DNA from: Treponema sp. Marseille-Q3903
GTDB lineage: Bacteria > Spirochaetota > Spirochaetia > Treponematales > Treponemataceae
Direction: 5' to 3'
Assembly: GCF_014334335.1 (NCBI RefSeq)
Contig: NZ_JACSEU010000001.1
Location: forward strand, 558,001 to 622,000
Length of the DNA: 64,000 nt
Positions 1-64,000 of the stretch are shown here, in pieces; positions within the stretch are counted from its first letter, which is position 1; the number at the start of each line of letters is the position of its first letter. A program made the position numbers and the translations under genes. Under the pieces are notes generated by a model. That model worked only from the letters and a program-made list of their open reading frames with translations, had not been told where the DNA came from and did not search any database.

Positions 1-130
1 GTCCGGCATCTTTTTCACGTTCTTCTGTTTTTTGCTCCTGATTTGACGAGTTTAATAACTCTGTTCCTTCGGCAAAAAAAACGGCTGAGAACATAAAAAA
101 AATTGAAAAAAATAAAAACTTGCTTTTCAA
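1..130 (-). CDS. Exported protein, N-terminal fragment (cut by window edge)
   Basis: Only the first 43 codons are inside the window. A TTG start follows an AAGGGG Shine-Dalgarno site about 6 nt upstream, and the frame stays open to the edge. The translation starts with a basic-hydrophobic signal peptide (MKSKFLFFSIF..., with a likely cleavage after FFA) and then becomes polar and rich in Glu, Gln and Lys. The gene begins 24 nt after the stop of the lipoprotein gene at 155-1339, so it is probably the third gene of the same minus-strand operon. Function cannot be told from this fragment. A later start is possible, but the Shine-Dalgarno site and signal peptide fit this one. Confidence 0.6.
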   Translation of the reverse strand, partial: MKSKFLFFSIFFMFSAVFFAEGTELLNSSNQEQKTEEREKDAG

Positions 131-154
131 ATCGAGCCCCTTAAAATATAAGCT

Positions 155-1339
155 TTACAATATTTTTCCGTAAAGGGTTTTATCAATATTTACCTGAAGA
201 AATCCGCTTCGGCTTGTCTTATAAAATGAAGATTCTTCCCATGCCGCATAAAGCGTTGTTCCTGAGATGACAAAATCTGTGTAAAGGTAACCTGACGGAA
301 GTTTTGGGAGCCTAATCGCTACTGCTTTTCCTCCTCGAAGAATATGTTTGCCCGGCAATGCTCCTTCGATAAAGAGCGTTCCATCTTCAAAAAGTACGGC
401 GCTCCAGCTTCGCGAGATGATTGCCTTTGCCTGCAACTCTTTTTCCTGCGAGTTTGGAACTGAGTTTCCGTATGTTCTCGGGGAACTTCCGCCTTCGGTT
501 TTAACTTCAATGCTGAATGGCAGTTTTCTATGAAATCCATTGAGAAGCGATTTTATTCGTTCAGGGGCATTTGTGAAGTCGTGTTGTGAGCGTATGTTAC
601 GGAATGTTTCAGCATCGGACGGGGTTACAGTGATTTTTCCATTTGCGGTCGATGGAGAAAGCGAGAGCAGCGGAACTGTCGGATGGAATGTAACATAATT
701 AAAAGAATTCTTTGATTCCGAAACTGTTTTTATGCTACAAGCCCAGTTTAATCCGTCCCAAAATAAATCTGTAACTTCAGAATTTTTTTCTTGTGTTAAG
801 TTGCTGCAATCGATTATCGGGTAAGAAATCCCAGTAGCAATGTCATACTGCATTAAAAACAGATGTGCGGATTTGTTGTTTTTGTATTCGGCATCAGATA
901 TCGTGTCATTAAAAAAAGAGCTTTTGTAAACCGAAAAAATCGGTGTTTCATTTAAAAATAAAAGGTTGCCAGCTGTCCTGTTTGCAAAAAGATTCGGATC
1001 GGGGTTTAGAGTTATTTGTTCACCATTAAAAGTTAAAACGCCTAGTCTGTTTACAATTGCGATCGAGCTGGTTGCAGAATTGTTCGCTGATGAAATGCGG
1101 ATTGTTTCTGTCCATGGCTTTTGTGGTTTGTGTGGGGCGAGTTGAGGTTTTTCAATCTGTTTAAAATTGTTTTCTGTAAAATAAAACCATGAATGATTTA
1201 CTTTTTTTAACTCTAAAGGCAAAGACCCCAACTCAATTTCTGCTTTGTTTGCTCCATCTTTTTTACAACTTGTAATTGTAGATAAAGAAACTACTTCAAT
1301 TAAAAAGAGAAATCGTATTATTTTGCAAATTCTTTTCAT
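155..1339 (-). CDS. Putative lipoprotein of unknown function
   Basis: A 394-residue protein with a basic N-terminus, a hydrophobic stretch and a spirochaete-type lipobox (ITSC, Cys about residue 25), so it is predicted to be lipid-anchored in the cell envelope. The rest is soluble and rich in beta-forming and Ser/Thr residues; I recognise no domain. Its ATG overlaps the stop of the upstream lipoprotein gene by 4 nt (ATGA), which suggests translational coupling. An exported-protein fragment follows 24 nt downstream. The three genes together probably form a small envelope operon whose job I cannot name. Confidence 0.7.
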   Translation of the reverse strand: MKRICKIIRFLFLIEVVSLSTITSCKKDGANKAEIELGSLPLELKKVNHSWFYFTENNFKQIEKPQLAPHKPQKPWTETIRISSANNSATSSIAIVNRLGVLTFNGEQITLNPDPNLFANRTAGNLLFLNETPIFSVYKSSFFNDTISDAEYKNNKSAHLFLMQYDIATGISYPIIDCSNLTQEKNSEVTDLFWDGLNWACSIKTVSESKNSFNYVTFHPTVPLLSLSPSTANGKITVTPSDAETFRNIRSQHDFTNAPERIKSLLNGFHRKLPFSIEVKTEGGSSPRTYGNSVPNSQEKELQAKAIISRSWSAVLFEDGTLFIEGALPGKHILRGGKAVAIRLPKLPSGYLYTDFVISGTTLYAAWEESSFYKTSRSGFLQVNIDKTLYGKIL

Positions 1340-2172
1340 ATATCTTCAATGTATATCGGCAAAAAAATAATCTCAAGTGACACATTTTTTGCACTTTCGT
1401 AAGTGATAATGATTGCTGTTTCTTTGCCATTATACAATAAAACCTGTTTATTTTTTTTTAAACTTATCTTAGAATGCTCTCTTATTTTTTGATTTTCCGG
1501 GATATATGATGATAGAAAAGATGTTTCAAATGTTTTGTTTAATTCAGACAAATCATAAGATATGCAGCTTTTTGTATTTAATTGAGATGCTTTAAAATTC
1601 AAATTGCACAAATCGTGCAGGAATTTTTCCGACTCTAAAAACCATGGATTGTGTTCCGTTTTTAACATTGTCTCGCATGCTTTTTGCCAGTTAAAAGTTC
1701 CGATAAATTTATTTAGTTTCTGTGTTGAAATTCCGGTTTCTATTTTGCTCAAGAAAATTTTTGCCATCAAAGATGCTGCAATCCCTTTTTCCCATTCAAA
1801 TTTTGCATCATCAGCTTTGTAGTTCCAAGGATAGATAAATCCTGCCGGCATAAAATATTGTGTCTGATAATTGTCCTGTGTAAGCGTGATTGGGTATGCG
1901 AGAGTGCAAAACGGGGTGTGCCTCTTTACGGATAATTCTATAGTTTCCTGATTAGTAAAATAAGTTTTGCAGTCTTCGGCGCTTCGGATTTCGATTTTCC
2001 ATTTTGAAAGCGGCGGATAGTTTTCAGAAAAACCGTCGTTCGGCGGCCATTGCGGAAGTTTGAGCCGGATTGTTTCAAAAGCTTTGTCTGCATGAAAAGT
2101 GCAGCCGGAAAATAAGCCGAGCACAAATGCCCCTACAATCGGCAATAAAAACGCTAAATTAAATTTCTTCAT
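1336..2172 (-). CDS. Putative lipoprotein of unknown function
   Basis: A 278-residue protein with a signal sequence ending in the lipobox FSGC (Cys about residue 24), predicted to be an envelope lipoprotein. The mature part has no domain I recognise. It is the first of three coupled minus-strand genes for exported proteins, with an ATGA overlap to the next. No clear Shine-Dalgarno site precedes the ATG; the upstream DNA is very AT-rich and holds TATTAA six nt before the start, so it may also be a leaderless start. Confidence 0.7.
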   Translation of the reverse strand: MKKFNLAFLLPIVGAFVLGLFSGCTFHADKAFETIRLKLPQWPPNDGFSENYPPLSKWKIEIRSAEDCKTYFTNQETIELSVKRHTPFCTLAYPITLTQDNYQTQYFMPAGFIYPWNYKADDAKFEWEKGIAASLMAKIFLSKIETGISTQKLNKFIGTFNWQKACETMLKTEHNPWFLESEKFLHDLCNLNFKASQLNTKSCISYDLSELNKTFETSFLSSYIPENQKIREHSKISLKKNKQVLLYNGKETAIIITYESAKNVSLEIIFLPIYIEDI

Positions 2173-2234
2173 AATATATTAATAGACGCGAATGTGAGTT
2201 TTTATGAAGTTATTTTAGGAAGTATTTTTGGAAA

Positions 2235-2684
2235 TTATTCAAACTTTGCAATTTCTTTTTGACAGAGGCTATCGCAAAGTTCATTGTATTCAACGCCTGC
2301 ATGCCCTTTTACCCATTTCCATGTCACGTTGAGGGCGGAGTTCAGTTCGTCGAGTTTAACCCAAAGGTCTTGATTTTTTACAGGCTTTTTATCTGAAGTT
2401 TTCCAGCCTTTTGCTTTCCAGCTCTTAATCCATGTCGTAATTCCGTTTTTTACATACTGACTGTCGATGTTTACCGTGACGTGTTTTGCAGCAAAAGATT
2501 GAGTGTTTTGAACTATAGAGAGCGCAGCTATTGCCGCTGTGAGTTCCATTCGGTTGTTAGTAGTCATGCTTTCGCCACCTGAAACTTGTTTTGCAACTCC
2601 ATCAGCGATAACTACAACTGCCCAGCCGCCAGGACCAGGGTTCCCATGGCAACCGCCATCTGTATATATGATAATTTCGTCCAT
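2235..2684 (-). CDS. rnhA: Ribonuclease HI
   Basis: A 149-residue type 1 RNase H that cleaves the RNA strand of RNA-DNA hybrids, for example primers and R-loops. The catalytic set is visible: D9 in YTDGG, E47 in RMELTA, D74 in NIDSQYV and D138 near the C-terminus, with H128 in KGHAG. The length is typical of the bacterial enzyme. The ATG has an AAGG Shine-Dalgarno site. It sits 29 nt downstream of hisB on the same strand, so it is probably co-transcribed with hisG and hisB, although it has no link to histidine synthesis. Confidence 0.95.
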   Translation of the reverse strand: MDEIIIYTDGGCHGNPGPGGWAVVVIADGVAKQVSGGESMTTNNRMELTAAIAALSIVQNTQSFAAKHVTVNIDSQYVKNGITTWIKSWKAKGWKTSDKKPVKNQDLWVKLDELNSALNVTWKWVKGHAGVEYNELCDSLCQKEIAKFE

Positions 2685-2713
2685 AATTTACCTTTTGAGT
2701 TTTTGATAAACAG

Positions 2714-3331
2714 TTAAATCAAAATGCCTTTTGTTGAAGGAATGCTGCCGCCTCGTCGAACATCGATTTCTACTGCGTTTCTGATCGCCCTGCTTACGGC
2801 TTTGAAACACGCTTCAATTTTATGGTGATCGCTTCTTCCTCGAATAACATCTAAGTGTAAGTTGCACTGAGCGCTGTTTACAAACCCTTGCCAAAAATCT
2901 TCAAAACAATCTGTCTGAAAAGAAGATTGCTTTCCTTCGTTTAAAGAAATTAGAGGGATTCCCGTCAGCTGAGAGTTGCACACAAGAAAAGGGCGTCCGC
3001 CAAAATCAACGGCGGCTTGAGCAAGAGTTTCATCCATCGGATATATAAAAAAACCGCTTCTGTATATTCCGGCACAATCTTTGAGTGCTATTTTAAAACA
3101 TTCTCCGAGCACGATTCCCGTATCTTCGATTGTGTGGTGCTGGTCAACATGCAGGTCGCCTTTGATTGTCCCTGTCAAATCAAAAAGTCCGTGCTTGCAA
3201 AAAGAGCAGAGCATGTGGTCAAAAAAGCCGATAGGATTTTCTACCTGATATTTTCCGGATCCATCGATGTTTAATGTCAATTCAATCTGAGTTTCGCCAG
3301 TTGTTCGTTTTACAGAAGCTGTTCTCGCCAT
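2714..3331 (-). CDS. hisB: Imidazoleglycerol-phosphate dehydratase
   Basis: A 205-residue monofunctional enzyme that dehydrates imidazole glycerol phosphate to imidazole acetol phosphate, the sixth step of histidine synthesis. The two metal-binding motifs are present: DQHHTIED at residues 63-70 and SDHHKIE near residue 165, and the C-terminus carries the usual PSTKG. No phosphatase domain is fused, unlike in enteric bacteria. A separate PHP-type histidinol phosphatase is encoded at 41183-42046. The start has a GAGAGG Shine-Dalgarno site. It lies 15 nt after hisG, in the same operon. Confidence 0.95.
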   Translation of the reverse strand: MARTASVKRTTGETQIELTLNIDGSGKYQVENPIGFFDHMLCSFCKHGLFDLTGTIKGDLHVDQHHTIEDTGIVLGECFKIALKDCAGIYRSGFFIYPMDETLAQAAVDFGGRPFLVCNSQLTGIPLISLNEGKQSSFQTDCFEDFWQGFVNSAQCNLHLDVIRGRSDHHKIEACFKAVSRAIRNAVEIDVRRGGSIPSTKGILI

Positions 3332-3346
3332 ATTTTGCCTCTCAAC

Positions 3347-4219
3347 TTAGAGTATTACTTTTCGTAATTCGTATTCAACTATATCTGTAGCGCCGAGACT
3401 CTGCAATTTAGGAAGCAATGTCGGAACATCTGATTTTTTTACGGCGATTTTAACCGCATAGCCGTTGCCGCCAAAAAGAGGGCTTACTGTCGGGCTTTTC
3501 ATTGCGGGGCTTCCTTTAATCAGCGCGTCAAAATTCTTTTCTGAACAATTCATTTCAAGCATAACTCTGCTGCGCGCGTTCAAAACGCTTTCAAACAGCA
3601 TTTTTAATTCCATAATTTTTTGTTTTTTTTCAGGATTGTTCATCGCCTTTTTTGAAGCGTACATTCTCGTCGAACTTTCCATCAAAGTGTCTACAATCTT
3701 GAGCCTGTTTGCTTTTAATGAAGACCCTGTCGAAGTGTTGTCAATCAAAATCTGAGCGATAGAATCGTCCTTATCCTGCACAAACCCTTCAGAAGTCCCC
3801 CATGTTCTAAAAATCGTACCGTTTATTTTTTTATCATCTACCCACTTTTTGCTTAAAGTCTGATATTCTGTGGCGATTGTAACATTTGATTTTAAAAGAG
3901 CATCAAAGTCGCGAGATTCAGGGATTGCAGCTACAATTCTAACAGGATCGAAACCTAAATCCATAATTTCTTCAACATCGTCTTGTGTGCAGTTTTCGTA
4001 AACCCAATCTTTTCCTGAAAATCCGACATCGGCTTTGTCATTCGCAAGAAGAAGGCTTGTAATCTGTGGTTTTACAACTTGAAAAGCGAGGTCTTCCTGA
4101 TTTGTTGAAGGAAAATACGTTCTATCTGGGAGATGGATTGAAATACCGGCATCGCTTAGTAATTGATAAACAGACTCATAAATGCGTCCTTTTGCAAGCA
4201 AAATTTTTAATTTCTCCAT
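3347..4219 (-). CDS. hisG: ATP phosphoribosyltransferase, long form
   Basis: Catalyses the first and normally feedback-regulated step of histidine synthesis, joining ATP and PRPP. The N-terminus has the family's AKGR element, and at about 290 residues it is the long form with a C-terminal regulatory ACT-like domain (the last 80 residues, ending VEYELRKVIL), so it should not need HisZ. I chose the ATG at 4219 (MEKLKILLAKGR) because a GGAG site lies 7 nt before it. An in-frame GTG at 4243 would add eight residues but has a poorer site. First gene of the hisG-hisB-rnhA run. Confidence 0.92.
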   Translation of the reverse strand: MEKLKILLAKGRIYESVYQLLSDAGISIHLPDRTYFPSTNQEDLAFQVVKPQITSLLLANDKADVGFSGKDWVYENCTQDDVEEIMDLGFDPVRIVAAIPESRDFDALLKSNVTIATEYQTLSKKWVDDKKINGTIFRTWGTSEGFVQDKDDSIAQILIDNTSTGSSLKANRLKIVDTLMESSTRMYASKKAMNNPEKKQKIMELKMLFESVLNARSRVMLEMNCSEKNFDALIKGSPAMKSPTVSPLFGGNGYAVKIAVKKSDVPTLLPKLQSLGATDIVEYELRKVIL

Positions 4220-4370
4220 TTTATTCTCCAAATATCCAGCCACCTTTACGTAACCTTATTTTCTTTAATTATAATAAAGAATAACTCATATTTCAATGCG
4301 TCATCTTTTAATTTTCCGTTCAATCATTTATAATTCAACAGTACTCGATAATTTTAAAGGATCTCTAATT

Positions 4371-6011
4371 ATGCCTATTACAGAATATCTCGAAACTAAC
4401 GCAAAAAAATATCCAAATGATTGTGCTCTTGTAGAATTAAACCCGGAAATGCGCGACACTCGTCGAATCACATGGAAAGAATATGATTTAACTCAACCTG
4501 AACCGAATCTCCCTTATCGGCGTGAAATCAGCTGGTGTATTTTTAATGAAAAGGCTAATCGCTGTGCACATTACCTTTTGGAACGCGGCATTCATCGCGG
4601 TGACAAAGTCGGCATTCTTATGATGAATTGCCTTGAATGGCTGCCGATTTATTTCGGTATTTTGAAAACAGGAGCACTCGCTGTTCCTTTAAACTTTCGC
4701 TACTCATCTGATGAAATCGACTATTGTCTAAATCTCGCTGATATTTCTGTTTTATTTTTTGGTCCTGAATTTATAGGACGACTTGAGGCGATTTCCGAAA
4801 AAATTATGCAGCACCGCCTTTTGATATATGTTGGAGATGGGCTTCCTCCAACTTTTTCTGAAAGTTACATTTTGTCTGTAATGAATTATTCTTCAGAAAA
4901 TTTAAACCTCAAAATCACTGATGATGATGACGCTGCAATTTATTTTTCTTCTGGGACGACGGGATTTCCAAAAGCAATCTTGCATAAACACCGCGCATTG
5001 ATGCATTCTGCCGCATGTGAACAAAAACATCATAGTCAGACTAAAGACGATGTTTTTCTCTGTATCCCGCCACTATATCACACTGGGGCAAAAATGCACT
5101 GGTTTGGTTCGTTGATAAGCGGAAGCAAAGCTGTTTTATTGCGCGGAACAAAACCTGATGTTATTTTAAAAGCAGTCAGCGACGAAAAATGTACAATTGT
5201 CTGGCTGCTCGTCCCTTGGGCTCAAGATATCCTCGTCGCAATAGAAAACGAAACTGTAAAACTCGACGAATATCAGCTTTCACAGTGGAGATTGATGCAT
5301 ATCGGCGCTCAACCTGTTCCAAAAAAACTTATTGAAAACTGGTTGAAATTCTTTCCGAACCATGATTACGATACAAATTATGGGCTTTCAGAATCTATTG
5401 GGCCTGGATGCGTCCATCTTGGAGTTGGAAATATCAACAAAGTTGGTGCAATCGGAGTGCCGGGTTACGGTTGGAAAACTAAAATAGTCGATGAGCGGCG
5501 TCGCGAAGTTCCACAAGGCGAGGTAGGAGAACTCGCAGTTTTCGGACCTGGCGTCATGACGTGCTATTACAAAAATCAAAAAGCGACAGATGAAGTTATG
5601 GATAAAGATGGCTGGCTGTATACAGGAGATATGGCTCAGATAGATAAAGATGGATTTATATATCTTGTTGACCGCAAAAAAGATGTTATCATCACTGGCG
5701 GTGAAAACTTGTATCCTGTTCAGATAGAAGACTTTTTGCACAAAATGGATGCAATCAAAGATGTCGCTGTCATCGGGCTTGCTGACCACCGACTTGGCGA
5801 GATAGCTGCGGCAATCGTTGAACTTAAAGAAGGCTATGACTGCACGGAAGATGATATAAATAATTTTTGCATGGAACTTCCAAAATACAAACGTCCTAGA
5901 AAAATTATATTTGCTAAAATTCCTCGAAATCCAACAGGCAAAATTGAAAAACCGAAACTTCGAGAATTGTACAGAACTGAAGACCCTTTCAAAGTTATGC
6001 AGTCTGATTAA
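4371..6011 (+). CDS. AMP-forming acyl-CoA synthetase
   Basis: A 546-residue member of the ANL superfamily that activates a carboxylic acid with ATP and loads it on CoA. The P-loop-like motif SSGTTGFPKA is at about residue 192, the YTGD motif at about 416 and the catalytic-lysine region PTGKIEK at about 520. It resembles FadD or medium-chain CoA ligases; the substrate cannot be fixed from sequence. The ATG at 4371 has an AAAGGA Shine-Dalgarno site. The frame is open to an ATG at 4296, but that lies close to a TATAAT box (4270-4275) and has no ribosome site. Transcribed divergently from hisG. Confidence 0.88.
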   Translation: MPITEYLETNAKKYPNDCALVELNPEMRDTRRITWKEYDLTQPEPNLPYRREISWCIFNEKANRCAHYLLERGIHRGDKVGILMMNCLEWLPIYFGILKTGALAVPLNFRYSSDEIDYCLNLADISVLFFGPEFIGRLEAISEKIMQHRLLIYVGDGLPPTFSESYILSVMNYSSENLNLKITDDDDAAIYFSSGTTGFPKAILHKHRALMHSAACEQKHHSQTKDDVFLCIPPLYHTGAKMHWFGSLISGSKAVLLRGTKPDVILKAVSDEKCTIVWLLVPWAQDILVAIENETVKLDEYQLSQWRLMHIGAQPVPKKLIENWLKFFPNHDYDTNYGLSESIGPGCVHLGVGNINKVGAIGVPGYGWKTKIVDERRREVPQGEVGELAVFGPGVMTCYYKNQKATDEVMDKDGWLYTGDMAQIDKDGFIYLVDRKKDVIITGGENLYPVQIEDFLHKMDAIKDVAVIGLADHRLGEIAAAIVELKEGYDCTEDDINNFCMELPKYKRPRKIIFAKIPRNPTGKIEKPKLRELYRTEDPFKVMQSD

Positions 6012-6054
6012 ATAGCTTTGTTAATTTATTTTGTATTTACTTTTTTTATTTCGA

Positions 6055-6063
6055 TGATATAAT
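6055..6063 (+). promoter_or_regulatory. Extended -10 promoter of the rubredoxin gene
   Basis: TGATATAAT, a perfect -10 with an upstream TG, about 32 nt before the rubredoxin ATG. It gives a short leader with a GGGG Shine-Dalgarno site. No good -35 is visible. Confidence 0.5.
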
Positions 6064-6094
6064 ATGACATATAGATTTTTTAATGGGGTACGTC

Positions 6095-6253
6095 ATGGAA
6101 AGAATGCAATGCGATAAATGCGGACATATTTACGATAAGGAAGAAGGGGATAAAAAAAATAACGTTGCTCCTGGAACTGCTTGGGCTGATGTTCCGGCAG
6201 ATTATAAATGTCCCGAATGTGGAGCTGGAAAAGAAAGTTTTATTGTTGAGTAG
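6095..6253 (+). CDS. Rubredoxin
   Basis: A 52-residue protein, small enough to be missed by length filters. It has the two rubredoxin knuckles that bind one iron with four cysteines: CDKCG at residues 6-10 and CPECGA at residues 39-44, with the conserved APGT-W-DVP stretch between them. It is a one-electron carrier; in anaerobes such proteins commonly feed superoxide reductase or rubrerythrin, which is a family inference since neither partner is in this window. Its own extended -10 promoter and an SD (GGGG) lie upstream, and a probable terminator follows. Confidence 0.95.
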   Translation: MERMQCDKCGHIYDKEEGDKKNNVAPGTAWADVPADYKCPECGAGKESFIVE

Positions 6254-6283
6254 AAATTTGTCGTAGATTTTGTTCAGAATTAC

Positions 6284-6329
6284 GCGCGCCTAAAATTTGG
6301 AAACAGATTGAATGGTGCGCTTTTTTTTT
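6284..6329. terminator. Probable terminator after rubredoxin
   Basis: GCGCGCC at 6284-6290 pairs with GGTGCGC at 6314-6320 (one G-U pair), followed by nine T. The 23-nt loop is long, so confidence is moderate. It lies between convergent genes. Confidence 0.5.
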
Positions 6330-6341
6330 CAATTATTTTTT

Positions 6342-6722
6342 TTATGCGTCAATTTGAAATAATTCACCAGCCTGCGGTTTTGCCCCGTTTACTAAATAAG
6401 GCGTTTGTGTGATTGTTTGTTTCAACTGTTTTTGAAAGTTTTCAATAAGTTGCTGTACTCTTTCCTCGCTCATATCGCTGATTGATTCTTTTGGTTGGTT
6501 TTTTATTGCAGATAGGCGGTCAATCAGTGAATTGAGAATTCTTATCTTGCTGATTGAAACTCCCTGTTGATTGCCTTTTGCAGCGACTCCTGAGACATGG
6601 TCAAAATTTGAGTAGAGAACTGCGGAACGAGCTACCGGTACATAAAGTTTTCCGCTTACACCTGATGAAACAAGGCTGTTTGAGAAAGAATAAGCATTTA
6701 TGACACTTGATAAACTTGTCAT
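6342..6722 (-). CDS. Conserved-looking hypothetical protein
   Basis: A 126-residue protein I do not recognise. It has no clear signal peptide or membrane span. The N-terminal half is rich in Ser, Val and Gly, while the C-terminal half has an amphipathic helix pattern (SEERVQQLIENFQKQLKQT) that could form a coiled coil. A clear AAGGAG Shine-Dalgarno site precedes the ATG, which supports a real gene. It is followed by the convergent rubredoxin terminator. Upstream is the permease gene at 6780, on the same strand 57 nt away. Confidence 0.6.
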   Translation of the reverse strand: MTSLSSVINAYSFSNSLVSSGVSGKLYVPVARSAVLYSNFDHVSGVAAKGNQQGVSISKIRILNSLIDRLSAIKNQPKESISDMSEERVQQLIENFQKQLKQTITQTPYLVNGAKPQAGELFQIDA

Positions 6723-6779
6723 TTTTCCGCAACTCCTTACTTTTATGTTCGGAAAGTTGCAGAAAAAGATTAGAAAAAG

Positions 6780-8102
6780 TTATGCCCAGACGAGCCAGAG
6801 CGTTAAAGCACCTGCCAGCGTAGTCAAAAGTGTAAAAGGTGCCGACAGTTTTAAAAATCCGCCGAATGTAATAGGGTGAGATTCTTTTTTTAGAATTCCC
6901 ATTGCGACGACATTTGCAGAAGCGCCAAAAGGAGTTAAGTTTCCGCCGAGACACGAGCCGAGCAAAAGTGCAAACATGTAGAGTTCTTTGTTTACGTTCA
7001 TACTTGTTGCAAGAGATCCGGCAACAGGTAGCATGACGATGATGTACGGAACATTGTCGACAAATCCTGAAATCAATACGGAAAAAGCGAGAATGAGGAT
7101 AAACCCTGCAAATCTATTGCCTGATGTCACACGTGCAAGCAACGATGCAAAATCGTCGAGCAAGCCTGTTTCGCTTATCGCTCCAACAACAATAAAGATT
7201 CCGATTAAAAATCCGATTGTTTCCCAGTCCAGCTCTTTTACGAGTGTTTTGACTTCATTAAAAGTTTTTTTCTGATTGAACCGATACCATATCAATCCGA
7301 TTATTCCAAGTGCAAATACAAAACATCCTGAGCCGTATCCGAGCTCTGTGCTTAAAAAAGAAATGCCGGCTAAGCCGAAAATCATTGCTATCAAGAGCGA
7401 CAAAGGAAAGTATGAAATAATTTTTTCTTTTTCAACTGCTGTTTTTTCTTTTACTCGGCAAAAAAAACAATAGAAGAAAATGCAGCCTACGAGCATGCCA
7501 GCCTGAATGAAAAAGAATATTGAAAGCTTTCCGCCGTGAATAAAAAAATCGTTAAAATTATAATGCGCATAAGAAGCAAAAATCATGCTTGGGGGGTCTC
7601 CGACAAGAGTTGCTGTTCCCTCAAGGTTAGACATAACAGCAAGGCCAATCATAAACGGAACAGGATTGAGTTTGAGTTTTTTAGAAAGTGCGAGAGCGAT
7701 TGGGGCCATCACAAGGACTGTCGCGACATTTTCAACAAAAATTGAGATGATGCCTGTCATTGCGAGAATCAAAACTACAGCGATTCCTGCACTGCGCGAA
7801 TGTTCAACAATCAAGTCGGCAATTCCTGCCGGAACTTTTGAATAGATAAACAGCGCAGCAATCGTCATGCTTCCGACATAAATCATCAAGACATTCCAGT
7901 TGATCAATTCAAACAAGAAGTGATATACGAGCAAAGACAAAGATGTTTGGGTTGTAAAAACATTTTCTCTGAATACGAGGCTGAGTATTACAACCAAAAT
8001 TGCTGCCCCTGTCGTGATCCATGCTTTTTTATCTTGAAAGATAATTACAAAAGTGTACATTATCAATGCGATGGCGAGAATCAGCCATTTAATTTCAAAC
8101 AT
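6780..8102 (-). CDS. ArsB/NhaD-family (ion transporter superfamily) permease
   Basis: A 440-residue integral membrane protein with about eleven or twelve hydrophobic segments. It has the two inverted-repeat signature loops of the IT superfamily: GTATLVGDPPSMI at about residue 160 and GGNLTPFGASANVVA at about 390. This places it with ArsB, NhaD and SLC13-like carriers in the inner membrane. Substrate is uncertain: arsenite, Na+/H+ exchange or an organic anion are all possible. No arsR or arsC neighbour supports arsenic resistance. Confidence 0.85.
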   Translation of the reverse strand: MFEIKWLILAIALIMYTFVIIFQDKKAWITTGAAILVVILSLVFRENVFTTQTSLSLLVYHFLFELINWNVLMIYVGSMTIAALFIYSKVPAGIADLIVEHSRSAGIAVVLILAMTGIISIFVENVATVLVMAPIALALSKKLKLNPVPFMIGLAVMSNLEGTATLVGDPPSMIFASYAHYNFNDFFIHGGKLSIFFFIQAGMLVGCIFFYCFFCRVKEKTAVEKEKIISYFPLSLLIAMIFGLAGISFLSTELGYGSGCFVFALGIIGLIWYRFNQKKTFNEVKTLVKELDWETIGFLIGIFIVVGAISETGLLDDFASLLARVTSGNRFAGFILILAFSVLISGFVDNVPYIIVMLPVAGSLATSMNVNKELYMFALLLGSCLGGNLTPFGASANVVAMGILKKESHPITFGGFLKLSAPFTLLTTLAGALTLWLVWA

Positions 8103-8207
8103 ATTGCTCCTTGTGTTGGATAACCGATGTAACTGTGCAAAAACGTATGTAACGTATGTTTTTGTACAATCTCTTTTGTTTGCCGGATACTTTTTGTTGA
8201 TAAATCT

Positions 8208-9338
8208 TTAAACATTAAACTTAAAGAAAAGCACGTCTCCGTCTTGTACAACGTATTCTTTTCCTTCCTGACGATATTTTCCGGCAGCTTTGATTGAGGC
8301 TTCGTCTTTGTACTGTCTAAGATCATCGATTGTGTACGCTTCGGCTTTGATAAAACCTTTTTCAAAATCAGTGTGAATAACTCCTGCGGCTCGAGGTGCT
8401 TTGTCGCCTGCGTGAATTGTCCACGCGCGGCATTCATCTGGTCCACCTGTAAAAAAAGTTCTCAGTCCCATAAGATGATATGTTTTGCGAGCTAAAACCG
8501 AAAGCCCGCTTTCTGTAAGACCGACGCTCTCCATGAACTCTTTTTTGTCAGCCGACTCTGTAATTTCTGCAAGGTCTGATTCGAATTTTCCGCATATCAC
8601 AACTACTTCAGATTTTTCTTCATCGGCGTATTTTTTGACAATTTCAACGTATTTGTTTGTGCCTTTTGATATTGTGTCTTCGTCAACGTTTGCGACATAT
8701 ATTGTCGGTTTCATAGTTAGGAGAAACATATCGTAAACCGCATTTTTTTCATCGTCAGAGAGGTTTGCAGTGCGAGCGCATTTTCCGTCCTGAAGCAGCG
8801 GTTTGATTTTTGCAATCGCACTTATCAACGGTGCATATTTTTTTTCTTCTTCGTGACCGAGTGAGCGGATTGCGCGCGTCACTTTATCTTGGCGGACTTC
8901 GATCGTGTTCAAATCTGCCTGACAAAGCTCCCAATTTATTGTGAGGATATCAGATTCAGGGTCGATTGGAGCAGCTTCGTTTGCGTTTTCACGAACATGC
9001 ATGATATCAGGATTGTCAAAACAGCGGACAACGTGGGCAATTACAGAACATTCGCGGATGTTCGCAAGGAATTTGTTTCCAAGCCCTTCTCCTTGAGCGG
9101 CTCCTTTGATTAAGCCTGCTATATCTACAAACTTTACAGTGGCAGGAGTTTTCTTTTTTGGATTGTGAATGCTTGCTAAAAAATCAAGGCGCTCATCAGG
9201 TAAATCAACAATCCCGATATTCGGGTCGATTGTGCAGAAAGGAAAATTTTCTGCGGCGGCAGGAGCAGCTGTTAAAGCCGAAAAAATGGTTGATTTACCG
9301 ACGTTCGGCAATCCTACAATTCCACATTCTAGTGACAT
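8208..9338 (-). CDS. ychF: Ribosome-binding ATPase YchF/OLA1
   Basis: A 376-residue Obg-related protein. The P-loop is GLPNVGKST at residues 8-16, switch II is DIAGLIKGA, and the G4 position reads NVDE rather than NKxD, the known change that gives ATP preference. A TGS domain occupies the C-terminal 80 residues. Family members bind ribosomes and act in translation and stress control. The start has a GAGG site. It lies upstream of the permease gene by about 100 nt. Confidence 0.95.
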   Translation of the reverse strand: MSLECGIVGLPNVGKSTIFSALTAAPAAAENFPFCTIDPNIGIVDLPDERLDFLASIHNPKKKTPATVKFVDIAGLIKGAAQGEGLGNKFLANIRECSVIAHVVRCFDNPDIMHVRENANEAAPIDPESDILTINWELCQADLNTIEVRQDKVTRAIRSLGHEEEKKYAPLISAIAKIKPLLQDGKCARTANLSDDEKNAVYDMFLLTMKPTIYVANVDEDTISKGTNKYVEIVKKYADEEKSEVVVICGKFESDLAEITESADKKEFMESVGLTESGLSVLARKTYHLMGLRTFFTGGPDECRAWTIHAGDKAPRAAGVIHTDFEKGFIKAEAYTIDDLRQYKDEASIKAAGKYRQEGKEYVVQDGDVLFFKFNV

Positions 9339-9383
9339 ATATAAACCTCAAATAAAAATTGTTTATGAAATAAAATAAATCGA

Positions 9384-9626
9384 TCAGCAGCTTGTGACGG
9401 CTTTTGCAAGTTGGTCAGCACAACTTGTAGATTTAAAGCCGCATGTATTTCCTGAGAGCGTCGCTGCAATATCTTCCGCTTTCATTCCATCGACAAGTTT
9501 TGAAATTGCCTTGAGATTTCCATTGCAGCCACCTTCAAAGTGAACATTTGTTACTGTGCCGTCGTCAGCTTTGTCAAAAGTGATTTTTTTAGCACATATA
9601 CCTTTTGTTTTATATTCGTGATTCAT
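9384..9626 (-). CDS. TSCPD domain protein (TIGR03905 type)
   Basis: An 80-residue protein with four conserved cysteines, including CNGN and the C-terminal TSCADQLAKAV element that matches the TSCPD domain. Such stand-alone domains resemble the C-terminal cysteine region of B12-dependent ribonucleotide reductases; their own role is not established. No Shine-Dalgarno site is seen; instead TATATT lies 6 nt before the ATG, which suggests a leaderless transcript. Confidence 0.8.
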   Translation of the reverse strand: MNHEYKTKGICAKKITFDKADDGTVTNVHFEGGCNGNLKAISKLVDGMKAEDIAATLSGNTCGFKSTSCADQLAKAVTSC

Positions 9627-9632
9627 GTTATA

Positions 9633-9638
9633 AATATA
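9633..9638 (-). promoter_or_regulatory. -10 box abutting the TSCPD gene start
   Basis: TATATT, 6 nt before the ATG, with TTGTTC 17 nt further upstream as a weak -35. There is no Shine-Dalgarno site between. Confidence 0.35.
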
Positions 9639-9698
9639 ATCTAATTAAAGGGATTGAACAAGGAAAATATTGACAGGAAGATTGTGAAACGCTGCCGT

Positions 9699-11027
9699 CT
9701 AAATAGATTTCAGGTCTTCAACATCGTCGTCGTTATAGATGTAATCGTTGTATTTTGAGAGAACAAGGCTGAAATCAACTTGAAGAAGCGCCTGCAACTG
9801 TGAAAGCTCCTCTAACAGCTGGTCCATATTGGTTTGAACATATTTTACTATTGAAGGGTCGAGTTCTCCGTTTTCTGCCATGCTTGTAATAATAGAAATC
9901 GTTTTGTCTTTTGAAAATTCATCTTTGTAACTTCGCCTGTCGTTCAAAGCGCTTATGATATCTGCAACTGTTAAAATTCTCTGAATTAAATTGAGCTGTT
10001 CTGCATTAAGATGCTGTGGGTACCCGTTTCCGTTCAATTTTTCATGATGGCGGTAAACGTTTTCGAGGATATCTTGCGGAACATTTCCATTTAGAATCCT
10101 TTTTGAATGATTTACGTGGTGCCTCATGATTCCCATATCTTCTGGGGAGAGTTTTCCCGGAAACTCTAGGATGCGTGCAGGAGTTGCCATTTTTCCTACA
10201 TCGTGCAAAATAGCGCTTGTGAGCAAGTCCGACATCTGTCTTGCATTAAGCTGCATTCTTTTACCGAGCGACATCGCATAGCACGAAGTGTTTATAGAAT
10301 GCGTCATTGTATAAGTGCTTTTAAAATCAAGTAAATATATCAGCAGATATTGAAACTTTAAGTTTTCTTCTTCTGTAAAACTCTGTTCATATATAAACGA
10401 AGAAAGCGTGTCTTCATAAGTTCCGTTCCAAATTTCTTTGAGGACGGCATCATCTTTGTTTATATCTTTAAAAATTTCAACGTATTCAGGGTCAAGGAAT
10501 CCCGGTGCAATGTCGTCAATGTTCTTTGGCATAGGAGTATTGGGATTTTTATAAACATATTCGCTGATTCTTGCGGCTAGATATATAACGCCTTTATATG
10601 TGCTTTGGTAATGTTCCTCTTTTAGTTTTTGATTGAACGGTTCTGTAAAATGCTCAATAGACTCGGCATCTTCGCCTATTGGAGTCATGTATTTAAGATA
10701 ATATCCTGCAAAAACATATTTGCTCGTTGTATCTTTGTCTGTTGAAAAAAAATCAGGATTGTGCCCGTACGGATTATAATTGAAATATAAATCTTCGCGG
10801 AAAAACCCGAGCGTATGGAACAGAGCGAGCAAAAGAAGATTTTTTTTGCTGCATCGATTATTGATCGTGCATTTTTTTGCAATTTTTATGGAAATATAAG
10901 TTGTCCTGATGCTGTGATATATTATCTCGCGGTTTATACAGGCAAGCATTTTTATTGCGATGTGAATTATTTTATCTGTTGTAAGGATTCTTTTTAATTC
11001 TGCAACTTCTTTAACTAGAGATTCCAT
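9699..11027 (-). CDS. HD-GYP phosphodiesterase with a degenerate N-terminal HD copy
   Basis: A 442-residue cytoplasmic protein. The C-terminal half is an HD-GYP domain, the family that hydrolyses cyclic di-GMP: HD at 275-276 (AILHDVGKM), H303-H304, HHE at 327-329, GNGYP at 333-337 and VAD at 354-356. The N-terminal half repeats the same pattern in weakened form: HSIRTTYISIKIAKK near 38, ALFHTLGFF with HT in place of HD at 71-72, and AARISEYVYK near 151. This looks like an internal duplication with a dead first copy. No receiver or membrane sensor is present. Likely a cyclic-di-GMP signalling enzyme; the substrate is inferred. Confidence 0.85.
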   Translation of the reverse strand: MESLVKEVAELKRILTTDKIIHIAIKMLACINREIIYHSIRTTYISIKIAKKCTINNRCSKKNLLLLALFHTLGFFREDLYFNYNPYGHNPDFFSTDKDTTSKYVFAGYYLKYMTPIGEDAESIEHFTEPFNQKLKEEHYQSTYKGVIYLAARISEYVYKNPNTPMPKNIDDIAPGFLDPEYVEIFKDINKDDAVLKEIWNGTYEDTLSSFIYEQSFTEEENLKFQYLLIYLLDFKSTYTMTHSINTSCYAMSLGKRMQLNARQMSDLLTSAILHDVGKMATPARILEFPGKLSPEDMGIMRHHVNHSKRILNGNVPQDILENVYRHHEKLNGNGYPQHLNAEQLNLIQRILTVADIISALNDRRSYKDEFSKDKTISIITSMAENGELDPSIVKYVQTNMDQLLEELSQLQALLQVDFSLVLSKYNDYIYNDDDVEDLKSI

Positions 11028-11096
11028 CTTTTATTATTATCTTCTTGTTTTTGAAAAAACACAAGGACAGATATCTTAGTGTTGCACTTTCCGAAA

Positions 11097-12011
11097 TCAA
11101 TTATCAGAAATGAGCTTTTTTAGAGTGTAGTCTTTCTGTCTCCAGTTTTTGTCGATTTTTACTTGAAGGTCAAGGTCGATTTTCTGTATATATATTTCGC
11201 TCAGTTTTTTAATAGCGGCAAGCCTTATTTCTTTGATTTTTGAAGCGCCTTTTCCTATCACAATTCCTTTTTGGCTTTCGCGTTCAACACACAAAAATGC
11301 GCGAATCCAAAGTTTTTTGCCTTCATTGCGGTGCTCAATATCTGCTACTTCGACGTAAACGGAATGTGGAATTTCATCTTGGAGCCGATTTATAGCTTCT
11401 CCACGTATAACTTCGCATACACGAAAAGTTAAATCTTGATCAGTGTAAAGTTCTTCGTCGTATAGAGGCTCGCCTTCCGGTGCGATGTCGTACAATGCTC
11501 GCAAAACTTCGTTTATTCCTGTATCTTTTTCTGCGGAAATTTCAAAGATACGGTCTTTTGGAATTTCAGGCAGAGTTTCTTTTATAAATTGACGGACAGG
11601 AATTGGCTTTGACAAATGAGAATCTGCCTTGTTTATTGCAACGACAGTTTTTTGCTGAAGATTTTTGAGAAGTTGTGCAGTCAGATCTTCTTCTTTGCCT
11701 GTCTGGCGCGTTGAATCGATTATGTAGAGGACACAGTCTATATCGTCTAGCTGAGATTCAGTTATATCTTTGAGCCGCAGATTCAGTTTTTTTTCCGAAT
11801 CGTGGTAGCCCGGAGTGTCTATAAAAATTAGCTGTCCAAAAGATGTGTTGACAATTCCTTTGATTGCGTTGCGTGTTGTCTGGGGAATTGCCGAAACAAT
11901 GCTTACAGGTTCCTGACAAGCTGTGTTCAAAAAAGTCGATTTTCCTGCACTTGGCCGCCCGATAATTGCAACGACGGCGGTCTTTAATATTCCTTTGTTT
12001 TCTTCAGCCAT
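11097..12011 (-). CDS. era: GTPase Era
   Basis: A 304-residue GTP-binding protein needed for 16S rRNA maturation and 30S assembly. G1 is GRPSAGKST at 18-26 (an SA variant of the usual NV), G3 is DTPGYH at about 62-67 and G4 is NKAD at about 127. A KH RNA-binding domain follows, with GKGASKIKEI near 265. I chose the ATG at 12011 because AAGGA lies just before it; a further upstream start at 12038 would overlap galE by 19 nt. It lies 8 nt downstream of galE and is probably in the same operon. Confidence 0.95.
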   Translation of the reverse strand: MAEENKGILKTAVVAIIGRPSAGKSTFLNTACQEPVSIVSAIPQTTRNAIKGIVNTSFGQLIFIDTPGYHDSEKKLNLRLKDITESQLDDIDCVLYIIDSTRQTGKEEDLTAQLLKNLQQKTVVAINKADSHLSKPIPVRQFIKETLPEIPKDRIFEISAEKDTGINEVLRALYDIAPEGEPLYDEELYTDQDLTFRVCEVIRGEAINRLQDEIPHSVYVEVADIEHRNEGKKLWIRAFLCVERESQKGIVIGKGASKIKEIRLAAIKKLSEIYIQKIDLDLQVKIDKNWRQKDYTLKKLISDN

Positions 12012-12019
12012 ATAAGTCC

Positions 12020-12982
12020 TTACCGGTATACTTCCCACGTTGTTTTGACGAGTGTGTCAACGTCGGAATATTTTGGTTCCCAGCCGAGCAATTCCCTTGC
12101 GTGTTTTGAAGTTGCATAGAGACACGCAGGGTCGCCAGGTCGGCGTTCAACATCTTCTGCCGGAATCTCTTTGCCTGTGATTCGGCGTGCAGCGTCTATG
12201 ATTTCTTTTACAGTTGTACCATTTTCCGTGCCGAGGTTTACAGCCAGCGACTTATCATTTTTTGTGATGTAGTCGAGAGCCATCACGTGAGCGCGGGCAA
12301 GGTCCGTAACATGAACATAGTCGCGGATACAAGTTCCGTCTCGTGTATCGTAATCAGTTCCAAAAACTTTCATTCCAGGTTTCATTCCGGCGGCAACTTC
12401 CATAACTCTTGGAAGCAAGTTTGCAGGATTTTGTTCAAGCCCACGTATTTCTCCTTCAGGGTCATAGCCTGCAGCGTTGAAGTAACGGAGAGCGGCAAAA
12501 CGCATTCCTTTCAGCTTATCGTACCATTCCATAAACCTTTCAATTTCAAGTTTTGTAAATCCGTAGTAGTTTTCTGGATTTTTTGGATGCGCTTCATCGA
12601 TAGGAAGATATTCAGGCTCTCCAAACACTGCGGCTGACGAAGAAAAAATCATTTTTTTGCAGTTGTATTTTACTGCGGCGTTCATTATGTTCAAAGTTCC
12701 CGTGATATTGTTTACGGAATATTTTTCAGGAACAATCATCGATTCTCCTGCTGCCTTAAATGCGGCAAGGTGGACAAATGCATCGAACCCTTTTGCAAAT
12801 GCTGATTCAATATCTTCTACAATTAAGATGTTGCCGTAGATAAAATCATTTCCTTCAAAGAGATTGCATCGTAATCCGCTCGAAAAGTTGTCGAAAACCG
12901 TAATTTTGTGTCCAGCTTTCATCAATTCTTTTACAACGTGGCTGCCGATGTATCCGGCTCCTCCGATCACTAAAACTTTCAT
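12020..12982 (-). CDS. galE: UDP-glucose 4-epimerase
   Basis: A 320-residue short-chain dehydrogenase-type epimerase that interconverts UDP-glucose and UDP-galactose. The NAD-binding motif GGAGYIGSH is at 7-15, the catalytic serine region FSSSAAVFG at 113-121 and the YxxxK motif at 140-144 (YGFTK). The C-terminal RRPGDPA element is typical of GalE. A GAGG site precedes the ATG. It supplies sugar nucleotides for surface glycans or allows galactose use. Operon with era downstream; the lipoprotein gene at 13004-13429 lies just upstream. Confidence 0.93.
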   Translation of the reverse strand: MKVLVIGGAGYIGSHVVKELMKAGHKITVFDNFSSGLRCNLFEGNDFIYGNILIVEDIESAFAKGFDAFVHLAAFKAAGESMIVPEKYSVNNITGTLNIMNAAVKYNCKKMIFSSSAAVFGEPEYLPIDEAHPKNPENYYGFTKLEIERFMEWYDKLKGMRFAALRYFNAAGYDPEGEIRGLEQNPANLLPRVMEVAAGMKPGMKVFGTDYDTRDGTCIRDYVHVTDLARAHVMALDYITKNDKSLAVNLGTENGTTVKEIIDAARRITGKEIPAEDVERRPGDPACLYATSKHARELLGWEPKYSDVDTLVKTTWEVYR

Positions 12983-13003
12983 ATTTGACCTCTTTTTTAT
13001 AGT

Positions 13004-13429
13004 TTATTTGTAATATATTGCGATTGCAATGTATCTAGGTTCATGTTTATTTTTTTTGTCTGCAATGTGCACCCAAAACTCGTCATATAATTTAAAACTT
13101 TCAGATATGCTTTTTGAATCAGATTCAAGATTTCTTTCCGCCTGATCGCTGTTGACTCCTTTTCCGGTAAAAATCAGAAGCTCTCGACCGTACAATTCAG
13201 GAATCGTTTTTCCTATAGCGTCGATTTTACCATCAATTGCGTGTTCAATCCATAGAGGCAATTCTGAGCCAAACCCCTTGTATTTCCAGTAATCAAAACG
13301 TAACGTTTTGCTGTTTGCATTGTTTCTTTTAGTGTTGGCAGCCGATAAAGTTGTTGCACAGCCTGCAAGCATAAAACTTGAAGTGAAAATTAAAATCAGA
13401 GGTAAAGAAAGATACAGTATCTTTTTCAT
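13004..13429 (-). CDS. Putative lipoprotein of unknown function
   Basis: A 141-residue protein with signal peptide and lipobox LAGC (Cys about residue 23), so an envelope lipoprotein. The mature part is polar, with a central conserved-looking block (LWIEHAIDGKIDAIGKTIPELYGRE in two parts) that I cannot assign. I chose the ATG at 13429; a TTG at 13447 has no ribosome site and overlaps the promoter. An extended -10 (TGCTAAAAT) ends 8 nt before this ATG, so the message may be nearly leaderless. galE lies 21 nt downstream. Confidence 0.7.
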   Translation of the reverse strand: MKKILYLSLPLILIFTSSFMLAGCATTLSAANTKRNNANSKTLRFDYWKYKGFGSELPLWIEHAIDGKIDAIGKTIPELYGRELLIFTGKGVNSDQAERNLESDSKSISESFKLYDEFWVHIADKKNKHEPRYIAIAIYYK

Positions 13430-13437
13430 TGTCAAAT

Positions 13438-13446
13438 ATTTTAGCA
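13438..13446 (-). promoter_or_regulatory. Extended -10 promoter of the 13004-13429 lipoprotein gene
   Basis: TGCTAAAAT ends 8 nt before the ATG, with no Shine-Dalgarno site between. The same nonamer precedes leuA and the double-receiver gene. Confidence 0.5.
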
Positions 13447-13471
13447 AATATGATGGGCAATGTTAATGGTA

Positions 13472-13501
13472 TTGAATTATCGACCTTTTTTAAGGTAAAA
13501 T
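13472..13501 (+). promoter_or_regulatory. Promoter of the TPR lipoprotein gene
   Basis: TTGAAT at 13472-13477, an 18-nt spacer and TAAAAT at 13496-13501. The ATG is 9 nt past the -10, so the predicted leader is at most a few bases. Confidence 0.6.
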
Positions 13502-13510
13502 CAGCTGACT

Positions 13511-13954
13511 ATGAAAAAAAATTTTAGACTTGTATTAGTGCCTTTTATTTTGTCATCTTTTGTCTTTATTTCCTGCGCATCTATAAAAGAGATTCCAGAT
13601 GATAAAACTGCGGCTCAAATCATTCAGATGGGGCAAAATGCCGCTTTTGCATCTGACTATAAATCAGCGGAATTTTGTTATAACACGGCAATCGAACGAT
13701 TTGGGACAGATCCGTCTGCTTATTTGGAAGCAAAATATGAATTAGGCAGATGCTATCTTAAACAGAAAAAATACGAAAAATCTTATCAGATAATGACGGA
13801 ACTTCTCGAGTTATATGATGTCCATGGGACTGCTTTACCGGGAGCTTACAAAAAGCTGAGTCAAATTTGCATCTCACAGATTCCTGAAAAAAAACTTGCT
13901 GATATTCAAGCAAAACAAAAAACAAAATCTTCTAATCTTTCGGCAACAGAATAG
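13511..13954 (+). CDS. Lipoprotein with tetratricopeptide-like repeats
   Basis: A 147-residue protein. The signal peptide ends in the lipobox FISC (Cys about residue 22). The mature part has helical pairs of TPR type: AAFASDYKSAEFCYNTAIERF near 46 (first half of a repeat) and YELGRCYLKQKKYEKSYQIM near 76. Such proteins are usually scaffolds at the inner face of the envelope. Its last 23 nt overlap the end of the convergent VWA gene. It is transcribed divergently from the lipoprotein gene at 13004-13429. Confidence 0.75.
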   Translation: MKKNFRLVLVPFILSSFVFISCASIKEIPDDKTAAQIIQMGQNAAFASDYKSAEFCYNTAIERFGTDPSAYLEAKYELGRCYLKQKKYEKSYQIMTELLELYDVHGTALPGAYKKLSQICISQIPEKKLADIQAKQKTKSSNLSATE

Positions 13955-15272
13955 TCCGAATTGCAATGTTTTTTGCTTTTGCGATTTTCATCACATAATT
14001 TTTTGAATACTTTCCGGAACCTCTCGGAAACGGATGTGGTTCTGCGTCTCCAATCAAAATGATTTTTTTGATAGAATTTGGCCGCCATTTGAAAAACACG
14101 CAAGCAGCATACATCGCTTCGTAAACAGCTTCAGGAATATCTCCGCCTTCTATGCCGAGTATCTTTATAGAACATAAGTTTGCGCCAAATAAATCAAAAT
14201 CCGACGTAAATTGATAAATTTTTACAGGTAAATTTCTGTAGTTGAAAGAATCTTCGTAATCGCGGTAGAAAAGGAGCCCGATTCTAGCTTTTGTATTTTT
14301 ACCGAGCTTTGAGAACAGCATCGGAACCATCTCTTTTTTTAATTGTTCAATGTCATTTTTCATGCTGCCGGTCGCATCTATTGCAAAAACTATGTCTGCA
14401 TTATCGCTTTCGTCATTTAATAAAGACTCTATGTCTTTGATGATTGTTTTGGGTCCTTTTGAATATATTACATCTCCTGACATCTCCTTAAATTTTTCGC
14501 TTGCTGAAGGGTTGTAATCGTCTGTTAAAATTGCCTCATCTTCTTCATCATAGACTACAATTTCTATGCTTTCCTCAGATTTGCTTTGCTCCGGCAGTTT
14601 AGTGACTTTTAGCGCTTCGGATACTTTAGGAGTTTCATTTACTTGCTTTGTTACTTCTGCAATTGGAGCAGGGCTCTCTTGTTCTTGCCGCTTGAAAGTT
14701 TTTAGGTCAAACATGAATGGGCTGTCCATGTATTCCCCTGAATAATCGGCATAAGGTTTTTCAAATGAACGGATATTTATAAAAGTCCCTTTTCCTATTT
14801 TGATTTCTCCGTGTCGCGACCATTCGTAGCCGTAAACTATCGTTTCTGGGATATATATGTGGAATGCTTCTCCCATAAAATCGGTGATTTCTGTTGTTGA
14901 ATCTACAAGGCTGTATTTTGCTGATTTAGATGTCAATTTTTTGCCGTCGAGAATTCGTATTTCGTCCCCGTTTACAGGATTGTAAGATTTTGCGCGATAT
15001 GCGTAATTATCATTTTTGCCGGAAGGATCTTTTGTCGTCTCTGTCAAAATGATAGAGTTTACGTTTCTAGTTTTTTTTACGTAAAGATGAAATCCGCCAT
15101 TTACCTTATCCGGGAAAAGTTTTACATTTTCTGCTGTAATTCTGAGCTTCTGCTGCTGTTTTGAATAAATGAGCTGCTGCTGATTTTGTCCAGAATCAAG
15201 CGACTGAGCAAATATAAAAGCCGCATCTATAAAGAAAATGAAGATAACCGATAATTTCTTACATATACGCAT
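13932..15272 (-). CDS. Exported von Willebrand factor A domain protein
   Basis: A 446-residue protein with a signal peptide (MRICKKLSVIF..., cleavage likely after FAQ). An N-terminal region of about 270 residues is unassigned. From about residue 290 there is a VWA domain with a MIDAS metal site (DATGSM near 298) and a second element at GDAEPHP near the end. VWA proteins bind other proteins through a metal ion. The DATGS form keeps the essential Asp, Thr/Ser and Ser. A good AAGGA site precedes the ATG. The 3' end overlaps the convergent lipoprotein gene by 23 nt. Confidence 0.82.
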   Translation of the reverse strand: MRICKKLSVIFIFFIDAAFIFAQSLDSGQNQQQLIYSKQQQKLRITAENVKLFPDKVNGGFHLYVKKTRNVNSIILTETTKDPSGKNDNYAYRAKSYNPVNGDEIRILDGKKLTSKSAKYSLVDSTTEITDFMGEAFHIYIPETIVYGYEWSRHGEIKIGKGTFINIRSFEKPYADYSGEYMDSPFMFDLKTFKRQEQESPAPIAEVTKQVNETPKVSEALKVTKLPEQSKSEESIEIVVYDEEDEAILTDDYNPSASEKFKEMSGDVIYSKGPKTIIKDIESLLNDESDNADIVFAIDATGSMKNDIEQLKKEMVPMLFSKLGKNTKARIGLLFYRDYEDSFNYRNLPVKIYQFTSDFDLFGANLCSIKILGIEGGDIPEAVYEAMYAACVFFKWRPNSIKKIILIGDAEPHPFPRGSGKYSKNYVMKIAKAKNIAIRTILLPKD

Positions 15273-15310
15273 TTGCAGTCCTTAAATTACAGATTTTTAA
15301 AATTATCGGC

Positions 15311-15338
15311 TAGACAAATACAAAAAATGATTTATAAT
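15311..15338 (+). promoter_or_regulatory. Promoter upstream of the 15428 gene
   Basis: TAGACA at 15311-15316, a 16-nt spacer and TATAAT at 15333-15338. It would give a leader of about 83 nt that contains two alternative weak hairpins ending in a nine-T run. Confidence 0.5.
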
Positions 15339-15427
15339 GTAAGCTCGAAATATTTTATTCATATTAAAGCTATTAAATATCATTAAACATTGAGCTTTTT
15401 TTTTGCTGATGAGGTTCGGTAGAAATC

Positions 15428-16504
15428 ATGGGTGATAATAAAGAATTTGAACAGATAGATATCAACTCTTTTTTGGATAAGACTGATTCTCAAAAAGATG
15501 AAGAACAGGAATTTCCAGGAACATTTACAAAGCGTCAAAATGAATTGATAGATCAGCTTCTCGCTTATGCAAAAGAAAATGATTTGGAACACTATCAGAT
15601 ATTTACTAACAGATTGAAAGACATATACGAAATAGCGGCGACAGTTTCAAAGTTTCCGTCGTTGCTCGAACGTCATGAGCTTTCAGGAGGAACAAGAACT
15701 CGTACAACTTTGATCGAATCTCTTATCAAACACAACGATGAAGGAGATAGAACGCTGAGGCTTCCTTCGAAGGCAGTTCTCGGGAAAAGTCTTCTTGTTA
15801 CAAAAGCGCACACTCTTTCGAATTTTGCGAAATACAGTGGGCATCTTGGAAAGGAGTATGAACATCTTTCAAAGTCGTTTGATACTGAAACTGTAATGTC
15901 TATGTTCAGCCTTTTGATAGAAGATGTTTATCTAAACCTTATATCTGATAATACCCAGTTGATGGATTTTCGTCGGGAATGGGCTCTTGCGTTGCTTTTA
16001 CTGTGGGAACATTGGAATGACCAGACAAGTGAAAGCGTTGCGCCTGTCCTCCAATCAGTTTGGACGGCAAGGCGAAAACTTGCTCCGGCGTTTGGCACAA
16101 TGATGGGGACAAGCGAGCTCTTGCTGATTTCAATGCAGATGGATGACCAATGGATCAGCTTTATAAAACACAAGATGGGAGATCCCGGTGTCTCACAGGC
16201 GATGGAAGAGTTCCTTTTTGGAATTTCTACAGAGCAGATTCACACTCTCCGTACGATTTTAAAAACAAAAGGAATTCCAGCGATTGGTCGTGATGAAGTT
16301 TCTAAATTTCTTGGGGAGCACGTAAAATCCGATGCTGGGCTAGACTACAGGGATTTTTATTCCATGTATACTGTTCGCCGCGATAATGCCCGTTCTCGCG
16401 CAAGATTAAAGCTCGCCGGTCCTCATAAAACACTTGAAGATTACTTTATTCAGTTTGTGACTGAAGAAAACAAGGAGAAACAAAACAATGACACGTTCGC
16501 ATGA
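15428..16504 (+). CDS. Conserved-looking cytoplasmic protein of unknown function
   Basis: A 358-residue soluble, mostly alpha-helical protein with no signal peptide or membrane span. It is acidic at the N-terminus (about 30 residues rich in Asp and Glu) and basic near the C-terminus (VRRDNARSRARLKLAG). I recognise no domain. It overlaps the XRE-cupin regulator gene by 17 nt, so the two are probably translated together and may act together. A weak GAGG site lies 14 nt before the ATG. Confidence 0.7.
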   Translation: MGDNKEFEQIDINSFLDKTDSQKDEEQEFPGTFTKRQNELIDQLLAYAKENDLEHYQIFTNRLKDIYEIAATVSKFPSLLERHELSGGTRTRTTLIESLIKHNDEGDRTLRLPSKAVLGKSLLVTKAHTLSNFAKYSGHLGKEYEHLSKSFDTETVMSMFSLLIEDVYLNLISDNTQLMDFRREWALALLLLWEHWNDQTSESVAPVLQSVWTARRKLAPAFGTMMGTSELLLISMQMDDQWISFIKHKMGDPGVSQAMEEFLFGISTEQIHTLRTILKTKGIPAIGRDEVSKFLGEHVKSDAGLDYRDFYSMYTVRRDNARSRARLKLAGPHKTLEDYFIQFVTEENKEKQNNDTFA

Positions 16505-17105
16505 CGTACAAGAAAATGACCCAAAATCGAAAAAAGTGCCATATCATTTTGGAGAAAAATTACGACAGGTTCGTGAGCATAAAGGCTATACTCTCAAAGT
16601 TGTAGCGCAGCGTGCCGGCGTCAGCGAAAGTCTTGTTTCTCAGATTGAAAGAAACCACGTATCGCCTGCGATAGACACATTGCTTTCACTTGCAGACGTC
16701 CTCGATATCAATCTTGAGTTTTTGTTTGAAGAATATAGAAAGGAACGCCCAGTCCAGATTATCCGTGCAGATGAACGCGCTTTCGTAAATGAAGATGATA
16801 TAACTTATGAAGCGCTTGCAAAACCAGTCTCTTCAGAAAAAGATACATCGATTGAATCTTACGTTTTGAAAATTCCTGCCGGTTCACATACACACCGCGG
16901 TTCTTATGGGCATATAGGCCGTGAACTTGGGGTAATCACAAAAGGAAGAGGAAAACTCACTTATGATAGCCGAGAATATATCCTTGAAGCGGGAGACAGC
17001 GTTTCTTTTTCTGCTGTCGCTCCACATATTTTGGAGAATGCTGGAGATACAGAGCTTGAGGCAATTTGGGTCGTAACTCCGGCACAGCGCTTTTTAAAAC
17101 AGTAA
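16488..17105 (+). CDS. XRE-family transcriptional regulator with cupin domain
   Basis: A 205-residue DNA-binding protein. A helix-turn-helix of the HTH_3 type spans about residues 22-78 (LKVVAQRAGVSESLVSQIER). The C-terminal half, from about 120 to 190, is a cupin barrel with the H-x-H pattern (HTHRGSYGH) and a second element ending SVSFSAVAPHILEN. This layout resembles PuuR/SinR-type regulators that sense a small ligand. An AAGGAG site lies inside the end of the upstream gene. The target genes are not evident, although the coupled 15428 gene is a candidate partner. Confidence 0.92.
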   Translation: MTRSHDVQENDPKSKKVPYHFGEKLRQVREHKGYTLKVVAQRAGVSESLVSQIERNHVSPAIDTLLSLADVLDINLEFLFEEYRKERPVQIIRADERAFVNEDDITYEALAKPVSSEKDTSIESYVLKIPAGSHTHRGSYGHIGRELGVITKGRGKLTYDSREYILEAGDSVSFSAVAPHILENAGDTELEAIWVVTPAQRFLKQ

Positions 17106-17107
17106 TA

Positions 17108-17995
17108 ATGGAATACTTTGATTTTCCGAAAACCGGCAGCCGTTTCATAATATTAAAGAATTCGGTTTTTATCATTTTTCTGTTGTTTTTATTTACATTT
17201 ACTTCGTGTGTGAGTGTAGATGAAGCACATCCTGATGAAAACTTTTTATCTGAAATTGAAAGAGTTGAATGGCAAAAAACTTCGGTTGCAGGCGCGGAAC
17301 AATCATATTTTACAATCTCAAAATACAGCGTTGAGTGTAATTGCCTGAAAATAGACCTCTCAGTTCCAGAAATAAAAATAAAAGGTTACCCTCCGGCTTC
17401 GGCATACAAAACAGGCTCGCCCAAAATGTTCAATTTAAAAGATGTAGCTGCCGGCTCTGGCGCTTTTGCTGCAATAAACACAACTCCTTTTACAAAAACC
17501 GGAGAAACTGTCGGCGTTGTTTTAGCTGACGGTGATTTTTTGTCTGAGCCTGTTGAAAAATATTGTGCACTTTGCTTTTTGAAGATAAAAGATGAAAATA
17601 AAAAAGATGTGTGGCGTGCCGATATTGTAAAATCACAGATTCCCGATGTCCTTTGTAAATACAACTATGCGTTCGGCGGATTTTTCCAAATCATTTGCGA
17701 CAATGAAATTCAGGAATTTCAAGATATAAAAAATTCGAGAATTGGGGCAGGTGTTTCAGATGGAGGTCGTTATCTTTATATCATGTCTGTAACTCCGTTA
17801 AAAAAAATCGGCAAAGCAGGACTCAACTACATGCAGTGCGCAGAGATTTTCAAGCTGTTCGGCTGTGATAACGCAATGCAGTTCGACGGTGGCCGCTCTT
17901 GCTCGTTTGTCGTATTCGGTCAAGAAAAAGCAAATATGTTCAAAAGAGGAAAAATTGCCGCTGCAATGCTTTTTGTGTCGGAAACTGGCAAATAA
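17108..17995 (+). CDS. Phosphodiester glycosidase (NAGPA) family lipoprotein
   Basis: About 295 residues with a lipobox FTSC after a long hydrophobic signal, so anchored in the envelope. The C-terminal motif NAMQFDGGRSCSF matches the NAGPA/phosphodiester glycosidase domain, whose members cleave alpha-N-acetylglucosaminyl phosphodiesters; some bacterial members act on wall or exopolysaccharide. I place the start at the ATG 2 nt after the regulator's stop because the signal peptide follows from there. An in-frame start at 17066 would lie inside the upstream gene. The 3' end converges on rsuA with a 15-nt gap. Confidence 0.8.
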   Translation: MEYFDFPKTGSRFIILKNSVFIIFLLFLFTFTSCVSVDEAHPDENFLSEIERVEWQKTSVAGAEQSYFTISKYSVECNCLKIDLSVPEIKIKGYPPASAYKTGSPKMFNLKDVAAGSGAFAAINTTPFTKTGETVGVVLADGDFLSEPVEKYCALCFLKIKDENKKDVWRADIVKSQIPDVLCKYNYAFGGFFQIICDNEIQEFQDIKNSRIGAGVSDGGRYLYIMSVTPLKKIGKAGLNYMQCAEIFKLFGCDNAMQFDGGRSCSFVVFGQEKANMFKRGKIAAAMLFVSETGK

Positions 17996-18010
17996 TCTGC
18001 GCTGCAAATA

Positions 18011-18859
18011 TCAGAGCGATAAAATAAACCAGTTCAATTTTTCAAGGCTTTCATCATCAAGAAAAACATATTCTCCGGGCTTAAGAGCTTTGTCAAGTTC
18101 AAGCTTCCCGATCGAAATTCGTTTTAAAAAAACAACTTTATTGCCGGCTGCAGCGAACATCCTTTTTACTTGATGGTATTTCCCCTCGTGAATTGTGAGA
18201 AGCGCTGCGGTGTAATCATCTTTGTTGAAAGATTTAGATTCAAGCTTGTTGTAAATTTCTTGAATTGAAGAGTTTTCTGTGTATTCTTTTATTTGAGATT
18301 TAGTCGCCCATTTTACATCTGCCGGTTCACACTTAAACCCTGCTTCGTTGTCGTCAGGACCGACTTCAATTCCTTCTGCAAATAATTTTTCTATTTCTTT
18401 TTTTCTTTCGTCAGTTTCTTTATGTTCGAGGACACAAAAATATGTCTTTCCTATGTGAGATTTTGGTGAAATCAATCGGTGAGTGAGTTCTCCATCTGTT
18501 GTAAAAATAAGAAGTCCTTCAGTGTCCATGTCGAGACGGCCGACTAAGTGCAGTTTGTCTTCCAGATAAGGAGTACGCATATCATCAGCAAGTAAATCAA
18601 AAACAGTCTGATGTTCGCCATCTTTGTTTGTTGAAACTGTATGCATTATCTTATTCATCATAAGATAAATGTGTTTGTGAATGCTGATTTCTTTGTCATC
18701 GATGGCGATAGAGTCGTTTTCGAAATCTATCCCGAAAGATGGATCTGAAATTCTAGTCCCATTGACTGTGACTTTTGAATTGCGTAAAAGTTTTTTGATG
18801 TCTTTCCTAGAGCCGAAGCCTTCGTGTGAGAGCAATTTATCTAGTCTTTGTTTAGCCAT
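18011..18859 (-). CDS. RsuA/RluB-family 16S/23S rRNA pseudouridine synthase
   Basis: A 282-residue enzyme that converts a uridine in rRNA to pseudouridine. The N-terminal 60 residues are an S4 RNA-binding domain (RLDKLLSHEGFGSRKDIKKL). The catalytic aspartate lies in GRLDMDTEGLL at about residue 103. A charged insert near residues 175-200 makes it longer than E. coli RsuA. Which U it modifies cannot be told. TAAAAT lies 6 nt before the ATG and there is no Shine-Dalgarno site. Confidence 0.9.
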   Translation of the reverse strand: MAKQRLDKLLSHEGFGSRKDIKKLLRNSKVTVNGTRISDPSFGIDFENDSIAIDDKEISIHKHIYLMMNKIMHTVSTNKDGEHQTVFDLLADDMRTPYLEDKLHLVGRLDMDTEGLLIFTTDGELTHRLISPKSHIGKTYFCVLEHKETDERKKEIEKLFAEGIEVGPDDNEAGFKCEPADVKWATKSQIKEYTENSSIQEIYNKLESKSFNKDDYTAALLTIHEGKYHQVKRMFAAAGNKVVFLKRISIGKLELDKALKPGEYVFLDDESLEKLNWFILSL

Positions 18860-18865
18860 AGAAAT

Positions 18866-18871
18866 ATTTTA
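18866..18871 (-). promoter_or_regulatory. -10 box abutting the pseudouridine synthase start
   Basis: TAAAAT, 6 nt before the ATG; no ribosome site between. The -35 is unclear. Confidence 0.35.
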
Positions 18872-18892
18872 GAGCTATTTTGTGAAGATTCT

Positions 18893-20257
18893 CTATCCTC
18901 TTTTTTCAAGAGGAACAAAAGCTCTTTCCTTTGACACGTTCTTGTATGCTGGACGATAAATTTTTCCGCCGCTTATGACTTCCTCAATTCGGTGTGCAGA
19001 CCACCCTGCAATACGAGATATCGCGAAGATAGGCGTAAACAATTCTCGAGGAATGTTCAGCATATTATATACAAAGCCTGAATACAAGTCGACATTTGCA
19101 CAGATGTTTTTTTCTGAAGCGTGCAGGTGCGTCTCTCTTATTATCTCTGGAGAAATGCGTTCAATCAATTCGTAAAGTTCGAATTCCTCAACAGCATCTT
19201 TTGCTTTTGCAAGTTCGAGAGCCTTTTTTTTGAGGAGAATTGCGCGAGGATCGTTTATTGTGTAGACGGCATGACCCATACCGTAGATTTTTCCGGAACC
19301 GTCAAACGCCTGCTTACTTGAAATCTTTGTCAGATAATCTCGGACTTCTTTTTCATTTGACCAATCTTTTACGTGAGCTTTTATGTCGTCTATCATCTCA
19401 ACAACGCGGATATTCGCACCACCGTGTCGGCGTCCTTTTAATGAACCGACAGCGGCAGCAATCGCAGAATATGTGTCCGTATCGGCAGACGAAACAACGT
19501 GAACTGTAAGAGACGAGTTATTTCCTCCTCCGTGTTCCGCATGAAGAATCAAAGCAAGGTCAAGAATCTCCGCTTCAAGGCGAGTATATTGTTTGTCAGA
19601 ACGGATTAAACGGAGAAAGTTTTCTGCGGTAGAGAGTTCAGGTTTTGGATTGTGAATAAACATAGATTTATCATCATAATAGCGTCTTTTCGCCTGATAG
19701 CCGTAAGCTGCTAGTGTAGAAAAACGTGCGATAAGCTCAATGCATTGTTTTATGATATTTCCTATATTGCGATTTTCAGGATCCTTTTCGTAAGAATACG
19801 ATGCAAGAACTCCTCGAGCCATCTTGTTCATAATATCGTTTGACGGCGCTTTCATGATCATGTCTTCCGTAAAACTTGGAGGAAGAGCTCTGTACTCACC
19901 AATAAAATTTGTAAAACGCTCAAGTTGAGTTTTTTTAGGCAATTCTCCGAACAAAAGAAGATAAACGCATTGTTCGTATCCAAACTGATGATTTTTTTCT
20001 GCATCGGCGACCAAATCTTCTACATTGTAGCCGCGGTAAATAAGTTTGCCGGGGATCGCAATTTTTTCACCGTCTTTGATTTCGTAACCGACTACGTCTC
20101 CAATTCTCGTGAGCCCTACGAGAACACCTGTTCCGTTTAAGTTTCGGAGTCCGCGTTTGACATCGTATTTTTTATATAATTCTGAATTGATAGGATCATT
20201 GTGAACAGCTAGTTTTTCCAACCTCTTGATTAACGCTTCTTCTTTTTGTATTGCCAT
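18893..20257 (-). CDS. Citrate synthase
   Basis: A 454-residue enzyme that condenses oxaloacetate and acetyl-CoA to citrate. The catalytic triad is visible: His in LHAEHGGGNNS at about 239, His in YGMGHAVY at about 327 and Asp in ANVDLYSG at about 389. SLKGRRHGGAN is also typical. No other Krebs-cycle gene lies nearby, so the likely role is carbon supply to 2-oxoglutarate and glutamate; the window also encodes glutamine synthetase III. A GGAGG site precedes the ATG, and an excellent promoter with a repeated 12-mer lies upstream. Confidence 0.93.
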   Translation of the reverse strand: MAIQKEEALIKRLEKLAVHNDPINSELYKKYDVKRGLRNLNGTGVLVGLTRIGDVVGYEIKDGEKIAIPGKLIYRGYNVEDLVADAEKNHQFGYEQCVYLLLFGELPKKTQLERFTNFIGEYRALPPSFTEDMIMKAPSNDIMNKMARGVLASYSYEKDPENRNIGNIIKQCIELIARFSTLAAYGYQAKRRYYDDKSMFIHNPKPELSTAENFLRLIRSDKQYTRLEAEILDLALILHAEHGGGNNSSLTVHVVSSADTDTYSAIAAAVGSLKGRRHGGANIRVVEMIDDIKAHVKDWSNEKEVRDYLTKISSKQAFDGSGKIYGMGHAVYTINDPRAILLKKKALELAKAKDAVEEFELYELIERISPEIIRETHLHASEKNICANVDLYSGFVYNMLNIPRELFTPIFAISRIAGWSAHRIEEVISGGKIYRPAYKNVSKERAFVPLEKRG

Positions 20258-20306
20258 AGGCAGGCCTCCGTATTTGCATTTTCATGTTGAGTCAGTTGTT
20301 TTAATG

Positions 20307-20350
20307 CATAATTATACAGAAAAACTCCGTAAAAATTACATAATTATACA
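20307..20350. repeat. Direct 12-bp repeat at the citrate synthase promoter
   Basis: CATAATTATACA occurs at 20307-20318 and again at 20339-20350, 32 bp apart, about three helical turns. Each copy contains, on the minus strand, the hexamer TATAAT. It may be an operator pair or tandem -10 boxes. Confidence 0.6.
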
Positions 20351-20371
20351 AATTATGATTTTCTTATGCAA
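20343..20371 (-). promoter_or_regulatory. Promoter of citrate synthase
   Basis: On the minus strand TTGCAT (20366-20371), a 17-nt spacer and TATAAT (20343-20348). A second TATAAT lies at 20311-20316 without a clear -35. The leader runs about 75 nt to the GGAGG site. Confidence 0.6.
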
Positions 20372-20433
20372 GAAAAATCGGTTGCGGTTTTCTCTCTGTT
20401 TTTGAGATTTCCGGTGATTTCCGGCGATTTTAG

Positions 20434-23400
20434 TTATTTTTGCGACTTGCCGTTACCTTTTTTTGAGTTCTTTTTTCCGGAACTCTTACTTTTCTTTTCA
20501 GGCTTTTGAGTTGCAGTTTCTATTTTCCCACGCTCTTGATAATATCGTTCCAAACTCTGATGTGCTTGCGCAAGAATCTGTTCGTCTTTGCAATTTTCTA
20601 TGATGGCGTTGAGTACATCGTATAATCTGTCGTAATTACCGTTGGCGCGATATGCCTCCGAGAGCTGCAACTCAATTTTATATTTATCTGAAGAGTTTTC
20701 TTCAGGTAGCTGATGCAATGCTTCAATTGCGATTAAGTAGAAGTGGATTGCATCTTTTACGGCAAACGTTTTTTCTGCTTTCTTTGCAGCCATAGTTGAG
20801 TATTCAAAAATTCTCTTAAAGTCTCTGACTTCTTTTGCGTGATACAAAAGCCTTTCTGCGTAGTTCGACGCATTATTTTTATATTTTTCTTCAAGGTAGC
20901 TTATGATTTTTCTGTTTAATTCACGTTTTGTATATCCTAAGATTGTGCTGTAAATAACATCATGGATAGTCATGCTTTTAAAAGTGTACTTTTTCGTTCG
21001 CTTTTCATAATCTATGATTCCGTGTTTTTCAATTTCTTTGAGCATTGATATTGTTTTTTCTAAAGATATGTTATCGGAATACAGAGCAGGAAGAATGTCT
21101 GCTGTAAATGATTTTCCTACGGCTGATGCGGTCTTGCACATAATCTGCTCTTCAACTGAAAGCGATGTGAGTTTTGAAAGAATTATGTTTTTTATTGAAG
21201 GTGGAATAGAAATGCTTTCAATACCATCTGCACTTGTATGAAGCTCATTTTTTCCTTTTTTATTTTTTACAAGAATTCCATTGTCGATAAAATTTTGGAC
21301 GATGTTTTCAATAAAGAGAGGATTTCCGCCTGATGTTGTCGCAATTCGATTTTCCAATTCCTCATTGCTCTTGTCGAGATTTAGCAAAGACTTTGTGAGC
21401 ATCAAACTGTTTTCATTTGACAGCGGCTTTAATGTGAGTGTAAAAACGTTCCGCGATTTAAAAAATGAGTTTAAAAGCACGGAGTCGCGAGCGATAAACA
21501 CACAAAATACGTTTTTAAGAGTCCTAGTCTCAAGAAGGAATTGAATCAGTTTGTATGAAACTTCATCGCACCATTGGACATCGTCAACGATTATAATCAA
21601 TGGGGTTGTTCTTGCCGCACTGTTTAAGAGCCTTAAAACAAGGGAAAAGAATATCTGTTGCTTTTTTGTAACATCTATATTTGCTGTTTCCTGATCTTCT
21701 TTAATATTTAAGCCGAGCATGTTCAATAAAAACGACTCCCATATAATGTCTTCCGGCAAGTTTTCTTTAAAGTATGCTTCAACAATATCGGGAATCATTG
21801 TGTCCAAAAAATCATCAGGGATATCCATCAACTGCCTGATGATAAAGCGCCAGCAGAAAAATGCAGTTTTCGATTCGTGCTGATACATTTTGCCTCTGAG
21901 AACGTGGGCATTTTTATATTTTTGTTCGACTGCATCAGCAAATTTGTTTGCAAGAATTGATTTTCCAATTCCGGCTTCACCGGTGACAAACGCAAAATTT
22001 ATCTGATTCCCGATTGATGTTTCAAGCAAAGACATAAGCTTGCTTAATTCTTTGCCGCGCCCAATCATCAGCTTTGTTTTGCTTCCATCGATTACGTCAT
22101 AGTTGATTCCAAGCAGGTAGTTTGCTTCCTGAGCCTTTTCGTATCCTTTACATTCGATTCCCGGAATTTTTTCTATCTTGATATAATCAGCAACTGCATT
22201 TGTCGTTGCGTTATCCATCACGATGCTGTAATTTGATTTTCCAACTGCCGACATCATAAAGCGCGATGCAAGGTTGATTGAGTTACCGATCGCTGTGTAT
22301 TCTTTTCGCATGTAGCTTCCGAATTCGCCTGAATAAACTAGCCCTGTCGTAATGCCGATGTTGGCAGAAGTGATGAAAGAATTCTTTTTAGACGATGAAA
22401 TTATCTCTTGTGCACATAGCATTGCACTTCGTTCTTTGTTTTCAATAACGTTAGGAGTTCCAAAGAAAACTAAAAACACAATGCCTTTGTCGGAAATGTC
22501 TGGTTTTGTACAGTAAGCGTTATATCGCTGCGATTTTGACTGCATTATCGTATTTATACCATTGATTTGCTCAAAAAAAGCCTTGACTGTTTTCGGGTCA
22601 TCATTGATTTTTTCAGTGATATCAAAGTGAGCCATCAGGCACGTAATTTCTTTATAGTCGCCTGAAAATCCCTGAATACGACTTTTTGCATTTTGCATGA
22701 TGACAGGGTCTATAAATGCACAAACTCGTTCGGCAAACATAGGGTTTTCATTCATCTCGTCTATGGAAACAAATTCGGGAATATTGACTTTAAAAGAGTT
22801 TGTATCGATTTTTTGTGTAATATGATAAAAGCCATCTATGTTTTCAAACGAATTTTCAATTCCCAATTCTTTTGCAAATTGATATACAGGTTCACTGACT
22901 ATAATTTCTTGTTTTTTGCATTGTGATTCGCACGAGATAGCATCGTGAACAGCAGTTCCCGTCAATATTGCCGTGATGAAAGATTTTTGAGAGCCCATAA
23001 AATATTGATAAAATTTTCCGTAACCGATTCCGACTTTTGGGCGAAGGTTAAAATCCTCGTCGTGCAGAGAATTAAAGTTATCGCTGATGTCAAGCATAGC
23101 CGTAGCAGCGCAGAGCGTCCTTTTAAAATTATTTATAGTAGATTCCCCGTTATGCTTATCAAAACTGATTAAAATTGAATCTCCTGCAAATTGGAAAACG
23201 GAACCGCCGTATCCTTGAACAATCTCGATAAGCACGGAATAAAAATCAGAAAGAGTGTTGGAAACTGTTGTGATATCGTTGTTTTTGTTGAGGTTTCCGA
23301 TGACGATTTTTGTAAAACCCATGATGTCAAGGTAAACAACAAAACCTTCAAGGTTTTCAATCTTATGGTCAAAAACGCTGCATTCTTTTGACGCAAGCAA

Positions 23401-23502
23401 TCTGATCACTCTGTTTGGAATATAATATGATAAACTGCGTACATCTTCAACATTTTCAATTTGAGATTCATTTGACAGACTTTTTTCAAAATATTCTTTC
23501 AT
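20434..23502 (-). CDS. Soluble-adenylyl-cyclase-like protein: two class III cyclase domains, AAA ATPase and TPR region
   Basis: A 1022-residue cytoplasmic protein with the domain order of mammalian soluble adenylyl cyclase. Domain C1 (about 50-210) carries the two metal-binding aspartates, D59 in YLDIMGF and D108 in FAGDSI. Domain C2 (about 285-450) lacks those but has the lysine of DKGIVFLVFFG and the Asn/Arg of INLASR, so C1 and C2 should build one active site. A STAND-type NTPase follows with Walker A GEAGIGKS (about 509) and Walker B IIIVDDVQW (about 637), then helical repeats to about 990 and a Lys/Ser-rich tail. Likely makes cAMP; stimulus unknown. AAGGAT precedes the ATG. Confidence 0.9.
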   Translation of the reverse strand: MKEYFEKSLSNESQIENVEDVRSLSYYIPNRVIRLLASKECSVFDHKIENLEGFVVYLDIMGFTKIVIGNLNKNNDITTVSNTLSDFYSVLIEIVQGYGGSVFQFAGDSILISFDKHNGESTINNFKRTLCAATAMLDISDNFNSLHDEDFNLRPKVGIGYGKFYQYFMGSQKSFITAILTGTAVHDAISCESQCKKQEIIVSEPVYQFAKELGIENSFENIDGFYHITQKIDTNSFKVNIPEFVSIDEMNENPMFAERVCAFIDPVIMQNAKSRIQGFSGDYKEITCLMAHFDITEKINDDPKTVKAFFEQINGINTIMQSKSQRYNAYCTKPDISDKGIVFLVFFGTPNVIENKERSAMLCAQEIISSSKKNSFITSANIGITTGLVYSGEFGSYMRKEYTAIGNSINLASRFMMSAVGKSNYSIVMDNATTNAVADYIKIEKIPGIECKGYEKAQEANYLLGINYDVIDGSKTKLMIGRGKELSKLMSLLETSIGNQINFAFVTGEAGIGKSILANKFADAVEQKYKNAHVLRGKMYQHESKTAFFCWRFIIRQLMDIPDDFLDTMIPDIVEAYFKENLPEDIIWESFLLNMLGLNIKEDQETANIDVTKKQQIFFSLVLRLLNSAARTTPLIIIVDDVQWCDEVSYKLIQFLLETRTLKNVFCVFIARDSVLLNSFFKSRNVFTLTLKPLSNENSLMLTKSLLNLDKSNEELENRIATTSGGNPLFIENIVQNFIDNGILVKNKKGKNELHTSADGIESISIPPSIKNIILSKLTSLSVEEQIMCKTASAVGKSFTADILPALYSDNISLEKTISMLKEIEKHGIIDYEKRTKKYTFKSMTIHDVIYSTILGYTKRELNRKIISYLEEKYKNNASNYAERLLYHAKEVRDFKRIFEYSTMAAKKAEKTFAVKDAIHFYLIAIEALHQLPEENSSDKYKIELQLSEAYRANGNYDRLYDVLNAIIENCKDEQILAQAHQSLERYYQERGKIETATQKPEKKSKSSGKKNSKKGNGKSQK

Positions 23503-23700
23503 ATTATAAATTATCCTTATTTGTTATCTCTATTTTTAATTTCAAAATTTAGAAATGTAAGAATCTTTACAAATCTTTTAATCGATTTTACACTTTTTTT
23601 TGTTTTGTGGCACATAAAATTTGTCATGATTTAACGATTTTTTTTTTAAATTTATGATAACCCGAAGAATAAGGTGACACAGATATATGACATTGTCTAC

Positions 23701-23728
23701 TTGAAATTTACATGCTTTTCACTAAAAT
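23701..23728 (+). promoter_or_regulatory. Promoter of the DUF2147 gene
   Basis: TTGAAA at 23701-23706, a 16-nt spacer and TAAAAT at 23723-23728, giving a leader of about 24 nt with an AGAGGTG ribosome site. Confidence 0.6.
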
Positions 23729-23758
23729 ATGGATATATTTTATTGTAGAGGTGAATCT

Positions 23759-24265
23759 GTGAAAAAAAATATAGGGTTAATCTTGTATTTGGTTTTATTA
23801 ACAGGGCTATGTTTTGCTTCTGACCCGTGTGAAGGATACTGGATCAGTTATGATGAAAAAACAGGAAAGGCGACTGCCGGTTGGGAAATTTCAGTTCAAG
23901 ATGGGATTCTTTCAGGAAAGATTACTTCTCTTGCAGATCATCAGCAAGATTCTCTGGCTGATGGTGCTAAAGGAAAACATTATAACAATTTCTCTTTTAC
24001 AGGCGATTTGGGAACTTTGATGACAGTCGGAACTTCGTGGATTTGGGGACTCTCAAAAAAAGCGGAAGGCGAATGGGAAAAAGGCTATATCATCGATCCC
24101 GCCGACGGCAGCAGATATAAATGCAAGATGAAGTTTCACAAGGCAGGCGAGTCTAAAAAATACCAAGCTGATACTCTTGAAATGAGAGGCGAGATTGGTC
24201 TTGGAATCGGACGCAGCCAGTATTGGAAAAAGGCCACAAAAGAAGAAGCTTCAGGATTAAGGTAA
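23759..24265 (+). CDS. Exported DUF2147 protein
   Basis: About 168 residues. I chose the GTG at 23759 because AGAGGTGA lies 5 nt before it and a signal peptide follows (KKNIGLILYLVLLTGLCFAS). The mature protein begins DPCEGYWISYDEKTGKATAGW, matching the DUF2147 beta-sheet domain (GxW...DxxTGxxxxxI pattern). These periplasmic proteins have no settled function. A perfect bidirectional terminator separates it from the convergent phosphofructokinase gene. Confidence 0.82.
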   Translation: MKKNIGLILYLVLLTGLCFASDPCEGYWISYDEKTGKATAGWEISVQDGILSGKITSLADHQQDSLADGAKGKHYNNFSFTGDLGTLMTVGTSWIWGLSKKAEGEWEKGYIIDPADGSRYKCKMKFHKAGESKKYQADTLEMRGEIGLGIGRSQYWKKATKEEASGLR

Positions 24266-24308
24266 CTTATTTTATAAAAATAATTAAACCCCAATAAAAA
24301 AAACAATA

Positions 24309-24344
24309 AAAAAAAACCGCAAGTTTTCAAGTTTGCGGTTTTTT
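24309..24344. terminator. Bidirectional Rho-independent terminator
   Basis: A-run, CCGCAA (24316-24321), a 10-nt loop, TTGCGG (24332-24337) and a T-run; about 13 bp with the A/T flanks. It serves the DUF2147 gene and the convergent phosphofructokinase gene. Confidence 0.85.
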
Positions 24345-24371
24345 TATAAACTAAAAATAAGTGCCGGTTAT

Positions 24372-25775
24372 TTATTTGTTTTTCTGTTCGCTCGGTTTTG
24401 ATTTTGCACCGGCAACTGCAGCGCGCATTTTTTCTTGAGCTACTTTCATGTCGTTTACCATCAAAATCGGCTGACCTGTAGCATCTAGTGCATCTCTCCA
24501 GAGTGAGCCTTCAGGGTCAACTGCGTTGCGGTGTGCGGTGACAGTTTTGATAGGGAGATGAACAAATTTGTCGTGGACAAGTCCTATAACACACTTTGTC
24601 TTTCCAGCTATTGCAGCGTGAACAGCGTTGTTTCCGAGCCTTTCACAATAGATAGAGTCAGACGCTGTAGTTACAGAAGCGCGAACCTGATAAGAAGGAT
24701 CGATGTATTTTAAGTTGATTTCGATATTTTTTTCTTTGAAGTATTTTTCGATCTGAGATTTCAAGAACAACCCGATGTCTGCAAGTTTTTTATTTCCCGA
24801 TGCGTCCGTTGCGCCTGTGCTTTGGAGCAAATCTTGACCGGCACCTTCCGACACTACAATTACAGCGTGTCCGCGTTTTGCAAGCCTGCGTTCGAGGCAA
24901 GCCAAGAATCCGTTTTCTCCTTCGAGCTCAAACGGTACTTCTGGGATCAAGCAGAAATTTGTTTCATGGCTGGCGAGAGAAGCTGCTGTGGCGATAAATC
25001 CTGCTTCGCGTCCCATGAGTTTTACAAGTCCGATACCGTTTATCTGGCTTGAAGCTTCCATGTGAACTGCTGCAACAGCTTCTTTTGCACGCTGAACTGC
25101 GGTTTCAAAACCAAATGAGCGGTCAATAAACATCAAATCATTGTCTACGGTTTTTGGAATGCCGACAACAGCACACTTCATGCCTCGTTTTTCAACTTCA
25201 CAAGCTATGTCGTAAGAGCCTCGCTGAGTTCCGTCACCACCGATTATAAACAGCATGTTGATACCATCTCGTTCAAGGCAATCGACAATGTCAGATACGC
25301 GCTGTCCCCCTCCACGGCTTGTTCCTAAGTAAGTTCCGCCGATTTTGTGGATTTCATCTATCAGGTAGCGGTCAAGTTCTTTTGGAGGGTATCCTTCTTC
25401 AGGGAAAAATCCATGAAAACCGAATTGATAGCCTTTTATTGTTTTTACTCCGTATCGGGTGTTCAAACATCTTACAATTGCGCGTATAACATCGTTCAGT
25501 CCCGGACAAAGTCCACCACAAGTACATATACCTGCTTTTGCGTGTGAAGGGTCGAAGTAAATCTTTTCACGAGGGCCGGCTTTTTCCATAAGATTTGAAG
25601 AATCAAGGACAATAGGCTTTGTCTTATCAAACACGTTTACATTTACAAGAACATAATCGTTGCTACCTACATAATTGGCCGTATAATCACCATGAACATT
25701 AGAAAGTTTAATAGGAGAATGAATTGTACAAGGTCCCAAATTGTCGATTGTAAAATCAAATTTTTCTTCAGACAT
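24372..25775 (-). CDS. 6-phosphofructokinase, plant/trypanosome-like, probably ATP-dependent
   Basis: A 467-residue group III phosphofructokinase that phosphorylates fructose 6-phosphate in glycolysis. The substrate loop is GGLCPGLND, the phosphoryl-donor loop GGDGTQRGS and the catalytic loop PKTVDNDL. At the position that separates donors, pyrophosphate enzymes have Asp (GGDD) and ATP enzymes Gly; here it is Gly, as in trypanosomal ATP enzymes, while the Lys of PKT is also PPi-like. ATP use is therefore inferred, not certain. The ATG at 25775 has GAGGT; an open frame reaches 25934, but that extra stretch contains the promoter. Confidence 0.88.
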
Positions 25776-25802
25776 ACTATACCTCAAAAAAATAGTTAAA
25801 AT

Positions 25803-25831
25803 ACAATATAACGGATACGCAATTTTTTCAA
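25803..25831 (-). promoter_or_regulatory. Promoter of phosphofructokinase
   Basis: On the minus strand TTGAAA (25826-25831), 17-nt spacer, TATTGT (25803-25808). The leader of about 20-25 nt carries the GAGG site. This supports the downstream start codon. Confidence 0.5.
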
Positions 25832-25935
25832 TAGTATTTTTGTGTGTCTTCAATGTGATTTTTTTACGTTTCGTTGAGTTTCTTTTCAATGTTTTTGACT
25901 TTTCTTCTGCTTCGTTTCGATCGGTGTCGGGCAAG

Positions 25936-26862
25936 TTATTTTATTATTTTTTCTGCCAGCGCTACAAAAGCCGGTATCGAAAAAATACAAAACAAACTTG
26001 TGAACGAAACTGCAAGGCTTGCATAAGTAGCGTCTTTGTTGAACACGACAGACATGCTCGAGATGCTCGTCCCAGCCGGACAGATTGAGCAAATTAAAAC
26101 GACAAAAAGCATCAGCTGCAAATTCCCTATGTTTTCAAAATTGTAAAAAATTTTATAAATACAAAACAAAACAGCGATGTTTATTATAGCCGTCACTGCA
26201 AGCCTGCAAATTGTAAATCGTGCGAGTTGCGGAATGTATCTTTTGCTTTCTTTGGGCTTAAATCCTGCAAGCAAAATTCCAATCAAAACCATGCTCGTCG
26301 CTGTGTTCAAATCTGCTATCATTGAAAGAGGTCTTTCGATTGTCTTAGGCAAAGTAAAAGGCATGCAGAAAATTATCATTCCCAAAATTATGCAGATTAT
26401 GTTCGGATTTGTGATGATTTTTTTGAGATTCACAGAACCTCTCATCTGATAGTAGCCGTAAGTCCAGAGCAAGATATTGAAAACCACAAGGTATCCCATC
26501 AGATAAAAAACACCTATGTTTCCAAAAACTCCGCGTATCAATGGAATTCCTATAAATCCGCAGTTTGTAAATACAATCCCGAGCCTGTCTATGTGATTTT
26601 TTGAAGAGAGAAGACCGGTAAAAATCATAACGACGTGAATAATCAGAGAGATGAACGCTACGAAAATCAGTTGTTTTAGCATCGCCGCATCGAACTCAAG
26701 GTTGAACGAATTGAGAATGATGCTCGGATTTATAAAGTATAAAAGAAACTTGCTTAAAAACTTTTGCTGTTCGTTATCTACTTTAAAAATCTTTGCAAAA
26801 ACAAAGCCTCCGATCCCTATGATGAACATTGTCATCAGCTGATTAAAAACTAAAGCGTACAT
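25936..26862 (-). CDS. AEC-family (auxin efflux carrier type) transporter
   Basis: A 308-residue inner-membrane protein with about ten hydrophobic segments in two similar halves, each with a broken helix: [10 protein letters not shown] near 47 and [12 protein letters not shown] near 264. This fits the AEC/BASS-like family, whose bacterial members export or import organic acids such as malate. Substrate unknown. A GAGGAAG site precedes the ATG. It lies upstream of phosphofructokinase on the same strand, 160 nt away, with a separate promoter between them. Confidence 0.85.
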
Positions 26863-26904
26863 GATTTCTTCCTCACCGCTTCATTATATGGAAATGTGCG
26901 CTAC

Positions 26905-26933
26905 TTGAAAATATCTTAGCTTTTGTATATTAT
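26905..26933 (+). promoter_or_regulatory. Promoter of tRNA-Leu(UAA)
   Basis: TTGAAA at 26905-26910, 17-nt spacer, TATTAT at 26928-26933. The tRNA begins 12 nt after the -10. Confidence 0.75.
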
Positions 26934-26944
26934 TGTTTTCACTT

Positions 26945-27030
26945 GCCGGGATGGCGGAATTGGTAGACGCCCAGGACTTAAAATCCTGTGCCGAGCAATC
27001 GGCGTGCCGGTTCAATCCCGGTTCCCGGCA
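26945..27030 (+). tRNA. tRNA-Leu (anticodon UAA)
   Basis: An 86-nt class II tRNA. The acceptor stem GCCGGGA pairs with TCCCGGC. The anticodon loop CTTAAAA gives UAA. The long variable arm has stem GCCGA/TCGGC with loop GCAA, and the T-loop is TTCAATC. CCA is not encoded. Discriminator base A at 27030, as expected for leucine. A strong promoter precedes it and a terminator follows. Confidence 0.97.
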
Positions 27031-27033
27031 AAG

Positions 27034-27066
27034 TGCCTCCTTGTTTTGCAGGGAGGCATTTTTTTT
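27034..27066 (+). terminator. Rho-independent terminator after tRNA-Leu(UAA)
   Basis: TGCCTCC at 27034-27040 pairs with GGAGGCA at 27052-27058, followed by eight T. Confidence 0.9.
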
Positions 27067-27112
27067 GATGCTGATTCTGCGCCGATGACTTTTAAAGGAG
27101 GTGTGATAAAAA

Positions 27113-27208
27113 GTGTCGTCTGAAATATCGCCGATACTTTTTATTTCGAGTTTGCCTGGATGTTTGCAGAAGACGTGTATACGTGTCGTTTCGATAAAAA
27201 TCAAATGA
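27113..27208 (+). CDS. Possible 31-residue leader peptide
   Basis: A GTG-started reading frame of 31 codons ending in TGA. It follows AAAGGAGGTG at 27094-27103, a ten-base perfect match to the 16S anti-Shine-Dalgarno sequence, with 11 nt spacing, a little long. The peptide has no recognisable motif. No promoter is seen between the tRNA terminator and this point. It may be a real small protein, a leader peptide for murD, or chance. Confidence 0.2.
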   Translation: MSSEISPILFISSLPGCLQKTCIRVVSIKIK

Positions 27209-27310
27209 ATACGATACGCTTTATTTTGCAAACTCGACTATTGAACGTGTGCGCTCTTGCGCACGGCTAAAAACTTTTTCGGAAATTGCTATTTCCTGCA
27301 AAAGTTTTTA
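27146..27310 (+). promoter_or_regulatory. Structured region ahead of murD
   Basis: Three nested or adjacent inverted repeats lie between the tRNA terminator and murD. TCGAGTTTGC (27146-27155) pairs with GCAAACTCGA (27228-27237). GTGCGC and GCGCAC (27249-27264) flank TCTT. AAAAACTTTT (27269-27278) pairs with AAAAGTTTTT (27300-27309), enclosing GGAAAT/ATTTCC with loop TGCT. The last stem ends right before the murD ribosome site. It is probably a cis-regulatory leader, but no known riboswitch is recognised. Confidence 0.45.
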
Positions 27311-27321
27311 TGGGAGTTTTT

Positions 27322-28965
27322 ATGAAACCGCACGTTTATTCAAAGACATGTGCTTTTAAATCTGTTGAAGATATTAAAGACAAACACGTCACAATTATGG
27401 GGCTCGGATTAAACGGAGGAGGAGAAGCCGCAGTCCGTTTTTTTCTGAAGAAAGGTGCCTATGTCCTTGTCACAGATATGAAGACTCGGGAGCAGCTCAA
27501 AGAAACTGTTGATAGAATTGCAGCCGATAAAACGCTTGATACTTCAAGACTTTCATATTGTCTTGGCGAGCACCGTATTGAAGATTTTGAAAACGCCGAC
27601 TGTGTAATCAAAAATCCTGGAGTAAAATACGATGGAAACAAATTCTTAGCAGCGTCGCGTGCAATTGAAACAGACCTCAGCATTTTTCTTCGTTTTACAA
27701 ATTGCCCTATCATCGCCGTCACGGGAAGTAAAGGAAAGTCATCTACCGCCAGCGCAATTTATTACGGCTTAAAAAAGGCCGATTTCAACGCATTTCTTGG
27801 AGGAAACATCACAGTCAGTCCGCTGACGTTTTTCGATAGCGTCAGCCAAAATACACCTGTCGTTATAGAATTTTCATCATGGCAGCTTGCCGACTTGCGC
27901 GGTCGCGGAGTTTTAAAACCTCACATCGCAATCATCACTAAAATTGTTCCTGACCATCAAAACTGGTATGGCAATATGGAAGATTACATCGCAGACAAGC
28001 GCCTTATTTACGCTGAGCAGTCAAAAGGTGATTACTCGATTTTTGACAACGAAGGAGATGAAGATGGTACAGGTCCTGATAGCTCTAAATATGATGATAA
28101 ATTCGACACATCAGCATGGGGAAATCTTTTTGCATCTGAATCAAAAGCGACAGTTGTTCGCTATGGAAAGTCGCCTTTAAAATGCGGAGCATGGCTCGAA
28201 TCTGAAAGAAAAAATAATGAATATTTGAATTCAGGTTTTTGCGGAAAAGTTTTGCTACCCGGCATGAAAAATCCTGAAACAATTTTGAAAGGAATTTCTG
28301 TTCCCGGCGAACACATGAAAACTAACGTATTAAATGCGGCGCTAGTCTTGTTTTTGATGGGAGTGCCATCTGAGCGTATATGCGATATTTGCGGGAGCTG
28401 GGCAGGGATAGAACACCGATTGCAGTTTTTTCACGAATGGAAAGTCTTTGGTCAGGAAAATGAAAAAGTTCGCTTTTATAACGATTCTTGCGCAACTGTC
28501 CCGGAAGCAACTGTAACTGCGACTCAGTCGTTTGATAAATCGGTGATTTTGGCAGCAGGAGGCACAGATAAAGGTCTTGATTTAACTCCTCTTGTAAAAG
28601 TTTTGACAAGCAAAGGAGAGCCTGATAAAACTGATGAAAACGGAATAATTCCAGTAAAAGACATATATTTTCTGTCCGGAACTGCAACAGATAAAATTAC
28701 ACCGTCGCTCGATGCCGCAGGCATAAAATACAACGGTCCTTTTAATTCTCTCGACGAACTTTTGGCGCATGCGAAGAAAAATCTCGAAACTGAAACACAA
28801 TCAGATGAAAAAAGCGGTGTAGGCGGAAAAAGTTGCGCAGATGAAAATAAAAAATCACGCCAAGAAGTCTTTGTATTTTCTCCGGGCGCCACATCTTTTG
28901 GAATGTTTGCGAACGAATTTGACCGCGGCAACAAATTTATGGCAGCCGTCAAAGCTATGTTTTAG
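27322..28965 (+). CDS. murD: UDP-N-acetylmuramoyl-alanine--D-glutamate ligase
   Basis: A 547-residue Mur ligase that adds D-glutamate to UDP-MurNAc-L-Ala in peptidoglycan synthesis. The N-terminal nucleotide-sugar domain has GLGLNGGGEA, the ATP-binding P-loop reads TGSKGKSST at about 133 and the C-terminal region has AAGGTDKG. It is about 100 residues longer than E. coli MurD; much of the excess is acidic or Lys-rich inserts near 260-300 and 480-515. The ATG at 27322 has GGGAG 6 nt upstream, immediately after a strong hairpin; a start at 27286 lies inside that hairpin. The 3' end converges on leuA with a 12-nt gap. Confidence 0.88.
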   Translation: MKPHVYSKTCAFKSVEDIKDKHVTIMGLGLNGGGEAAVRFFLKKGAYVLVTDMKTREQLKETVDRIAADKTLDTSRLSYCLGEHRIEDFENADCVIKNPGVKYDGNKFLAASRAIETDLSIFLRFTNCPIIAVTGSKGKSSTASAIYYGLKKADFNAFLGGNITVSPLTFFDSVSQNTPVVIEFSSWQLADLRGRGVLKPHIAIITKIVPDHQNWYGNMEDYIADKRLIYAEQSKGDYSIFDNEGDEDGTGPDSSKYDDKFDTSAWGNLFASESKATVVRYGKSPLKCGAWLESERKNNEYLNSGFCGKVLLPGMKNPETILKGISVPGEHMKTNVLNAALVLFLMGVPSERICDICGSWAGIEHRLQFFHEWKVFGQENEKVRFYNDSCATVPEATVTATQSFDKSVILAAGGTDKGLDLTPLVKVLTSKGEPDKTDENGIIPVKDIYFLSGTATDKITPSLDAAGIKYNGPFNSLDELLAHAKKNLETETQSDEKSGVGGKSCADENKKSRQEVFVFSPGATSFGMFANEFDRGNKFMAAVKAMF

Positions 28966-28977
28966 ATTTTATATGTT

Positions 28978-30681
28978 TTAGATGCCTGACAATCCTTGCT
29001 TAAAATTGATAGCCGAAACGACCGCCGCAATTCCCGCTCTTCCGACGTTTGAACTTTTCCCGACTCCCCATACTTGCTCGCCATTTTCCTTTGTAATCCT
29101 GACGTAAGCCATAGCTTGAGTGTCGGAGCCCGTTCCAACAGAATGTTCATGAAACGATGTTATGTTGAATTTTGGAACAGGGGATTTTTTTAAGGCGAGG
29201 ACGAAAGCGTCTAGAGGCCCGTTTCCTGTTGCGGCAACTGCGTAACGCTTTCCTTGCCACTCGATTGTAGCCATTCCCGCTACCTGCTCTGAAAAATCAG
29301 AACCGCGTTCGCCTTCAATATGTTTTTCCGTGATTTCAAGCACATTGAGAGGCGATTTTGTGTTGAGCCATTTTTTTGAAAAAATATCAAAAATCTCAGA
29401 CGGCTTGAGCTCTCGCTGAAGTTTGTCTGCATGAACTTTGATAATTTCTCCGATAACAGGGTGCATCGCTTTTGGCGTAATGATTCCAAAATTCGATTCC
29501 AAAATAAATGCAGCGCCACCTTTTCCGCTCTGGCTGTTTATCCTTATGATGTCAGCGTATTCACGTCCAATGTCGCGAGGGTCAATCGGAAGATACGGAA
29601 TATCCCATAAATTAGCTTTTGATTTATCTTTGATATCTGCACGCGCTTTCATAGCTTTTCTGATTGCATCTTGATGAGAACCGCTGAAAGCTGTGTAAAC
29701 AAGTTCTCCCGCGTATGGACTTCGAGGGTGAATCGGCATTCCGGTAAATCGTGTGTATTCTTCTGAAACATATTCAAGGTTGGAAAAATCGAGCTGCGGA
29801 TCAACACCTTGAGTGTACATATTCAAAGCCGCAGTCACAATGTCGAGGTTTCCTGTTCTTTCTCCGTTTCCAAACAGACAACCTTCAACTCTTTCCGCTC
29901 CTGCAAGAAGTCCGAGTTCACATTGGGCAACGCTTTCTCCGCGGTCGTTGTGATTGTGAAGTGAGATTATGCAGCATTTCCGGTTTTTGATATGCGAACA
30001 AAAGTATTCAATGCAGTCAGCAAACTGATTAGGCAGACAGCATTCTACAGTAGTCGGAAGGTTGAGTATTATTTTGTTTTCTTGCGATGGATTCCATTCG
30101 TCCATAACAGCTTCACATATCTCAATAGAATAATCAATTTCTGTCTGCGAAAAATTTTCGGGCGAGTACTCAAGTTGAATATTTATTTCAGGATATTGCT
30201 GCATATATTTTTTTACAGATTTAACACCGTTTACAGCGAGCTCTATTATCTCTTTTTTTGATTTTTTAAAGTTGTATTTTCGCTGGGCAGGCGAAGTCGC
30301 ATTGTAGATATGAAATATCACATTTTTTGCGCCTTTTAAAGATTCAAATGTCTTTTTTATAAGCTGGTCTCGTACCTGAGTTAAGACTTGAATAGAGACG
30401 TCATCCGGAATGCGTTTATTTTCAATCAGAGTCCGTACAAAGTTAAATTCCGTATCCGATGCCGACGGAAAACCGACTTCAATCTGTTTAAAACCGAGCC
30501 TGACGAGCATGTCGAAATATTCGAGTTTGTGTTCAATCCCCATCGGATTCACAAGCGCCTGATTCCCATCTCGCAGGTCAACGGAACACCAGACAGGTGC
30601 GTTTTTGATTATCTTTGACGGCCACTTCCTGTTTGAAAGCGGAACAGATTCAAAATGTGTGTATTTTCCTTCAGGTTTCAT
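28978..30681 (-). CDS. leuA: 2-isopropylmalate synthase
   Basis: A 567-residue enzyme that condenses 2-oxoisovalerate and acetyl-CoA, the first committed step of leucine synthesis. The catalytic barrel has DLRDGNQA near 35, the metal motif HNHND near 243 and GNGERTGN near 273. The C-terminal 130 residues are the LeuA allosteric domain that binds leucine (GNGPLDAF). The length and the N-terminal WCSVDLRDGNQAL place it in the longer 'type 2' group. No leuBCD lies nearby. An extended -10 (TGCTAAAAT) ends 6 nt before the ATG with no ribosome site, so the transcript is probably leaderless. Confidence 0.93.
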   Translation of the reverse strand: MKPEGKYTHFESVPLSNRKWPSKIIKNAPVWCSVDLRDGNQALVNPMGIEHKLEYFDMLVRLGFKQIEVGFPSASDTEFNFVRTLIENKRIPDDVSIQVLTQVRDQLIKKTFESLKGAKNVIFHIYNATSPAQRKYNFKKSKKEIIELAVNGVKSVKKYMQQYPEINIQLEYSPENFSQTEIDYSIEICEAVMDEWNPSQENKIILNLPTTVECCLPNQFADCIEYFCSHIKNRKCCIISLHNHNDRGESVAQCELGLLAGAERVEGCLFGNGERTGNLDIVTAALNMYTQGVDPQLDFSNLEYVSEEYTRFTGMPIHPRSPYAGELVYTAFSGSHQDAIRKAMKARADIKDKSKANLWDIPYLPIDPRDIGREYADIIRINSQSGKGGAAFILESNFGIITPKAMHPVIGEIIKVHADKLQRELKPSEIFDIFSKKWLNTKSPLNVLEITEKHIEGERGSDFSEQVAGMATIEWQGKRYAVAATGNGPLDAFVLALKKSPVPKFNITSFHEHSVGTGSDTQAMAYVRITKENGEQVWGVGKSSNVGRAGIAAVVSAINFKQGLSGI

Positions 30682-30687
30682 GATGTG

Positions 30688-30716
30688 ATTTTAGCATTGA
30701 AAAACGATACTTTCTA
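30688..30716 (-). promoter_or_regulatory. Promoter of leuA
   Basis: On the minus strand TAGAAA (30711-30716), 17-nt spacer, TAAAAT (30688-30693) with TGC directly before it (30694-30696). The ATG lies 6 nt beyond the -10. Confidence 0.6.
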
Positions 30717-30725
30717 TAGTAAAAT
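30697..30725 (+). promoter_or_regulatory. Promoter of the TAXI-TRAP operon
   Basis: TTGAAA at 30697-30702, 17-nt spacer, TAAAAT at 30720-30725. It is fully interleaved with the leuA promoter on the other strand. The leader is about 40 nt and has a GGAGG site. Confidence 0.7.
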
Positions 30726-30770
30726 TACGCATTAAAACATTCAAAAAGTAGATTTTTTATTGGAGGAATT

Positions 30771-31733
30771 ATGAAAAAAATGTTGACAGCAGTTACATCT
30801 GTGTTGGCGCTTGCTGTGATTTTCAGCGGATGTTCTAAAGCGAATGCGAAAAAGGATTACATTATCGCAACCGGTGGTACAAGTGGAACTTACTATCCGT
30901 TTGGTGGAGCAATTGCAAATATATGGAATACAAAAGTTTCCGGTATGAACGTAACAGCTCAGGCAACCGGCGCTTCTGCAGAAAACCTTCGTCTTATAAA
31001 TAAAGGTGAAGCTGAATTTGGCACAGTTCAGAACGATGTTATGGACTATGCTTACAATGGAACAGATATGTTTGCCGGCGAAAAGCTTGAGAACATAATG
31101 ACAATCGGAACTCTTTATCCTGAAGTTGTTCAGATTGCTGTCTCTGCAAAAAGCGAAATTAAATCTGTTTCAGACTTTAAAGGAAAACGAATTTCTGTAG
31201 GAGATGCAGGTTCTGGAGTTGAATTCAATGCTAAACAGATATTGGAAGGATATGGACTTTCATTTGACGATATAAAAAAATCAAATCTTTCATTTAAAGA
31301 ATCGGCCGAAGGTATTCAAAATGGAACTTTAGACGGATGTTTTATAACTGCCGGAGTTCCAAACTCTGCATTGCAGGAACTTGCTTTTTCTGCAGGTCTT
31401 GTTCTTGTCCCTGTTGACGGCGAAGTTGCCAAAAAAATATGTGAAAAATACGGTTACTATACGCTGACGACAATTCAGGGAGGAACGTATAAAGGCACAG
31501 AAGAAGATATATCGGCTTTGGCAATAAAAGCAACTTTGGCTGTCAGTTCAAAACTCGACGAACAGACTGTTTATGAAATGACAAAGGCTTTGTTCGAAAA
31601 TCTTGATGTGCTTGCGCAATCTCACGCAAAAGGCAAAGAAGTTTCCGCTGCATCTGCAATAACAGGAGTTTCCGTTCCATTCCATCCGGGCGCATTAAAA
31701 TATTACAAAGAAATCGGATTAAATGTTAAGTAA
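30771..31733 (+). CDS. TAXI-family TRAP transporter solute-binding lipoprotein
   Basis: A 320-residue periplasmic binding protein, lipid-anchored at Cys21 (lipobox FSGC). The mature part begins with the TAXI hallmark IATGGTSGTYYPFGGAIA and continues with the NDVMDYAY region; it captures a substrate and delivers it to the TRAP membrane unit. TAXI ligands are mostly unknown; a few bind glutamate or other dicarboxylates. A GGAGG ribosome site precedes the ATG. It is the first gene of a three-gene operon and overlaps the DUF1850 gene by 11 nt. Because of the overlapping leuA promoter, its expression may oppose leucine synthesis. Confidence 0.93.
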   Translation: MKKMLTAVTSVLALAVIFSGCSKANAKKDYIIATGGTSGTYYPFGGAIANIWNTKVSGMNVTAQATGASAENLRLINKGEAEFGTVQNDVMDYAYNGTDMFAGEKLENIMTIGTLYPEVVQIAVSAKSEIKSVSDFKGKRISVGDAGSGVEFNAKQILEGYGLSFDDIKKSNLSFKESAEGIQNGTLDGCFITAGVPNSALQELAFSAGLVLVPVDGEVAKKICEKYGYYTLTTIQGGTYKGTEEDISALAIKATLAVSSKLDEQTVYEMTKALFENLDVLAQSHAKGKEVSAASAITGVSVPFHPGALKYYKEIGLNVK

Positions 31734-32283
31734 AATTAAAATTAAAACTGCGAGGCATAAAAAACTCCGCAATCTTTTGATTTTTGTTGCCGTGATAATT
31801 TTTATCAGTAGTATTTTATTTATCCCGGCAATCAATGTTCTTTCTATAAAAAATAGAAAAAAACTTTCCGAGCGTTTTTATTCGGCAAAGGGATATAATT
31901 GCGGATTTATAATTTCTTATACACATTCAGTAAACAAAGGTCGTGTTCACGATTATTACAGACTTGCAAAAAAAAATCAGATGGAGCTGTATCAAACTCA
32001 ATTTGTGTCTTACGGAGCAGGAATTCCTGAATCCGAAGAAACTTTCGGTGCTGTTTTTTCGATAAAAGATGACGGATATTTTATAAGCAATCTGAACAGG
32101 ATGATTCCGCTCCTTACGATGGCTATAGGGACAATCGCTGATCATTCAATAGTTTTCGGTCAAAAACTTGGCGGAGATGCTGAAGAGCTTTTTTTTACCG
32201 ATTATTTTGCTCCGCAGACAAGTGTAAATTTGGAAATGATGCGGGTGTCACTCGCTGAATATATATTTCATAAAATCTATTAA
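31723..32283 (+). CDS. DUF1850 protein of the TAXI-TRAP operon
   Basis: A 186-residue protein with an N-terminal membrane anchor (about residues 18-40) and an extracytoplasmic domain with the DUF1850 pattern: YTHSVNKGRVHDYY and the TQFVSYGAGIPE element. DUF1850 genes sit between the TAXI binding protein and the fused TRAP permease in many bacteria, and this order is kept here. Its role in transport is not known. Starts inside the end of the TAXI gene, so probably translationally coupled. Confidence 0.8.
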   Translation: MLSKIKIKTARHKKLRNLLIFVAVIIFISSILFIPAINVLSIKNRKKLSERFYSAKGYNCGFIISYTHSVNKGRVHDYYRLAKKNQMELYQTQFVSYGAGIPESEETFGAVFSIKDDGYFISNLNRMIPLLTMAIGTIADHSIVFGQKLGGDAEELFFTDYFAPQTSVNLEMMRVSLAEYIFHKIY

Positions 32284-32296
32284 AAAAGGAAAAATC

Positions 32297-34357
32297 ATGG
32301 ATACTCACAAACAGGATTTTGTAAATCAGGATGGGCAACCTTTTGGTGGGGTTGTTGAAAATATACTTCCTACGACAAATGAAGACGAAATGAAAAAACT
32401 CATGGCTGGTTTGGACAGCGAACAATCTTACCGCGAACATAAATGCTGGCGTCAGTACATCACAGTTATCGTTTCTGTAGTTTTTGTTTTGTTCCAGTTA
32501 TATGCAACTCTTTCAGGGGTTTTGACAGCTCAAATTTTGAGAGCGTCACATCTCGCTTTTGTTCAGTTTCTCGCGTTTTTGCTTTTTCCGCCGACAAAAA
32601 AAAGTCCTAAAAATACGCTGCCATGGTATGATGTCGTTCTTGCAATAATCGGTGCTGCGTGCTGGATATATATAGTGATCAACTTTCAAAGCCTTGTCCG
32701 CCGTTCGGGAAACAACACTGTTTTTGATGTTGCAATCGGAATAATCGGAATCTTGATTTTGTTTGAAAGCTGTCGCCGCATCGTGGGGCTTCCAATTATG
32801 ATAATCGCAAGTGTTTTTGTTATCTACGCTTTTGCAGGAAAATATTTGCCAGGATTTCTTCATCACCGCGGATATTCGTTGCAAAGAGTAGTGTGCCATC
32901 TTTTTTATAACACGGAAGGAATTATGGGGACTCCGATAGGGGCGTGCTCCACGTTTATATTTCTTTTTATATTGTTCGGCGCATTGCTTGAAAAAACGGG
33001 AATCGGGCAGTTTTTTATTGATATGTGCAATTCGATTGCAGGAGGAGCGAGCGGAGGTCCGGCAAAAGTTGCAGTTCTTTCTTCTGCGCTGCTCGGAACA
33101 GTTTCAGGTTCTTCAGTTTCCAACACGGTCGGTTCGGGCTCTTTCACAATTCCGATGATGAAAAGACTCGGATACAAAGGAGAATTTGCGGGCGCCGTTG
33201 AAGCGTCTGCCTCGACAGGAGGTCAGCTGATGCCGCCGATAATGGGAGCTGCCGCATTTCTCATGGCAGAAAGTCTCGGGCTTCCTTATCTCACAATTGT
33301 TCGAGCAGCGATTGTTCCTGCAATTTTGTATTTTACAGGAATATTTATTACAGTTCACCTTGAAGCGAAAAAACTCGGGCTCAAAGGGCTTCCGCGTGAA
33401 GAACTTCCAAAGTTTATCCCATTGTTTTTGCACAACGGTTATATGATTCTTCCGTTGGTCGTTATAATTTATTTTCTCTGTGCAGGAAAAACAGCGGTGT
33501 TTGCTGCTCTGATGGGAATTATTGCGTGCCTTGCCGTCGGACTTGGGGTTTCTTTGGTTGACCTTGTAAAAGGAAGAAAACCGTCATTCGGCTCTAAAGA
33601 TTTAATTGAAGTCATGTGTGCCGCAGCTAGGAATATCATTTCCGTAGCGATCGCATGTGGCATGGCTGGAATCATAATCGGCATAGTCACTTTGACAGGA
33701 CTGGGACTTAAGCTTGGGGCAGGGCTTGTCGCTCTTGCAGGCGGAAAACTTTTGCTGACGCTTATGTTCACGATGGTTGCATCTATAATTCTCGGCATGG
33801 GCGCTCCGACTACGGCAAACTATTTGATTACTTCAACAATAACGGCGGCGGCAATCATTCAGCTCAATGTCGAACCGTTGGCAGCGCACATGTTTGCGTT
33901 TTATTTCGGTATTATCGCCGATGTCACGCCGCCTGTAGCATTGGCAGCGATTGCGGGTGCTGCGATTGCCCGGGCAAAACCTATGAAAACTGCCGTCAAT
34001 GCAACAAAACTCGCTATCGGCGCATTTATCATCCCATATATGTTTGTTTACAATCCTAAAATGCTGATGATAGGAGCATCTTTTACGACGATCATGTTTA
34101 TAATTGCGACGGCGGTGATAGGAATGTTCGGGGTGAGCGTCGCTCTTGAAGGGTATGGACTTCGGTTTACAGGAATTTTACATGGAAGCGGGAAAAGTAA
34201 AACTGTTGTTGCTGCACTCGATGTAGTTGAACGGTTGCTGTTTGCTTTTGCCGGATTTATGTGTATCATTCCGGAATCTAAAACCGATATAATCGGACTT
34301 GCAATCATGTTTGTATTGGTGACATATCAGATGATTCTCAATAAATTTAAAAAGTGA
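32297..34357 (+). CDS. TRAP transporter permease, fused 4TM/12TM (DctQM type)
   Basis: A 686-residue inner-membrane protein with an N-terminal soluble stretch of about 50 residues, then four and about twelve membrane segments. It fuses the small (DctQ-like) and large (DctM-like) TRAP subunits, as usual for TAXI systems. DctM-like signatures include SGSSVSNTVGSGSF, GGQLMPPIMGAAAF and LGMGAPTTANYL. It couples substrate import to a sodium or proton gradient. An AAGGA site precedes the ATG, 13 nt after the DUF1850 gene. Confidence 0.93.
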   Translation: MDTHKQDFVNQDGQPFGGVVENILPTTNEDEMKKLMAGLDSEQSYREHKCWRQYITVIVSVVFVLFQLYATLSGVLTAQILRASHLAFVQFLAFLLFPPTKKSPKNTLPWYDVVLAIIGAACWIYIVINFQSLVRRSGNNTVFDVAIGIIGILILFESCRRIVGLPIMIIASVFVIYAFAGKYLPGFLHHRGYSLQRVVCHLFYNTEGIMGTPIGACSTFIFLFILFGALLEKTGIGQFFIDMCNSIAGGASGGPAKVAVLSSALLGTVSGSSVSNTVGSGSFTIPMMKRLGYKGEFAGAVEASASTGGQLMPPIMGAAAFLMAESLGLPYLTIVRAAIVPAILYFTGIFITVHLEAKKLGLKGLPREELPKFIPLFLHNGYMILPLVVIIYFLCAGKTAVFAALMGIIACLAVGLGVSLVDLVKGRKPSFGSKDLIEVMCAAARNIISVAIACGMAGIIIGIVTLTGLGLKLGAGLVALAGGKLLLTLMFTMVASIILGMGAPTTANYLITSTITAAAIIQLNVEPLAAHMFAFYFGIIADVTPPVALAAIAGAAIARAKPMKTAVNATKLAIGAFIIPYMFVYNPKMLMIGASFTTIMFIIATAVIGMFGVSVALEGYGLRFTGILHGSGKSKTVVAALDVVERLLFAFAGFMCIIPESKTDIIGLAIMFVLVTYQMILNKFKK

Positions 34358-34420
34358 GTTTTTGTCAATAAAGCGGAAAACTAGGTAATATCTTTTATGT
34401 ACAACATGTAGTTTCACATA

Positions 34421-34426
34421 TATTCT
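34421..34426 (+). promoter_or_regulatory. -10 box abutting the GH8 gene start
   Basis: TATTCT ends 6 nt before the ATG; no Shine-Dalgarno site. It suggests transcription separate from the TRAP operon and a leaderless start. Confidence 0.35.
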
Positions 34427-34432
34427 AAAAGA

Positions 34433-35521
34433 ATGAAAAACATATTTGAAGATTACGGTTATAGCAAATTTGATGTAGAAAACCGCATTATTGATTGTTG
34501 GAACAACATATTCGACAAAGCGAATCCGAATCATTTTTACTTTGATGCCTGTGACGGAATGGGCTACATTGAAGACACAGGCAATGACGATGTGCGAACA
34601 GAAGGGATGTCTTACGGCATGATGATGGCTGTGCAGATGAACAGAAAAGACATCTTTGACAAAATCTGGAAATGGGTCAAAACGTACATGTATCTCGACA
34701 GTGGTCCTAACGCAGGTTATTTTTGCTGGTCGAATCAGCCTGACGGAAAAAAGAACGCCGATGGTCCCGCCCCTGACGGTGAAGAATATTTTGCACTGAC
34801 ACTTTTTTTTGCAGCAAAACGTTGGGGAAACGGAGACGGAATCTTTAATTATACGGAACAAGCTCGTTCAATTTTAAGGACAGCGATTCACGGCGAGTCT
34901 AAGATGTGGTTTGAAGAAAATCATCACATTCGCTTTGTGCCGAATTGTCCGTTTACAGATCCATCTTATCACCTTCCGCATTTTTACGAAATTTTTGCAG
35001 AATGTGCAGACAAATGCGACAGCTCTTACTGGAAAGCCGCTGCAAAGGCAAGCCGTCAGTACATTGCAAAGGCGTGTCACCCAGAGACCGGACTCGCTGC
35101 AGAATATGCAGACGATGATGGAAAACCTCTTCCTCCAAAATCTCACGGAACTTTTTTTAGCGATGCATATCGTGTTGCGGCAAACATCGCGGTCGATTCG
35201 CTGTGGTTTGGGCAGACAAAAGAACTCTCCGAAATCGCAGGGAAAATAATAAAGTTTTTTGATGGCAAAGAAATGTACGAGCTCAAAGACTATATGGTTG
35301 ATGGTCGTCCGCTTAAAAAAAATGCGCGCCATCCGGTCGCTCTTATTGCGACAATTGCGCAAGCAGCAGCCGCAGTCGAGCCGGGAAACAGAGCTTGTGC
35401 TGAACGTGCAGTCAGGCGATTTTGGGAAACCCCGATGAGAACTGGTCGCCGACGTTATTACGACAATTGCCTTTACTTTTTTGCAGTCTTGGCATTAAGC
35501 GGAAAATACGTTAAATATTAA
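34433..35521 (+). CDS. GH8 reducing-end xylose-releasing exo-oligoxylanase
   Basis: A 362-residue glycoside hydrolase family 8 enzyme. The sequence VRTEGMSYGMMMAVQ around E57 (general acid), PDGEEYFALTLFFA near 115 and SDAYRVAANIAVD near 242 match the Rex subgroup that removes xylose from the reducing end of short xylo-oligosaccharides. There is no signal peptide, so it works in the cytoplasm on imported oligomers. It is followed 48 nt later by a GH115 alpha-glucuronidase, which would remove glucuronic acid branches from the same oligomers. The GH8 assignment is firm; Rex activity is by similarity. Confidence 0.9.
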   Translation: MKNIFEDYGYSKFDVENRIIDCWNNIFDKANPNHFYFDACDGMGYIEDTGNDDVRTEGMSYGMMMAVQMNRKDIFDKIWKWVKTYMYLDSGPNAGYFCWSNQPDGKKNADGPAPDGEEYFALTLFFAAKRWGNGDGIFNYTEQARSILRTAIHGESKMWFEENHHIRFVPNCPFTDPSYHLPHFYEIFAECADKCDSSYWKAAAKASRQYIAKACHPETGLAAEYADDDGKPLPPKSHGTFFSDAYRVAANIAVDSLWFGQTKELSEIAGKIIKFFDGKEMYELKDYMVDGRPLKKNARHPVALIATIAQAAAAVEPGNRACAERAVRRFWETPMRTGRRRYYDNCLYFFAVLALSGKYVKY

Positions 35522-35569
35522 TAAAAGAATCAAAATCTTAGTATGCAAGTATGCGAGAAGAGGTTTAAG

Positions 35570-38440
35570 ATGTTTAAAATCAGCGCTGAAGGTGGGAAAT
35601 CTTCTGTTACATTTTATTGTGATAAAGATGAGTTTTCCGGTGTAAAAAAAATTGCCGGGAAAGTCTGCTCTGATGTAAAAAAGGTTGTAGATATTCAGCC
35701 TGAAATTAAAAATCTTGATAGCGAGCTCCCTGATTTCTCTGTATTTTTTGGGACAATCGGGCAGAGCAAAGCTGTTGAAACAGTTGCTTCTCAGCACAAT
35801 ATCGACTTAAATAAATTGAGCGGTAAACGCGAAGTTTATGTTTTTAAGACGGCTGGAACAAAGCTTATAATAATCGGTTCTGAAAAACGCGGTACGATTT
35901 ACGGACTTTTTCACCTTTCTGAGTTGATGGGAGTATCTCCCTTAGTCGACTGGTGCGACATCATGCCGGCAAAAAACGAAAGTTTTGAGCTTGAGGATTT
36001 CGAATACATCTCTCATCAACCTTCCGTTCGTTTTAGAGGTTTTTTTATAAACGATGAATGGCCTGCATTTGGCAACTGGGCAAAACACAACTTTGGCGGA
36101 TTCAATGCAGACATGTACAGCCATGTCTTTGAACTTCTTCTCCGAATGAAAGGAAATTACCTGTGGCCTGCGATGTGGTCTGCTCGTTTTAGCGACGACG
36201 GTCCGGGTCTTGCAAATGCGGAACTTGCCGATGAACTTGGAGTTGTGATGGGGACGAGCCATCATGAACCGTGTTGCCGTGCAGGTGAAGAATATAAATA
36301 TTTACGCGGACCCGATTCAATTTATGGAGATGCATGGAATTTTCGTTCAAACCCTCATGGAATTACAAAGTTCTGGGAAGACGGCTTAAAACGCAGCGGA
36401 AAATTTGAAAATGTGATAACAGTTGGCATGCGTGGAGAAGCAGATACGGCAATCATGAAAGATGCAACACTTGCCGACAACATTGAGCTTCTGCGCGACG
36501 TTCTTAAAACTCAAAACAATCTTATAAAAAAATATGTGAATCCTGATATTTCTAAAGTTCCGCGAATGCTCGCATTATACAAGGAAGTTGAACCTTATTT
36601 TTACGGTGATAAACACTCCAAAGGTCTGATGGGAGAGCCTGAGCTCGACGGCGTCACATTGATGCTCTGCGATGACAATCACGGAAATCTCCGCACTGTC
36701 CCAACTGAAAAGATGAAAAATCACGTCGGCGGTTACGGAATGTATTATCACGTGGATTATCACGGTTGGCCTTATTCTTTTGAATGGGCAAACACTACTC
36801 AGCTTCCAAAGATAAAAGAACAGATGTGTGCCGCATACGAATTTGGAATAAGAGATTTATGGATTGTAAATGTCGGCGATATAATGACAGATGAACTTCC
36901 ATTAAATTATTTTCTCGACCTTGCGTATAATTATGATGTGCTCAGCTCTGATGAAAGTCCTGTAAGCGAGTACATATTGAATTGGGTTTGCCGGCAATTC
37001 CCGACTTTGTCTGACAACCAGAAAAACGATGTAAATACAATATTAAACGAATACACAAAACTTGCGCACATGAGGCGAACAGAATGTATTCATCCCGACA
37101 CTTTTCATCCTGTAAATTTTTGCGAATCAGATAAAATTTTGGCACGAGCAGAAAAAGTCTGCGAACTTGCAGAAAATCTAAAAAATCAAATTGAAAAAGA
37201 CAACAAAATTGAATTTCCGGGATTTTATTCGCAAGTTTATTTTCCGGCAGTTGGAACGATGAATATTTTGCGAATGCAGCTGTACAGCGGAAAAAACAAT
37301 TGGTTTGCATCAAAAGGGGCAGTCGCTGCCAATTGGTATGCAAAAAAAGTAAAAGAATGCTATGAAATCGATAAAAAACTTGTAGACGAATTCGACATCG
37401 TCGACGGCGGAAAATTCTACGGAATGGGCTGGTCTGAACATTTCGGCTTTCAAAACTGGTCTGAAGCTGAAAATCGATATCCTGTCTATTCCTATGTCGA
37501 ACCGACGCGCAAAAAGAGAATTGATGTTTGGGTAGACGGACATGATTTTACGACATCAGGGCAAGACTGGACTGTTCGAGACATCTATCTCGACGATTTT
37601 AAAAATCCTGCATGCAAAACTGCAAAGATCAACATCGCTAATTGCGGTTCTGAAAACGCCGAATTGACTTATACATTTAAAGACATTTCCGGCGACTGGC
37701 TTAAGATTGATATAGAAAAAGATGATGAAAAACAGATGGAATTTGCGGTTCTCTCAATAAATCGTCAAGCGCTCTCAAAAGTTGACGTAAAAAAAGCGTG
37801 CCTCGCAATCAAAGGAGATGACGGACACGGAGGTGGAATAATCGTAAATGTACACATAGATGCCGAAACTCCTTCTGAAAATTACCCTGAAGGAACTTTT
37901 GTTCAGACAACTTCTTACATCAGCATCGAAGCGGAACATTTCGTTGCAGACGGCTCAAATAACTTTGCAAAATCGTTCCATATTCTTCCCGACTATGGAA
38001 AAACTTTATCTGCAATCAAAGCATATCCTGTCACTGCGAGTTACCCGAACGGGAAAAATGCTCCTTATGCAGAATATCGTTTTGCTTTGGAAGATGACGG
38101 CATCAAGGCGTTCGACTTCTTTTTGAATCCTTCAAATCCTGCTTACAAAGACAACAAGCTACAGTTTATTGCAGAAGTGAATGGCGTCAAGATATTAAAA
38201 GATGTTGTAGATAAAAATTTCAAGATTGGCGATGATTCGTTTCCTTGGGGCGAAGATATTCCGAACAATATCAGAATCTCTTCTGTTTATGCTGATTGCA
38301 AAAAAGGGTTGAATATTTTGCGTATTTATCCTGTAACTCCGAATATTGTTCTCGAAAAAATTGTGATTCACGATGCCAACACAAAGATGCCAAAATCTTA
38401 TCTTGGTGCGCCTGAAACTTACAGAATTAAAAGAAAATAA
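35570..38440 (+). CDS. GH115 xylan alpha-1,2-glucuronidase
   Basis: A 956-residue enzyme that removes glucuronic or 4-O-methylglucuronic acid from xylan or its oligomers. GH115 hallmarks in order are FRGFFINDEWPAFGNW near 160, YLWPAMWSARF near 192, GVVMGTSHHEPCCRAGEEY near 224 and HVDYHGWPYSFEW near 395. The C-terminal third is beta-rich. No signal peptide, so cytoplasmic like the GH8 partner upstream. The ATG at 35570 has AGAGG 8 nt before it; an ATG at 35543 would add nine residues without a site. Together the two enzymes form an intracellular acidic-xylooligosaccharide module. Confidence 0.92.
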   Translation: MFKISAEGGKSSVTFYCDKDEFSGVKKIAGKVCSDVKKVVDIQPEIKNLDSELPDFSVFFGTIGQSKAVETVASQHNIDLNKLSGKREVYVFKTAGTKLIIIGSEKRGTIYGLFHLSELMGVSPLVDWCDIMPAKNESFELEDFEYISHQPSVRFRGFFINDEWPAFGNWAKHNFGGFNADMYSHVFELLLRMKGNYLWPAMWSARFSDDGPGLANAELADELGVVMGTSHHEPCCRAGEEYKYLRGPDSIYGDAWNFRSNPHGITKFWEDGLKRSGKFENVITVGMRGEADTAIMKDATLADNIELLRDVLKTQNNLIKKYVNPDISKVPRMLALYKEVEPYFYGDKHSKGLMGEPELDGVTLMLCDDNHGNLRTVPTEKMKNHVGGYGMYYHVDYHGWPYSFEWANTTQLPKIKEQMCAAYEFGIRDLWIVNVGDIMTDELPLNYFLDLAYNYDVLSSDESPVSEYILNWVCRQFPTLSDNQKNDVNTILNEYTKLAHMRRTECIHPDTFHPVNFCESDKILARAEKVCELAENLKNQIEKDNKIEFPGFYSQVYFPAVGTMNILRMQLYSGKNNWFASKGAVAANWYAKKVKECYEIDKKLVDEFDIVDGGKFYGMGWSEHFGFQNWSEAENRYPVYSYVEPTRKKRIDVWVDGHDFTTSGQDWTVRDIYLDDFKNPACKTAKINIANCGSENAELTYTFKDISGDWLKIDIEKDDEKQMEFAVLSINRQALSKVDVKKACLAIKGDDGHGGGIIVNVHIDAETPSENYPEGTFVQTTSYISIEAEHFVADGSNNFAKSFHILPDYGKTLSAIKAYPVTASYPNGKNAPYAEYRFALEDDGIKAFDFFLNPSNPAYKDNKLQFIAEVNGVKILKDVVDKNFKIGDDSFPWGEDIPNNIRISSVYADCKKGLNILRIYPVTPNIVLEKIVIHDANTKMPKSYLGAPETYRIKRK

Positions 38441-38498
38441 TTAAAAAATAAATAAAAAATAATTGTAACTGAGGAGTTATTTCATTACTTTATAATAT

Positions 38499-39092
38499 AT
38501 GGACTATTATGAAATTCTTGGCGTATCAAAGACTGCGACTGCGGACGAAATAAAAAAATCTTACAGAACTCTTGCATTTAAGTATCATCCTGATAGAAAT
38601 CCCGATAACCCTGCGGCTGAGGAGAAATTCAAACAAGTAAACACAGCTTACGATATTCTCGGAGATGAGGCAAAGCGGCGCAATTACGATTTAGGCGGAT
38701 ATTCATATCGTCCTGAGGCAAGTTACAGCAATACTCGCCAGTATCAGTATACGTACCAAAATCCTTTTGGAGATGACACTTTCTGGCAGTGGTTCACCAA
38801 TAATAGCCAAGGTGCATACAATCAGGCTCATCAAAATCGGCATGAAGGTTATGAGCAAAACGACTACAAAAGAACATATAATTACAGTTACAAAGATTAC
38901 AATTATACAAAAAAAGATTATATTCAGATGTTTGCACTAAAACTGATTCAGACAGTATTCGCACTGATGATGTTCCGATTTTTTTTCATAGTTCCTTTCG
39001 GTATTTTGATTTGCATCGGCGTCGCTGTGAACGGCGTTAAGGGAATGATAAATGCCATAAAAGGTTTGAGCCGTTCAAAGTCAAATGCCTAA
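38499..39092 (+). CDS. J-domain protein with C-terminal membrane segment
   Basis: A 197-residue protein. Residues 1-68 are a complete J domain ([22 protein letters not shown]) with the HPD motif in KYHPDRNPD, so it should stimulate a DnaK ATPase. A Tyr/Asn/Gln-rich linker (about 70-140) follows, then one or two hydrophobic segments (about 147-185). It lacks the Gly/Phe, zinc and C-terminal domains of true DnaJ, so it is probably a membrane-tethered co-chaperone with a special client. A TATAAT box lies only 2 nt before the ATG, while the nearest GAGGAG is too far upstream to serve. Confidence 0.85.
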
Positions 39093-39214
39093 GTCAGAGT
39101 CGCATGTGTTTTAGCTGTGCGCTTGACATCTGTGCGGTCGAGCATTTTATCTTGCCGTCCGCCAGTGCCGTTTTGTTCCGCCCGACCGTGAAAAAGAGTT
39201 CCCTCTTTGATCGT

Positions 39215-40447
39215 TTACAATTCAGCTAAGAAATATTTTTTCTTTCCACGTCGGAAGATGATAACTTTTCCTTCGAGAGCCATATCTTTTGTGACCAATT
39301 TTTTTTCATCGTTTACAACTTCTCCATTTATTGAAACGGCATTGTTGTTTATGAATTCTCGCGCCTCTCTTTTTGACGAAGCCATATTGTTGTTTACAAG
39401 AATATCAATCAGAGGTAATTCTTCAGAATATTTGAATGAAGGGACTCCTTTCATCCCTGTCAAAATGTCGCTTACCGAAAGACCTTTGAAATCTCCTGCG
39501 AACAATTTTTCGCTAACCTGAACGGCGTTATCAGCTTCTTCTTTTCCGTGAATGTCTTTGATAACTTCGTATGCAAGTGTTTTTTGAGCGATTCGCTTTT
39601 CAGGAGCGCCAAGATGTTCCTCGTACACTGTTTCGATTTTTTCTTTGCTGAGGAACGTAAACACTTTCAGATATTCGAGAACTTTTGAGTCGTCAGAGTT
39701 TATTAAATACTGATATATTTCATAAGGCGATGTTTTGTCCTTGTTGAGCCACAGGGCGTTTCCTTCGGACTTTCCAAACTTTTTTCCAGTTGCATCGAGT
39801 ATGAGAGGCATTGTGAAAGCGTATGCCGTCTTGTTGAGCATTTTTTTGATGAGGTCTACACCTGTCGTTATATTTCCCCATTGATCTGAACCGGCAACTT
39901 GCATGATACAGTTTTTTTCATCAAACAGGTGTACAAAGTCAAAGCCCTGCAAGAGCATGTAAGAAAATTCTGCAAACGTTATGCCTGTCTCAAGACGCCG
40001 CCTGATGATATCTTTGTCTAGCATGTAGTTCAAGCTGATATATTTACCGATATCGCGCAAAGTGTCTAAAAATGTACGGTCTTTCCACCAGTCGTAATTG
40101 TCTACGAGCTCAGCTGTCGGAACAAGTGACTTTATCTGATTTCTGATTCCGCTTATGTTTTTGATAACAGAGTCTTCGGAGATTATTTCCCGTTCAGCTG
40201 TTGGGCGAGGGTCTCCTATACGGCCTGTAGCGCCTCCGCACAGCAATATCGGGCGATGTCCCGCATTTGCAAGACGCCTTGCCATACAAAGAGAAGAATA
40301 GTGACCGATGTGCAGCGAGTCGGCAGTAGGGTCTGTCCCCCAGTAAAATGTAAAAGGTTTTCCATCCAGAACTTTCTGCAATTCGGATTCTTCTCCGGCA
40401 ACGTCTTTCACAAGTCCGCGCCATTTTAAGTCTTCGTACAATGTCAT
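39215..40447 (-). CDS. tyrS: Tyrosyl-tRNA synthetase
   Basis: A 410-residue class I aminoacyl-tRNA synthetase. HIGH signature HIGHYSSL near 46, the tyrosine pocket motif AEFSYMLLQGFDF near 158 and KMSKS variant KFGKS near 233. The C-terminal 65 residues are an S4 domain that binds the tRNA long arm. AGGG precedes the ATG. It lies 19 nt downstream of infA on the same strand. A weak hairpin (AAAGAG/CTCTTT) with four T follows its stop and may terminate it. Confidence 0.95.
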   Translation of the reverse strand: MTLYEDLKWRGLVKDVAGEESELQKVLDGKPFTFYWGTDPTADSLHIGHYSSLCMARRLANAGHRPILLCGGATGRIGDPRPTAEREIISEDSVIKNISGIRNQIKSLVPTAELVDNYDWWKDRTFLDTLRDIGKYISLNYMLDKDIIRRRLETGITFAEFSYMLLQGFDFVHLFDEKNCIMQVAGSDQWGNITTGVDLIKKMLNKTAYAFTMPLILDATGKKFGKSEGNALWLNKDKTSPYEIYQYLINSDDSKVLEYLKVFTFLSKEKIETVYEEHLGAPEKRIAQKTLAYEVIKDIHGKEEADNAVQVSEKLFAGDFKGLSVSDILTGMKGVPSFKYSEELPLIDILVNNNMASSKREAREFINNNAVSINGEVVNDEKKLVTKDMALEGKVIIFRRGKKKYFLAEL

Positions 40448-40466
40448 ATAAAACCCTGTGATTAAA

Positions 40467-40685
40467 TTATCTCTCGCGGAAAACTATGCGACCTTTATTC
40501 AAATCGTATGGAGAGAGTTCAACTTTTACGCTGTCACCCGGGACAATTCTGATGTAGTGTTTGCGCATTTTTCCGGAAAGATGAGCGAGAATCATGTGTC
40601 CCCCCTGTAATTCAACGCGGAATGTTGTGTTTGGAAGTGCTTCTTTTACAACGCCTTCAACTTCGATAGCTTCTTCTTTTGCCAT
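40467..40685 (-). CDS. infA: Translation initiation factor IF-1
   Basis: A 72-residue S1/OB-fold protein that binds the ribosomal A site during initiation. The sequence [11 protein letters not shown]...[19 protein letters not shown]...[17 protein letters not shown] is characteristic. Length is the family norm. AAGGAA precedes the ATG. It lies upstream of tyrS and is divergent from the DksA/TraR gene. Confidence 0.97.
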
Positions 40686-40739
40686 AAATTTCCTTGATTA
40701 TAAAAAAAATCATATTAATTGCAAAAAAGGTTTGTCTTT

Positions 40740-40768
40740 TTGCGAATTTGCATTTATATTTGTATTAT
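40740..40768 (+). promoter_or_regulatory. Promoter of the DksA/TraR gene
   Basis: TTGCGA at 40740-40745, 17-nt spacer, TATTAT at 40763-40768; leader about 55 nt with GGGGG before the ATG. Confidence 0.45.
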
Positions 40769-40829
40769 TATATACAAAACGTCTGGACTTGACAACACAA
40801 TCAAAAAATTGTTTTGGGGGAATAAAAAA

Positions 40830-41186
40830 ATGGATCAGATTTTTTTAAACAACATGAAAGAACGACTTTTAGAACAGAGAAATACAATTTTGTCTTCGCT
40901 CGCTGACCAGAGCGAAGATATGAAAGTTCTTATAAAAACTGTAGAATCAGGTGATGAAGCAGATGTCGCTGCAGATGTCATCGATAGAACTTTGCTTACA
41001 GCTCTTGGAACTCAAGATGCCAACAGACTTCAGCAGATTGACAATGCGCTTGATCGTATAAATCAGAACCGTTATGGTCATTGTATAAAGTGTGGAAAAG
41101 AGATTCCTCAGGAACGCCTTGAAGTTCTTCCGTATGCTCTTATGTGTGTTTCTTGCGCAAGTGCAGAAGAACGCAAAAACCGTTAA
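40830..41186 (+). CDS. DksA/TraR-family zinc-finger protein
   Basis: A 118-residue protein. An N-terminal helical coiled-coil (about 5-80) carries DxxDxA at its tip (D42, D45, A47), the motif DksA uses in the RNA polymerase secondary channel. A four-cysteine zinc finger follows (C85, C88, C106, C109). It probably binds RNA polymerase and adjusts transcription in starvation, with or without ppGpp. I chose the ATG at 40830 (GGGGG site); upstream codons in the same frame overlap the promoter. Its last 4 nt overlap the convergent histidinol phosphatase gene. Confidence 0.9.
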   Translation: MDQIFLNNMKERLLEQRNTILSSLADQSEDMKVLIKTVESGDEADVAADVIDRTLLTALGTQDANRLQQIDNALDRINQNRYGHCIKCGKEIPQERLEVLPYALMCVSCASAEERKNR

Positions 41187-42046
41187 ATTTTCACTATGAT
41201 GAGTTTGTCCCCGACAGGGTAAAAGAGTTTTTTGTAGCCGACATTGCGAGCCTGCGTGACGGCTCTTTCGTAAGCACAGTCCAAGTAGTCTTTGTCGTGG
41301 CAGTCGGAGTTTATGCACAAAGGAACTTTGTATTCGTGAAGCAGTTCAAGAAATTGCAAAGATGGATAAACATCATCCATTGCGCCGCGAGCAATCGCTC
41401 CTGTGTTTATTTCAACAATGACTCCGGCGTGCGCAATGGAACGAGCAGTTGCCTTCAGCTCTTTTTTATACCAGCTTTCGTTTTCATCAAAAAATTTTAG
41501 AACACCGTTTCGTTTGCGAATTAAGTCGATGTGCCCGATAATGTCAAAATCGGCGTTTTCCAGCATCTTGCGCTCCGTTTCAAAATACTGGCAGACAGCG
41601 CGTCTTCCATCGACAGAGCTCCAATTTTTCCCGTTTCCATACATGATTATAAGCTTTCTTCGAACTTCTTCTGTAGTGTTGTCTACAGTGTAACTCCCTT
41701 TTTCATTTAAAACGTAGTGAGTTGAAGCGATAAGATAAGAAGGGTTGAGCCCATGCGCTTTGTAAAACTTTTTCGACGGAACAGTAATTCCCGGATAAAA
41801 ATCAGCTTCATATCCCAAATATATATCAATCTTTGATTTATACTTTTCTTTTAATTCGAGGATTGTCCGTTCGTAATTTTTAAAATCTCGTGGAGCGATG
41901 TGCCAGCTGCGGGCAAACGGAAACAAGCTGTGTCCCGAAAACCCAAGAGCGGAAAAGCCTTTTGCGATTGCCGCCAGCACCATCTCTTCAGGGGTGTCTT
42001 TTCCATCGCAAAATGTCGTATGAGTGTGAAGATTTATCTTTTGCAT
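41183..42046 (-). CDS. hisK: PHP-family histidinol phosphatase
   Basis: A 287-residue metal-dependent phosphatase of the PHP fold. Metal ligands are visible in LHTHTTFCDG near 5, GFSGHS near 38, AST-HYV near 100 and NSDCHD near 252. It removes phosphate from histidinol phosphate, the step not covered by the single-domain HisB in this window. Its ATG overlaps the upstream regulator's stop (TGATG), so the two are translationally coupled, an odd partnership. A role on another phosphate ester cannot be excluded. Confidence 0.85.
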   Translation of the reverse strand: MQKINLHTHTTFCDGKDTPEEMVLAAIAKGFSALGFSGHSLFPFARSWHIAPRDFKNYERTILELKEKYKSKIDIYLGYEADFYPGITVPSKKFYKAHGLNPSYLIASTHYVLNEKGSYTVDNTTEEVRRKLIIMYGNGKNWSSVDGRRAVCQYFETERKMLENADFDIIGHIDLIRKRNGVLKFFDENESWYKKELKATARSIAHAGVIVEINTGAIARGAMDDVYPSLQFLELLHEYKVPLCINSDCHDKDYLDCAYERAVTQARNVGYKKLFYPVGDKLIIVKI

Positions 42047-43296
42047 CAGTTTGTGCCTTTTAGAACGCTAAGAGATTTTTGGACAAGAACGTTTGGCTTT
42101 TGAGGTTTTAGAATATAACTTGCAGCTCCATAACTTAGAACTTTGATAACGATGTCTTTTTGCAAGCTCGGGGAATACACGATTACCGGCGGTGCATGGG
42201 GGGTTGAATGCATAAACTGTAGTAAAGAGAGCCCTGTTTGGTCTTTCAATAAAACATCGAGTATTATCAAGTCGAACTTATTGTCACTGTAATCTTTTTT
42301 AAAATCATTGCCGTTTGTATAATATGAACACGACGCCCCTGCCTGCTCAAAAACTCTCTTTGTAATTGCAAGGCAAATTTCATCGCTGTCGATTATCGCG
42401 ACGTTCAGCACAGTTCCATCTTTTTTGCTTGAATTACTGCTTGACCTGTCTGAAAAAAATCTTGTATCGATAGAATCATTTTCGTGTTCGTCTTCAGAAG
42501 ATGGCTTCAATATGCAGTCAGTGATTAAATTAGGCACATCAGTCACAATCGAAGTGTCTACAAGGTCTGTCAGAACTCGTGAGATGTTTGTTGCCATTTC
42601 AATCCCTGCATAGTTTGGATGACCTGCAAGCATTTCTTTTACAAAAGGGCTAAAAGAAAGAATTTTTATATTTTTATTGTGAACTTTCGGACAAGCAAGA
42701 ACATTGTCAATTAAAAACTCAAGATTAAAGCCGTCCACAAAAGTCAGCTCTAAATTAGTAAGCATGATGATGATTTTCGGGCTTTCGATGTTTTCTTTTT
42801 CGATCATCTCAGAAAGTTTAAACTGCAGCAGAGCGATTTTTTCACGATTCATGCCGAGTGCAAGTTCAATAAAGATTATGTTGTTGTTGCGGTGAAGATC
42901 GAGTACACATGGAGTCGTGTCGAGAGAAAGAGGAACGTGTACAACGTGCCCAATCGACCTAAAGAATATGTCGAATTGAATCGGTTTTTCAAAATATTTA
43001 ATTACACCGTATTTAGCGATTGATGCGATGAATGTGCGGCTGAGGCGCGGTCCTGTCACAATTACAGGAATTCCGGCACAGTTCGGATCGCGAATTTTCT
43101 TTTCAAGAAATTCCATCTGATCCGAGTTGTCATCTTCCATATCGAGGATTATAAGGTTTGGCAGCGACGTAATCATCTTTGTGTAAACATCGCGATTTTC
43201 TTGAATTGCAATAACATCTATGTGATCTTCTTCGAGTTTTTGTTTTAAATAATCGCGAAATAACTGATGATTATCTGCAATAAGTACCTTTTTCAT
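42046..43296 (-). CDS. Signalling protein with two receiver domains flanking a STAS-like domain
   Basis: A 416-residue protein with three parts. Residues 1-120 form a receiver domain (KVLIADNHQ; phospho-acceptor Asp in LIILDMEDD; Lys in EKP). Residues about 135-255 form an alpha/beta domain resembling STAS anti-anti-sigma folds (PKIIIMLTNLELTFVDGFNLEFL). Residues about 290-416 form a second receiver (VAIIDSDE; LIILDVLLKD; ILKP). No DNA-binding or output enzyme domain is seen, so output is probably through protein contact. I start at the ATG at 43296 because the receiver begins there and TGCTAAAAT ends 7 nt before it. Confidence 0.8.
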   Translation of the reverse strand: MKKVLIADNHQLFRDYLKQKLEEDHIDVIAIQENRDVYTKMITSLPNLIILDMEDDNSDQMEFLEKKIRDPNCAGIPVIVTGPRLSRTFIASIAKYGVIKYFEKPIQFDIFFRSIGHVVHVPLSLDTTPCVLDLHRNNNIIFIELALGMNREKIALLQFKLSEMIEKENIESPKIIIMLTNLELTFVDGFNLEFLIDNVLACPKVHNKNIKILSFSPFVKEMLAGHPNYAGIEMATNISRVLTDLVDTSIVTDVPNLITDCILKPSSEDEHENDSIDTRFFSDRSSSNSSKKDGTVLNVAIIDSDEICLAITKRVFEQAGASCSYYTNGNDFKKDYSDNKFDLIILDVLLKDQTGLSLLQFMHSTPHAPPVIVYSPSLQKDIVIKVLSYGAASYILKPQKPNVLVQKSLSVLKGTN

Positions 43297-43303
43297 AGGT
43301 TGT

Positions 43304-43312
43304 ATTTTAGCA
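43304..43312 (-). promoter_or_regulatory. Extended -10 promoter of the double-receiver gene
   Basis: TGCTAAAAT ends 7 nt before the ATG, without a ribosome site. Confidence 0.5.
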
Positions 43313-43399
43313 TATTTTTTATTAAACGAAAAGTTGTTTATAGTTTGGTGAACAACGCTTGCTGATAAGGAGTAGCTTTTTCCATTTATTTTAAAATGA

Positions 43400-43408
43400 T
43401 GATATAAT
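43400..43408 (+). promoter_or_regulatory. Extended -10 promoter of the zinc-ribbon gene
   Basis: TGATATAAT ends 6 nt before the ATG at 43415; no Shine-Dalgarno site. Confidence 0.5.
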
Positions 43409-43414
43409 TCAAGC

Positions 43415-43807
43415 ATGGAATATCTTTTGATGGGGTTAGCAGTCTGTGTAATTGTATTTTTGATTGCATGGTACATAAAGTTTAATCAAAAACAGCGCAA
43501 AAAATCGCATGTTAAAGAAAAACAACATGTAAAATGCCCACTTTGCGACACAAATCTTTTTGTAGGCGAAAACATAATTTCAAAAATCTATAGGCCGATG
43601 AATGTGCCAGACCAATTGATGCTAATATCGGGGTGTCCTCACTGCTATCCTAAATGTGAATCCGGTGTAAAAAGAATCTGCCCGGTATGCCGTAAACCTG
43701 TAGCGCAAAATCAATGCCTTACGGCAAGGCTGTTTAATAAAGCTCTTGGGAAAAAACATGTACATGTGGTCGGATGTTCCAACTGCCACAAACCACGAGC
43801 CGACTGA
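43415..43807 (+). CDS. Membrane-anchored zinc-ribbon protein, unknown function
   Basis: A 130-residue protein with one N-terminal membrane span (about 4-23), a basic linker and four CxxC pairs: C41/C44, C74/C77, C89/C92 and C121/C124. This is enough for two zinc sites of rubredoxin-like or zinc-ribbon type. The positive linker places the metal domain in the cytoplasm. I cannot assign a function. Transcribed divergently from the double-receiver gene, with a probable leaderless start. Confidence 0.75.
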   Translation: MEYLLMGLAVCVIVFLIAWYIKFNQKQRKKSHVKEKQHVKCPLCDTNLFVGENIISKIYRPMNVPDQLMLISGCPHCYPKCESGVKRICPVCRKPVAQNQCLTARLFNKALGKKHVHVVGCSNCHKPRAD

Positions 43808-43861
43808 TTTAACCATATTTTTGGCAGATTTGATATGCTTTTCAAAAACAACTATTTTTAT

Positions 43862-43867
43862 TAAAAT
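43862..43867 (+). promoter_or_regulatory. -10 box abutting the purD start
   Basis: TAAAAT ends 6 nt before the ATG; TTTTCA lies 17 nt upstream as a weak -35. The nine bases AGCGATATG here also span the ctpA start. Confidence 0.4.
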
Positions 43868-43873
43868 AGCGAT

Positions 43874-45214
43874 ATGAATATAATAGTGGTAGGCAGTGGT
43901 GGGCGCGAACACGCTATTTGCTGGAAATTAGCTCAGAGTTCTAGTGTTGATAAAATTGTAGTTGTGCCAGGCAACGGTGGAACCGCAACTGAAGATAAAT
44001 GTGTAAATATTGATCCCAAAGAAGTTGATTACATCTCGAAAGACGAAAATCCTTATATTGCGATTGCTAAACACGAAAATTGCCGTATGGCTATCATCGG
44101 TCCTGAAGATCCTTTGGCTGAAGGTCTGTCAGATGAATTCTGGAAAGCGGAAATTCCTTGTGTCGGACCTAAAAAAAACGGTACGCAGCTTGAAGCGAGC
44201 AAAGATTTTTCTAAAAACTTCATGAAAAAATACGGAGTCGCATGTGCTGACAGCGAAACTTTTACAAATGAACAGGCAGCCTGCGAATATATAAAAAAAC
44301 ACGGTGCTCCAATCGTCATAAAAGCCGATGGTCTTGCAGCCGGAAAAGGTGTTGTAGTCGCTGCAACAGTTGACGAAGCTCTCGTCGCCGTAAAAGATTT
44401 GATGGAAGGCGGACGTGTAGGGGACGCAGGTAAAAAACTTGTGATTGAAGACTATCTTCAAGGTGTAGAAATTTCGATTTTAGCTGCTGTTTCCGTAACT
44501 CCTGAATATGCCGTAAGTGGAAGTGCTGCCATCATTCCGTTTCTACCTGCGCGAGACCACAAGCGATTGAACGACGGGGCGAAGGGACCAAACACCGGCG
44601 GAATGGGTGCAGTCTGTCCGCTTGACGATGTTACAGATAAAACAATTGAGCAATTCAGAAAAGACATCCTTGAGCCGACGTTGAACGGGCTTATCAAAGA
44701 AAAACTCGATTATCGTGGGTTTATTTTCTTTGGCGTAATGGTCACTCCTAAAGGCCCGAAACTTTTGGAATACAATGTCCGACTTGGCGACCCGGAAACG
44801 CAGGCTGTTCTCCCACTGATGGACTTTGACTTTGTTGCAATGTGCACTTCTATTTTGAACGGAACTCTCAAAGAATTTGAATTTAAATGGAAACCGGGAT
44901 ATCAGGTGGCTCCGGTTGTCGTAAGCGAAGGTTATCCAGGAGAATACAAAAAAGGACTTGGAATCACATTCAACAAGCCTTTGTTAAATGCAAGCACCGC
45001 AAAAGTGTTTATCGCCGGAGCTGTTCCCGGTCGTAGAGGAGAATGTGATTTGCTTACAAGCGGAGGACGAGTTCTTTCCTGTTCTGCATACGGTTCGTCA
45101 TTTAAAGAAGCGTGGGTAAATGCATATCAGGGAATAAGTGCAATTAAGTTTGAAGGTGCATTCTTCAGAAAAGATATCGGATTGCCTGGCGCCGCAGAAA
45201 GCGGAAAACTTTAA
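43874..45214 (+). CDS. purD: Phosphoribosylamine--glycine ligase
   Basis: A 446-residue ATP-grasp enzyme, the second step of purine synthesis. The N-terminus MNIIVVGSGGREHAI is the family signature, the ATP-grasp region has KADGLAAGKGV near 154 and the metal-site motif LEYNVRLGDPE lies near 300. Purine synthesis is otherwise unlinked here, apart from a probable purN end at the right edge. The gene's 3' end is 7 nt from that of convergent glutamine synthetase. It seems to lack a ribosome site. Confidence 0.95.
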   Translation: MNIIVVGSGGREHAICWKLAQSSSVDKIVVVPGNGGTATEDKCVNIDPKEVDYISKDENPYIAIAKHENCRMAIIGPEDPLAEGLSDEFWKAEIPCVGPKKNGTQLEASKDFSKNFMKKYGVACADSETFTNEQAACEYIKKHGAPIVIKADGLAAGKGVVVAATVDEALVAVKDLMEGGRVGDAGKKLVIEDYLQGVEISILAAVSVTPEYAVSGSAAIIPFLPARDHKRLNDGAKGPNTGGMGAVCPLDDVTDKTIEQFRKDILEPTLNGLIKEKLDYRGFIFFGVMVTPKGPKLLEYNVRLGDPETQAVLPLMDFDFVAMCTSILNGTLKEFEFKWKPGYQVAPVVVSEGYPGEYKKGLGITFNKPLLNASTAKVFIAGAVPGRRGECDLLTSGGRVLSCSAYGSSFKEAWVNAYQGISAIKFEGAFFRKDIGLPGAAESGKL

Positions 45215-45221
45215 CAGCCCA

Positions 45222-47306
45222 TCACTGAACTGAAAACAGTAAATCTTCATAGCTTGGAAACGGTTTGTATTCTTCGCCAAGCAGCGGTTCAATCTTATCT
45301 GCAATCAAACGTACAGCTTGCATTGCCGGAATGACTACTTTTGCGTATGAATGTGCTCTTTTCATCATGTCGGAAATAGCCGTCGTCTCTTCATGCTTTT
45401 TTGAAAGGTCGTCGGCTTTGTTTGACAAATCATTTACGAGCGTGTTCAGTTTTTCCATAAGTTCGATGCCGGCTGTACACAAGCTGAACACTCGCTGCAT
45501 CTTAAATTCCGTATCTGCAAGAATATTCATATATTTAAATGTGGCAGGCATTATGTCTTTGTGTACCATCTCCAGCATTGTGCCGACTTCTATGTTCAAA
45601 ATCTGGCAGTATTTTTCAAGTTTGATATCATAGTGACTTTTCATCTCTTCTTGTGTATATATGCCAAGTTTTGAAAAGAGTTCGATATTCTTTTTGTCTA
45701 AGTAGTGTTCAACAGCTTTTGGTGTCGTGCGATAATTTTTCAATCCGCGTTTTTCAGCCTCTTCAATCCATTCTTGACCGTATCCGTTTCCATTGAACAA
45801 AATTCGCCAGTGAGACGTGATTTCTCTTTTTATCAGTTTTTGCAAGTCTGAATCAAAATCTTTAGACTTTTCTAGTTCATCTGCAAACGTTCTCAGCGAA
45901 TCAGCAAGGATAGCGTTCAAAATTGTATTTGGTCCGCTTATAGAAAGAGAGCTGCCGACTGAACGGAATTCAAAACGGTTTCCTGTAAATGCAAAAGGAG
46001 ATGTTCTATTTCGGTCTGTTGAATCTTTTGGGATTGCAGGAAGAACATCAGCGCCGATTTCAAGTTTTTGACCTTTTTTACCGTCGTATGCTGTTCCATC
46101 TTTTATTGCTTGAAGGATAGCTTCAAGTTCATCGCCAACATAGATTGACATGATAGCCGGAGGTGCTTCATTTGCACCAAGCCTGTGGTCGTTGCCGGCT
46201 GATGCAACTGAATAGCGGAGCAAATCTTGATTATCGTCAACAGCTTTTATAACTGCTGTCAAAAACAGCAGGAATTGAGCGTTGTCGCGAGGAGTTTTTC
46301 CGGGCGCAAAAAGATTTTCACCTTTGTCAGTTGCAATTGACCAGTTGTTGTGTTTTCCGCTTCCGTTTACGCCTTCAAAAGGTTTTTCATGAAGAAGGCA
46401 TATAAGACCGTGCTTTCGTGCAACTTTTTTCATTATTTCCATTGTAAGTTGATTTTGGTCTGCTGCAAGGTTTGATGTCGTGAATATCGGTGCCATCTCG
46501 TGCTGTGCAGGGGCGGCTTCATTGTGCTCTGTTTTAGCATATATCCCGAGTTTCCAAAGTTCTGTATTCAAATCTTCCATGTATTCGATAACACGAGGTT
46601 TGATTGCGGCAAAATACTGATCGTCCATCTCCTGACCTTTTACAGGGCGCGCACCAAAAAGCGTTCTGCCGCACATCTTGAGGTCTTTACGTTTTTGATA
46701 TAGTTTTTCATCGACAAGGAAATATTCCTGCTCTGAGCCCATAGTTGTCGTCACATGTTTTGCTTCGTTGCAGAATAGTTTGAGTACCCTAAGGCTTTGC
46801 TCGTTGAGCGCTTCCATTGAGCGGAGCAGCGGAGTTTTTTTATCAAGAGCTTCTCCATTATATGAACAAAACGCAGTTGGAATACAAAGAGTGTGGTCTT
46901 TTACAAAAGGATAAGATGTAGGATCCCAAACAGTGTAGCCGCGCGCTTCAAAAGTCGAACGTTTGCCGCCGCTTGGAAAAGAAGAAGCATCAGGTTCGCC
47001 TTTTATCAATTCCTTTCCGCTGAACGACATTATTATTTTGCCTTCTTCTGTCGGGGTCAAAAAGGAATCGTGTTTTTCAGCTGTGATGCCTGTAAGCGGC
47101 TGAAACCAGTGCGAATAATGAGTTGCTCCTTTAGAGATAGCCCAGTCTTTCATTGCGTTGGCAATCTGGTTGGCGGCTTCCATATCGAGAGGAGTCCCGT
47201 CGTCCATTGTGTTTTTTAGTGCCTTGAAAGTTTCTGAAGGCAGCATTTCCTTCATAACTGTTTGATTGAAAACTAAGCTTCCAAATAATTCAGGAACGTT
47301 TGTCAT
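45222..47306 (-). CDS. glnN: Glutamine synthetase type III
   Basis: A 694-residue enzyme that makes glutamine from glutamate, ammonia and ATP. The type III length and motifs fit: [10 protein letters not shown] near 192, [14 protein letters not shown] near 258, [10 protein letters not shown] near 315 and [17 protein letters not shown] near 430. The C-terminal 150-residue helical region is typical. A GAGG site precedes the ATG. It lies 42 nt downstream of nnr. It is likely the main ammonia-assimilating enzyme and ties to the citrate synthase supply of 2-oxoglutarate. Confidence 0.95.
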
Positions 47307-47348
47307 AAGGGATACCTCATTGTTTTGTATGAAACAATTTTAGTGATT

Positions 47349-48809
47349 TTAAGCCAGATTTTCAATCAGTTTTTCAGGAGTGAGATTGTACGCTTCTGCT
47401 CCGATTTTTTGTGATGCGAGTGCGTGCATTTCAACGGCAGTTATCGCTGCATCTTTTGTCGTGTAACCTTGAGCGAGCAGAGAACCGCACATCCCTGCAA
47501 GAACGTCTCCGCTGCCGCCTTTTGCAAGGCTCTGAACGCCGTCTGCGCAGATGAAAATTTCATCACCGTCGGCAATCAGTGTGTTTGCGCTCTTTATGAT
47601 CATGGTTGTGTGTGGGTACAATTTTGTAACAATGCGGGCGAGCTTAATTTTAATCTCTGTCGAGGAGATAAGCGTTTTGATATCGATATCTTCTCCAATC
47701 TTTGTAATCAAACGCACAAATTCAGCGAGGTGCGGCGTCAAAATAATTTTTGAGTTTGGAATCGAGTTGAGTTCTTCAAGCAGCGGACATATTTTGTCAT
47801 AGTAAAAAAATCCTGCATCTAAAACGACAGCCGGTGAATTTACAGATTTGAACCAAGCCACCATGGAAGTCAAACAGTCGGAAACTGCTGAAAAATGTTT
47901 TTCCTCCATATTCAGTCCAGACCCTGCTACAATCGCAGTTGTCTTTTCCGGTATCTTATCTGAAATCATCAGTTCCGGAGATATTTTGAACTGACCCAAA
48001 TTTGACTGTTTTGTTTCCAAAAGCGTTGTAAGCCCGCTGCCAAAGTTCATCGCTGCTGTCCCTGCGATTATTCCAGCTCCTGCTTTTTCTCCGACTAGAA
48101 TTGTCGTGTGACCGTACGTTCCTTTATTTGCCGAGCGGTTTTTGCGGAGCGGAGGATTTATGTCCGACTTTTCAATCAAAAATGCTGCGTGCGGAAAACC
48201 CGATTCAAGCTTGCCTCTTTCAATTCCGATGTCAGCGACGATGATTTTTCCACATACAGCTTTTGCCTTATCATCGAACAAAGAGAGTTTTTGCTCTCCC
48301 ATCGTAATTGTAAAATCAGCTTTAAAATAAAGCGCCGATGGAATATCGCATGCAATTTTTAAAGCAGCCAAACTGTTTGCCCAGTCGAGCAATTTTTTTG
48401 CATCTTCGCTTAGCTCTCCGTGAAAACCGATGCCGTAAAGGCAATCAACTACAACGTCATAGTATGGTAAACATTTTGTCGAAGAATTTTCAAAATCCGT
48501 GAATATTTTTATGCCGAGTTTTTTACATATCTCGTGTTGGCGTTTTGCTTCTTCAGCGGACGGAGATTCAAACTGCAAAACAGATAAATTGCAGTTTTTA
48601 TTTTGCATTTGAATCAATCTTGCAAGAGCGTATCCGTCTCCGCCGTTGTTTCCTTTTCCACAGATAATTAAAACAGATTCGGGATTTTTTTTGATGATAA
48701 AATCAGCCATTTTTTTTGCGGCGTTTTCCATCATCAAAAAAGGCGGTATCGAAAACTTTTCTTTTGCCGATTTTTCCAACTGATACGGATCTGCGTATAT
48801 TTTTTGCAT
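47349..48809 (-). CDS. nnr: Bifunctional NAD(P)H-hydrate epimerase / ADP-dependent dehydratase
   Basis: A 486-residue repair enzyme. The N-terminal half is the epimerase (YjeF_N) with GKGNNGGDGYALAR near 50. The C-terminal half is the dehydratase (ribokinase-like) with GSGDVLAGM near 434 and GSGLNME near 295. Together they restore NADH and NADPH damaged by hydration. No clear ribosome site at normal spacing; AAGGA lies 14 nt before the ATG. It lies between uppP and glnN on the same strand. Confidence 0.92.
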   Translation of the reverse strand: MQKIYADPYQLEKSAKEKFSIPPFLMMENAAKKMADFIIKKNPESVLIICGKGNNGGDGYALARLIQMQNKNCNLSVLQFESPSAEEAKRQHEICKKLGIKIFTDFENSSTKCLPYYDVVVDCLYGIGFHGELSEDAKKLLDWANSLAALKIACDIPSALYFKADFTITMGEQKLSLFDDKAKAVCGKIIVADIGIERGKLESGFPHAAFLIEKSDINPPLRKNRSANKGTYGHTTILVGEKAGAGIIAGTAAMNFGSGLTTLLETKQSNLGQFKISPELMISDKIPEKTTAIVAGSGLNMEEKHFSAVSDCLTSMVAWFKSVNSPAVVLDAGFFYYDKICPLLEELNSIPNSKIILTPHLAEFVRLITKIGEDIDIKTLISSTEIKIKLARIVTKLYPHTTMIIKSANTLIADGDEIFICADGVQSLAKGGSGDVLAGMCGSLLAQGYTTKDAAITAVEMHALASQKIGAEAYNLTPEKLIENLA

Positions 48810-48887
48810 TTTAGATAAAAAATCCTTTTTTTAGTTCAAACTAGTTTTAAGCAAGAAAACAATCAGCATTCAGTCAATAAGACTATC

Positions 48888-48912
48888 AGCTTTAAATCTT
48901 TTACTTAAAGCT
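48888..48912. other. Inverted repeat between uppP and nnr
   Basis: AGCTTTAA (48888-48895) pairs with TTAAAGCT (48905-48912) around a nine-base loop, one nt beyond the uppP stop. It could be a weak terminator or a 3' stabilising stem; no T-run follows on the minus strand. Confidence 0.3.
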
Positions 48913-48913
48913 C

Positions 48914-49741
48914 TTATCTTAAAAATATCATTCCGATTATTCCGGCAGGAATCAGATATGCAGCAAACCACTGCAATTTTCCTTTTTGAATAATCTTCAT
49001 CAAAAGTGTCAATGAAATGTAACCTGCGGCAAAAGCGGCTACACAGCCGGCAACGATAGGAGCGGCACCGATTGTCTGTGATACTTTTTCTAAATCTTTT
49101 ACTTCAAGAATAAACGCACCGAGAATTGCAGGAATTGAAATTATGAACGAATATTCCCCTGCGACTTTTCTGTCTACACCGGCAAAAAGAGCTCCGGCGA
49201 TTGTAGAACCAGAACGGCTTATTCCAGGCAAAGTTCCAACGCCCTGCATAAAACCTATAAAAAGCGCTTGAATTGCCGAAACAGGGCTTTTTGGGTTTCC
49301 TGCCGGCTTTATTTTGCTTTCATTGCGTTTTTCTATCATCGCAGAAAAAATCAGCAAAATAGCTGTAATGACAAATCCTGCACAGACATATTTTACAGAA
49401 AGATTTGGGATAAGTTTGCTTGTTGCAATTCCAATAACTCCGGTTACTGCAGTAGAAATGATAATCGCAATTATCATGCGCCTGTTTTGTTTTTCATTTT
49501 CATCTGCCTGCTTTTGAGCAATCCATCTTGCGAGTGTTTTTAGAAGTTCCCAAATTTTACGCCTGAAATAAAGACATACGGCAGCGAGTGTTGCAAGATG
49601 AAGCAAGACATCAAAAAGGATAGGAACATCTCCAAGTCCAAACAGATTTTTTGCCACATCAAGATGCCCCGAAGAAGAAATAGGAAGAAATTCTGCGACT
49701 CCCTGTAAAATCCCAAGTAAAATTCCCTGAATCACGCTCAT
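48914..49741 (-). CDS. uppP: Undecaprenyl-diphosphatase
   Basis: A 275-residue inner-membrane phosphatase (BacA family) that recycles undecaprenyl pyrophosphate, the lipid carrier for peptidoglycan. The two active-site motifs are present: GVAEFLPISSSGHL near 14 and PGISRSGSTI near 171. About eight membrane segments. Its ATG is one base after the stop of lgt (TAA A ATG), so it is translated after lgt. Confidence 0.94.
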   Translation of the reverse strand: MSVIQGILLGILQGVAEFLPISSSGHLDVAKNLFGLGDVPILFDVLLHLATLAAVCLYFRRKIWELLKTLARWIAQKQADENEKQNRRMIIAIIISTAVTGVIGIATSKLIPNLSVKYVCAGFVITAILLIFSAMIEKRNESKIKPAGNPKSPVSAIQALFIGFMQGVGTLPGISRSGSTIAGALFAGVDRKVAGEYSFIISIPAILGAFILEVKDLEKVSQTIGAAPIVAGCVAAFAAGYISLTLLMKIIQKGKLQWFAAYLIPAGIIGMIFLR

Positions 49742-49742
49742 T

Positions 49743-50723
49743 TTATTCGTTTTCCTTTTGTTTTCGTTTTGAGAGTTTATATGCGATTAAACCGTAAAAG
49801 ACAGAAAATACAATCATCAAAAAGCATAGTATTTGCCCTGTCGAAAAGTTTAACACAGATGTGTTTGTGTAAAGTGGAGCAGCTGAATCTTTTGCAATTC
49901 TGTATCCGATATCTGCGTCCGGTTCACGGAAATATTCGATGAAAAAACGGAAAAAACCGTATCCGCCGGCGTAGATTGCGCCTAACATCCCGTCAAATTT
50001 TTTGTGTTTTCTGCACAGCCGGATTATCAGCCACAATACTATTCCTTCAAAAAACGCTTCATAAAGCTGACTTGGGTGACGTGGAAGATTTACAAGCCCA
50101 GATTCAGGCAGCGACATTCCAATCGTTTTTGCAAATTGAGAAACCCAAGTCTGCGTTGAAGAAAAACGTTCAGCGTTTGGGAACACTATTCCCCACGGCA
50201 TTGTTGTGATTCTACCATACAGTTCACCGTTCAAAAAGTTTCCTATTCTACCGAATGTATATCCAAGTGGAATTGCACAGACCATTGCGTCAATCCACTT
50301 TAGCATTGGCTGCTTTCGTTTTTTGCACCAGACAATCATTCCCACAAGCCCACCGACGAATCCGCCGTGATACGACATTCCTGCGAGCCCTGTAAAACGA
50401 TGATTTGCGTCAAACGGCCAGAAAATCAGCCACGGCTTTTTCCAGTAAAGTCCGCTCGTGTCGTAAATCAAAGTAGAAAAAATACGAGCACCTATTAAAA
50501 GAAAAATTATTCCGGTGAAGATAAAACTGAATAAATCGTCTTCCGTTATTTTATATCTTTGTGTGTTTAACGCACCTTCTTTTGCCACCGTTTTTAAAAC
50601 AAAATATGCAGTCAAAAAAGCAAATGCATACATCAACCCATACCAACGCAAAAGTCCCAAAAATTTAATTCCGGGAAAAATCTGCTGGTGAATCCATGAA
50701 GGGTAATTTAAATAAAGAAACAT
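49743..50723 (-). CDS. lgt: Prolipoprotein diacylglyceryl transferase
   Basis: A 326-residue inner-membrane enzyme that adds diacylglycerol to the lipobox cysteine of prolipoproteins. Signature GRIGNFLNGELYGR near 160, HGGFVGG near 120 and a conserved RHPSQLYEA near 214. Seven membrane spans are expected. Its substrates include the many lipoproteins in this window. A GAGGA site precedes the ATG. It lies 48 nt after the MinD-like gene and one nt before uppP. Confidence 0.94.
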   Translation of the reverse strand: MFLYLNYPSWIHQQIFPGIKFLGLLRWYGLMYAFAFLTAYFVLKTVAKEGALNTQRYKITEDDLFSFIFTGIIFLLIGARIFSTLIYDTSGLYWKKPWLIFWPFDANHRFTGLAGMSYHGGFVGGLVGMIVWCKKRKQPMLKWIDAMVCAIPLGYTFGRIGNFLNGELYGRITTMPWGIVFPNAERFSSTQTWVSQFAKTIGMSLPESGLVNLPRHPSQLYEAFFEGIVLWLIIRLCRKHKKFDGMLGAIYAGGYGFFRFFIEYFREPDADIGYRIAKDSAAPLYTNTSVLNFSTGQILCFLMIVFSVFYGLIAYKLSKRKQKENE

Positions 50724-50771
50724 CTGTTAGTCCTCTTCGTGATAAGAATAAAAATTTGCGGCTGCGTACGG

Positions 50772-51920
50772 TTAAATCTTAAATCCCTGCTCTGCGGCTT
50801 TTATAAGCTTTGATTTTAGGAGATTGTTTTCTTTGCGCAACTGTGTCAGTTCGTATTGCTGTGTCTTTATCATCTCTGCAAGTTCACTTATTGTGAGAGA
50901 GCCGCCTGAAACAAGATCATCAATTCCTGAAAGACGGAAATTAAAATCGTCGTTTGCATCTTCTTCGACACCGCTAAAGTTATCATTTGAAAAACTATCC
51001 GGACTGAAATCGGAATCAAATGAGTGAGGCTTTGAAGATATAATCTTGTCTGCTATGCGATAAATCGCCTGCCCGAGAACGGATTGAGGCTTGTAAACGA
51101 CGACAGGAAGCTGTGATGCAAGAGCTTTGTCCTGAAGCATATCACGGTACATAAGTCCTAGGTATTCAATCTCAAGTCCAAGATATTGATTGCATGACGA
51201 TTTTATTCTCTGTGCTCTGTCTGCTTCCTGAGGATTTTCAATCATGTTCATGACAAGACGAGGACGGAACTGCTGCATTCTGTTTATAAACAACTGTGTT
51301 GTCTGAGGGTCTGTCACACCAAGCCCTTGAATGAGTTGAGGGATATAGAGTTTTTGCATCTGCTCTGTATTCTGCTTGAACTGATCGAGGTATGAGCGAC
51401 CTGGAGTTCCGCGTTTAAAAGTTGTGTACAAAAGGCGGAAAACGGCGTTTTTTAAAAACAGATATCCGTTTAGAGTTGCTGTGACAGCAGGAGCCGAAAC
51501 AAGGATTCCCTGCGGAGAGAGAAGGAACATATCCAAAATAAACTGATGAGTTCCTGCTCCAAGATCTAGAATAATATAATCAGTATCGATATTTTTGAGG
51601 TTTCTGATCAATTTTACTTTTTGGACATGCTTCAGAGAAGTTAAATCAGGAATCTGGCTATCGCCGGCAATAAAACTGACGTTCTGGTAATCAGTCGGCT
51701 GGATGATATCTTTGAATTCGCTTTTTTCAGTAAACCATGAACCCAAACTCGCTTTTCCGGGATGCTGACCTATTACGAGATGAAGATTTGAAGCACCTAA
51801 ATCGAGGTCTGCGAGTACAACCCGTTTTCCCTGCTGTCCAAGTGCGATTGCTAAATTTGCGGCAAGAAGGCTTTTTCCTACTCCACCTTTTCCGCTGGCA
51901 ATTGGTATAATCTGCGACAT
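50772..51920 (-). CDS. MinD/ParA-family ATPase
   Basis: A 382-residue P-loop ATPase with the deviant Walker A GKGGVGKSLL at 10-19, switch I DLDLGASN near 38 and switch II LDLGAG near 118. It resembles MinD and FlhG, which place cell-division or flagellar machinery, but it has an extra C-terminal tail of about 80 acidic residues ending in a coiled-coil-like segment. The partner is not identifiable from context (lgt and uppP follow). An extended -10 (TGATATAAT) ends 7 nt before the ATG. Confidence 0.88.
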   Translation of the reverse strand: MSQIIPIASGKGGVGKSLLAANLAIALGQQGKRVVLADLDLGASNLHLVIGQHPGKASLGSWFTEKSEFKDIIQPTDYQNVSFIAGDSQIPDLTSLKHVQKVKLIRNLKNIDTDYIILDLGAGTHQFILDMFLLSPQGILVSAPAVTATLNGYLFLKNAVFRLLYTTFKRGTPGRSYLDQFKQNTEQMQKLYIPQLIQGLGVTDPQTTQLFINRMQQFRPRLVMNMIENPQEADRAQRIKSSCNQYLGLEIEYLGLMYRDMLQDKALASQLPVVVYKPQSVLGQAIYRIADKIISSKPHSFDSDFSPDSFSNDNFSGVEEDANDDFNFRLSGIDDLVSGGSLTISELAEMIKTQQYELTQLRKENNLLKSKLIKAAEQGFKI

Positions 51921-51927
51921 ATTGGGA

Positions 51928-51936
51928 ATTATATCA
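51928..51936 (-). promoter_or_regulatory. Extended -10 promoter of the MinD-like gene
   Basis: On the minus strand TGATATAAT ends 7 nt before the ATG; no Shine-Dalgarno site. Confidence 0.5.
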
Positions 51937-51998
51937 TGTTTGCATATAAAAGTGAATTATAAGAAACCATTGTGCTAGATTTTTTAACACGAGTGACG

Positions 51999-52004
51999 TA
52001 CAAT
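51999..52004 (+). promoter_or_regulatory. -10 box abutting the ctpA start
   Basis: TACAAT ends 8 nt before the ATG at 52013; no ribosome site. The -35 is weak. Confidence 0.4.
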
Positions 52005-52012
52005 AAAGCGAT

Positions 52013-53458
52013 ATGAAAAAAATCATTAAGACAATTTATTTTGCAATACTTCTTCTTGCATCACAATGCTTTGCAGAATCTTCAATCGGGAATGATACAA
52101 AAGTTTCCAGTTTCCAATATGTAAAAAAACTCAATTCCGTTTTTGATTTCGTTCTTCAAAATTATGTCGAAGAACTCGACCCTAAAATCCTTTATGAAGG
52201 TGCATTAAAAGGAATGATGGATTCAATAGGAGATCCATATACAGTTTATCTTGATATGAATACGATGCGCGAGTTGAATGATACTACTACAGGTGCGTTT
52301 GGAGGCGTCGGTCTTTCAATCTCAAAAGCATCAGAATCGACTGCAGAAAAACCTGCTTATGTTGAAGTTGCTTCTCCAATCGAAGATACTCCCGGTGCAA
52401 AAGCCGGAATTCAATCAGGGGATTTGATAACTGCCGTAGATGGTCTTCCAACTGGACCAATGACTATGAACGACGTTCTTCTGCATCTCAGAGGAGAAGT
52501 CGGTACTCCTGTGACTGTATCTATCCTACGCGGTTCGAATATAAAGTTTGATGTAACTTTGATTCGTGCGTTGATTGAAGTCCCGACTGTAAAATACGGA
52601 ATGATTGAAGGATCAAAAACAGGTTATGTACGGTTGATTCAGTTTACGCCGGAGACTGCTTCGCGCCTTCAAGTTGCGATAGATTTTTTTAAATCTTCCG
52701 ATTACAAAGGGCTTATCGTAGATTTGCGCGATAATCCGGGCGGACTTATCACAAGCGCCGTAGACGTGGCGAACAAGTTTATAAGTCAAGGACCTATAGT
52801 TTCTACAAAAAGCCGCCTTCTTTTTGAAAATCATCAGTTCACATCTTCAAAAGATACAACAACGGTAAATACTGATATTCCGATTGTAGTTCTTATAAAT
52901 AAAGGTTCTGCGAGCGCTTCCGAAATTGTCTCAGGGGCACTAAAAGATTATCACATCGCTTATCTTGTCGGTGAAAGAACTTACGGAAAAGGTTCCGTTC
53001 AGCAAGTAATTCCTCTCAGCAATACAGATGGAATAAAACTGACGATGGCTCGGTATTACACTCCAAGCGATGTAAATATCGACAAAATCGGGATTCCACC
53101 TGATCTTGAAGTTTTGAATATGCCGGTTTTGTCAAAACTGCAGGAAGAAAAATACGTTGAGCTTATGAAATCAAATGAAATTTCAAAAATTGTAGACAGC
53201 AATAAAGATATGAAAGAATCTGATATTGCAGCAGCGGCAAAAAAACTCTCAGCCGCTTATCCGCTCGATGAACGGCTTTTGCGCAGGCTCATAAGAATTC
53301 AAGTTCAGAAAAATCATCCAGCTCCGCTTTATGATATGGACTGGGATTTACAGTTGAAACAAGCAATCAGTATAATAAACGACGGAAAATTTAAAAGACT
53401 TGTTTCCAATACAAAGACATTGAAGCAGCTCCAAGAAGAAGTCGCTTCCGCCAAATAA
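52013..53458 (+). CDS. S41-family C-terminal processing protease
   Basis: A 481-residue exported serine protease with signal peptide (cleavage near CFAES). A PDZ domain spans about 95-185. The Ser-Lys catalytic dyad lies in NKGSASASEIVSG (Ser about 300) and GERTYGKGSVQ (Lys about 325). Such proteases trim or degrade periplasmic proteins by their C-termini. It is the first of a plus-strand run with rsmE, a WecG-like gene and a sigma-54-type ATPase. It has a -10 just before its start. Confidence 0.93.
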   Translation: MKKIIKTIYFAILLLASQCFAESSIGNDTKVSSFQYVKKLNSVFDFVLQNYVEELDPKILYEGALKGMMDSIGDPYTVYLDMNTMRELNDTTTGAFGGVGLSISKASESTAEKPAYVEVASPIEDTPGAKAGIQSGDLITAVDGLPTGPMTMNDVLLHLRGEVGTPVTVSILRGSNIKFDVTLIRALIEVPTVKYGMIEGSKTGYVRLIQFTPETASRLQVAIDFFKSSDYKGLIVDLRDNPGGLITSAVDVANKFISQGPIVSTKSRLLFENHQFTSSKDTTTVNTDIPIVVLINKGSASASEIVSGALKDYHIAYLVGERTYGKGSVQQVIPLSNTDGIKLTMARYYTPSDVNIDKIGIPPDLEVLNMPVLSKLQEEKYVELMKSNEISKIVDSNKDMKESDIAAAAKKLSAAYPLDERLLRRLIRIQVQKNHPAPLYDMDWDLQLKQAISIINDGKFKRLVSNTKTLKQLQEEVASAK

Positions 53459-53468
53459 TTTGCAACAA

Positions 53469-54275
53469 ATGCGTCAGTTTATTCTTGAAAAACAGGAAAT
53501 CAAAAACGGACTCATTGAGATAGATGGAAAAGATTTTCGTTATCTTCGCAGCGTTCTTCGTGTAAAAATCGGCGATATGCTGAATGTCCGCATGAAAGAT
53601 GGGTGCCTTCAGAATGCAACAGTTGCAAAAATCAATGAAAATTCAAAGACAATCATTTTGCAGCTCTGTGCAAACAATCAAAAAACGTCGATAACGCGCG
53701 GCGTCCAAGCTGATGAAATCGACGGCAATGTTCCGGATAGAGAATACTGGCTCTTTCAGTTTTTGCCGAAAATCCAAAAGTTTGAACTCATCGTGCGGCA
53801 GGCAGTTGAATGTGGAGTAAAAGTTGTAATTCCTGTAATCGGCGAATATACGGAAAAAAGCAGCATCAGCGCACTTTCCGGGGCAAAACTTCAGAGGCTT
53901 GAAAGAATTATAAAAGAAGCGCGCCAGCAAAGCGGCTCACCTGTCGATTCAAAAGTTTTAGAACCGGTCTCGTTGCAGAGAGCTGTTGAATTGTGGAACG
54001 AAAGTTGTCGCGGAGAAAAATCACTCAGCGTTGTTTTATCTGAACGAGATCATTGCTCTGAAAACTTGCACAAAGCGCTAGATGACGCAGATGATTTTAT
54101 GAAATTAAAAAAAATATGCATTGCGGTCGGAAGCGAAGGCGGAATCAGCGGCGATGAAATAAAATATTTACGTGAAAAAGGTATGTTTCACGCAGTTCAT
54201 TTTGCCGTAAATATATTAAGGTGTGAAACAGCCGCTCTTTACGGAATTGCGGCTGTTCAATCAGCAATAAGTTAG
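53469..54275 (+). CDS. rsmE: 16S rRNA (uracil1498-N3)-methyltransferase
   Basis: A 268-residue SPOUT methyltransferase with a trefoil knot. The knot motif IAVGSEGGIS near 218 and ILRCETAALYGI near 248 are the cofactor-binding signatures. An N-terminal PUA-like region (about 1-75) binds RNA. I start at the ATG at 53469 (MRQFIL), which matches the family; a TTG nine bases upstream adds three residues. It starts 10 nt after ctpA, so probably co-transcribed. Confidence 0.93.
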   Translation: MRQFILEKQEIKNGLIEIDGKDFRYLRSVLRVKIGDMLNVRMKDGCLQNATVAKINENSKTIILQLCANNQKTSITRGVQADEIDGNVPDREYWLFQFLPKIQKFELIVRQAVECGVKVVIPVIGEYTEKSSISALSGAKLQRLERIIKEARQQSGSPVDSKVLEPVSLQRAVELWNESCRGEKSLSVVLSERDHCSENLHKALDDADDFMKLKKICIAVGSEGGISGDEIKYLREKGMFHAVHFAVNILRCETAALYGIAAVQSAIS

Positions 54276-54285
54276 AGGATTATGT

Positions 54286-55026
54286 ATGGCGGTTAAACGA
54301 ATTTCATTGATTGGAGTTCCTGTAGATATTTGTTCTCCGGAAAATCTTGAAAACGAAATACTTGAAATTTTGGCAAAACCCGGAACAAAGCAGATAATCT
54401 TGCTTTCAATCTGGGATTTATTAAAAGCTCGTCATAAAAGCGATTTTGCAGACTGTGTAAAAAATGCAGACTTGATTCTTCCGATTTCAAAGAGCATTCT
54501 CAAAGGTTCCAAATTTTTGAAAAAAGACGTTCCTGTGAGATATAATCCGTTTAGCGCAGTCATTCAGATTCTCTCGATTTTAGATTCTCACTATAAAACT
54601 CTTTATATGCTCGGTTCCAGCGAAAAAACTTTGAACAAAGCCGAACGAAATATCCGCGATACTTTTTGCAACTTAAGGTTGATCGGGCGGTACGTAGGTT
54701 ATTATCCGAAAGGAGTTGAAAGTGACATCGTGCAGGCAATTTTTAAGGCGCAGCCTTCTTTGGTTTTGTTGAGCGACGGTGTAAAAGAAAAAAACTGCTG
54801 GCCGTATCGCAGACGGAATCAATTCTCATCATCGATATTTTTATACTACAAAGACGCATTTGGAATTTTTTCCGAGCGAATAAAGAGAGTAAAAGAAAAG
54901 ACTTTTGACAGAGGTCACGAAATCTATTCGGAGATTGTCAGAAACCCTTTCAAAATATTTTTGTTACTTCCTTATATTTGGTATGTAACAGTTTTAATCT
55001 GGTACAGATTGTTCAAAAAACAATAA
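54286..55026 (+). CDS. Divergent WecG/TagA-like glycosyltransferase
   Basis: A 246-residue protein with the WecG/TagA/CpsF-type N-terminus (ISLIGVPVDICSPENLENEI) and the later GRYVGYYPKGVESDIVQAI...PSLVLLSDGVKEKN segment that aligns with the family's GYF and GxPKQE region. The conserved catalytic region near the 'ADG' motif reads ADLILPISKSI and lacks the usual aspartate, so it may be inactive or have an altered substrate. A C-terminal hydrophobic segment (about 222-242) suggests membrane attachment. An AGAGGA site precedes the ATG. Confidence 0.6.
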   Translation: MAVKRISLIGVPVDICSPENLENEILEILAKPGTKQIILLSIWDLLKARHKSDFADCVKNADLILPISKSILKGSKFLKKDVPVRYNPFSAVIQILSILDSHYKTLYMLGSSEKTLNKAERNIRDTFCNLRLIGRYVGYYPKGVESDIVQAIFKAQPSLVLLSDGVKEKNCWPYRRRNQFSSSIFLYYKDAFGIFSERIKRVKEKTFDRGHEIYSEIVRNPFKIFLLLPYIWYVTVLIWYRLFKKQ

Positions 55027-55050
55027 GCTGAATAAAACGCAGGGAGAGCT

Positions 55051-56202
55051 GTGGATTTTCATGATACAGGTACGATTTCTTTAATTTCAAACCGCGAAGA
55101 TATAATCGGATTCTGTAAAGGCATCTGCAAAGAATATGTTGAATTACATGTTCAATCGGAATTATCGGATATGGTTCCAACTGTTTCATGCGTTCTCCAG
55201 CTTATAGACGCATCTTTGTTTATCAAGCCAAATCCAAAAATATTACAGTATGCACAGATAAATGATAACCTTATCTGCATTTTGCCTTTTGATGTATCAA
55301 ATGAAATAAAAGAGTATGTCGAGAACACTTTTAAACATATTGTTCCTTATCCTGGCGATTTTAAACATTTCAGAAATTTTTGTACAAAGATTGCAGAGAA
55401 AATTCTGCGCGAAAAAAGGAATGAAGATAATGAGATCCTTGAAAACGAAAATGTAGATGCTTCTTTTTTCGGATTTTTCTCAGGACAGTCCAAACTAGTC
55501 AAAATCGTCAGGCAGCAGATAAAAAACGCCGCTCTGACTGAAAATCCGGTTTTAATTCTTGGCGAAACAGGAACGGGAAAATCTACGGCGGCAGATGTAA
55601 TCCATCGTCTTTCGAGCAGAAAAAATCACGAAATGGTTTCATTCAGCATTTCAACTTTGGTCGATACTCTTGCAGCCAGCACTTTTTTTGGCGCAACAAA
55701 AGGAGCTTTTACAAGTGCGGATAATCCTCAGCAAGGTATTCTTGAAATTGCAGATAAAAGTACGTTGTTCCTTGATGAATTCGGTTCGCTTTCTCCAGAA
55801 GGTCAGGCAATGCTGTTGACTGTTCTGGAATCAGGGAATTATAAAAAAGTCGGTAGCGGAATTGAAGAACATGTTGACGTTCGTTTTATTTTTGCCACGA
55901 ATGCAGATATTAAAAAAATGCTTGAGAAAAAAACTTTCCGTGAAGATTTATATTACAGAATTGATACGGTGATAAAACTTCCGCCATTGCGAGAGCATGC
56001 TGAGGATATTCCTGGAATGGTAAATTCATTTATGCTTTCTTCAAATAAAATAATGACGCCAGTTGCCATCGAAAAACTTGTGAACTATAAATGGCCGGGA
56101 AATATACGTCAGCTCAAAAAGACTCTTGCAAAAACTGTCGAAGAAACAAAAAAAGATACAATCACGGCAGATTTAATTAAGTTCTGCGGATATAATTTGT
56201 AA
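55051..56202 (+). CDS. Sigma-54-activator-type AAA+ protein lacking a DNA-binding domain
   Basis: A 383-residue protein. An N-terminal region of about 135 residues is unassigned, perhaps a degenerate receiver. The AAA+ domain has Walker A GETGTGKS near 172, a GAFTSA loop where activators have GAFTGA, Walker B LFLDEFGSL near 232, the arginine finger FREDLYYR near 299 and sensor II WPGNIRQLKK near 349. It ends soon after, with no Fis-type helix-turn-helix. It may activate sigma-54 polymerase from solution or have another remodelling job. GTG start with GGGAG. Its end overlaps the convergent recQ end by 30 nt. Confidence 0.85.
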   Translation: MDFHDTGTISLISNREDIIGFCKGICKEYVELHVQSELSDMVPTVSCVLQLIDASLFIKPNPKILQYAQINDNLICILPFDVSNEIKEYVENTFKHIVPYPGDFKHFRNFCTKIAEKILREKRNEDNEILENENVDASFFGFFSGQSKLVKIVRQQIKNAALTENPVLILGETGTGKSTAADVIHRLSSRKNHEMVSFSISTLVDTLAASTFFGATKGAFTSADNPQQGILEIADKSTLFLDEFGSLSPEGQAMLLTVLESGNYKKVGSGIEEHVDVRFIFATNADIKKMLEKKTFREDLYYRIDTVIKLPPLREHAEDIPGMVNSFMLSSNKIMTPVAIEKLVNYKWPGNIRQLKKTLAKTVEETKKDTITADLIKFCGYNL

Positions 56203-58047
56203 AAGTGAATTTCCGAATTCTTCTGCTTTGACTTTTCCAAGCCCGTATATGTTCGACAGTTCGCTTCGAGATGCCGGCTTTTTTGCTGCAAGATCTAAAA
56301 TCGTCTTGTCACCAAAAATCATGTAAGGTGCTGCGTTCAAATCGTAAGCTTTTCGTGTTCGCCACATTTTTAACGAGGAAATTATTTTTTCTGCCTGAAA
56401 ATCGTCGTCGGCTGGTTCTTCCGCAATGATTTGCTCGCCTGTTTTGCCGCAAGTTCCTTTCAGACGTCTATTTTTCTTAGGAAACGATTTGATCACATGT
56501 CTGATCGGAAGCTTGAGGGAGGTGCGTGTTGAAATAAATGTTTTCCCGAGCACGGAGAGTGTCAGCACATTGTATTCACCTGTCTTAATCAGATAATTTT
56601 CACTGATTAGAGCGTCTGTCAATTCCAGCCACTCTTTTTTTGAATATTCCGTCCCGATTCCCCAAGTAGTCAGTTTGTCGTGCCCGTTCTCTATAATTCT
56701 TTTGTTTTTTGAACCGAGCAATACGTCTGCTATGTAGTTTGCGCCGAAACGCTGTTGCGTGCGGATTATACAGCAAAGGAGTTTTTGTGCTGGAATGGTG
56801 ACATCTTTTAATGGAATGCCGCCGATACTGCAAATATCACAACAGCAATTCGCATCTTCGTTTTGCGAGGTGTATTGTTCTCCAAAATAAGCAAGGAGAG
56901 CTTTGCGGCGGCAGCTGCGCGTTGTCGCGAAAGAAACCATATTTTGCAACAAAATCTCAGATTTTTCCGGGTCGGCAGCGTCTTCAAAAAAGAAACGAAC
57001 TTTGTGAACGTCGGCTGGGCTGTACAAAAGCAATGCTGATGATGGCAGCCCGTCGCGTCCTGCTCTCCCGATTTCCTGATAATATTCTTCTACAGATTTA
57101 GGGATATCGTAATTTATAACATAACGCACGTTCGGTTTGTTTATTCCCATTCCGAATGCAATTGTTGCGACAATAATTTGCACTTCATCGTTGATAAAAA
57201 GATTTTGATTTTTGGAGCGATTTTCGTCCGAAAGCCCTGCGTGGTATTTGAGAACCGAATATCCAAGGTTGTCTAGCTTTTTTGTAAGTTCGTCAACTTG
57301 CTTGCGCGAATAGCAATATATGATTCCGCTTTCACCTGGATGCTTTTTTATAAATTGAATCACTTGCTCAAGACCGTTTTGTTTTTGTTGAATTTCAAGG
57401 AAGATGTTTTCACGATTAAAGCTTGATATGAAAATGGAGGGTTTTTTCATTCCAAGATTTTGAATTATGTCTGTCCGAACGTGTTCTGTAGCTGTTGCGG
57501 TCAGCGCCAGCATGACTGCCTTTGGAAAAAAGTTTCTTATTGAATAAATTTCAAGATAGTCGGGACGGAAGTCGTGCCCCCATTGAGAGACGCAGTGTGC
57601 TTCATCGATTGTGATGCAGCTTACTTTTATATCCGGCGATGAAAGAATTTCACGAATTCTGGCAGTCGCAAGCCCTTCCGGTGAAACGTAAACAATCTTC
57701 ACTTTGTTTGATTTTATTTCATCTACGGCAGCAATATAATCTTCCCATGAAAGAGAGCTGTTTAAAAATACTGAATGAATTCCAACAGTTTCAAGCGAAC
57801 GAACTTGATCTTGCATAAGAGAAATCAAAGGGGAGACGACGACTGTTATGCCTTCTTTTATCAATGCAGGCAGCTGATAACAAAGAGATTTTCCGCCTCC
57901 TGTAGGCATTACCGCAAGAGTGTCTTTTCCGTTCAGTACATTTTTGATTATTTCTTTTTGAAGAGGGCGAAATGAATCGTAGCCGAAAATTGTTTTAAGC
58001 AGTAACTCTGGTTTAGCACCAACAAAAGCATCATTTACTATTTTCAC
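56173..58047 (-). CDS. recQ: ATP-dependent DNA helicase RecQ
   Basis: About 624 residues. Walker A MPTGGGKSLCYQ near 44, DEAH box near 138, QWGHDFRPDY near 147, HAGL and the IGRAGRDG motif VI near 332. RQC zinc cysteines (C-x3-C type) near 378-400 and an HRDC domain at the C-terminus (KPASRSELSNIYGLGK). I place the start at the GTG at 58047, which leaves 21 residues before the FGYDSFRP motif as in E. coli RecQ. The frame is open to an ATG at 58086, but that stretch holds an extended -10 and the tRNA promoter of the other strand. Confidence 0.93.
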   Translation of the reverse strand: MKIVNDAFVGAKPELLLKTIFGYDSFRPLQKEIIKNVLNGKDTLAVMPTGGGKSLCYQLPALIKEGITVVVSPLISLMQDQVRSLETVGIHSVFLNSSLSWEDYIAAVDEIKSNKVKIVYVSPEGLATARIREILSSPDIKVSCITIDEAHCVSQWGHDFRPDYLEIYSIRNFFPKAVMLALTATATEHVRTDIIQNLGMKKPSIFISSFNRENIFLEIQQKQNGLEQVIQFIKKHPGESGIIYCYSRKQVDELTKKLDNLGYSVLKYHAGLSDENRSKNQNLFINDEVQIIVATIAFGMGINKPNVRYVINYDIPKSVEEYYQEIGRAGRDGLPSSALLLYSPADVHKVRFFFEDAADPEKSEILLQNMVSFATTRSCRRKALLAYFGEQYTSQNEDANCCCDICSIGGIPLKDVTIPAQKLLCCIIRTQQRFGANYIADVLLGSKNKRIIENGHDKLTTWGIGTEYSKKEWLELTDALISENYLIKTGEYNVLTLSVLGKTFISTRTSLKLPIRHVIKSFPKKNRRLKGTCGKTGEQIIAEEPADDDFQAEKIISSLKMWRTRKAYDLNAAPYMIFGDKTILDLAAKKPASRSELSNIYGLGKVKAEEFGNSLLQIISAELN

Positions 58048-58053
58048 ATAGTT

Positions 58054-58062
58054 ATTATAGCA
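58054..58062 (-). promoter_or_regulatory. Extended -10 promoter of recQ
   Basis: On the minus strand TGCTATAAT ends 6 nt before the GTG at 58047. Confidence 0.5.
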
Positions 58063-58071
58063 TGAAAACAC

Positions 58072-58100
58072 TTGAAACATCTCCACATATTTGATATATT
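58072..58100 (+). promoter_or_regulatory. Promoter of tRNA-Leu(CAA)
   Basis: TTGAAA at 58072-58077, 17-nt spacer, TATATT at 58095-58100. The tRNA begins 12 nt after the -10, the same layout as tRNA-Leu(UAA). Confidence 0.75.
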
Positions 58101-58111
58101 ACACAAATCGA

Positions 58112-58194
58112 GCCGGAGTGGTGGAATGGTAGACACGACAGACTCAAAATCTGTTGCGAGCAATCGTGTAAGAGTTCAAGTCTCTTCTCCGGTA
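58112..58194 (+). tRNA. tRNA-Leu (anticodon CAA)
   Basis: An 83-nt class II tRNA. The acceptor GCCGGAG pairs with CTCCGGT, with a G-U wobble at the first pair. The anticodon loop CTCAAAA gives CAA, with stem ACAGA/TCTGT. The variable arm is TGCGA/TCGTG with loop GCAA, and the T-loop is TTCAAGT. CCA is not encoded. It sits between recQ and comM, both on the other strand. Confidence 0.95.
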
Positions 58195-58195
58195 T

Positions 58196-58226
58196 AAAAC
58201 TTCCCGAATATGGGAAGTTTTTTTTT
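58196..58226 (+). terminator. Rho-independent terminator after tRNA-Leu(CAA)
   Basis: AAAACTTCCC (58196-58205), loop GAATAT, GGGAAGTTTT (58212-58221) and a T-run. It also follows the comM stop on the other strand, so it may act in both directions. Confidence 0.9.
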
Positions 58227-59796
58227 ATAATTCTGGCACAATGTTGCAGCACAGTTTCCTATAATCAACTGCTTCTCTTATATCCTCCGCTTCAATCTCT
58301 TCATCCCCTGATATATCTGCGATTGTCCTTGCAACTTTTATGCATGAAGAAACTGCTCTTGGAGAAAATCCGTAGCGGTTTGTTGCGTTGTCGAGAATCT
58401 TTAGAGCTTGTGTGCCAAGTTTGCATGTTTCTGCAATTTCTTCCGGTGTGAGTTTTGCATTTTTAATATCATTTCTTTCTCGTTGTCTGTTTATCGCGCG
58501 TGCAATTCCTTTTCTTATCTCCGATGTCGTCTCTAGACCCGGTCGCTCTGCTTCGTCTTCTAAATTGTTGCAGTTATTTTCAACAAAAACTCGTAAATCG
58601 ATTCTGTCCAGCAATGGTGCCGAAAATTTCTTCCAGTAAAGGTCGATAGATTTTGCACTGCACAGACAGAGTTTTGTCTTTGAACCGAAGTTTCCACATG
58701 GACATGGGTTTACAGCCATAAGCAGCTGAAAGTTTGCAGGGTATACAGTGTTTCTTCCGGCTCTGCTCAATGTGATTTGCCCATTTTCAAGAGGGACGCG
58801 CAACATCTGCAAAACCGATGAGCGGAATTCCGCCGCTTCGTCTAAAAATAAAACTCCATTATGTGAAAGAGAAATTTCTCCCGGCCTGCAGTTCGGACCG
58901 CCTCCGCAAATTCCTTCGATCGTTGCTGTTTGATGAGGAATTCGGAAAGGAGGTATTCTAACCAACGGTTCCGAAGGTTTAATCAATCCTGCAAGTGACC
59001 AGATGCGCGTTACTGACTGTGCTTCTTCCATCGTAAGAATCGGATTAAGCGCTGGAAACATTTGGATTGCCATCGTCTTTCCACAGCCCGGAGCTCCAAT
59101 TGCAATCATATTATGGCCACCGGCAGCTGCAATTTGCAGAGATCGGACGAGTTGTTTTTGTCCTTTCAAATCTGCAAATTCATAGCCGGGAGAAATTTTG
59201 GGAAAATAAACGCCGTCGATTTCATCGCAACCTTTCGGTTTTTGATCTGATTGTACGTCGCAGTTTTGTGAGTCAAAAAAAGATTTGTCCCTCATCGCAC
59301 GAAAAGCATTTTCAAGCGTGTCAGCACCATAAATTTTTACTCCCACAACTTGCCTTGCTTCATCGGCATTTAATTCAGGAACAATCGCCGTTCTAATTCC
59401 CGATGCAGCTGCTGTTGATACTGCCGCATGAATCCCTTTGACAGACCTTACCTTCCCCGACAGTTCCAATTCACCCATAACCAACACCGGTTCACATAAA
59501 AAATCTTGTTCTTCATTACTCAAAGCGTACATCCCAAGTACAGCTAAAGCAACCGGCAAATCAAAACCTGCACCTTCTTTTTTCAAATCGGCAGGCGACA
59601 AACTGATCAACACTCGCTCCGGCGGAAAATCAAACCCTGAATTTCGTATAGCAGCCTGCATCCTTTCTCTAGATTCTTTTACAGCACCATCGGCTAACCC
59701 AACAATATCCACGGCAGGAATCCCACGCCTCAAATCAACCTCAACAGTGACAAGTGCTCCTTCGTACCCGAAAGGCGAAAAAGAAAAAATCTGCAT
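58225..59796 (-). CDS. comM: YifB/ComM-family Mg-chelatase-like AAA+ ATPase
   Basis: A 523-residue protein. An N-terminal Lon-like domain (about 20-165) is followed by a Mg-chelatase AAA+ module with Walker A GAPGCGKT near 237, Walker B FLDEAAEF near 318 and the NPCPCG motif near 364. The C-terminal helical domain carries SCIKVARTIADIS. ComM helps branch migration when foreign DNA is recombined during transformation; that role is by similarity. A GGGAG site precedes the ATG. Confidence 0.93.
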   Translation of the reverse strand: MQIFSFSPFGYEGALVTVEVDLRRGIPAVDIVGLADGAVKESRERMQAAIRNSGFDFPPERVLISLSPADLKKEGAGFDLPVALAVLGMYALSNEEQDFLCEPVLVMGELELSGKVRSVKGIHAAVSTAAASGIRTAIVPELNADEARQVVGVKIYGADTLENAFRAMRDKSFFDSQNCDVQSDQKPKGCDEIDGVYFPKISPGYEFADLKGQKQLVRSLQIAAAGGHNMIAIGAPGCGKTMAIQMFPALNPILTMEEAQSVTRIWSLAGLIKPSEPLVRIPPFRIPHQTATIEGICGGGPNCRPGEISLSHNGVLFLDEAAEFRSSVLQMLRVPLENGQITLSRAGRNTVYPANFQLLMAVNPCPCGNFGSKTKLCLCSAKSIDLYWKKFSAPLLDRIDLRVFVENNCNNLEDEAERPGLETTSEIRKGIARAINRQRERNDIKNAKLTPEEIAETCKLGTQALKILDNATNRYGFSPRAVSSCIKVARTIADISGDEEIEAEDIREAVDYRKLCCNIVPEL

Positions 59797-59914
59797 CGCT
59801 TATCTCCCAAAAAATCTCTATATTAATATTTGCCGCGATATTCGATTTTTGACAAAATTTTGACGAAAAAAACAAAAAATATGATAAATTAATATCAAAG
59901 AGATAAAACGCGTG

Positions 59915-59966
59915 TTTTGTTGCTGTTCCTTTAATCGGCGTGATGAGAAACTTCAAAGCAACAAAA
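59915..59966 (+). promoter_or_regulatory. Inverted repeat in the leader of the 59991 gene
   Basis: TTTTGTTGCT (59915-59924) pairs perfectly with AGCAACAAAA (59957-59966) around a 32-nt loop, ending 24 nt before the ATG. No T-run follows. It may be an operator or an mRNA stem. Confidence 0.35.
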
Positions 59967-59990
59967 TATTCAGCTGATTGAGATTTGATA

Positions 59991-60605
59991 ATGAAAAGAT
60001 TTTGCTTACTTTTGACATCATTATTTTTTTCGGCAGTTGTGTTTGCACAGCCTGTTTCAGGCTCATTTTACGACTTTATAGACCAGACACAAGAAATGCC
60101 GGTAAAACCGAATCCTACAACTTTGATAATCTACAGGCTCGAAAGCCGTTACGAAATGAACGAAATCCGCTGTTGGCTTAAACTTGAAGATGAAAATGGA
60201 AACGACGTTACATACACTTCTGCAAAAGCCGCTTATGAATGGCCTGTTTATAAATACTGGGATCCGTATAAGACAAACAGGACACTTCCTCAGACTTTTA
60301 CCCAACGAGAACCCGATTTGATTCCTTACCGCAAAAAATATTATCTAAGCGGTGGAATGGCAATGCATCTAAATCTGAAAAAAGGAAAATACAAGATAAG
60401 TTTGTACACGCCAATCGATCAGCAAAATAATTTTGAATATCCGACAGAAGGGCAAAGAGCGTTTGAATGGCATTCTAACGTCTTTGAATACGATACGGAA
60501 AATCCTACAAATGTATTATTTGTGACGCCAGTAACCGATGAAAACGGATTTTACAATGGCGGCTGGCTCATAGATTACAAGCAGCCGGTTCAAGTCACAC
60601 GTTGA
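59991..60605 (+). CDS. Exported protein of unknown function
   Basis: A 204-residue protein with a clear signal peptide (MKRFCLLLTSLFFSAVVFAQ) and a beta-rich mature domain, rich in Tyr, Trp and Asn, with the feature FEWHSNVFEYDTENPTNVLF near 150. I do not recognise a family. It is probably periplasmic or outer-membrane associated. I start at the ATG at 59991; an in-frame TTG six bases upstream gives a longer n-region. The ribosome site is weak. Divergent from comM, convergent with the E2-like gene. Confidence 0.7.
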   Translation: MKRFCLLLTSLFFSAVVFAQPVSGSFYDFIDQTQEMPVKPNPTTLIIYRLESRYEMNEIRCWLKLEDENGNDVTYTSAKAAYEWPVYKYWDPYKTNRTLPQTFTQREPDLIPYRKKYYLSGGMAMHLNLKKGKYKISLYTPIDQQNNFEYPTEGQRAFEWHSNVFEYDTENPTNVLFVTPVTDENGFYNGGWLIDYKQPVQVTR

Positions 60606-60614
60606 TGAATATTT

Positions 60615-61475
60615 TTAATAAGCAATTTCTTCTGAAAAAGGTTTTTCAAGCAGCGACGGATTTTCTATCAATTTTTTCAAAAGTTTGACAGATTTTGTGT
60701 AATAATATCCGTCAGCAATTCGCTCATCAATTGTCAGCGATATCTGAATCGTCTTTTTGATTTCCATCTTGCCTTTTGAGTCAAAATAAGGTCTTTTATC
60801 TTTTTTCCCTACGACCATGAAAATAGAAGTTGTTCCCCAGTTTGTAAGGTGGTGATAGCCTATATCAAGTCCTATTGAACCTAGGTTTGAAAGTATTACA
60901 GATGTGTAAAAAGGATCAGTCTTTATGATTGAATTCGGCATTAAACCGTGTCTGTCAAGCCATCGAGCTACTTTACTTATAATGTGCTTGAGTCCGATTT
61001 TTTGAATAAGCCTCATCCCTTTTGTAGACGGATCATCTTGTTTTTTGCAAAGTTTAATCTGCTCGTTTATCTTATTGTGGAGCGTCTCAAGCGTATCTGA
61101 CGGAACTGCGACAATGCGTGCAAGAGTTTCTTCACTTTCGTCGGATAAAGATTTTTTTACAACAAATCCGGCTGTCACTTCGTTCCGCTGATAATAATTT
61201 TTATTTGCAACAAATCTGTTTAACTTTGTCCTGAGTGTGATTGTCTTAAGGATAGCCGCTATAATCAGCTGGAAAATCGAATATTGCGCATCAGTTTTTT
61301 CTTTTAATTCTTCATTTTTTGCCTTAATATAAGCTTCTGCATTTTGAAGATTGATTTTAAATGACATATATGCTTCACAAGTAGTCCTGTCCGGCCACAT
61401 CAGGGGCATGCAGTAGTGCATGCAATCGATATCACGGATTAGTTTTCCATCTTTTCGGTCACCAATTTTTTTCAT
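60615..61475 (-). CDS. Stand-alone 2-oxoacid dehydrogenase E2-type acyltransferase domain, altered active site
   Basis: A 286-residue protein matching the CAT-like catalytic domain of E2 acyltransferases (SNLGSIGLDIGYHHLTNWG near 190; the terminal LTIDERIADG). It has no lipoyl or subunit-binding domain. The active-site motif HxxxDG reads ExxxDG: the His is Glu, so normal acyl transfer is doubtful. It could bind a CoA ester or act as a non-catalytic protein. TATAAT ends 8 nt before the ATG. No E1 or E3 genes are nearby. Confidence 0.78.
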   Translation of the reverse strand: MKKIGDRKDGKLIRDIDCMHYCMPLMWPDRTTCEAYMSFKINLQNAEAYIKAKNEELKEKTDAQYSIFQLIIAAILKTITLRTKLNRFVANKNYYQRNEVTAGFVVKKSLSDESEETLARIVAVPSDTLETLHNKINEQIKLCKKQDDPSTKGMRLIQKIGLKHIISKVARWLDRHGLMPNSIIKTDPFYTSVILSNLGSIGLDIGYHHLTNWGTTSIFMVVGKKDKRPYFDSKGKMEIKKTIQISLTIDERIADGYYYTKSVKLLKKLIENPSLLEKPFSEEIAY

Positions 61476-61483
61476 ATAAAAAA

Positions 61484-61489
61484 ATTATA
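61484..61489 (-). promoter_or_regulatory. -10 box of the E2-like gene
   Basis: On the minus strand TATAAT ends 8 nt before the ATG; the spacer is T-rich with no ribosome site. Confidence 0.4.
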
Positions 61490-61558
61490 ATATAGATTTA
61501 TCTTTTTTTGTATAATTTTCATCTATTTCGATGCAGATGATATTCGCAAGAAGAAAAT

Positions 61559-61587
61559 TTGCGCAAATGTTTTTTTTCGCTTATTCT
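61559..61587 (+). promoter_or_regulatory. Promoter of cdd
   Basis: TTGCGC at 61559-61564, 17-nt spacer, TATTCT at 61582-61587. The ATG lies 6 nt beyond the -10. Confidence 0.45.
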
Positions 61588-61593
61588 ATAAAT

Positions 61594-62010
61594 ATGAATT
61601 ATGAAGAATTGATAGAATCTGCAATAGAAATGCAAAATTATTCGTATGTGCCGTATTCTCACTTTCATGTTGGAGCGGCACTTTTAACTGCTGATGGAAA
61701 AGTCTACACCGGCTGCAATATTGAAAACGGCTCGTATGGAGCAACAAACTGCGCTGAAAGGGCTGCAATATTCAAAGCTGTCAGCGAAGGTGAAAAGAAT
61801 TTTTCTGCAATTGCGGTTGTAGGTGGACACGAAGATAAAGACGGAAAACCGACAATTGAAGATTTTTGCCCGCCTTGTGGAATCTGTCGTCAGGTTATGC
61901 TGGAGTTTTGCAAAAAAGATTTCAAAATTATCCTTGCAAAAAATCCAAAAGACTATAAAGTTTTCACACTAAACGATTTGCTTCCTGAGAGTTTTAGCCT
62001 AAAAGATTGA
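61594..62010 (+). CDS. cdd: Cytidine deaminase
   Basis: A 138-residue homotetrameric-type enzyme that converts cytidine and deoxycytidine to uridine forms in pyrimidine salvage. The zinc motifs are CAERAAI near 54 (Glu is the proton shuttle) and CPPCGICRQV near 90, with substrate-binding NIENGSYG near 44. I use the ATG at 61594, since MNYEELIESA begins the family's usual N-terminus; an ATG at 61531 would add 21 residues across the promoter. No ribosome site. Confidence 0.95.
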   Translation: MNYEELIESAIEMQNYSYVPYSHFHVGAALLTADGKVYTGCNIENGSYGATNCAERAAIFKAVSEGEKNFSAIAVVGGHEDKDGKPTIEDFCPPCGICRQVMLEFCKKDFKIILAKNPKDYKVFTLNDLLPESFSLKD

Positions 62011-62039
62011 GTTTTGCAAAATTGCAATTCTGTGCGACA

Positions 62040-62062
62040 AAAATAAAACTTGCTTTTATTTT
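62040..62062. terminator. Possible terminator between cdd and the M48 protease gene
   Basis: AAAATAAAA (62040-62048), loop CTTGC, TTTTATTTT (62054-62062), an A/T-only 9-bp stem in the gap between convergent genes. Confidence 0.35.
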
Positions 62063-63369
62063 AATTTCCCAACTCTCTCCGCCAGAGTCGGATGGCTGTA
62101 ATTCCAAATCGCATACAATTTTGACGGCAGTAATTCACTTAGATTTTCAGAGTTCAATTTTATAAGCCCGCTTATCAAATTGTCGCCAGTACCGCAGACC
62201 TTTTTTGCATAAGCGTCTGCAGCGTATTCATCGCGGCGTGAAAAAAAGTTTACAAACGGCGAAAGAATCTCCGAAACTGAACCGTAAATCGCCGTTGCTA
62301 AAAATAATCCTATAAATTGAACGGCAGATACGTTTTCTACAGAAATTCCTGTAAAACCGAAGCCCGAATACAGTGCAGGAAACTGAGCGAGCTTGTACAA
62401 CGCAAAAGTCACTATAAATTCAAGCGGAATCATTATGCATATTTTTTTTGTGATGTGGTGAAGTTTGCAGTGCCCAAGTTCGTGTCCGAGCACCGACGCA
62501 AGTTCATCAGGAGTAAGAGACTTGATAAGCGTATCGTATAAAACTATCCTTTTTATTTTTCCAAATCCGCTGAAATATGCATTGCTGTGCCCGCTTCTTT
62601 TTGAAGCATCCATGACAAAAAGACCGCCGTTTTTGAAGCCGGTCTTTTTGAGAATCGCAGTGATTTTATCTTTTACTTCACCTTCCGGGAGCGGTTCAAA
62701 CTTGTTGAACAACGGGGCAATAAATTTCGGATAAATAATCTGCATGATGAATGTGAAAACAATCATTATAGCGGCTAAAATCAACCACCACGTATCTGGG
62801 AATTTTATGAAGAAAACCGATGACACAAAAATCAAAAGTGCGCCTATCACAAGAGAAATAGCTATCCCTTTTATCTTGTCGGAAATCCACAATTTTACAG
62901 TCATCTTGCTGAATCCGAATTTCTTTTCCGTGTGAAATTCACGGTAGAGTTCAAACGGAAGCCCGAGTATTGCATGCGGAATTGACGCAATTATAACGAA
63001 AAGCCCGAAGCATGCAAAAGAGTTACCGACGTTTGATGGAAACCCGACCAAATTCGAAATTCTGTTGAAACAACAAGGATAAAATCCAAACAGCACAAGG
63101 ACAATATTTAACACTAAATTTAATGCAGATGACGGAATCATGTTAAAATATTTTGCATTTTCATATTGACAGATTTTTTCAAGTTTTTCAGTGACGAACG
63201 CAGTCTGTGCCGCAGCGATAGTTTTTAATTCATCAGGTATGTGTCCACAATTTTTTTTACGCGCAAGGTAATCAATAAATTCTAGAGATTGTTTGATAAT
63301 AAAACTTACAAAAGTTCCAATCAGGTAAATTAAAACAAAAGGATTTAGAAAATCAACAGAAATGTGCAT
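62056..63369 (-). CDS. M48-family membrane metalloprotease (Ste24/CAAX protease type)
   Basis: A 437-residue integral membrane protein with about seven hydrophobic segments. The zinc motif is HELGH near 295-300, with the third ligand region SRRDEYAADAYA near 380. Its length and segment order match Ste24-like proteases, which process or degrade membrane proteins. The natural substrate in spirochaetes is unknown. GGAG precedes the ATG. It lies 18 nt downstream of the Nudix gene and is probably co-transcribed. Confidence 0.92.
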   Translation of the reverse strand: MHISVDFLNPFVLIYLIGTFVSFIIKQSLEFIDYLARKKNCGHIPDELKTIAAAQTAFVTEKLEKICQYENAKYFNMIPSSALNLVLNIVLVLFGFYPCCFNRISNLVGFPSNVGNSFACFGLFVIIASIPHAILGLPFELYREFHTEKKFGFSKMTVKLWISDKIKGIAISLVIGALLIFVSSVFFIKFPDTWWLILAAIMIVFTFIMQIIYPKFIAPLFNKFEPLPEGEVKDKITAILKKTGFKNGGLFVMDASKRSGHSNAYFSGFGKIKRIVLYDTLIKSLTPDELASVLGHELGHCKLHHITKKICIMIPLEFIVTFALYKLAQFPALYSGFGFTGISVENVSAVQFIGLFLATAIYGSVSEILSPFVNFFSRRDEYAADAYAKKVCGTGDNLISGLIKLNSENLSELLPSKLYAIWNYSHPTLAERVGKLK

Positions 63370-63387
63370 TTTTTTCTCCGAACATTA

Positions 63388-63903
63388 TTATGATTTTATT
63401 GTTTTTCCGTTTAATACGGCTTTGAGCAAAACTCCATTTTTATAAACAAGTTTAAGCGAAAAAAAAGGAGAGCGTTTTGCAATCATGTCAAGAAATATTT
63501 CATCACCTTCCCAGTGAGGCAATCTGTTCATTTTAGAAATTGGAATCCATTTCAAATCGCCTTCGGTGCATTGCTCTGATGTAAACATCTTTCCCGAGAA
63601 TTTATCAGTCCAAAAAATGTGCATAAATTCAGTGAAGACTTCTTCCGCACATCCTGAAACTGATGGAGAGCGAATATCGACAAATGTGACAATTCCACAG
63701 TAACGAAGAGATGTTTTTTCGACAAAAAGCCCAGTTTCTTCCTTGATTTCGCGGACTGCGCATTCTTCAGGACTTTCCGCATCTTCGAACTTTCCGCCTA
63801 TCCCAATCCATTTGTCGCGGTTGTAATCATTCTGTTTTTTTATGCGGTGAAGCATGAGATAAGAGGAATCTTTTTCTATGTAACAAAGTGTTGTGTTCAG
63901 CAT
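63388..63903 (-). CDS. Nudix hydrolase (MutT-like)
   Basis: A 171-residue protein with a full Nudix box at about 37-59 (GKFEDAESPEECAV followed by REIKEETGL). It hydrolyses a nucleoside diphosphate linked to another group. The N-terminal pattern TTLCYIEKDSSYLMLHR resembles 8-oxo-dGTPases; the substrate is inferred. I use the ATG at 63903, which overlaps the stop of the upstream gene (ATGCTGA), rather than a TTG at 63915. Confidence 0.9.
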   Translation of the reverse strand: MLNTTLCYIEKDSSYLMLHRIKKQNDYNRDKWIGIGGKFEDAESPEECAVREIKEETGLFVEKTSLRYCGIVTFVDIRSPSVSGCAEEVFTEFMHIFWTDKFSGKMFTSEQCTEGDLKWIPISKMNRLPHWEGDEIFLDMIAKRSPFFSLKLVYKNGVLLKAVLNGKTIKS

Positions 63904-64000
63904 TGTTGTCTGCAAAGCAATAGCAATCCTTCTACAATAGCTTCGTGCTCTTTTGGCGCAATTCGAGCATACAATGAATCAGGAGTGTCGCCTGCCATCA
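63897..64000 (-). CDS. purN: C-terminal fragment, probable phosphoribosylglycinamide formyltransferase
   Basis: The last 34 codons of a gene cut by the right edge. The fragment includes AGDTPDSLYARIAPKEHEAI, which matches the end of PurN, where family members read GDTPxxLxxRxxxxEHxxxP. PurN adds a formyl group to GAR in purine synthesis. Its stop overlaps the Nudix start by seven bases (ATGCTGA), so the two are translationally coupled. Only the C-terminus is visible, so the call is tentative. Confidence 0.5.
   Translation of the reverse strand, partial: MAGDTPDSLYARIAPKEHEAIVEGLLLLCRQQC

Follow-up and report, generated by a model that had tools for sequence, protein, structure and literature searches.

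In Treponema sp. Marseille-Q3903, a minority of genes carry a -10 box 6 to 9 nt before the start codon, and these box-adjacent genes are, as a group, very likely leaderless and served by a sigma-70-type promoter at that distance. Enrichment of the boxes, -35/-10 spacing, a bias toward genes that come first in their transcription unit and conservation of the box-to-start distance in four genes were all computed. In the mechanism that we propose, RNA polymerase at a housekeeping (sigma-70 type) promoter with its -10 hexamer 6 to 9 nt upstream of the start codon would start at, or 1 to 2 bases before, the first base of that codon. This would yield a leaderless mRNA, on whose 5'-terminal AUG (GUG in recQ) translation would initiate with no Shine-Dalgarno (SD) contact, SD-led initiation serving about half of the genes in the same genome. 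The exact 5' end of the transcripts and the mode of ribosome entry are what we infer; for boxes at 8 to 9 nt, a leader of 1 to 3 nt could be present.

The window, that is, the whole stretch of 64,000 nt that was analyzed (NZ_JACSEU010000001.1, positions 558,001 to 622,000), comes from a relative of Treponema bryantii. The initial annotation had listed 14 genes in it with such boxes at given spacings and without SD. All 14 boxes were re-read in the sequence and their coordinates checked, and SD was absent in 14/14, none of these genes showing, by eye, the purine-rich GGAG, GAGG or AGGA 3 to 13 nt upstream of the start by which SD-led genes were recognized.

On the minus strand, the TSCPD-domain gene (9384 to 9626; Pfam TSCPD) has TATATT (9633 to 9638) 6 nt before its ATG, with a -35 TTGTTC at 17 bp, and a lipoprotein gene starting at 13429 has the extended -10 TGCTAAAAT (13438 to 13446) at 8 nt, with TTAACA at 17 bp. 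The S4/pseudouridine synthase (rsuA-type) gene (18011 to 18859) has TAAAAT (18866 to 18871) at 6 nt with a low model score of 5.5, while TGCTAAAAT recurs before leuA (28978 to 30681; box at 30688 to 30696, 6 nt) and before a double-receiver gene with two Response_reg stretches (start 43296; box at 43304 to 43312, 7 nt). The MinD/ParA-like gene (50772 to 51920) carries the extended -10 TGATATAAT (51928 to 51936) at 7 nt, recQ, with a GTG start at 58047, the extended -10 TGCTATAAT (58054 to 58062) at 6 nt, and the E2/acyltransferase-like gene (60615 to 61475) TATAAT (61484 to 61489) at 8 nt. On the plus strand, TAAAAT precedes a second lipoprotein gene (start 13511; box at 13496 to 13501, 9 nt) and purD (43874 to 45214; box at 43862 to 43867, 6 nt). 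The GH8 gene (start 34433) has the -10-like TATTCT (34421 to 34426) at 6 nt, overlapped by a TATATT at 8 nt, with a low model score of 5.0. A gene starting at 43415, called zinc-ribbon in the initial annotation and without a Pfam match, has the extended -10 TGATATAAT (43400 to 43408) at 6 nt; ctpA (52013 to 53458), divergent from the MinD-like gene, has TACAAT (51999 to 52004) at 8 nt; and cdd (start 61594; Pfam cytidine deaminase) has the -10-like TATTCT (61582 to 61587) at 6 nt, with TTGCGC at 17 bp.

We then scored boxes with an automatic gene caller that picked starts blind to the motif, these starts being uncurated. A strict box was defined as TA...T differing from TATAAT at no more than one position, 6 to 9 nt upstream of the start, and a loose box as TANNNT. 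Of the 30 no-SD genes called in the window, 10 had a strict box, against a shuffle mean of 2.2 and maximum of 6, and none of the 25 SD genes did. All 10 belong to the list of 14, GH8 being scored through TATATT at 8 nt and not through TATTCT. As for listed genes that were missed, the caller picked a different start for recQ and the double receiver, did so for cdd as well, where TATTCT is moreover no strict box, and did not call the zinc-ribbon gene.

The genome sample comprised the window and 40 further stretches (864 kb of the 2.51-Mb genome; 730 genes, 351 of them SD-bearing, in agreement with the initial estimate of about half). In this sample, 80 of 379 no-SD genes (21%) had a strict box 6 to 9 nt before the start, the absence of SD holding by definition for these 80. 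Since this genome is AT rich (GC, 38%), TANNNT could arise by chance anywhere in upstream DNA, and the boxes near starts could simply be those that were noticed. In 300 dinucleotide shuffles, however, the count averaged 19.0 (standard deviation, 4.0) and never exceeded 31; the shuffle test, for which the initial annotation had named lack of enrichment as the refuting outcome, thus did not refute its reading. The mean count at other distances was 16.7 in the same no-SD genes. Two AT-richer genomes of the phylum (both GC 27%) showed no excess (G058, 6/58 against a shuffle mean of 5.3; G025, 3/89 against 4.1). Chance is also at odds with a -35 at exactly 17 bp and with the near-universal box of the MinD-like gene in relatives, both described below. 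Chance stands refuted as an overall explanation, and we give it very little credence. About 17 to 19 of the 80 boxes are nevertheless expected at random, so that single genes are not proven by their box, and chance may explain individual cases such as GH8, the rsuA-type gene or leuA, whose box is not conserved.

Only 3 of the 351 SD genes in the sample had a box at 6 to 9 nt, partly because the SD takes up the same bases. Boxes were concentrated at genes that come first in a transcription unit, although context had played no part in their choice: 36 of 98 divergent no-SD genes had one, compared to 25 of 99 same-strand genes with an upstream gap of more than 60 nt and 16 of 167 with a gap of at most 60 nt (15 further no-SD genes, at stretch ends, fall outside these classes). 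The excess over chance corresponds to about 8% of all genes, roughly 1 in 12, and, among the 350 transcription-unit-first genes, to about 14% once the 11.9 expected boxes are subtracted from the 61 observed. An excess was also found in a 1.5-Mb genome of the same class (G084, group f6; GC 29%), with boxes in 16/102 genes (shuffle mean, 5.9; maximum, 11). A crude whole-genome count of TAWAAT-N6-ATG versus TAWAAT-N14-ATG in 246 genomes of the phylum gave a mixed outcome: 199 versus 170 in the genome under study, a higher ratio in some members of the genus (119 versus 65 in G220), a ratio below 1 in others (92 versus 116 in G157), and a ratio of at most 1 in the rows looked at for groups f6 and f24. 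The pattern counts were set aside, since the gene-based count does reveal an excess in G084, a member of f6.

The boxes also resembled promoters in other respects. A -35 TTG lay exactly 17 bp upstream of 25 of 82 sample boxes, compared to 5 at 18 bp and 1, 1, 0, 1 and 3 at 14, 15, 16, 19 and 20 bp, respectively. An extended -10 was present in 11 of 82 boxes and in 2 of 62 control boxes. As a group, the boxes therefore displayed the features by which real promoters were recognized, a -35 at 16 to 18 bp or an extended -10, and the 17-bp spacing and the concentration at transcription-unit-first genes point to sigma-70 promoters. The frequent extended -10 announced by the initial annotation is borne out among its own genes (6/14) but not in the sample, where 11/82 led us to reject it as the main device. 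No functional theme was seen when Pfam matches (18/20) were inspected for 20 of the 24 top-scoring candidates outside the window (ranks 18, 20, 22 and 23 omitted), housekeeping, envelope and regulatory genes being mixed.

A promoter model trained on 72 no-SD boxes, whose count in no-SD genes is hence partly circular, placed 58 sites at 6 to 9 nt in 197 transcription-unit-first no-SD genes versus 2 in 153 such SD genes, the sites of SD genes lying mostly at least 20 nt upstream. The same no-SD genes have 27 model sites at 20 to 39 nt and 18 at 40 to 59 nt. The boxes might thus be secondary promoters, with the main transcripts starting further upstream, carrying a leader and being translated free of SD, for instance via ribosomal protein S1 on A/U-rich leaders, S1-dependent initiation having been discussed for no-SD genes in PMC5397173. 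The 58 sites at 6 to 9 nt nonetheless outnumber those in any other reported distance bin, including 100 to 199 nt (48), and the box-to-start distance is itself conserved, making this explanation unlikely. For the leaderless reading, a T just before the start is weak evidence: it was found in 50/80 box genes versus 103/299 other no-SD genes (P = 1e-5), but it was also frequent in SD genes (169/351; P = 0.025 versus box genes). The gap was narrower among transcription-unit-first genes (39/61 with box versus 85/153 with SD), and the relation was reversed in the related genome G120 (4/14 box genes versus 50/75 SD genes).

We also considered that starts could be misassigned, the boxes driving transcription while the true start lies downstream behind an SD, which would give mRNAs with short leaders. 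With uncurated automatic starts this may hold for single genes, yet over the 25 codons downstream only 4 of the 80 box genes offered an in-frame start with an SD in front of it, the figures being 24/351 for SD genes and 58/299 for the remaining no-SD genes. In addition, for the MinD-like gene, purD and recQ, homology of most relatives reaches the first codons and the box-to-start distance is kept. We therefore hold misassignment to be most improbable as the general explanation.

Comparison with relatives across the genus showed that the box-to-start spacing is conserved for four of the listed genes. Of 80 distinct upstreams of the MinD-like gene, 79 had a strict box, 76 had the extended form and none had SD, and the spacer stayed at 6 to 9 nt in all 25 relatives in which the start is shifted downstream by one codon. 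For purD, the strict box was found in 32 of 40 distinct upstreams and TANNNT in 40/40, with SD in 0, and the column consensus contained a TTGAAA-like -35 at 17 bp. For recQ, 26 of 27 distinct upstreams had the strict box and none had SD, the start codon being GTG in 22 and ATG in 5 (12 of 47 matches were dropped, their start being unassignable). For ctpA, the strict box was present in 18 of 21 distinct upstreams and SD in 1, with 51 of 81 matches dropped on the same ground. Two SD-type comparison genes had no strict box in relatives (lgt, 0/83; WecG-like, 0/54 distinct upstreams). The spacing was not kept for leuA, which we rejected as a conserved leaderless gene: 0/26 relatives had the strict box, 2/26 a loose TANNNT and 16/26 an SD. 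The zinc-ribbon gene had a strict box in 3/9 relatives and SD in 2, while the box was absent in the one relative upstream compared for the TSCPD gene, and likewise in the one compared for the rsuA-type gene. Six of the 14 genes, namely, both lipoprotein genes (13429 and 13511), GH8, the double receiver, the E2-like gene and cdd, had no orthologue among the loci compared. Relatives thus back a putative leaderless status for 4 of the 14 listed genes.

Taken together, the shuffles (80 against a maximum of 31), the -35 at 17 bp (25/82), the promoter-model sites and the conservation in four genes argue from sequence for the leaderless reading of the initial annotation. We further think it probable, though less firmly, that treponemes possess, alongside a complete SD system, a gene-specific, long-conserved leaderless set that makes up about 8% of all genes and, among those first in a transcription unit, about 14%. 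This set would include housekeeping genes (SmpB, lysyl- and prolyl-type tRNA synthetases, QueA, RuvA, MurB and PurD), promoter and start codon would co-evolve as a unit, and leuA-like genes would switch modes. On the same reading, the -10 would track the start codon when the start moves, purD would keep both -35 and -10, the MinD-like gene and recQ would keep their extended -10, and recQ would keep its leaderless GTG. The leaderless habit probably extends to further Treponema groups. If this is correct, treponeme ribosomes routinely initiate on 5'-terminal AUG or GUG, SD-assuming gene finders may misplace such starts, and promoter position can serve to check start-codon annotation in treponemes. 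The genus would then offer a comparative system in which the leaderless state of one and the same gene is retained, acquired or lost, and in which its persistence in some genes, next to neighbors such as lgt that stay SD-led, can be studied.

Leaderless initiation is a known, minority mode and is already known in spirochaetes. The initial annotation's remark that it was not known for treponemes holds insofar as we found no report of leaderless genes or transcripts in Treponema among the open papers searched, but it does not extend to the spirochaetes at large. The word "leaderless" occurs only in the reference list of PMC12687308 and denotes peptides lacking a leader sequence in PMC9200625, and in PMC9481697 one transcription start is mapped at 14 bp and another at 124 bp from the start codon. 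For bacteria at large, Zheng et al. (2011; PMC3160421) predicted TA-led (leaderless) genes, with such genes in 6 of 18 Spirochaetes genomes, at a mean of 3.9% of genes (1.8 to 6.9), Treponema being unmentioned in the main text. The genes described here share with these the TANNNT/TATAAT about 10 to 12 bp before the start, the lack of SD and the excess over dinucleotide shuffles, but their excess amounts to about 8% of all genes, by different methods. Also within the phylum, leaderless transcripts have been mapped in Leptospira interrogans, where, according to Zhukova et al. (2017; PMC5243855), the mapped primary start of 430 to 450 genes lies no more than 10 bp from the start codon, and about 70% of the genes that have a primary start also have a predicted SD motif. 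The only conserved promoter motif reported in that work is the sigma-54 site, whereas here a -35/-10 pair with 17-bp spacing is found. Borrelia burgdorferi, also a spirochaete, is cited as having many transcripts that lack a 5' UTR (Adams et al. 2017, as cited in PMC6448022), although organism and gene set differ from ours; G084, which shows the same pattern of boxes, may be linked to Borrelia, but this is a guess. A parallel in promoter layout is Deinococcus-Thermus, where, according to PMC12340547, a -10 likewise lies a few base pairs before the ORF and yields leaderless mRNA, with the -35 boosting transcription; there about 30% of ORFs are concerned on average, whereas in the AT-rich spirochaete studied here such genes are a minority and coexist with a complete SD system.

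All 14 of the -10-like hexamers ("boxes") that the initial annotation had placed 6 to 9 nt before start codons were present in the sequence at the claimed distances (G000:C1:558001-622000; the genome, G000, has 2,513,301 bases in 4 contigs). An automatic gene caller recovered 10 of the 14 box genes in the window and zero additional ones. recQ (start at 58047, GTG), cdd (61594, ATG), and the double-receiver gene (43296, ATG) were missed because different starts were picked, the cdd hexamer TATTCT also lying outside our strict-box definition (TA...T with at most one mismatch to TATAAT), and the zinc-ribbon gene was left uncalled. Strict boxes preceded 10 of the window's 30 genes without a Shine-Dalgarno site (SD), compared to 0 of its 25 SD genes and to shuffles of the same 30 genes, which gave 2.2 on average and at most 6. 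The window also holds two tRNA-Leu genes on the + strand (26944-27031 and 58112-58194; anticodons taa and caa).

We then scored 730 genes in 864 kb of the genome. Starts were chosen blind to motifs, as the first ATG from the 5' end that did not lie past the best coding start, a choice that prefers ATG, so that GTG genes such as recQ escape the count. Among the 379 no-SD genes, strict boxes numbered 31 at 6 nt, 20 at 7 nt, 18 at 8 nt, and 13 at 9 nt, the mean for other 4-nt distance bins being 16.7 genes. That such boxes are widespread was borne out by shuffling: 80 of the 379 genes carried one at 6 to 9 nt versus a maximum of 31 in 300 shuffles, the excess amounting to 8.2% of all genes in the sample, and an alternative SD definition gave 81 of 364. 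Only 3 of 351 SD genes had a strict box there, a contrast that is weak by itself since an SD physically excludes the box. Where the gene context could be assigned (40 genes lay at stretch ends), the box stood before 63 of 350 transcription-unit-first genes and before 17 of the 340 that closely follow another gene. Of the 730 genes, 299 (about 41%) have no 4-mer SD and no -10 next to the start; 58 of these 299 have an in-frame start behind an SD further downstream.

Several features point to the boxes being promoters. The selection had considered solely hexamer, distance, and SD absence. At 23, 22, and 21 nt before the 82 boxes, T, T, and G reached 76, 56, and 48%, respectively; this signal is a -35 hexamer with a 17-bp spacer. 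TTG stood at exactly 17 bp in 25 of the 82 boxes and at 18 bp in 5, the counts at 14, 15, 16, 19, and 20 bp being 1, 1, 0, 1, and 3; among boxes at other distances, 3 of 35 lying 0 to 4 nt from the start and 0 of 30 lying 11 to 14 nt from it had TTG with this 17-bp spacer. A promoter model trained on 72 boxes from outside the window found 58 sites at 6 to 9 nt in 197 no-SD versus 2 in 153 SD transcription-unit-first genes, the former count being partly circular, since no-SD genes supplied the training set, and the latter being low partly because the SD occupies that place.

Transcription initiation is expected about 7 nt downstream of a -10. With the last base of the -10 lying 6 to 9 nt before the start, initiation would fall on the start codon's first base or a few nucleotides from it, so that the mRNAs are predicted to be leaderless or nearly so; judging from other bacteria, ribosomes would begin translation on the 5'-terminal start codon without an SD contact. 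T directly preceded the start in 50 of 80 box genes versus 103 of 299 other no-SD genes, but this carries little weight, since T is frequent in SD genes (169 of 351) and the trend is reversed in G120, a genome of the same genus (4 of 14 box genes versus 50 of 75 SD genes).

We sampled 150 to 200 kb from each of several genomes of the phylum (100 shuffles each). Box counts were 14 of 95 in G120 (shuffle mean 3.5, maximum 9), 12 of 76 in G213, from another genus of the family (2.9, 7), 9 of 80 in G186 (1.2, 5), and 16 of 102 in G084 (5.9, 11). G018, from another genus, had 8 of 75, not beyond shuffles (3.1, 9), with TTG at 17 bp in 4 of the 8. No excess was seen in the samples of G058 (6 of 58; 5.3, 11) and G025 (3 of 89; 4.1, 9). 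The excesses in other genomes indicate that the start-adjacent pattern is not peculiar to our own genome, samples from two lineages of the phylum being without such an excess.

We next compared upstreams from loci of the genus (n = 203; own-genome loci excluded, identical 30-nt upstreams counted once); the resulting counts are not independent events, since the species are related, and several locus sets comprise the best 30 matches each, which favors close relatives. Relatives of the MinD-like gene occur in T. bryantii NK4A124, XBD1002, and B25 (87 to 88% identity; 79% in another assembly under that species name), in T. zioleckii and T. ruminis (60 to 61%), and in numerous assemblies of uncultured Treponema sampled from rumen, gut, or faeces, which places the source organism close to T. 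bryantii and makes a gut or rumen origin probable. Among the matches listed (105, 3 unassignable), the 80 distinct upstreams of the MinD-like gene had a strict box in 79, an extended -10 in 76, and an SD in 0, control bins holding 3 to 5 boxes each. Where the start lay one codon downstream, the spacer was still 6 to 9 nt (25 of 25), and thus the box had moved along with the start. The 40 distinct purD upstreams among the matches listed (44, 1 unassignable) had a strict box in 32, TANNNT in 40, and an SD in 0, with a TTGAAA-like -35 at 17 bp in the column consensus; purD alignments cross one in-frame stop in genomes G128, G066, and G252 (TAG, TAG, and TGA), where they may overrun the gene end. 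For recQ (47 matches listed, 12 unassignable), 26 of 27 distinct upstreams had a box, 21 an extended one, and 22 a GTG start. An out-of-frame ATG overlaps the recQ GTG and is directly followed by TGA (ATGTGA, 58044-58049); since it is present in 14 of the 27 upstreams and missing in the others, the overlap looks incidental. ctpA (81 matches listed, 51 unassignable) had a box in 18 and an SD in 1 of 21 distinct upstreams. Many other upstream columns differ strongly among the relatives; this holds least for recQ, where the upstream is more similar throughout. The SD-type comparison genes lgt and WecG-like had strict boxes in 0 of 83 and 0 of 54 distinct upstreams and SDs in 67 and 23, respectively.

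leuA (28978-30681) was an exception. Among the matches listed (29, 3 unassignable), 0 of 26 distinct upstreams had a strict box, 2 had a loose TANNNT, and 16 had an SD, whereas in our own genome leuA lacks an SD and carries an extended -10 6 nt before its start. Our leuA thus appears either to have switched its initiation mode, possibly recently, or to carry a chance box.

Taken together, the leaderless reading is very probably real and well supported by computation, and it is likely that treponemes keep a gene-specific, long-conserved leaderless gene set beside a full SD system, both being slightly less certain because of the T-before-start result in G120 and the best-30 choice of relatives. 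We found no report of leaderless genes in Treponema among the papers listed in the open literature searched. Zheng 2011 (PMC3160421) predicted such genes for 6 of 18 genomes of spirochaetes, at a mean share of 3.9%; 430 to 450 Leptospira genes have mapped starts at most 10 bp from the start codon (PMC5243855), Borrelia is cited as rich in leaderless transcripts (PMC6448022), and about 30% of Deinococcus-Thermus ORFs use a start-adjacent -10 (PMC12340547). Start-adjacent promoters and leaderless genes are thus already known elsewhere, spirochaetes included, and the Treponema case would join them.
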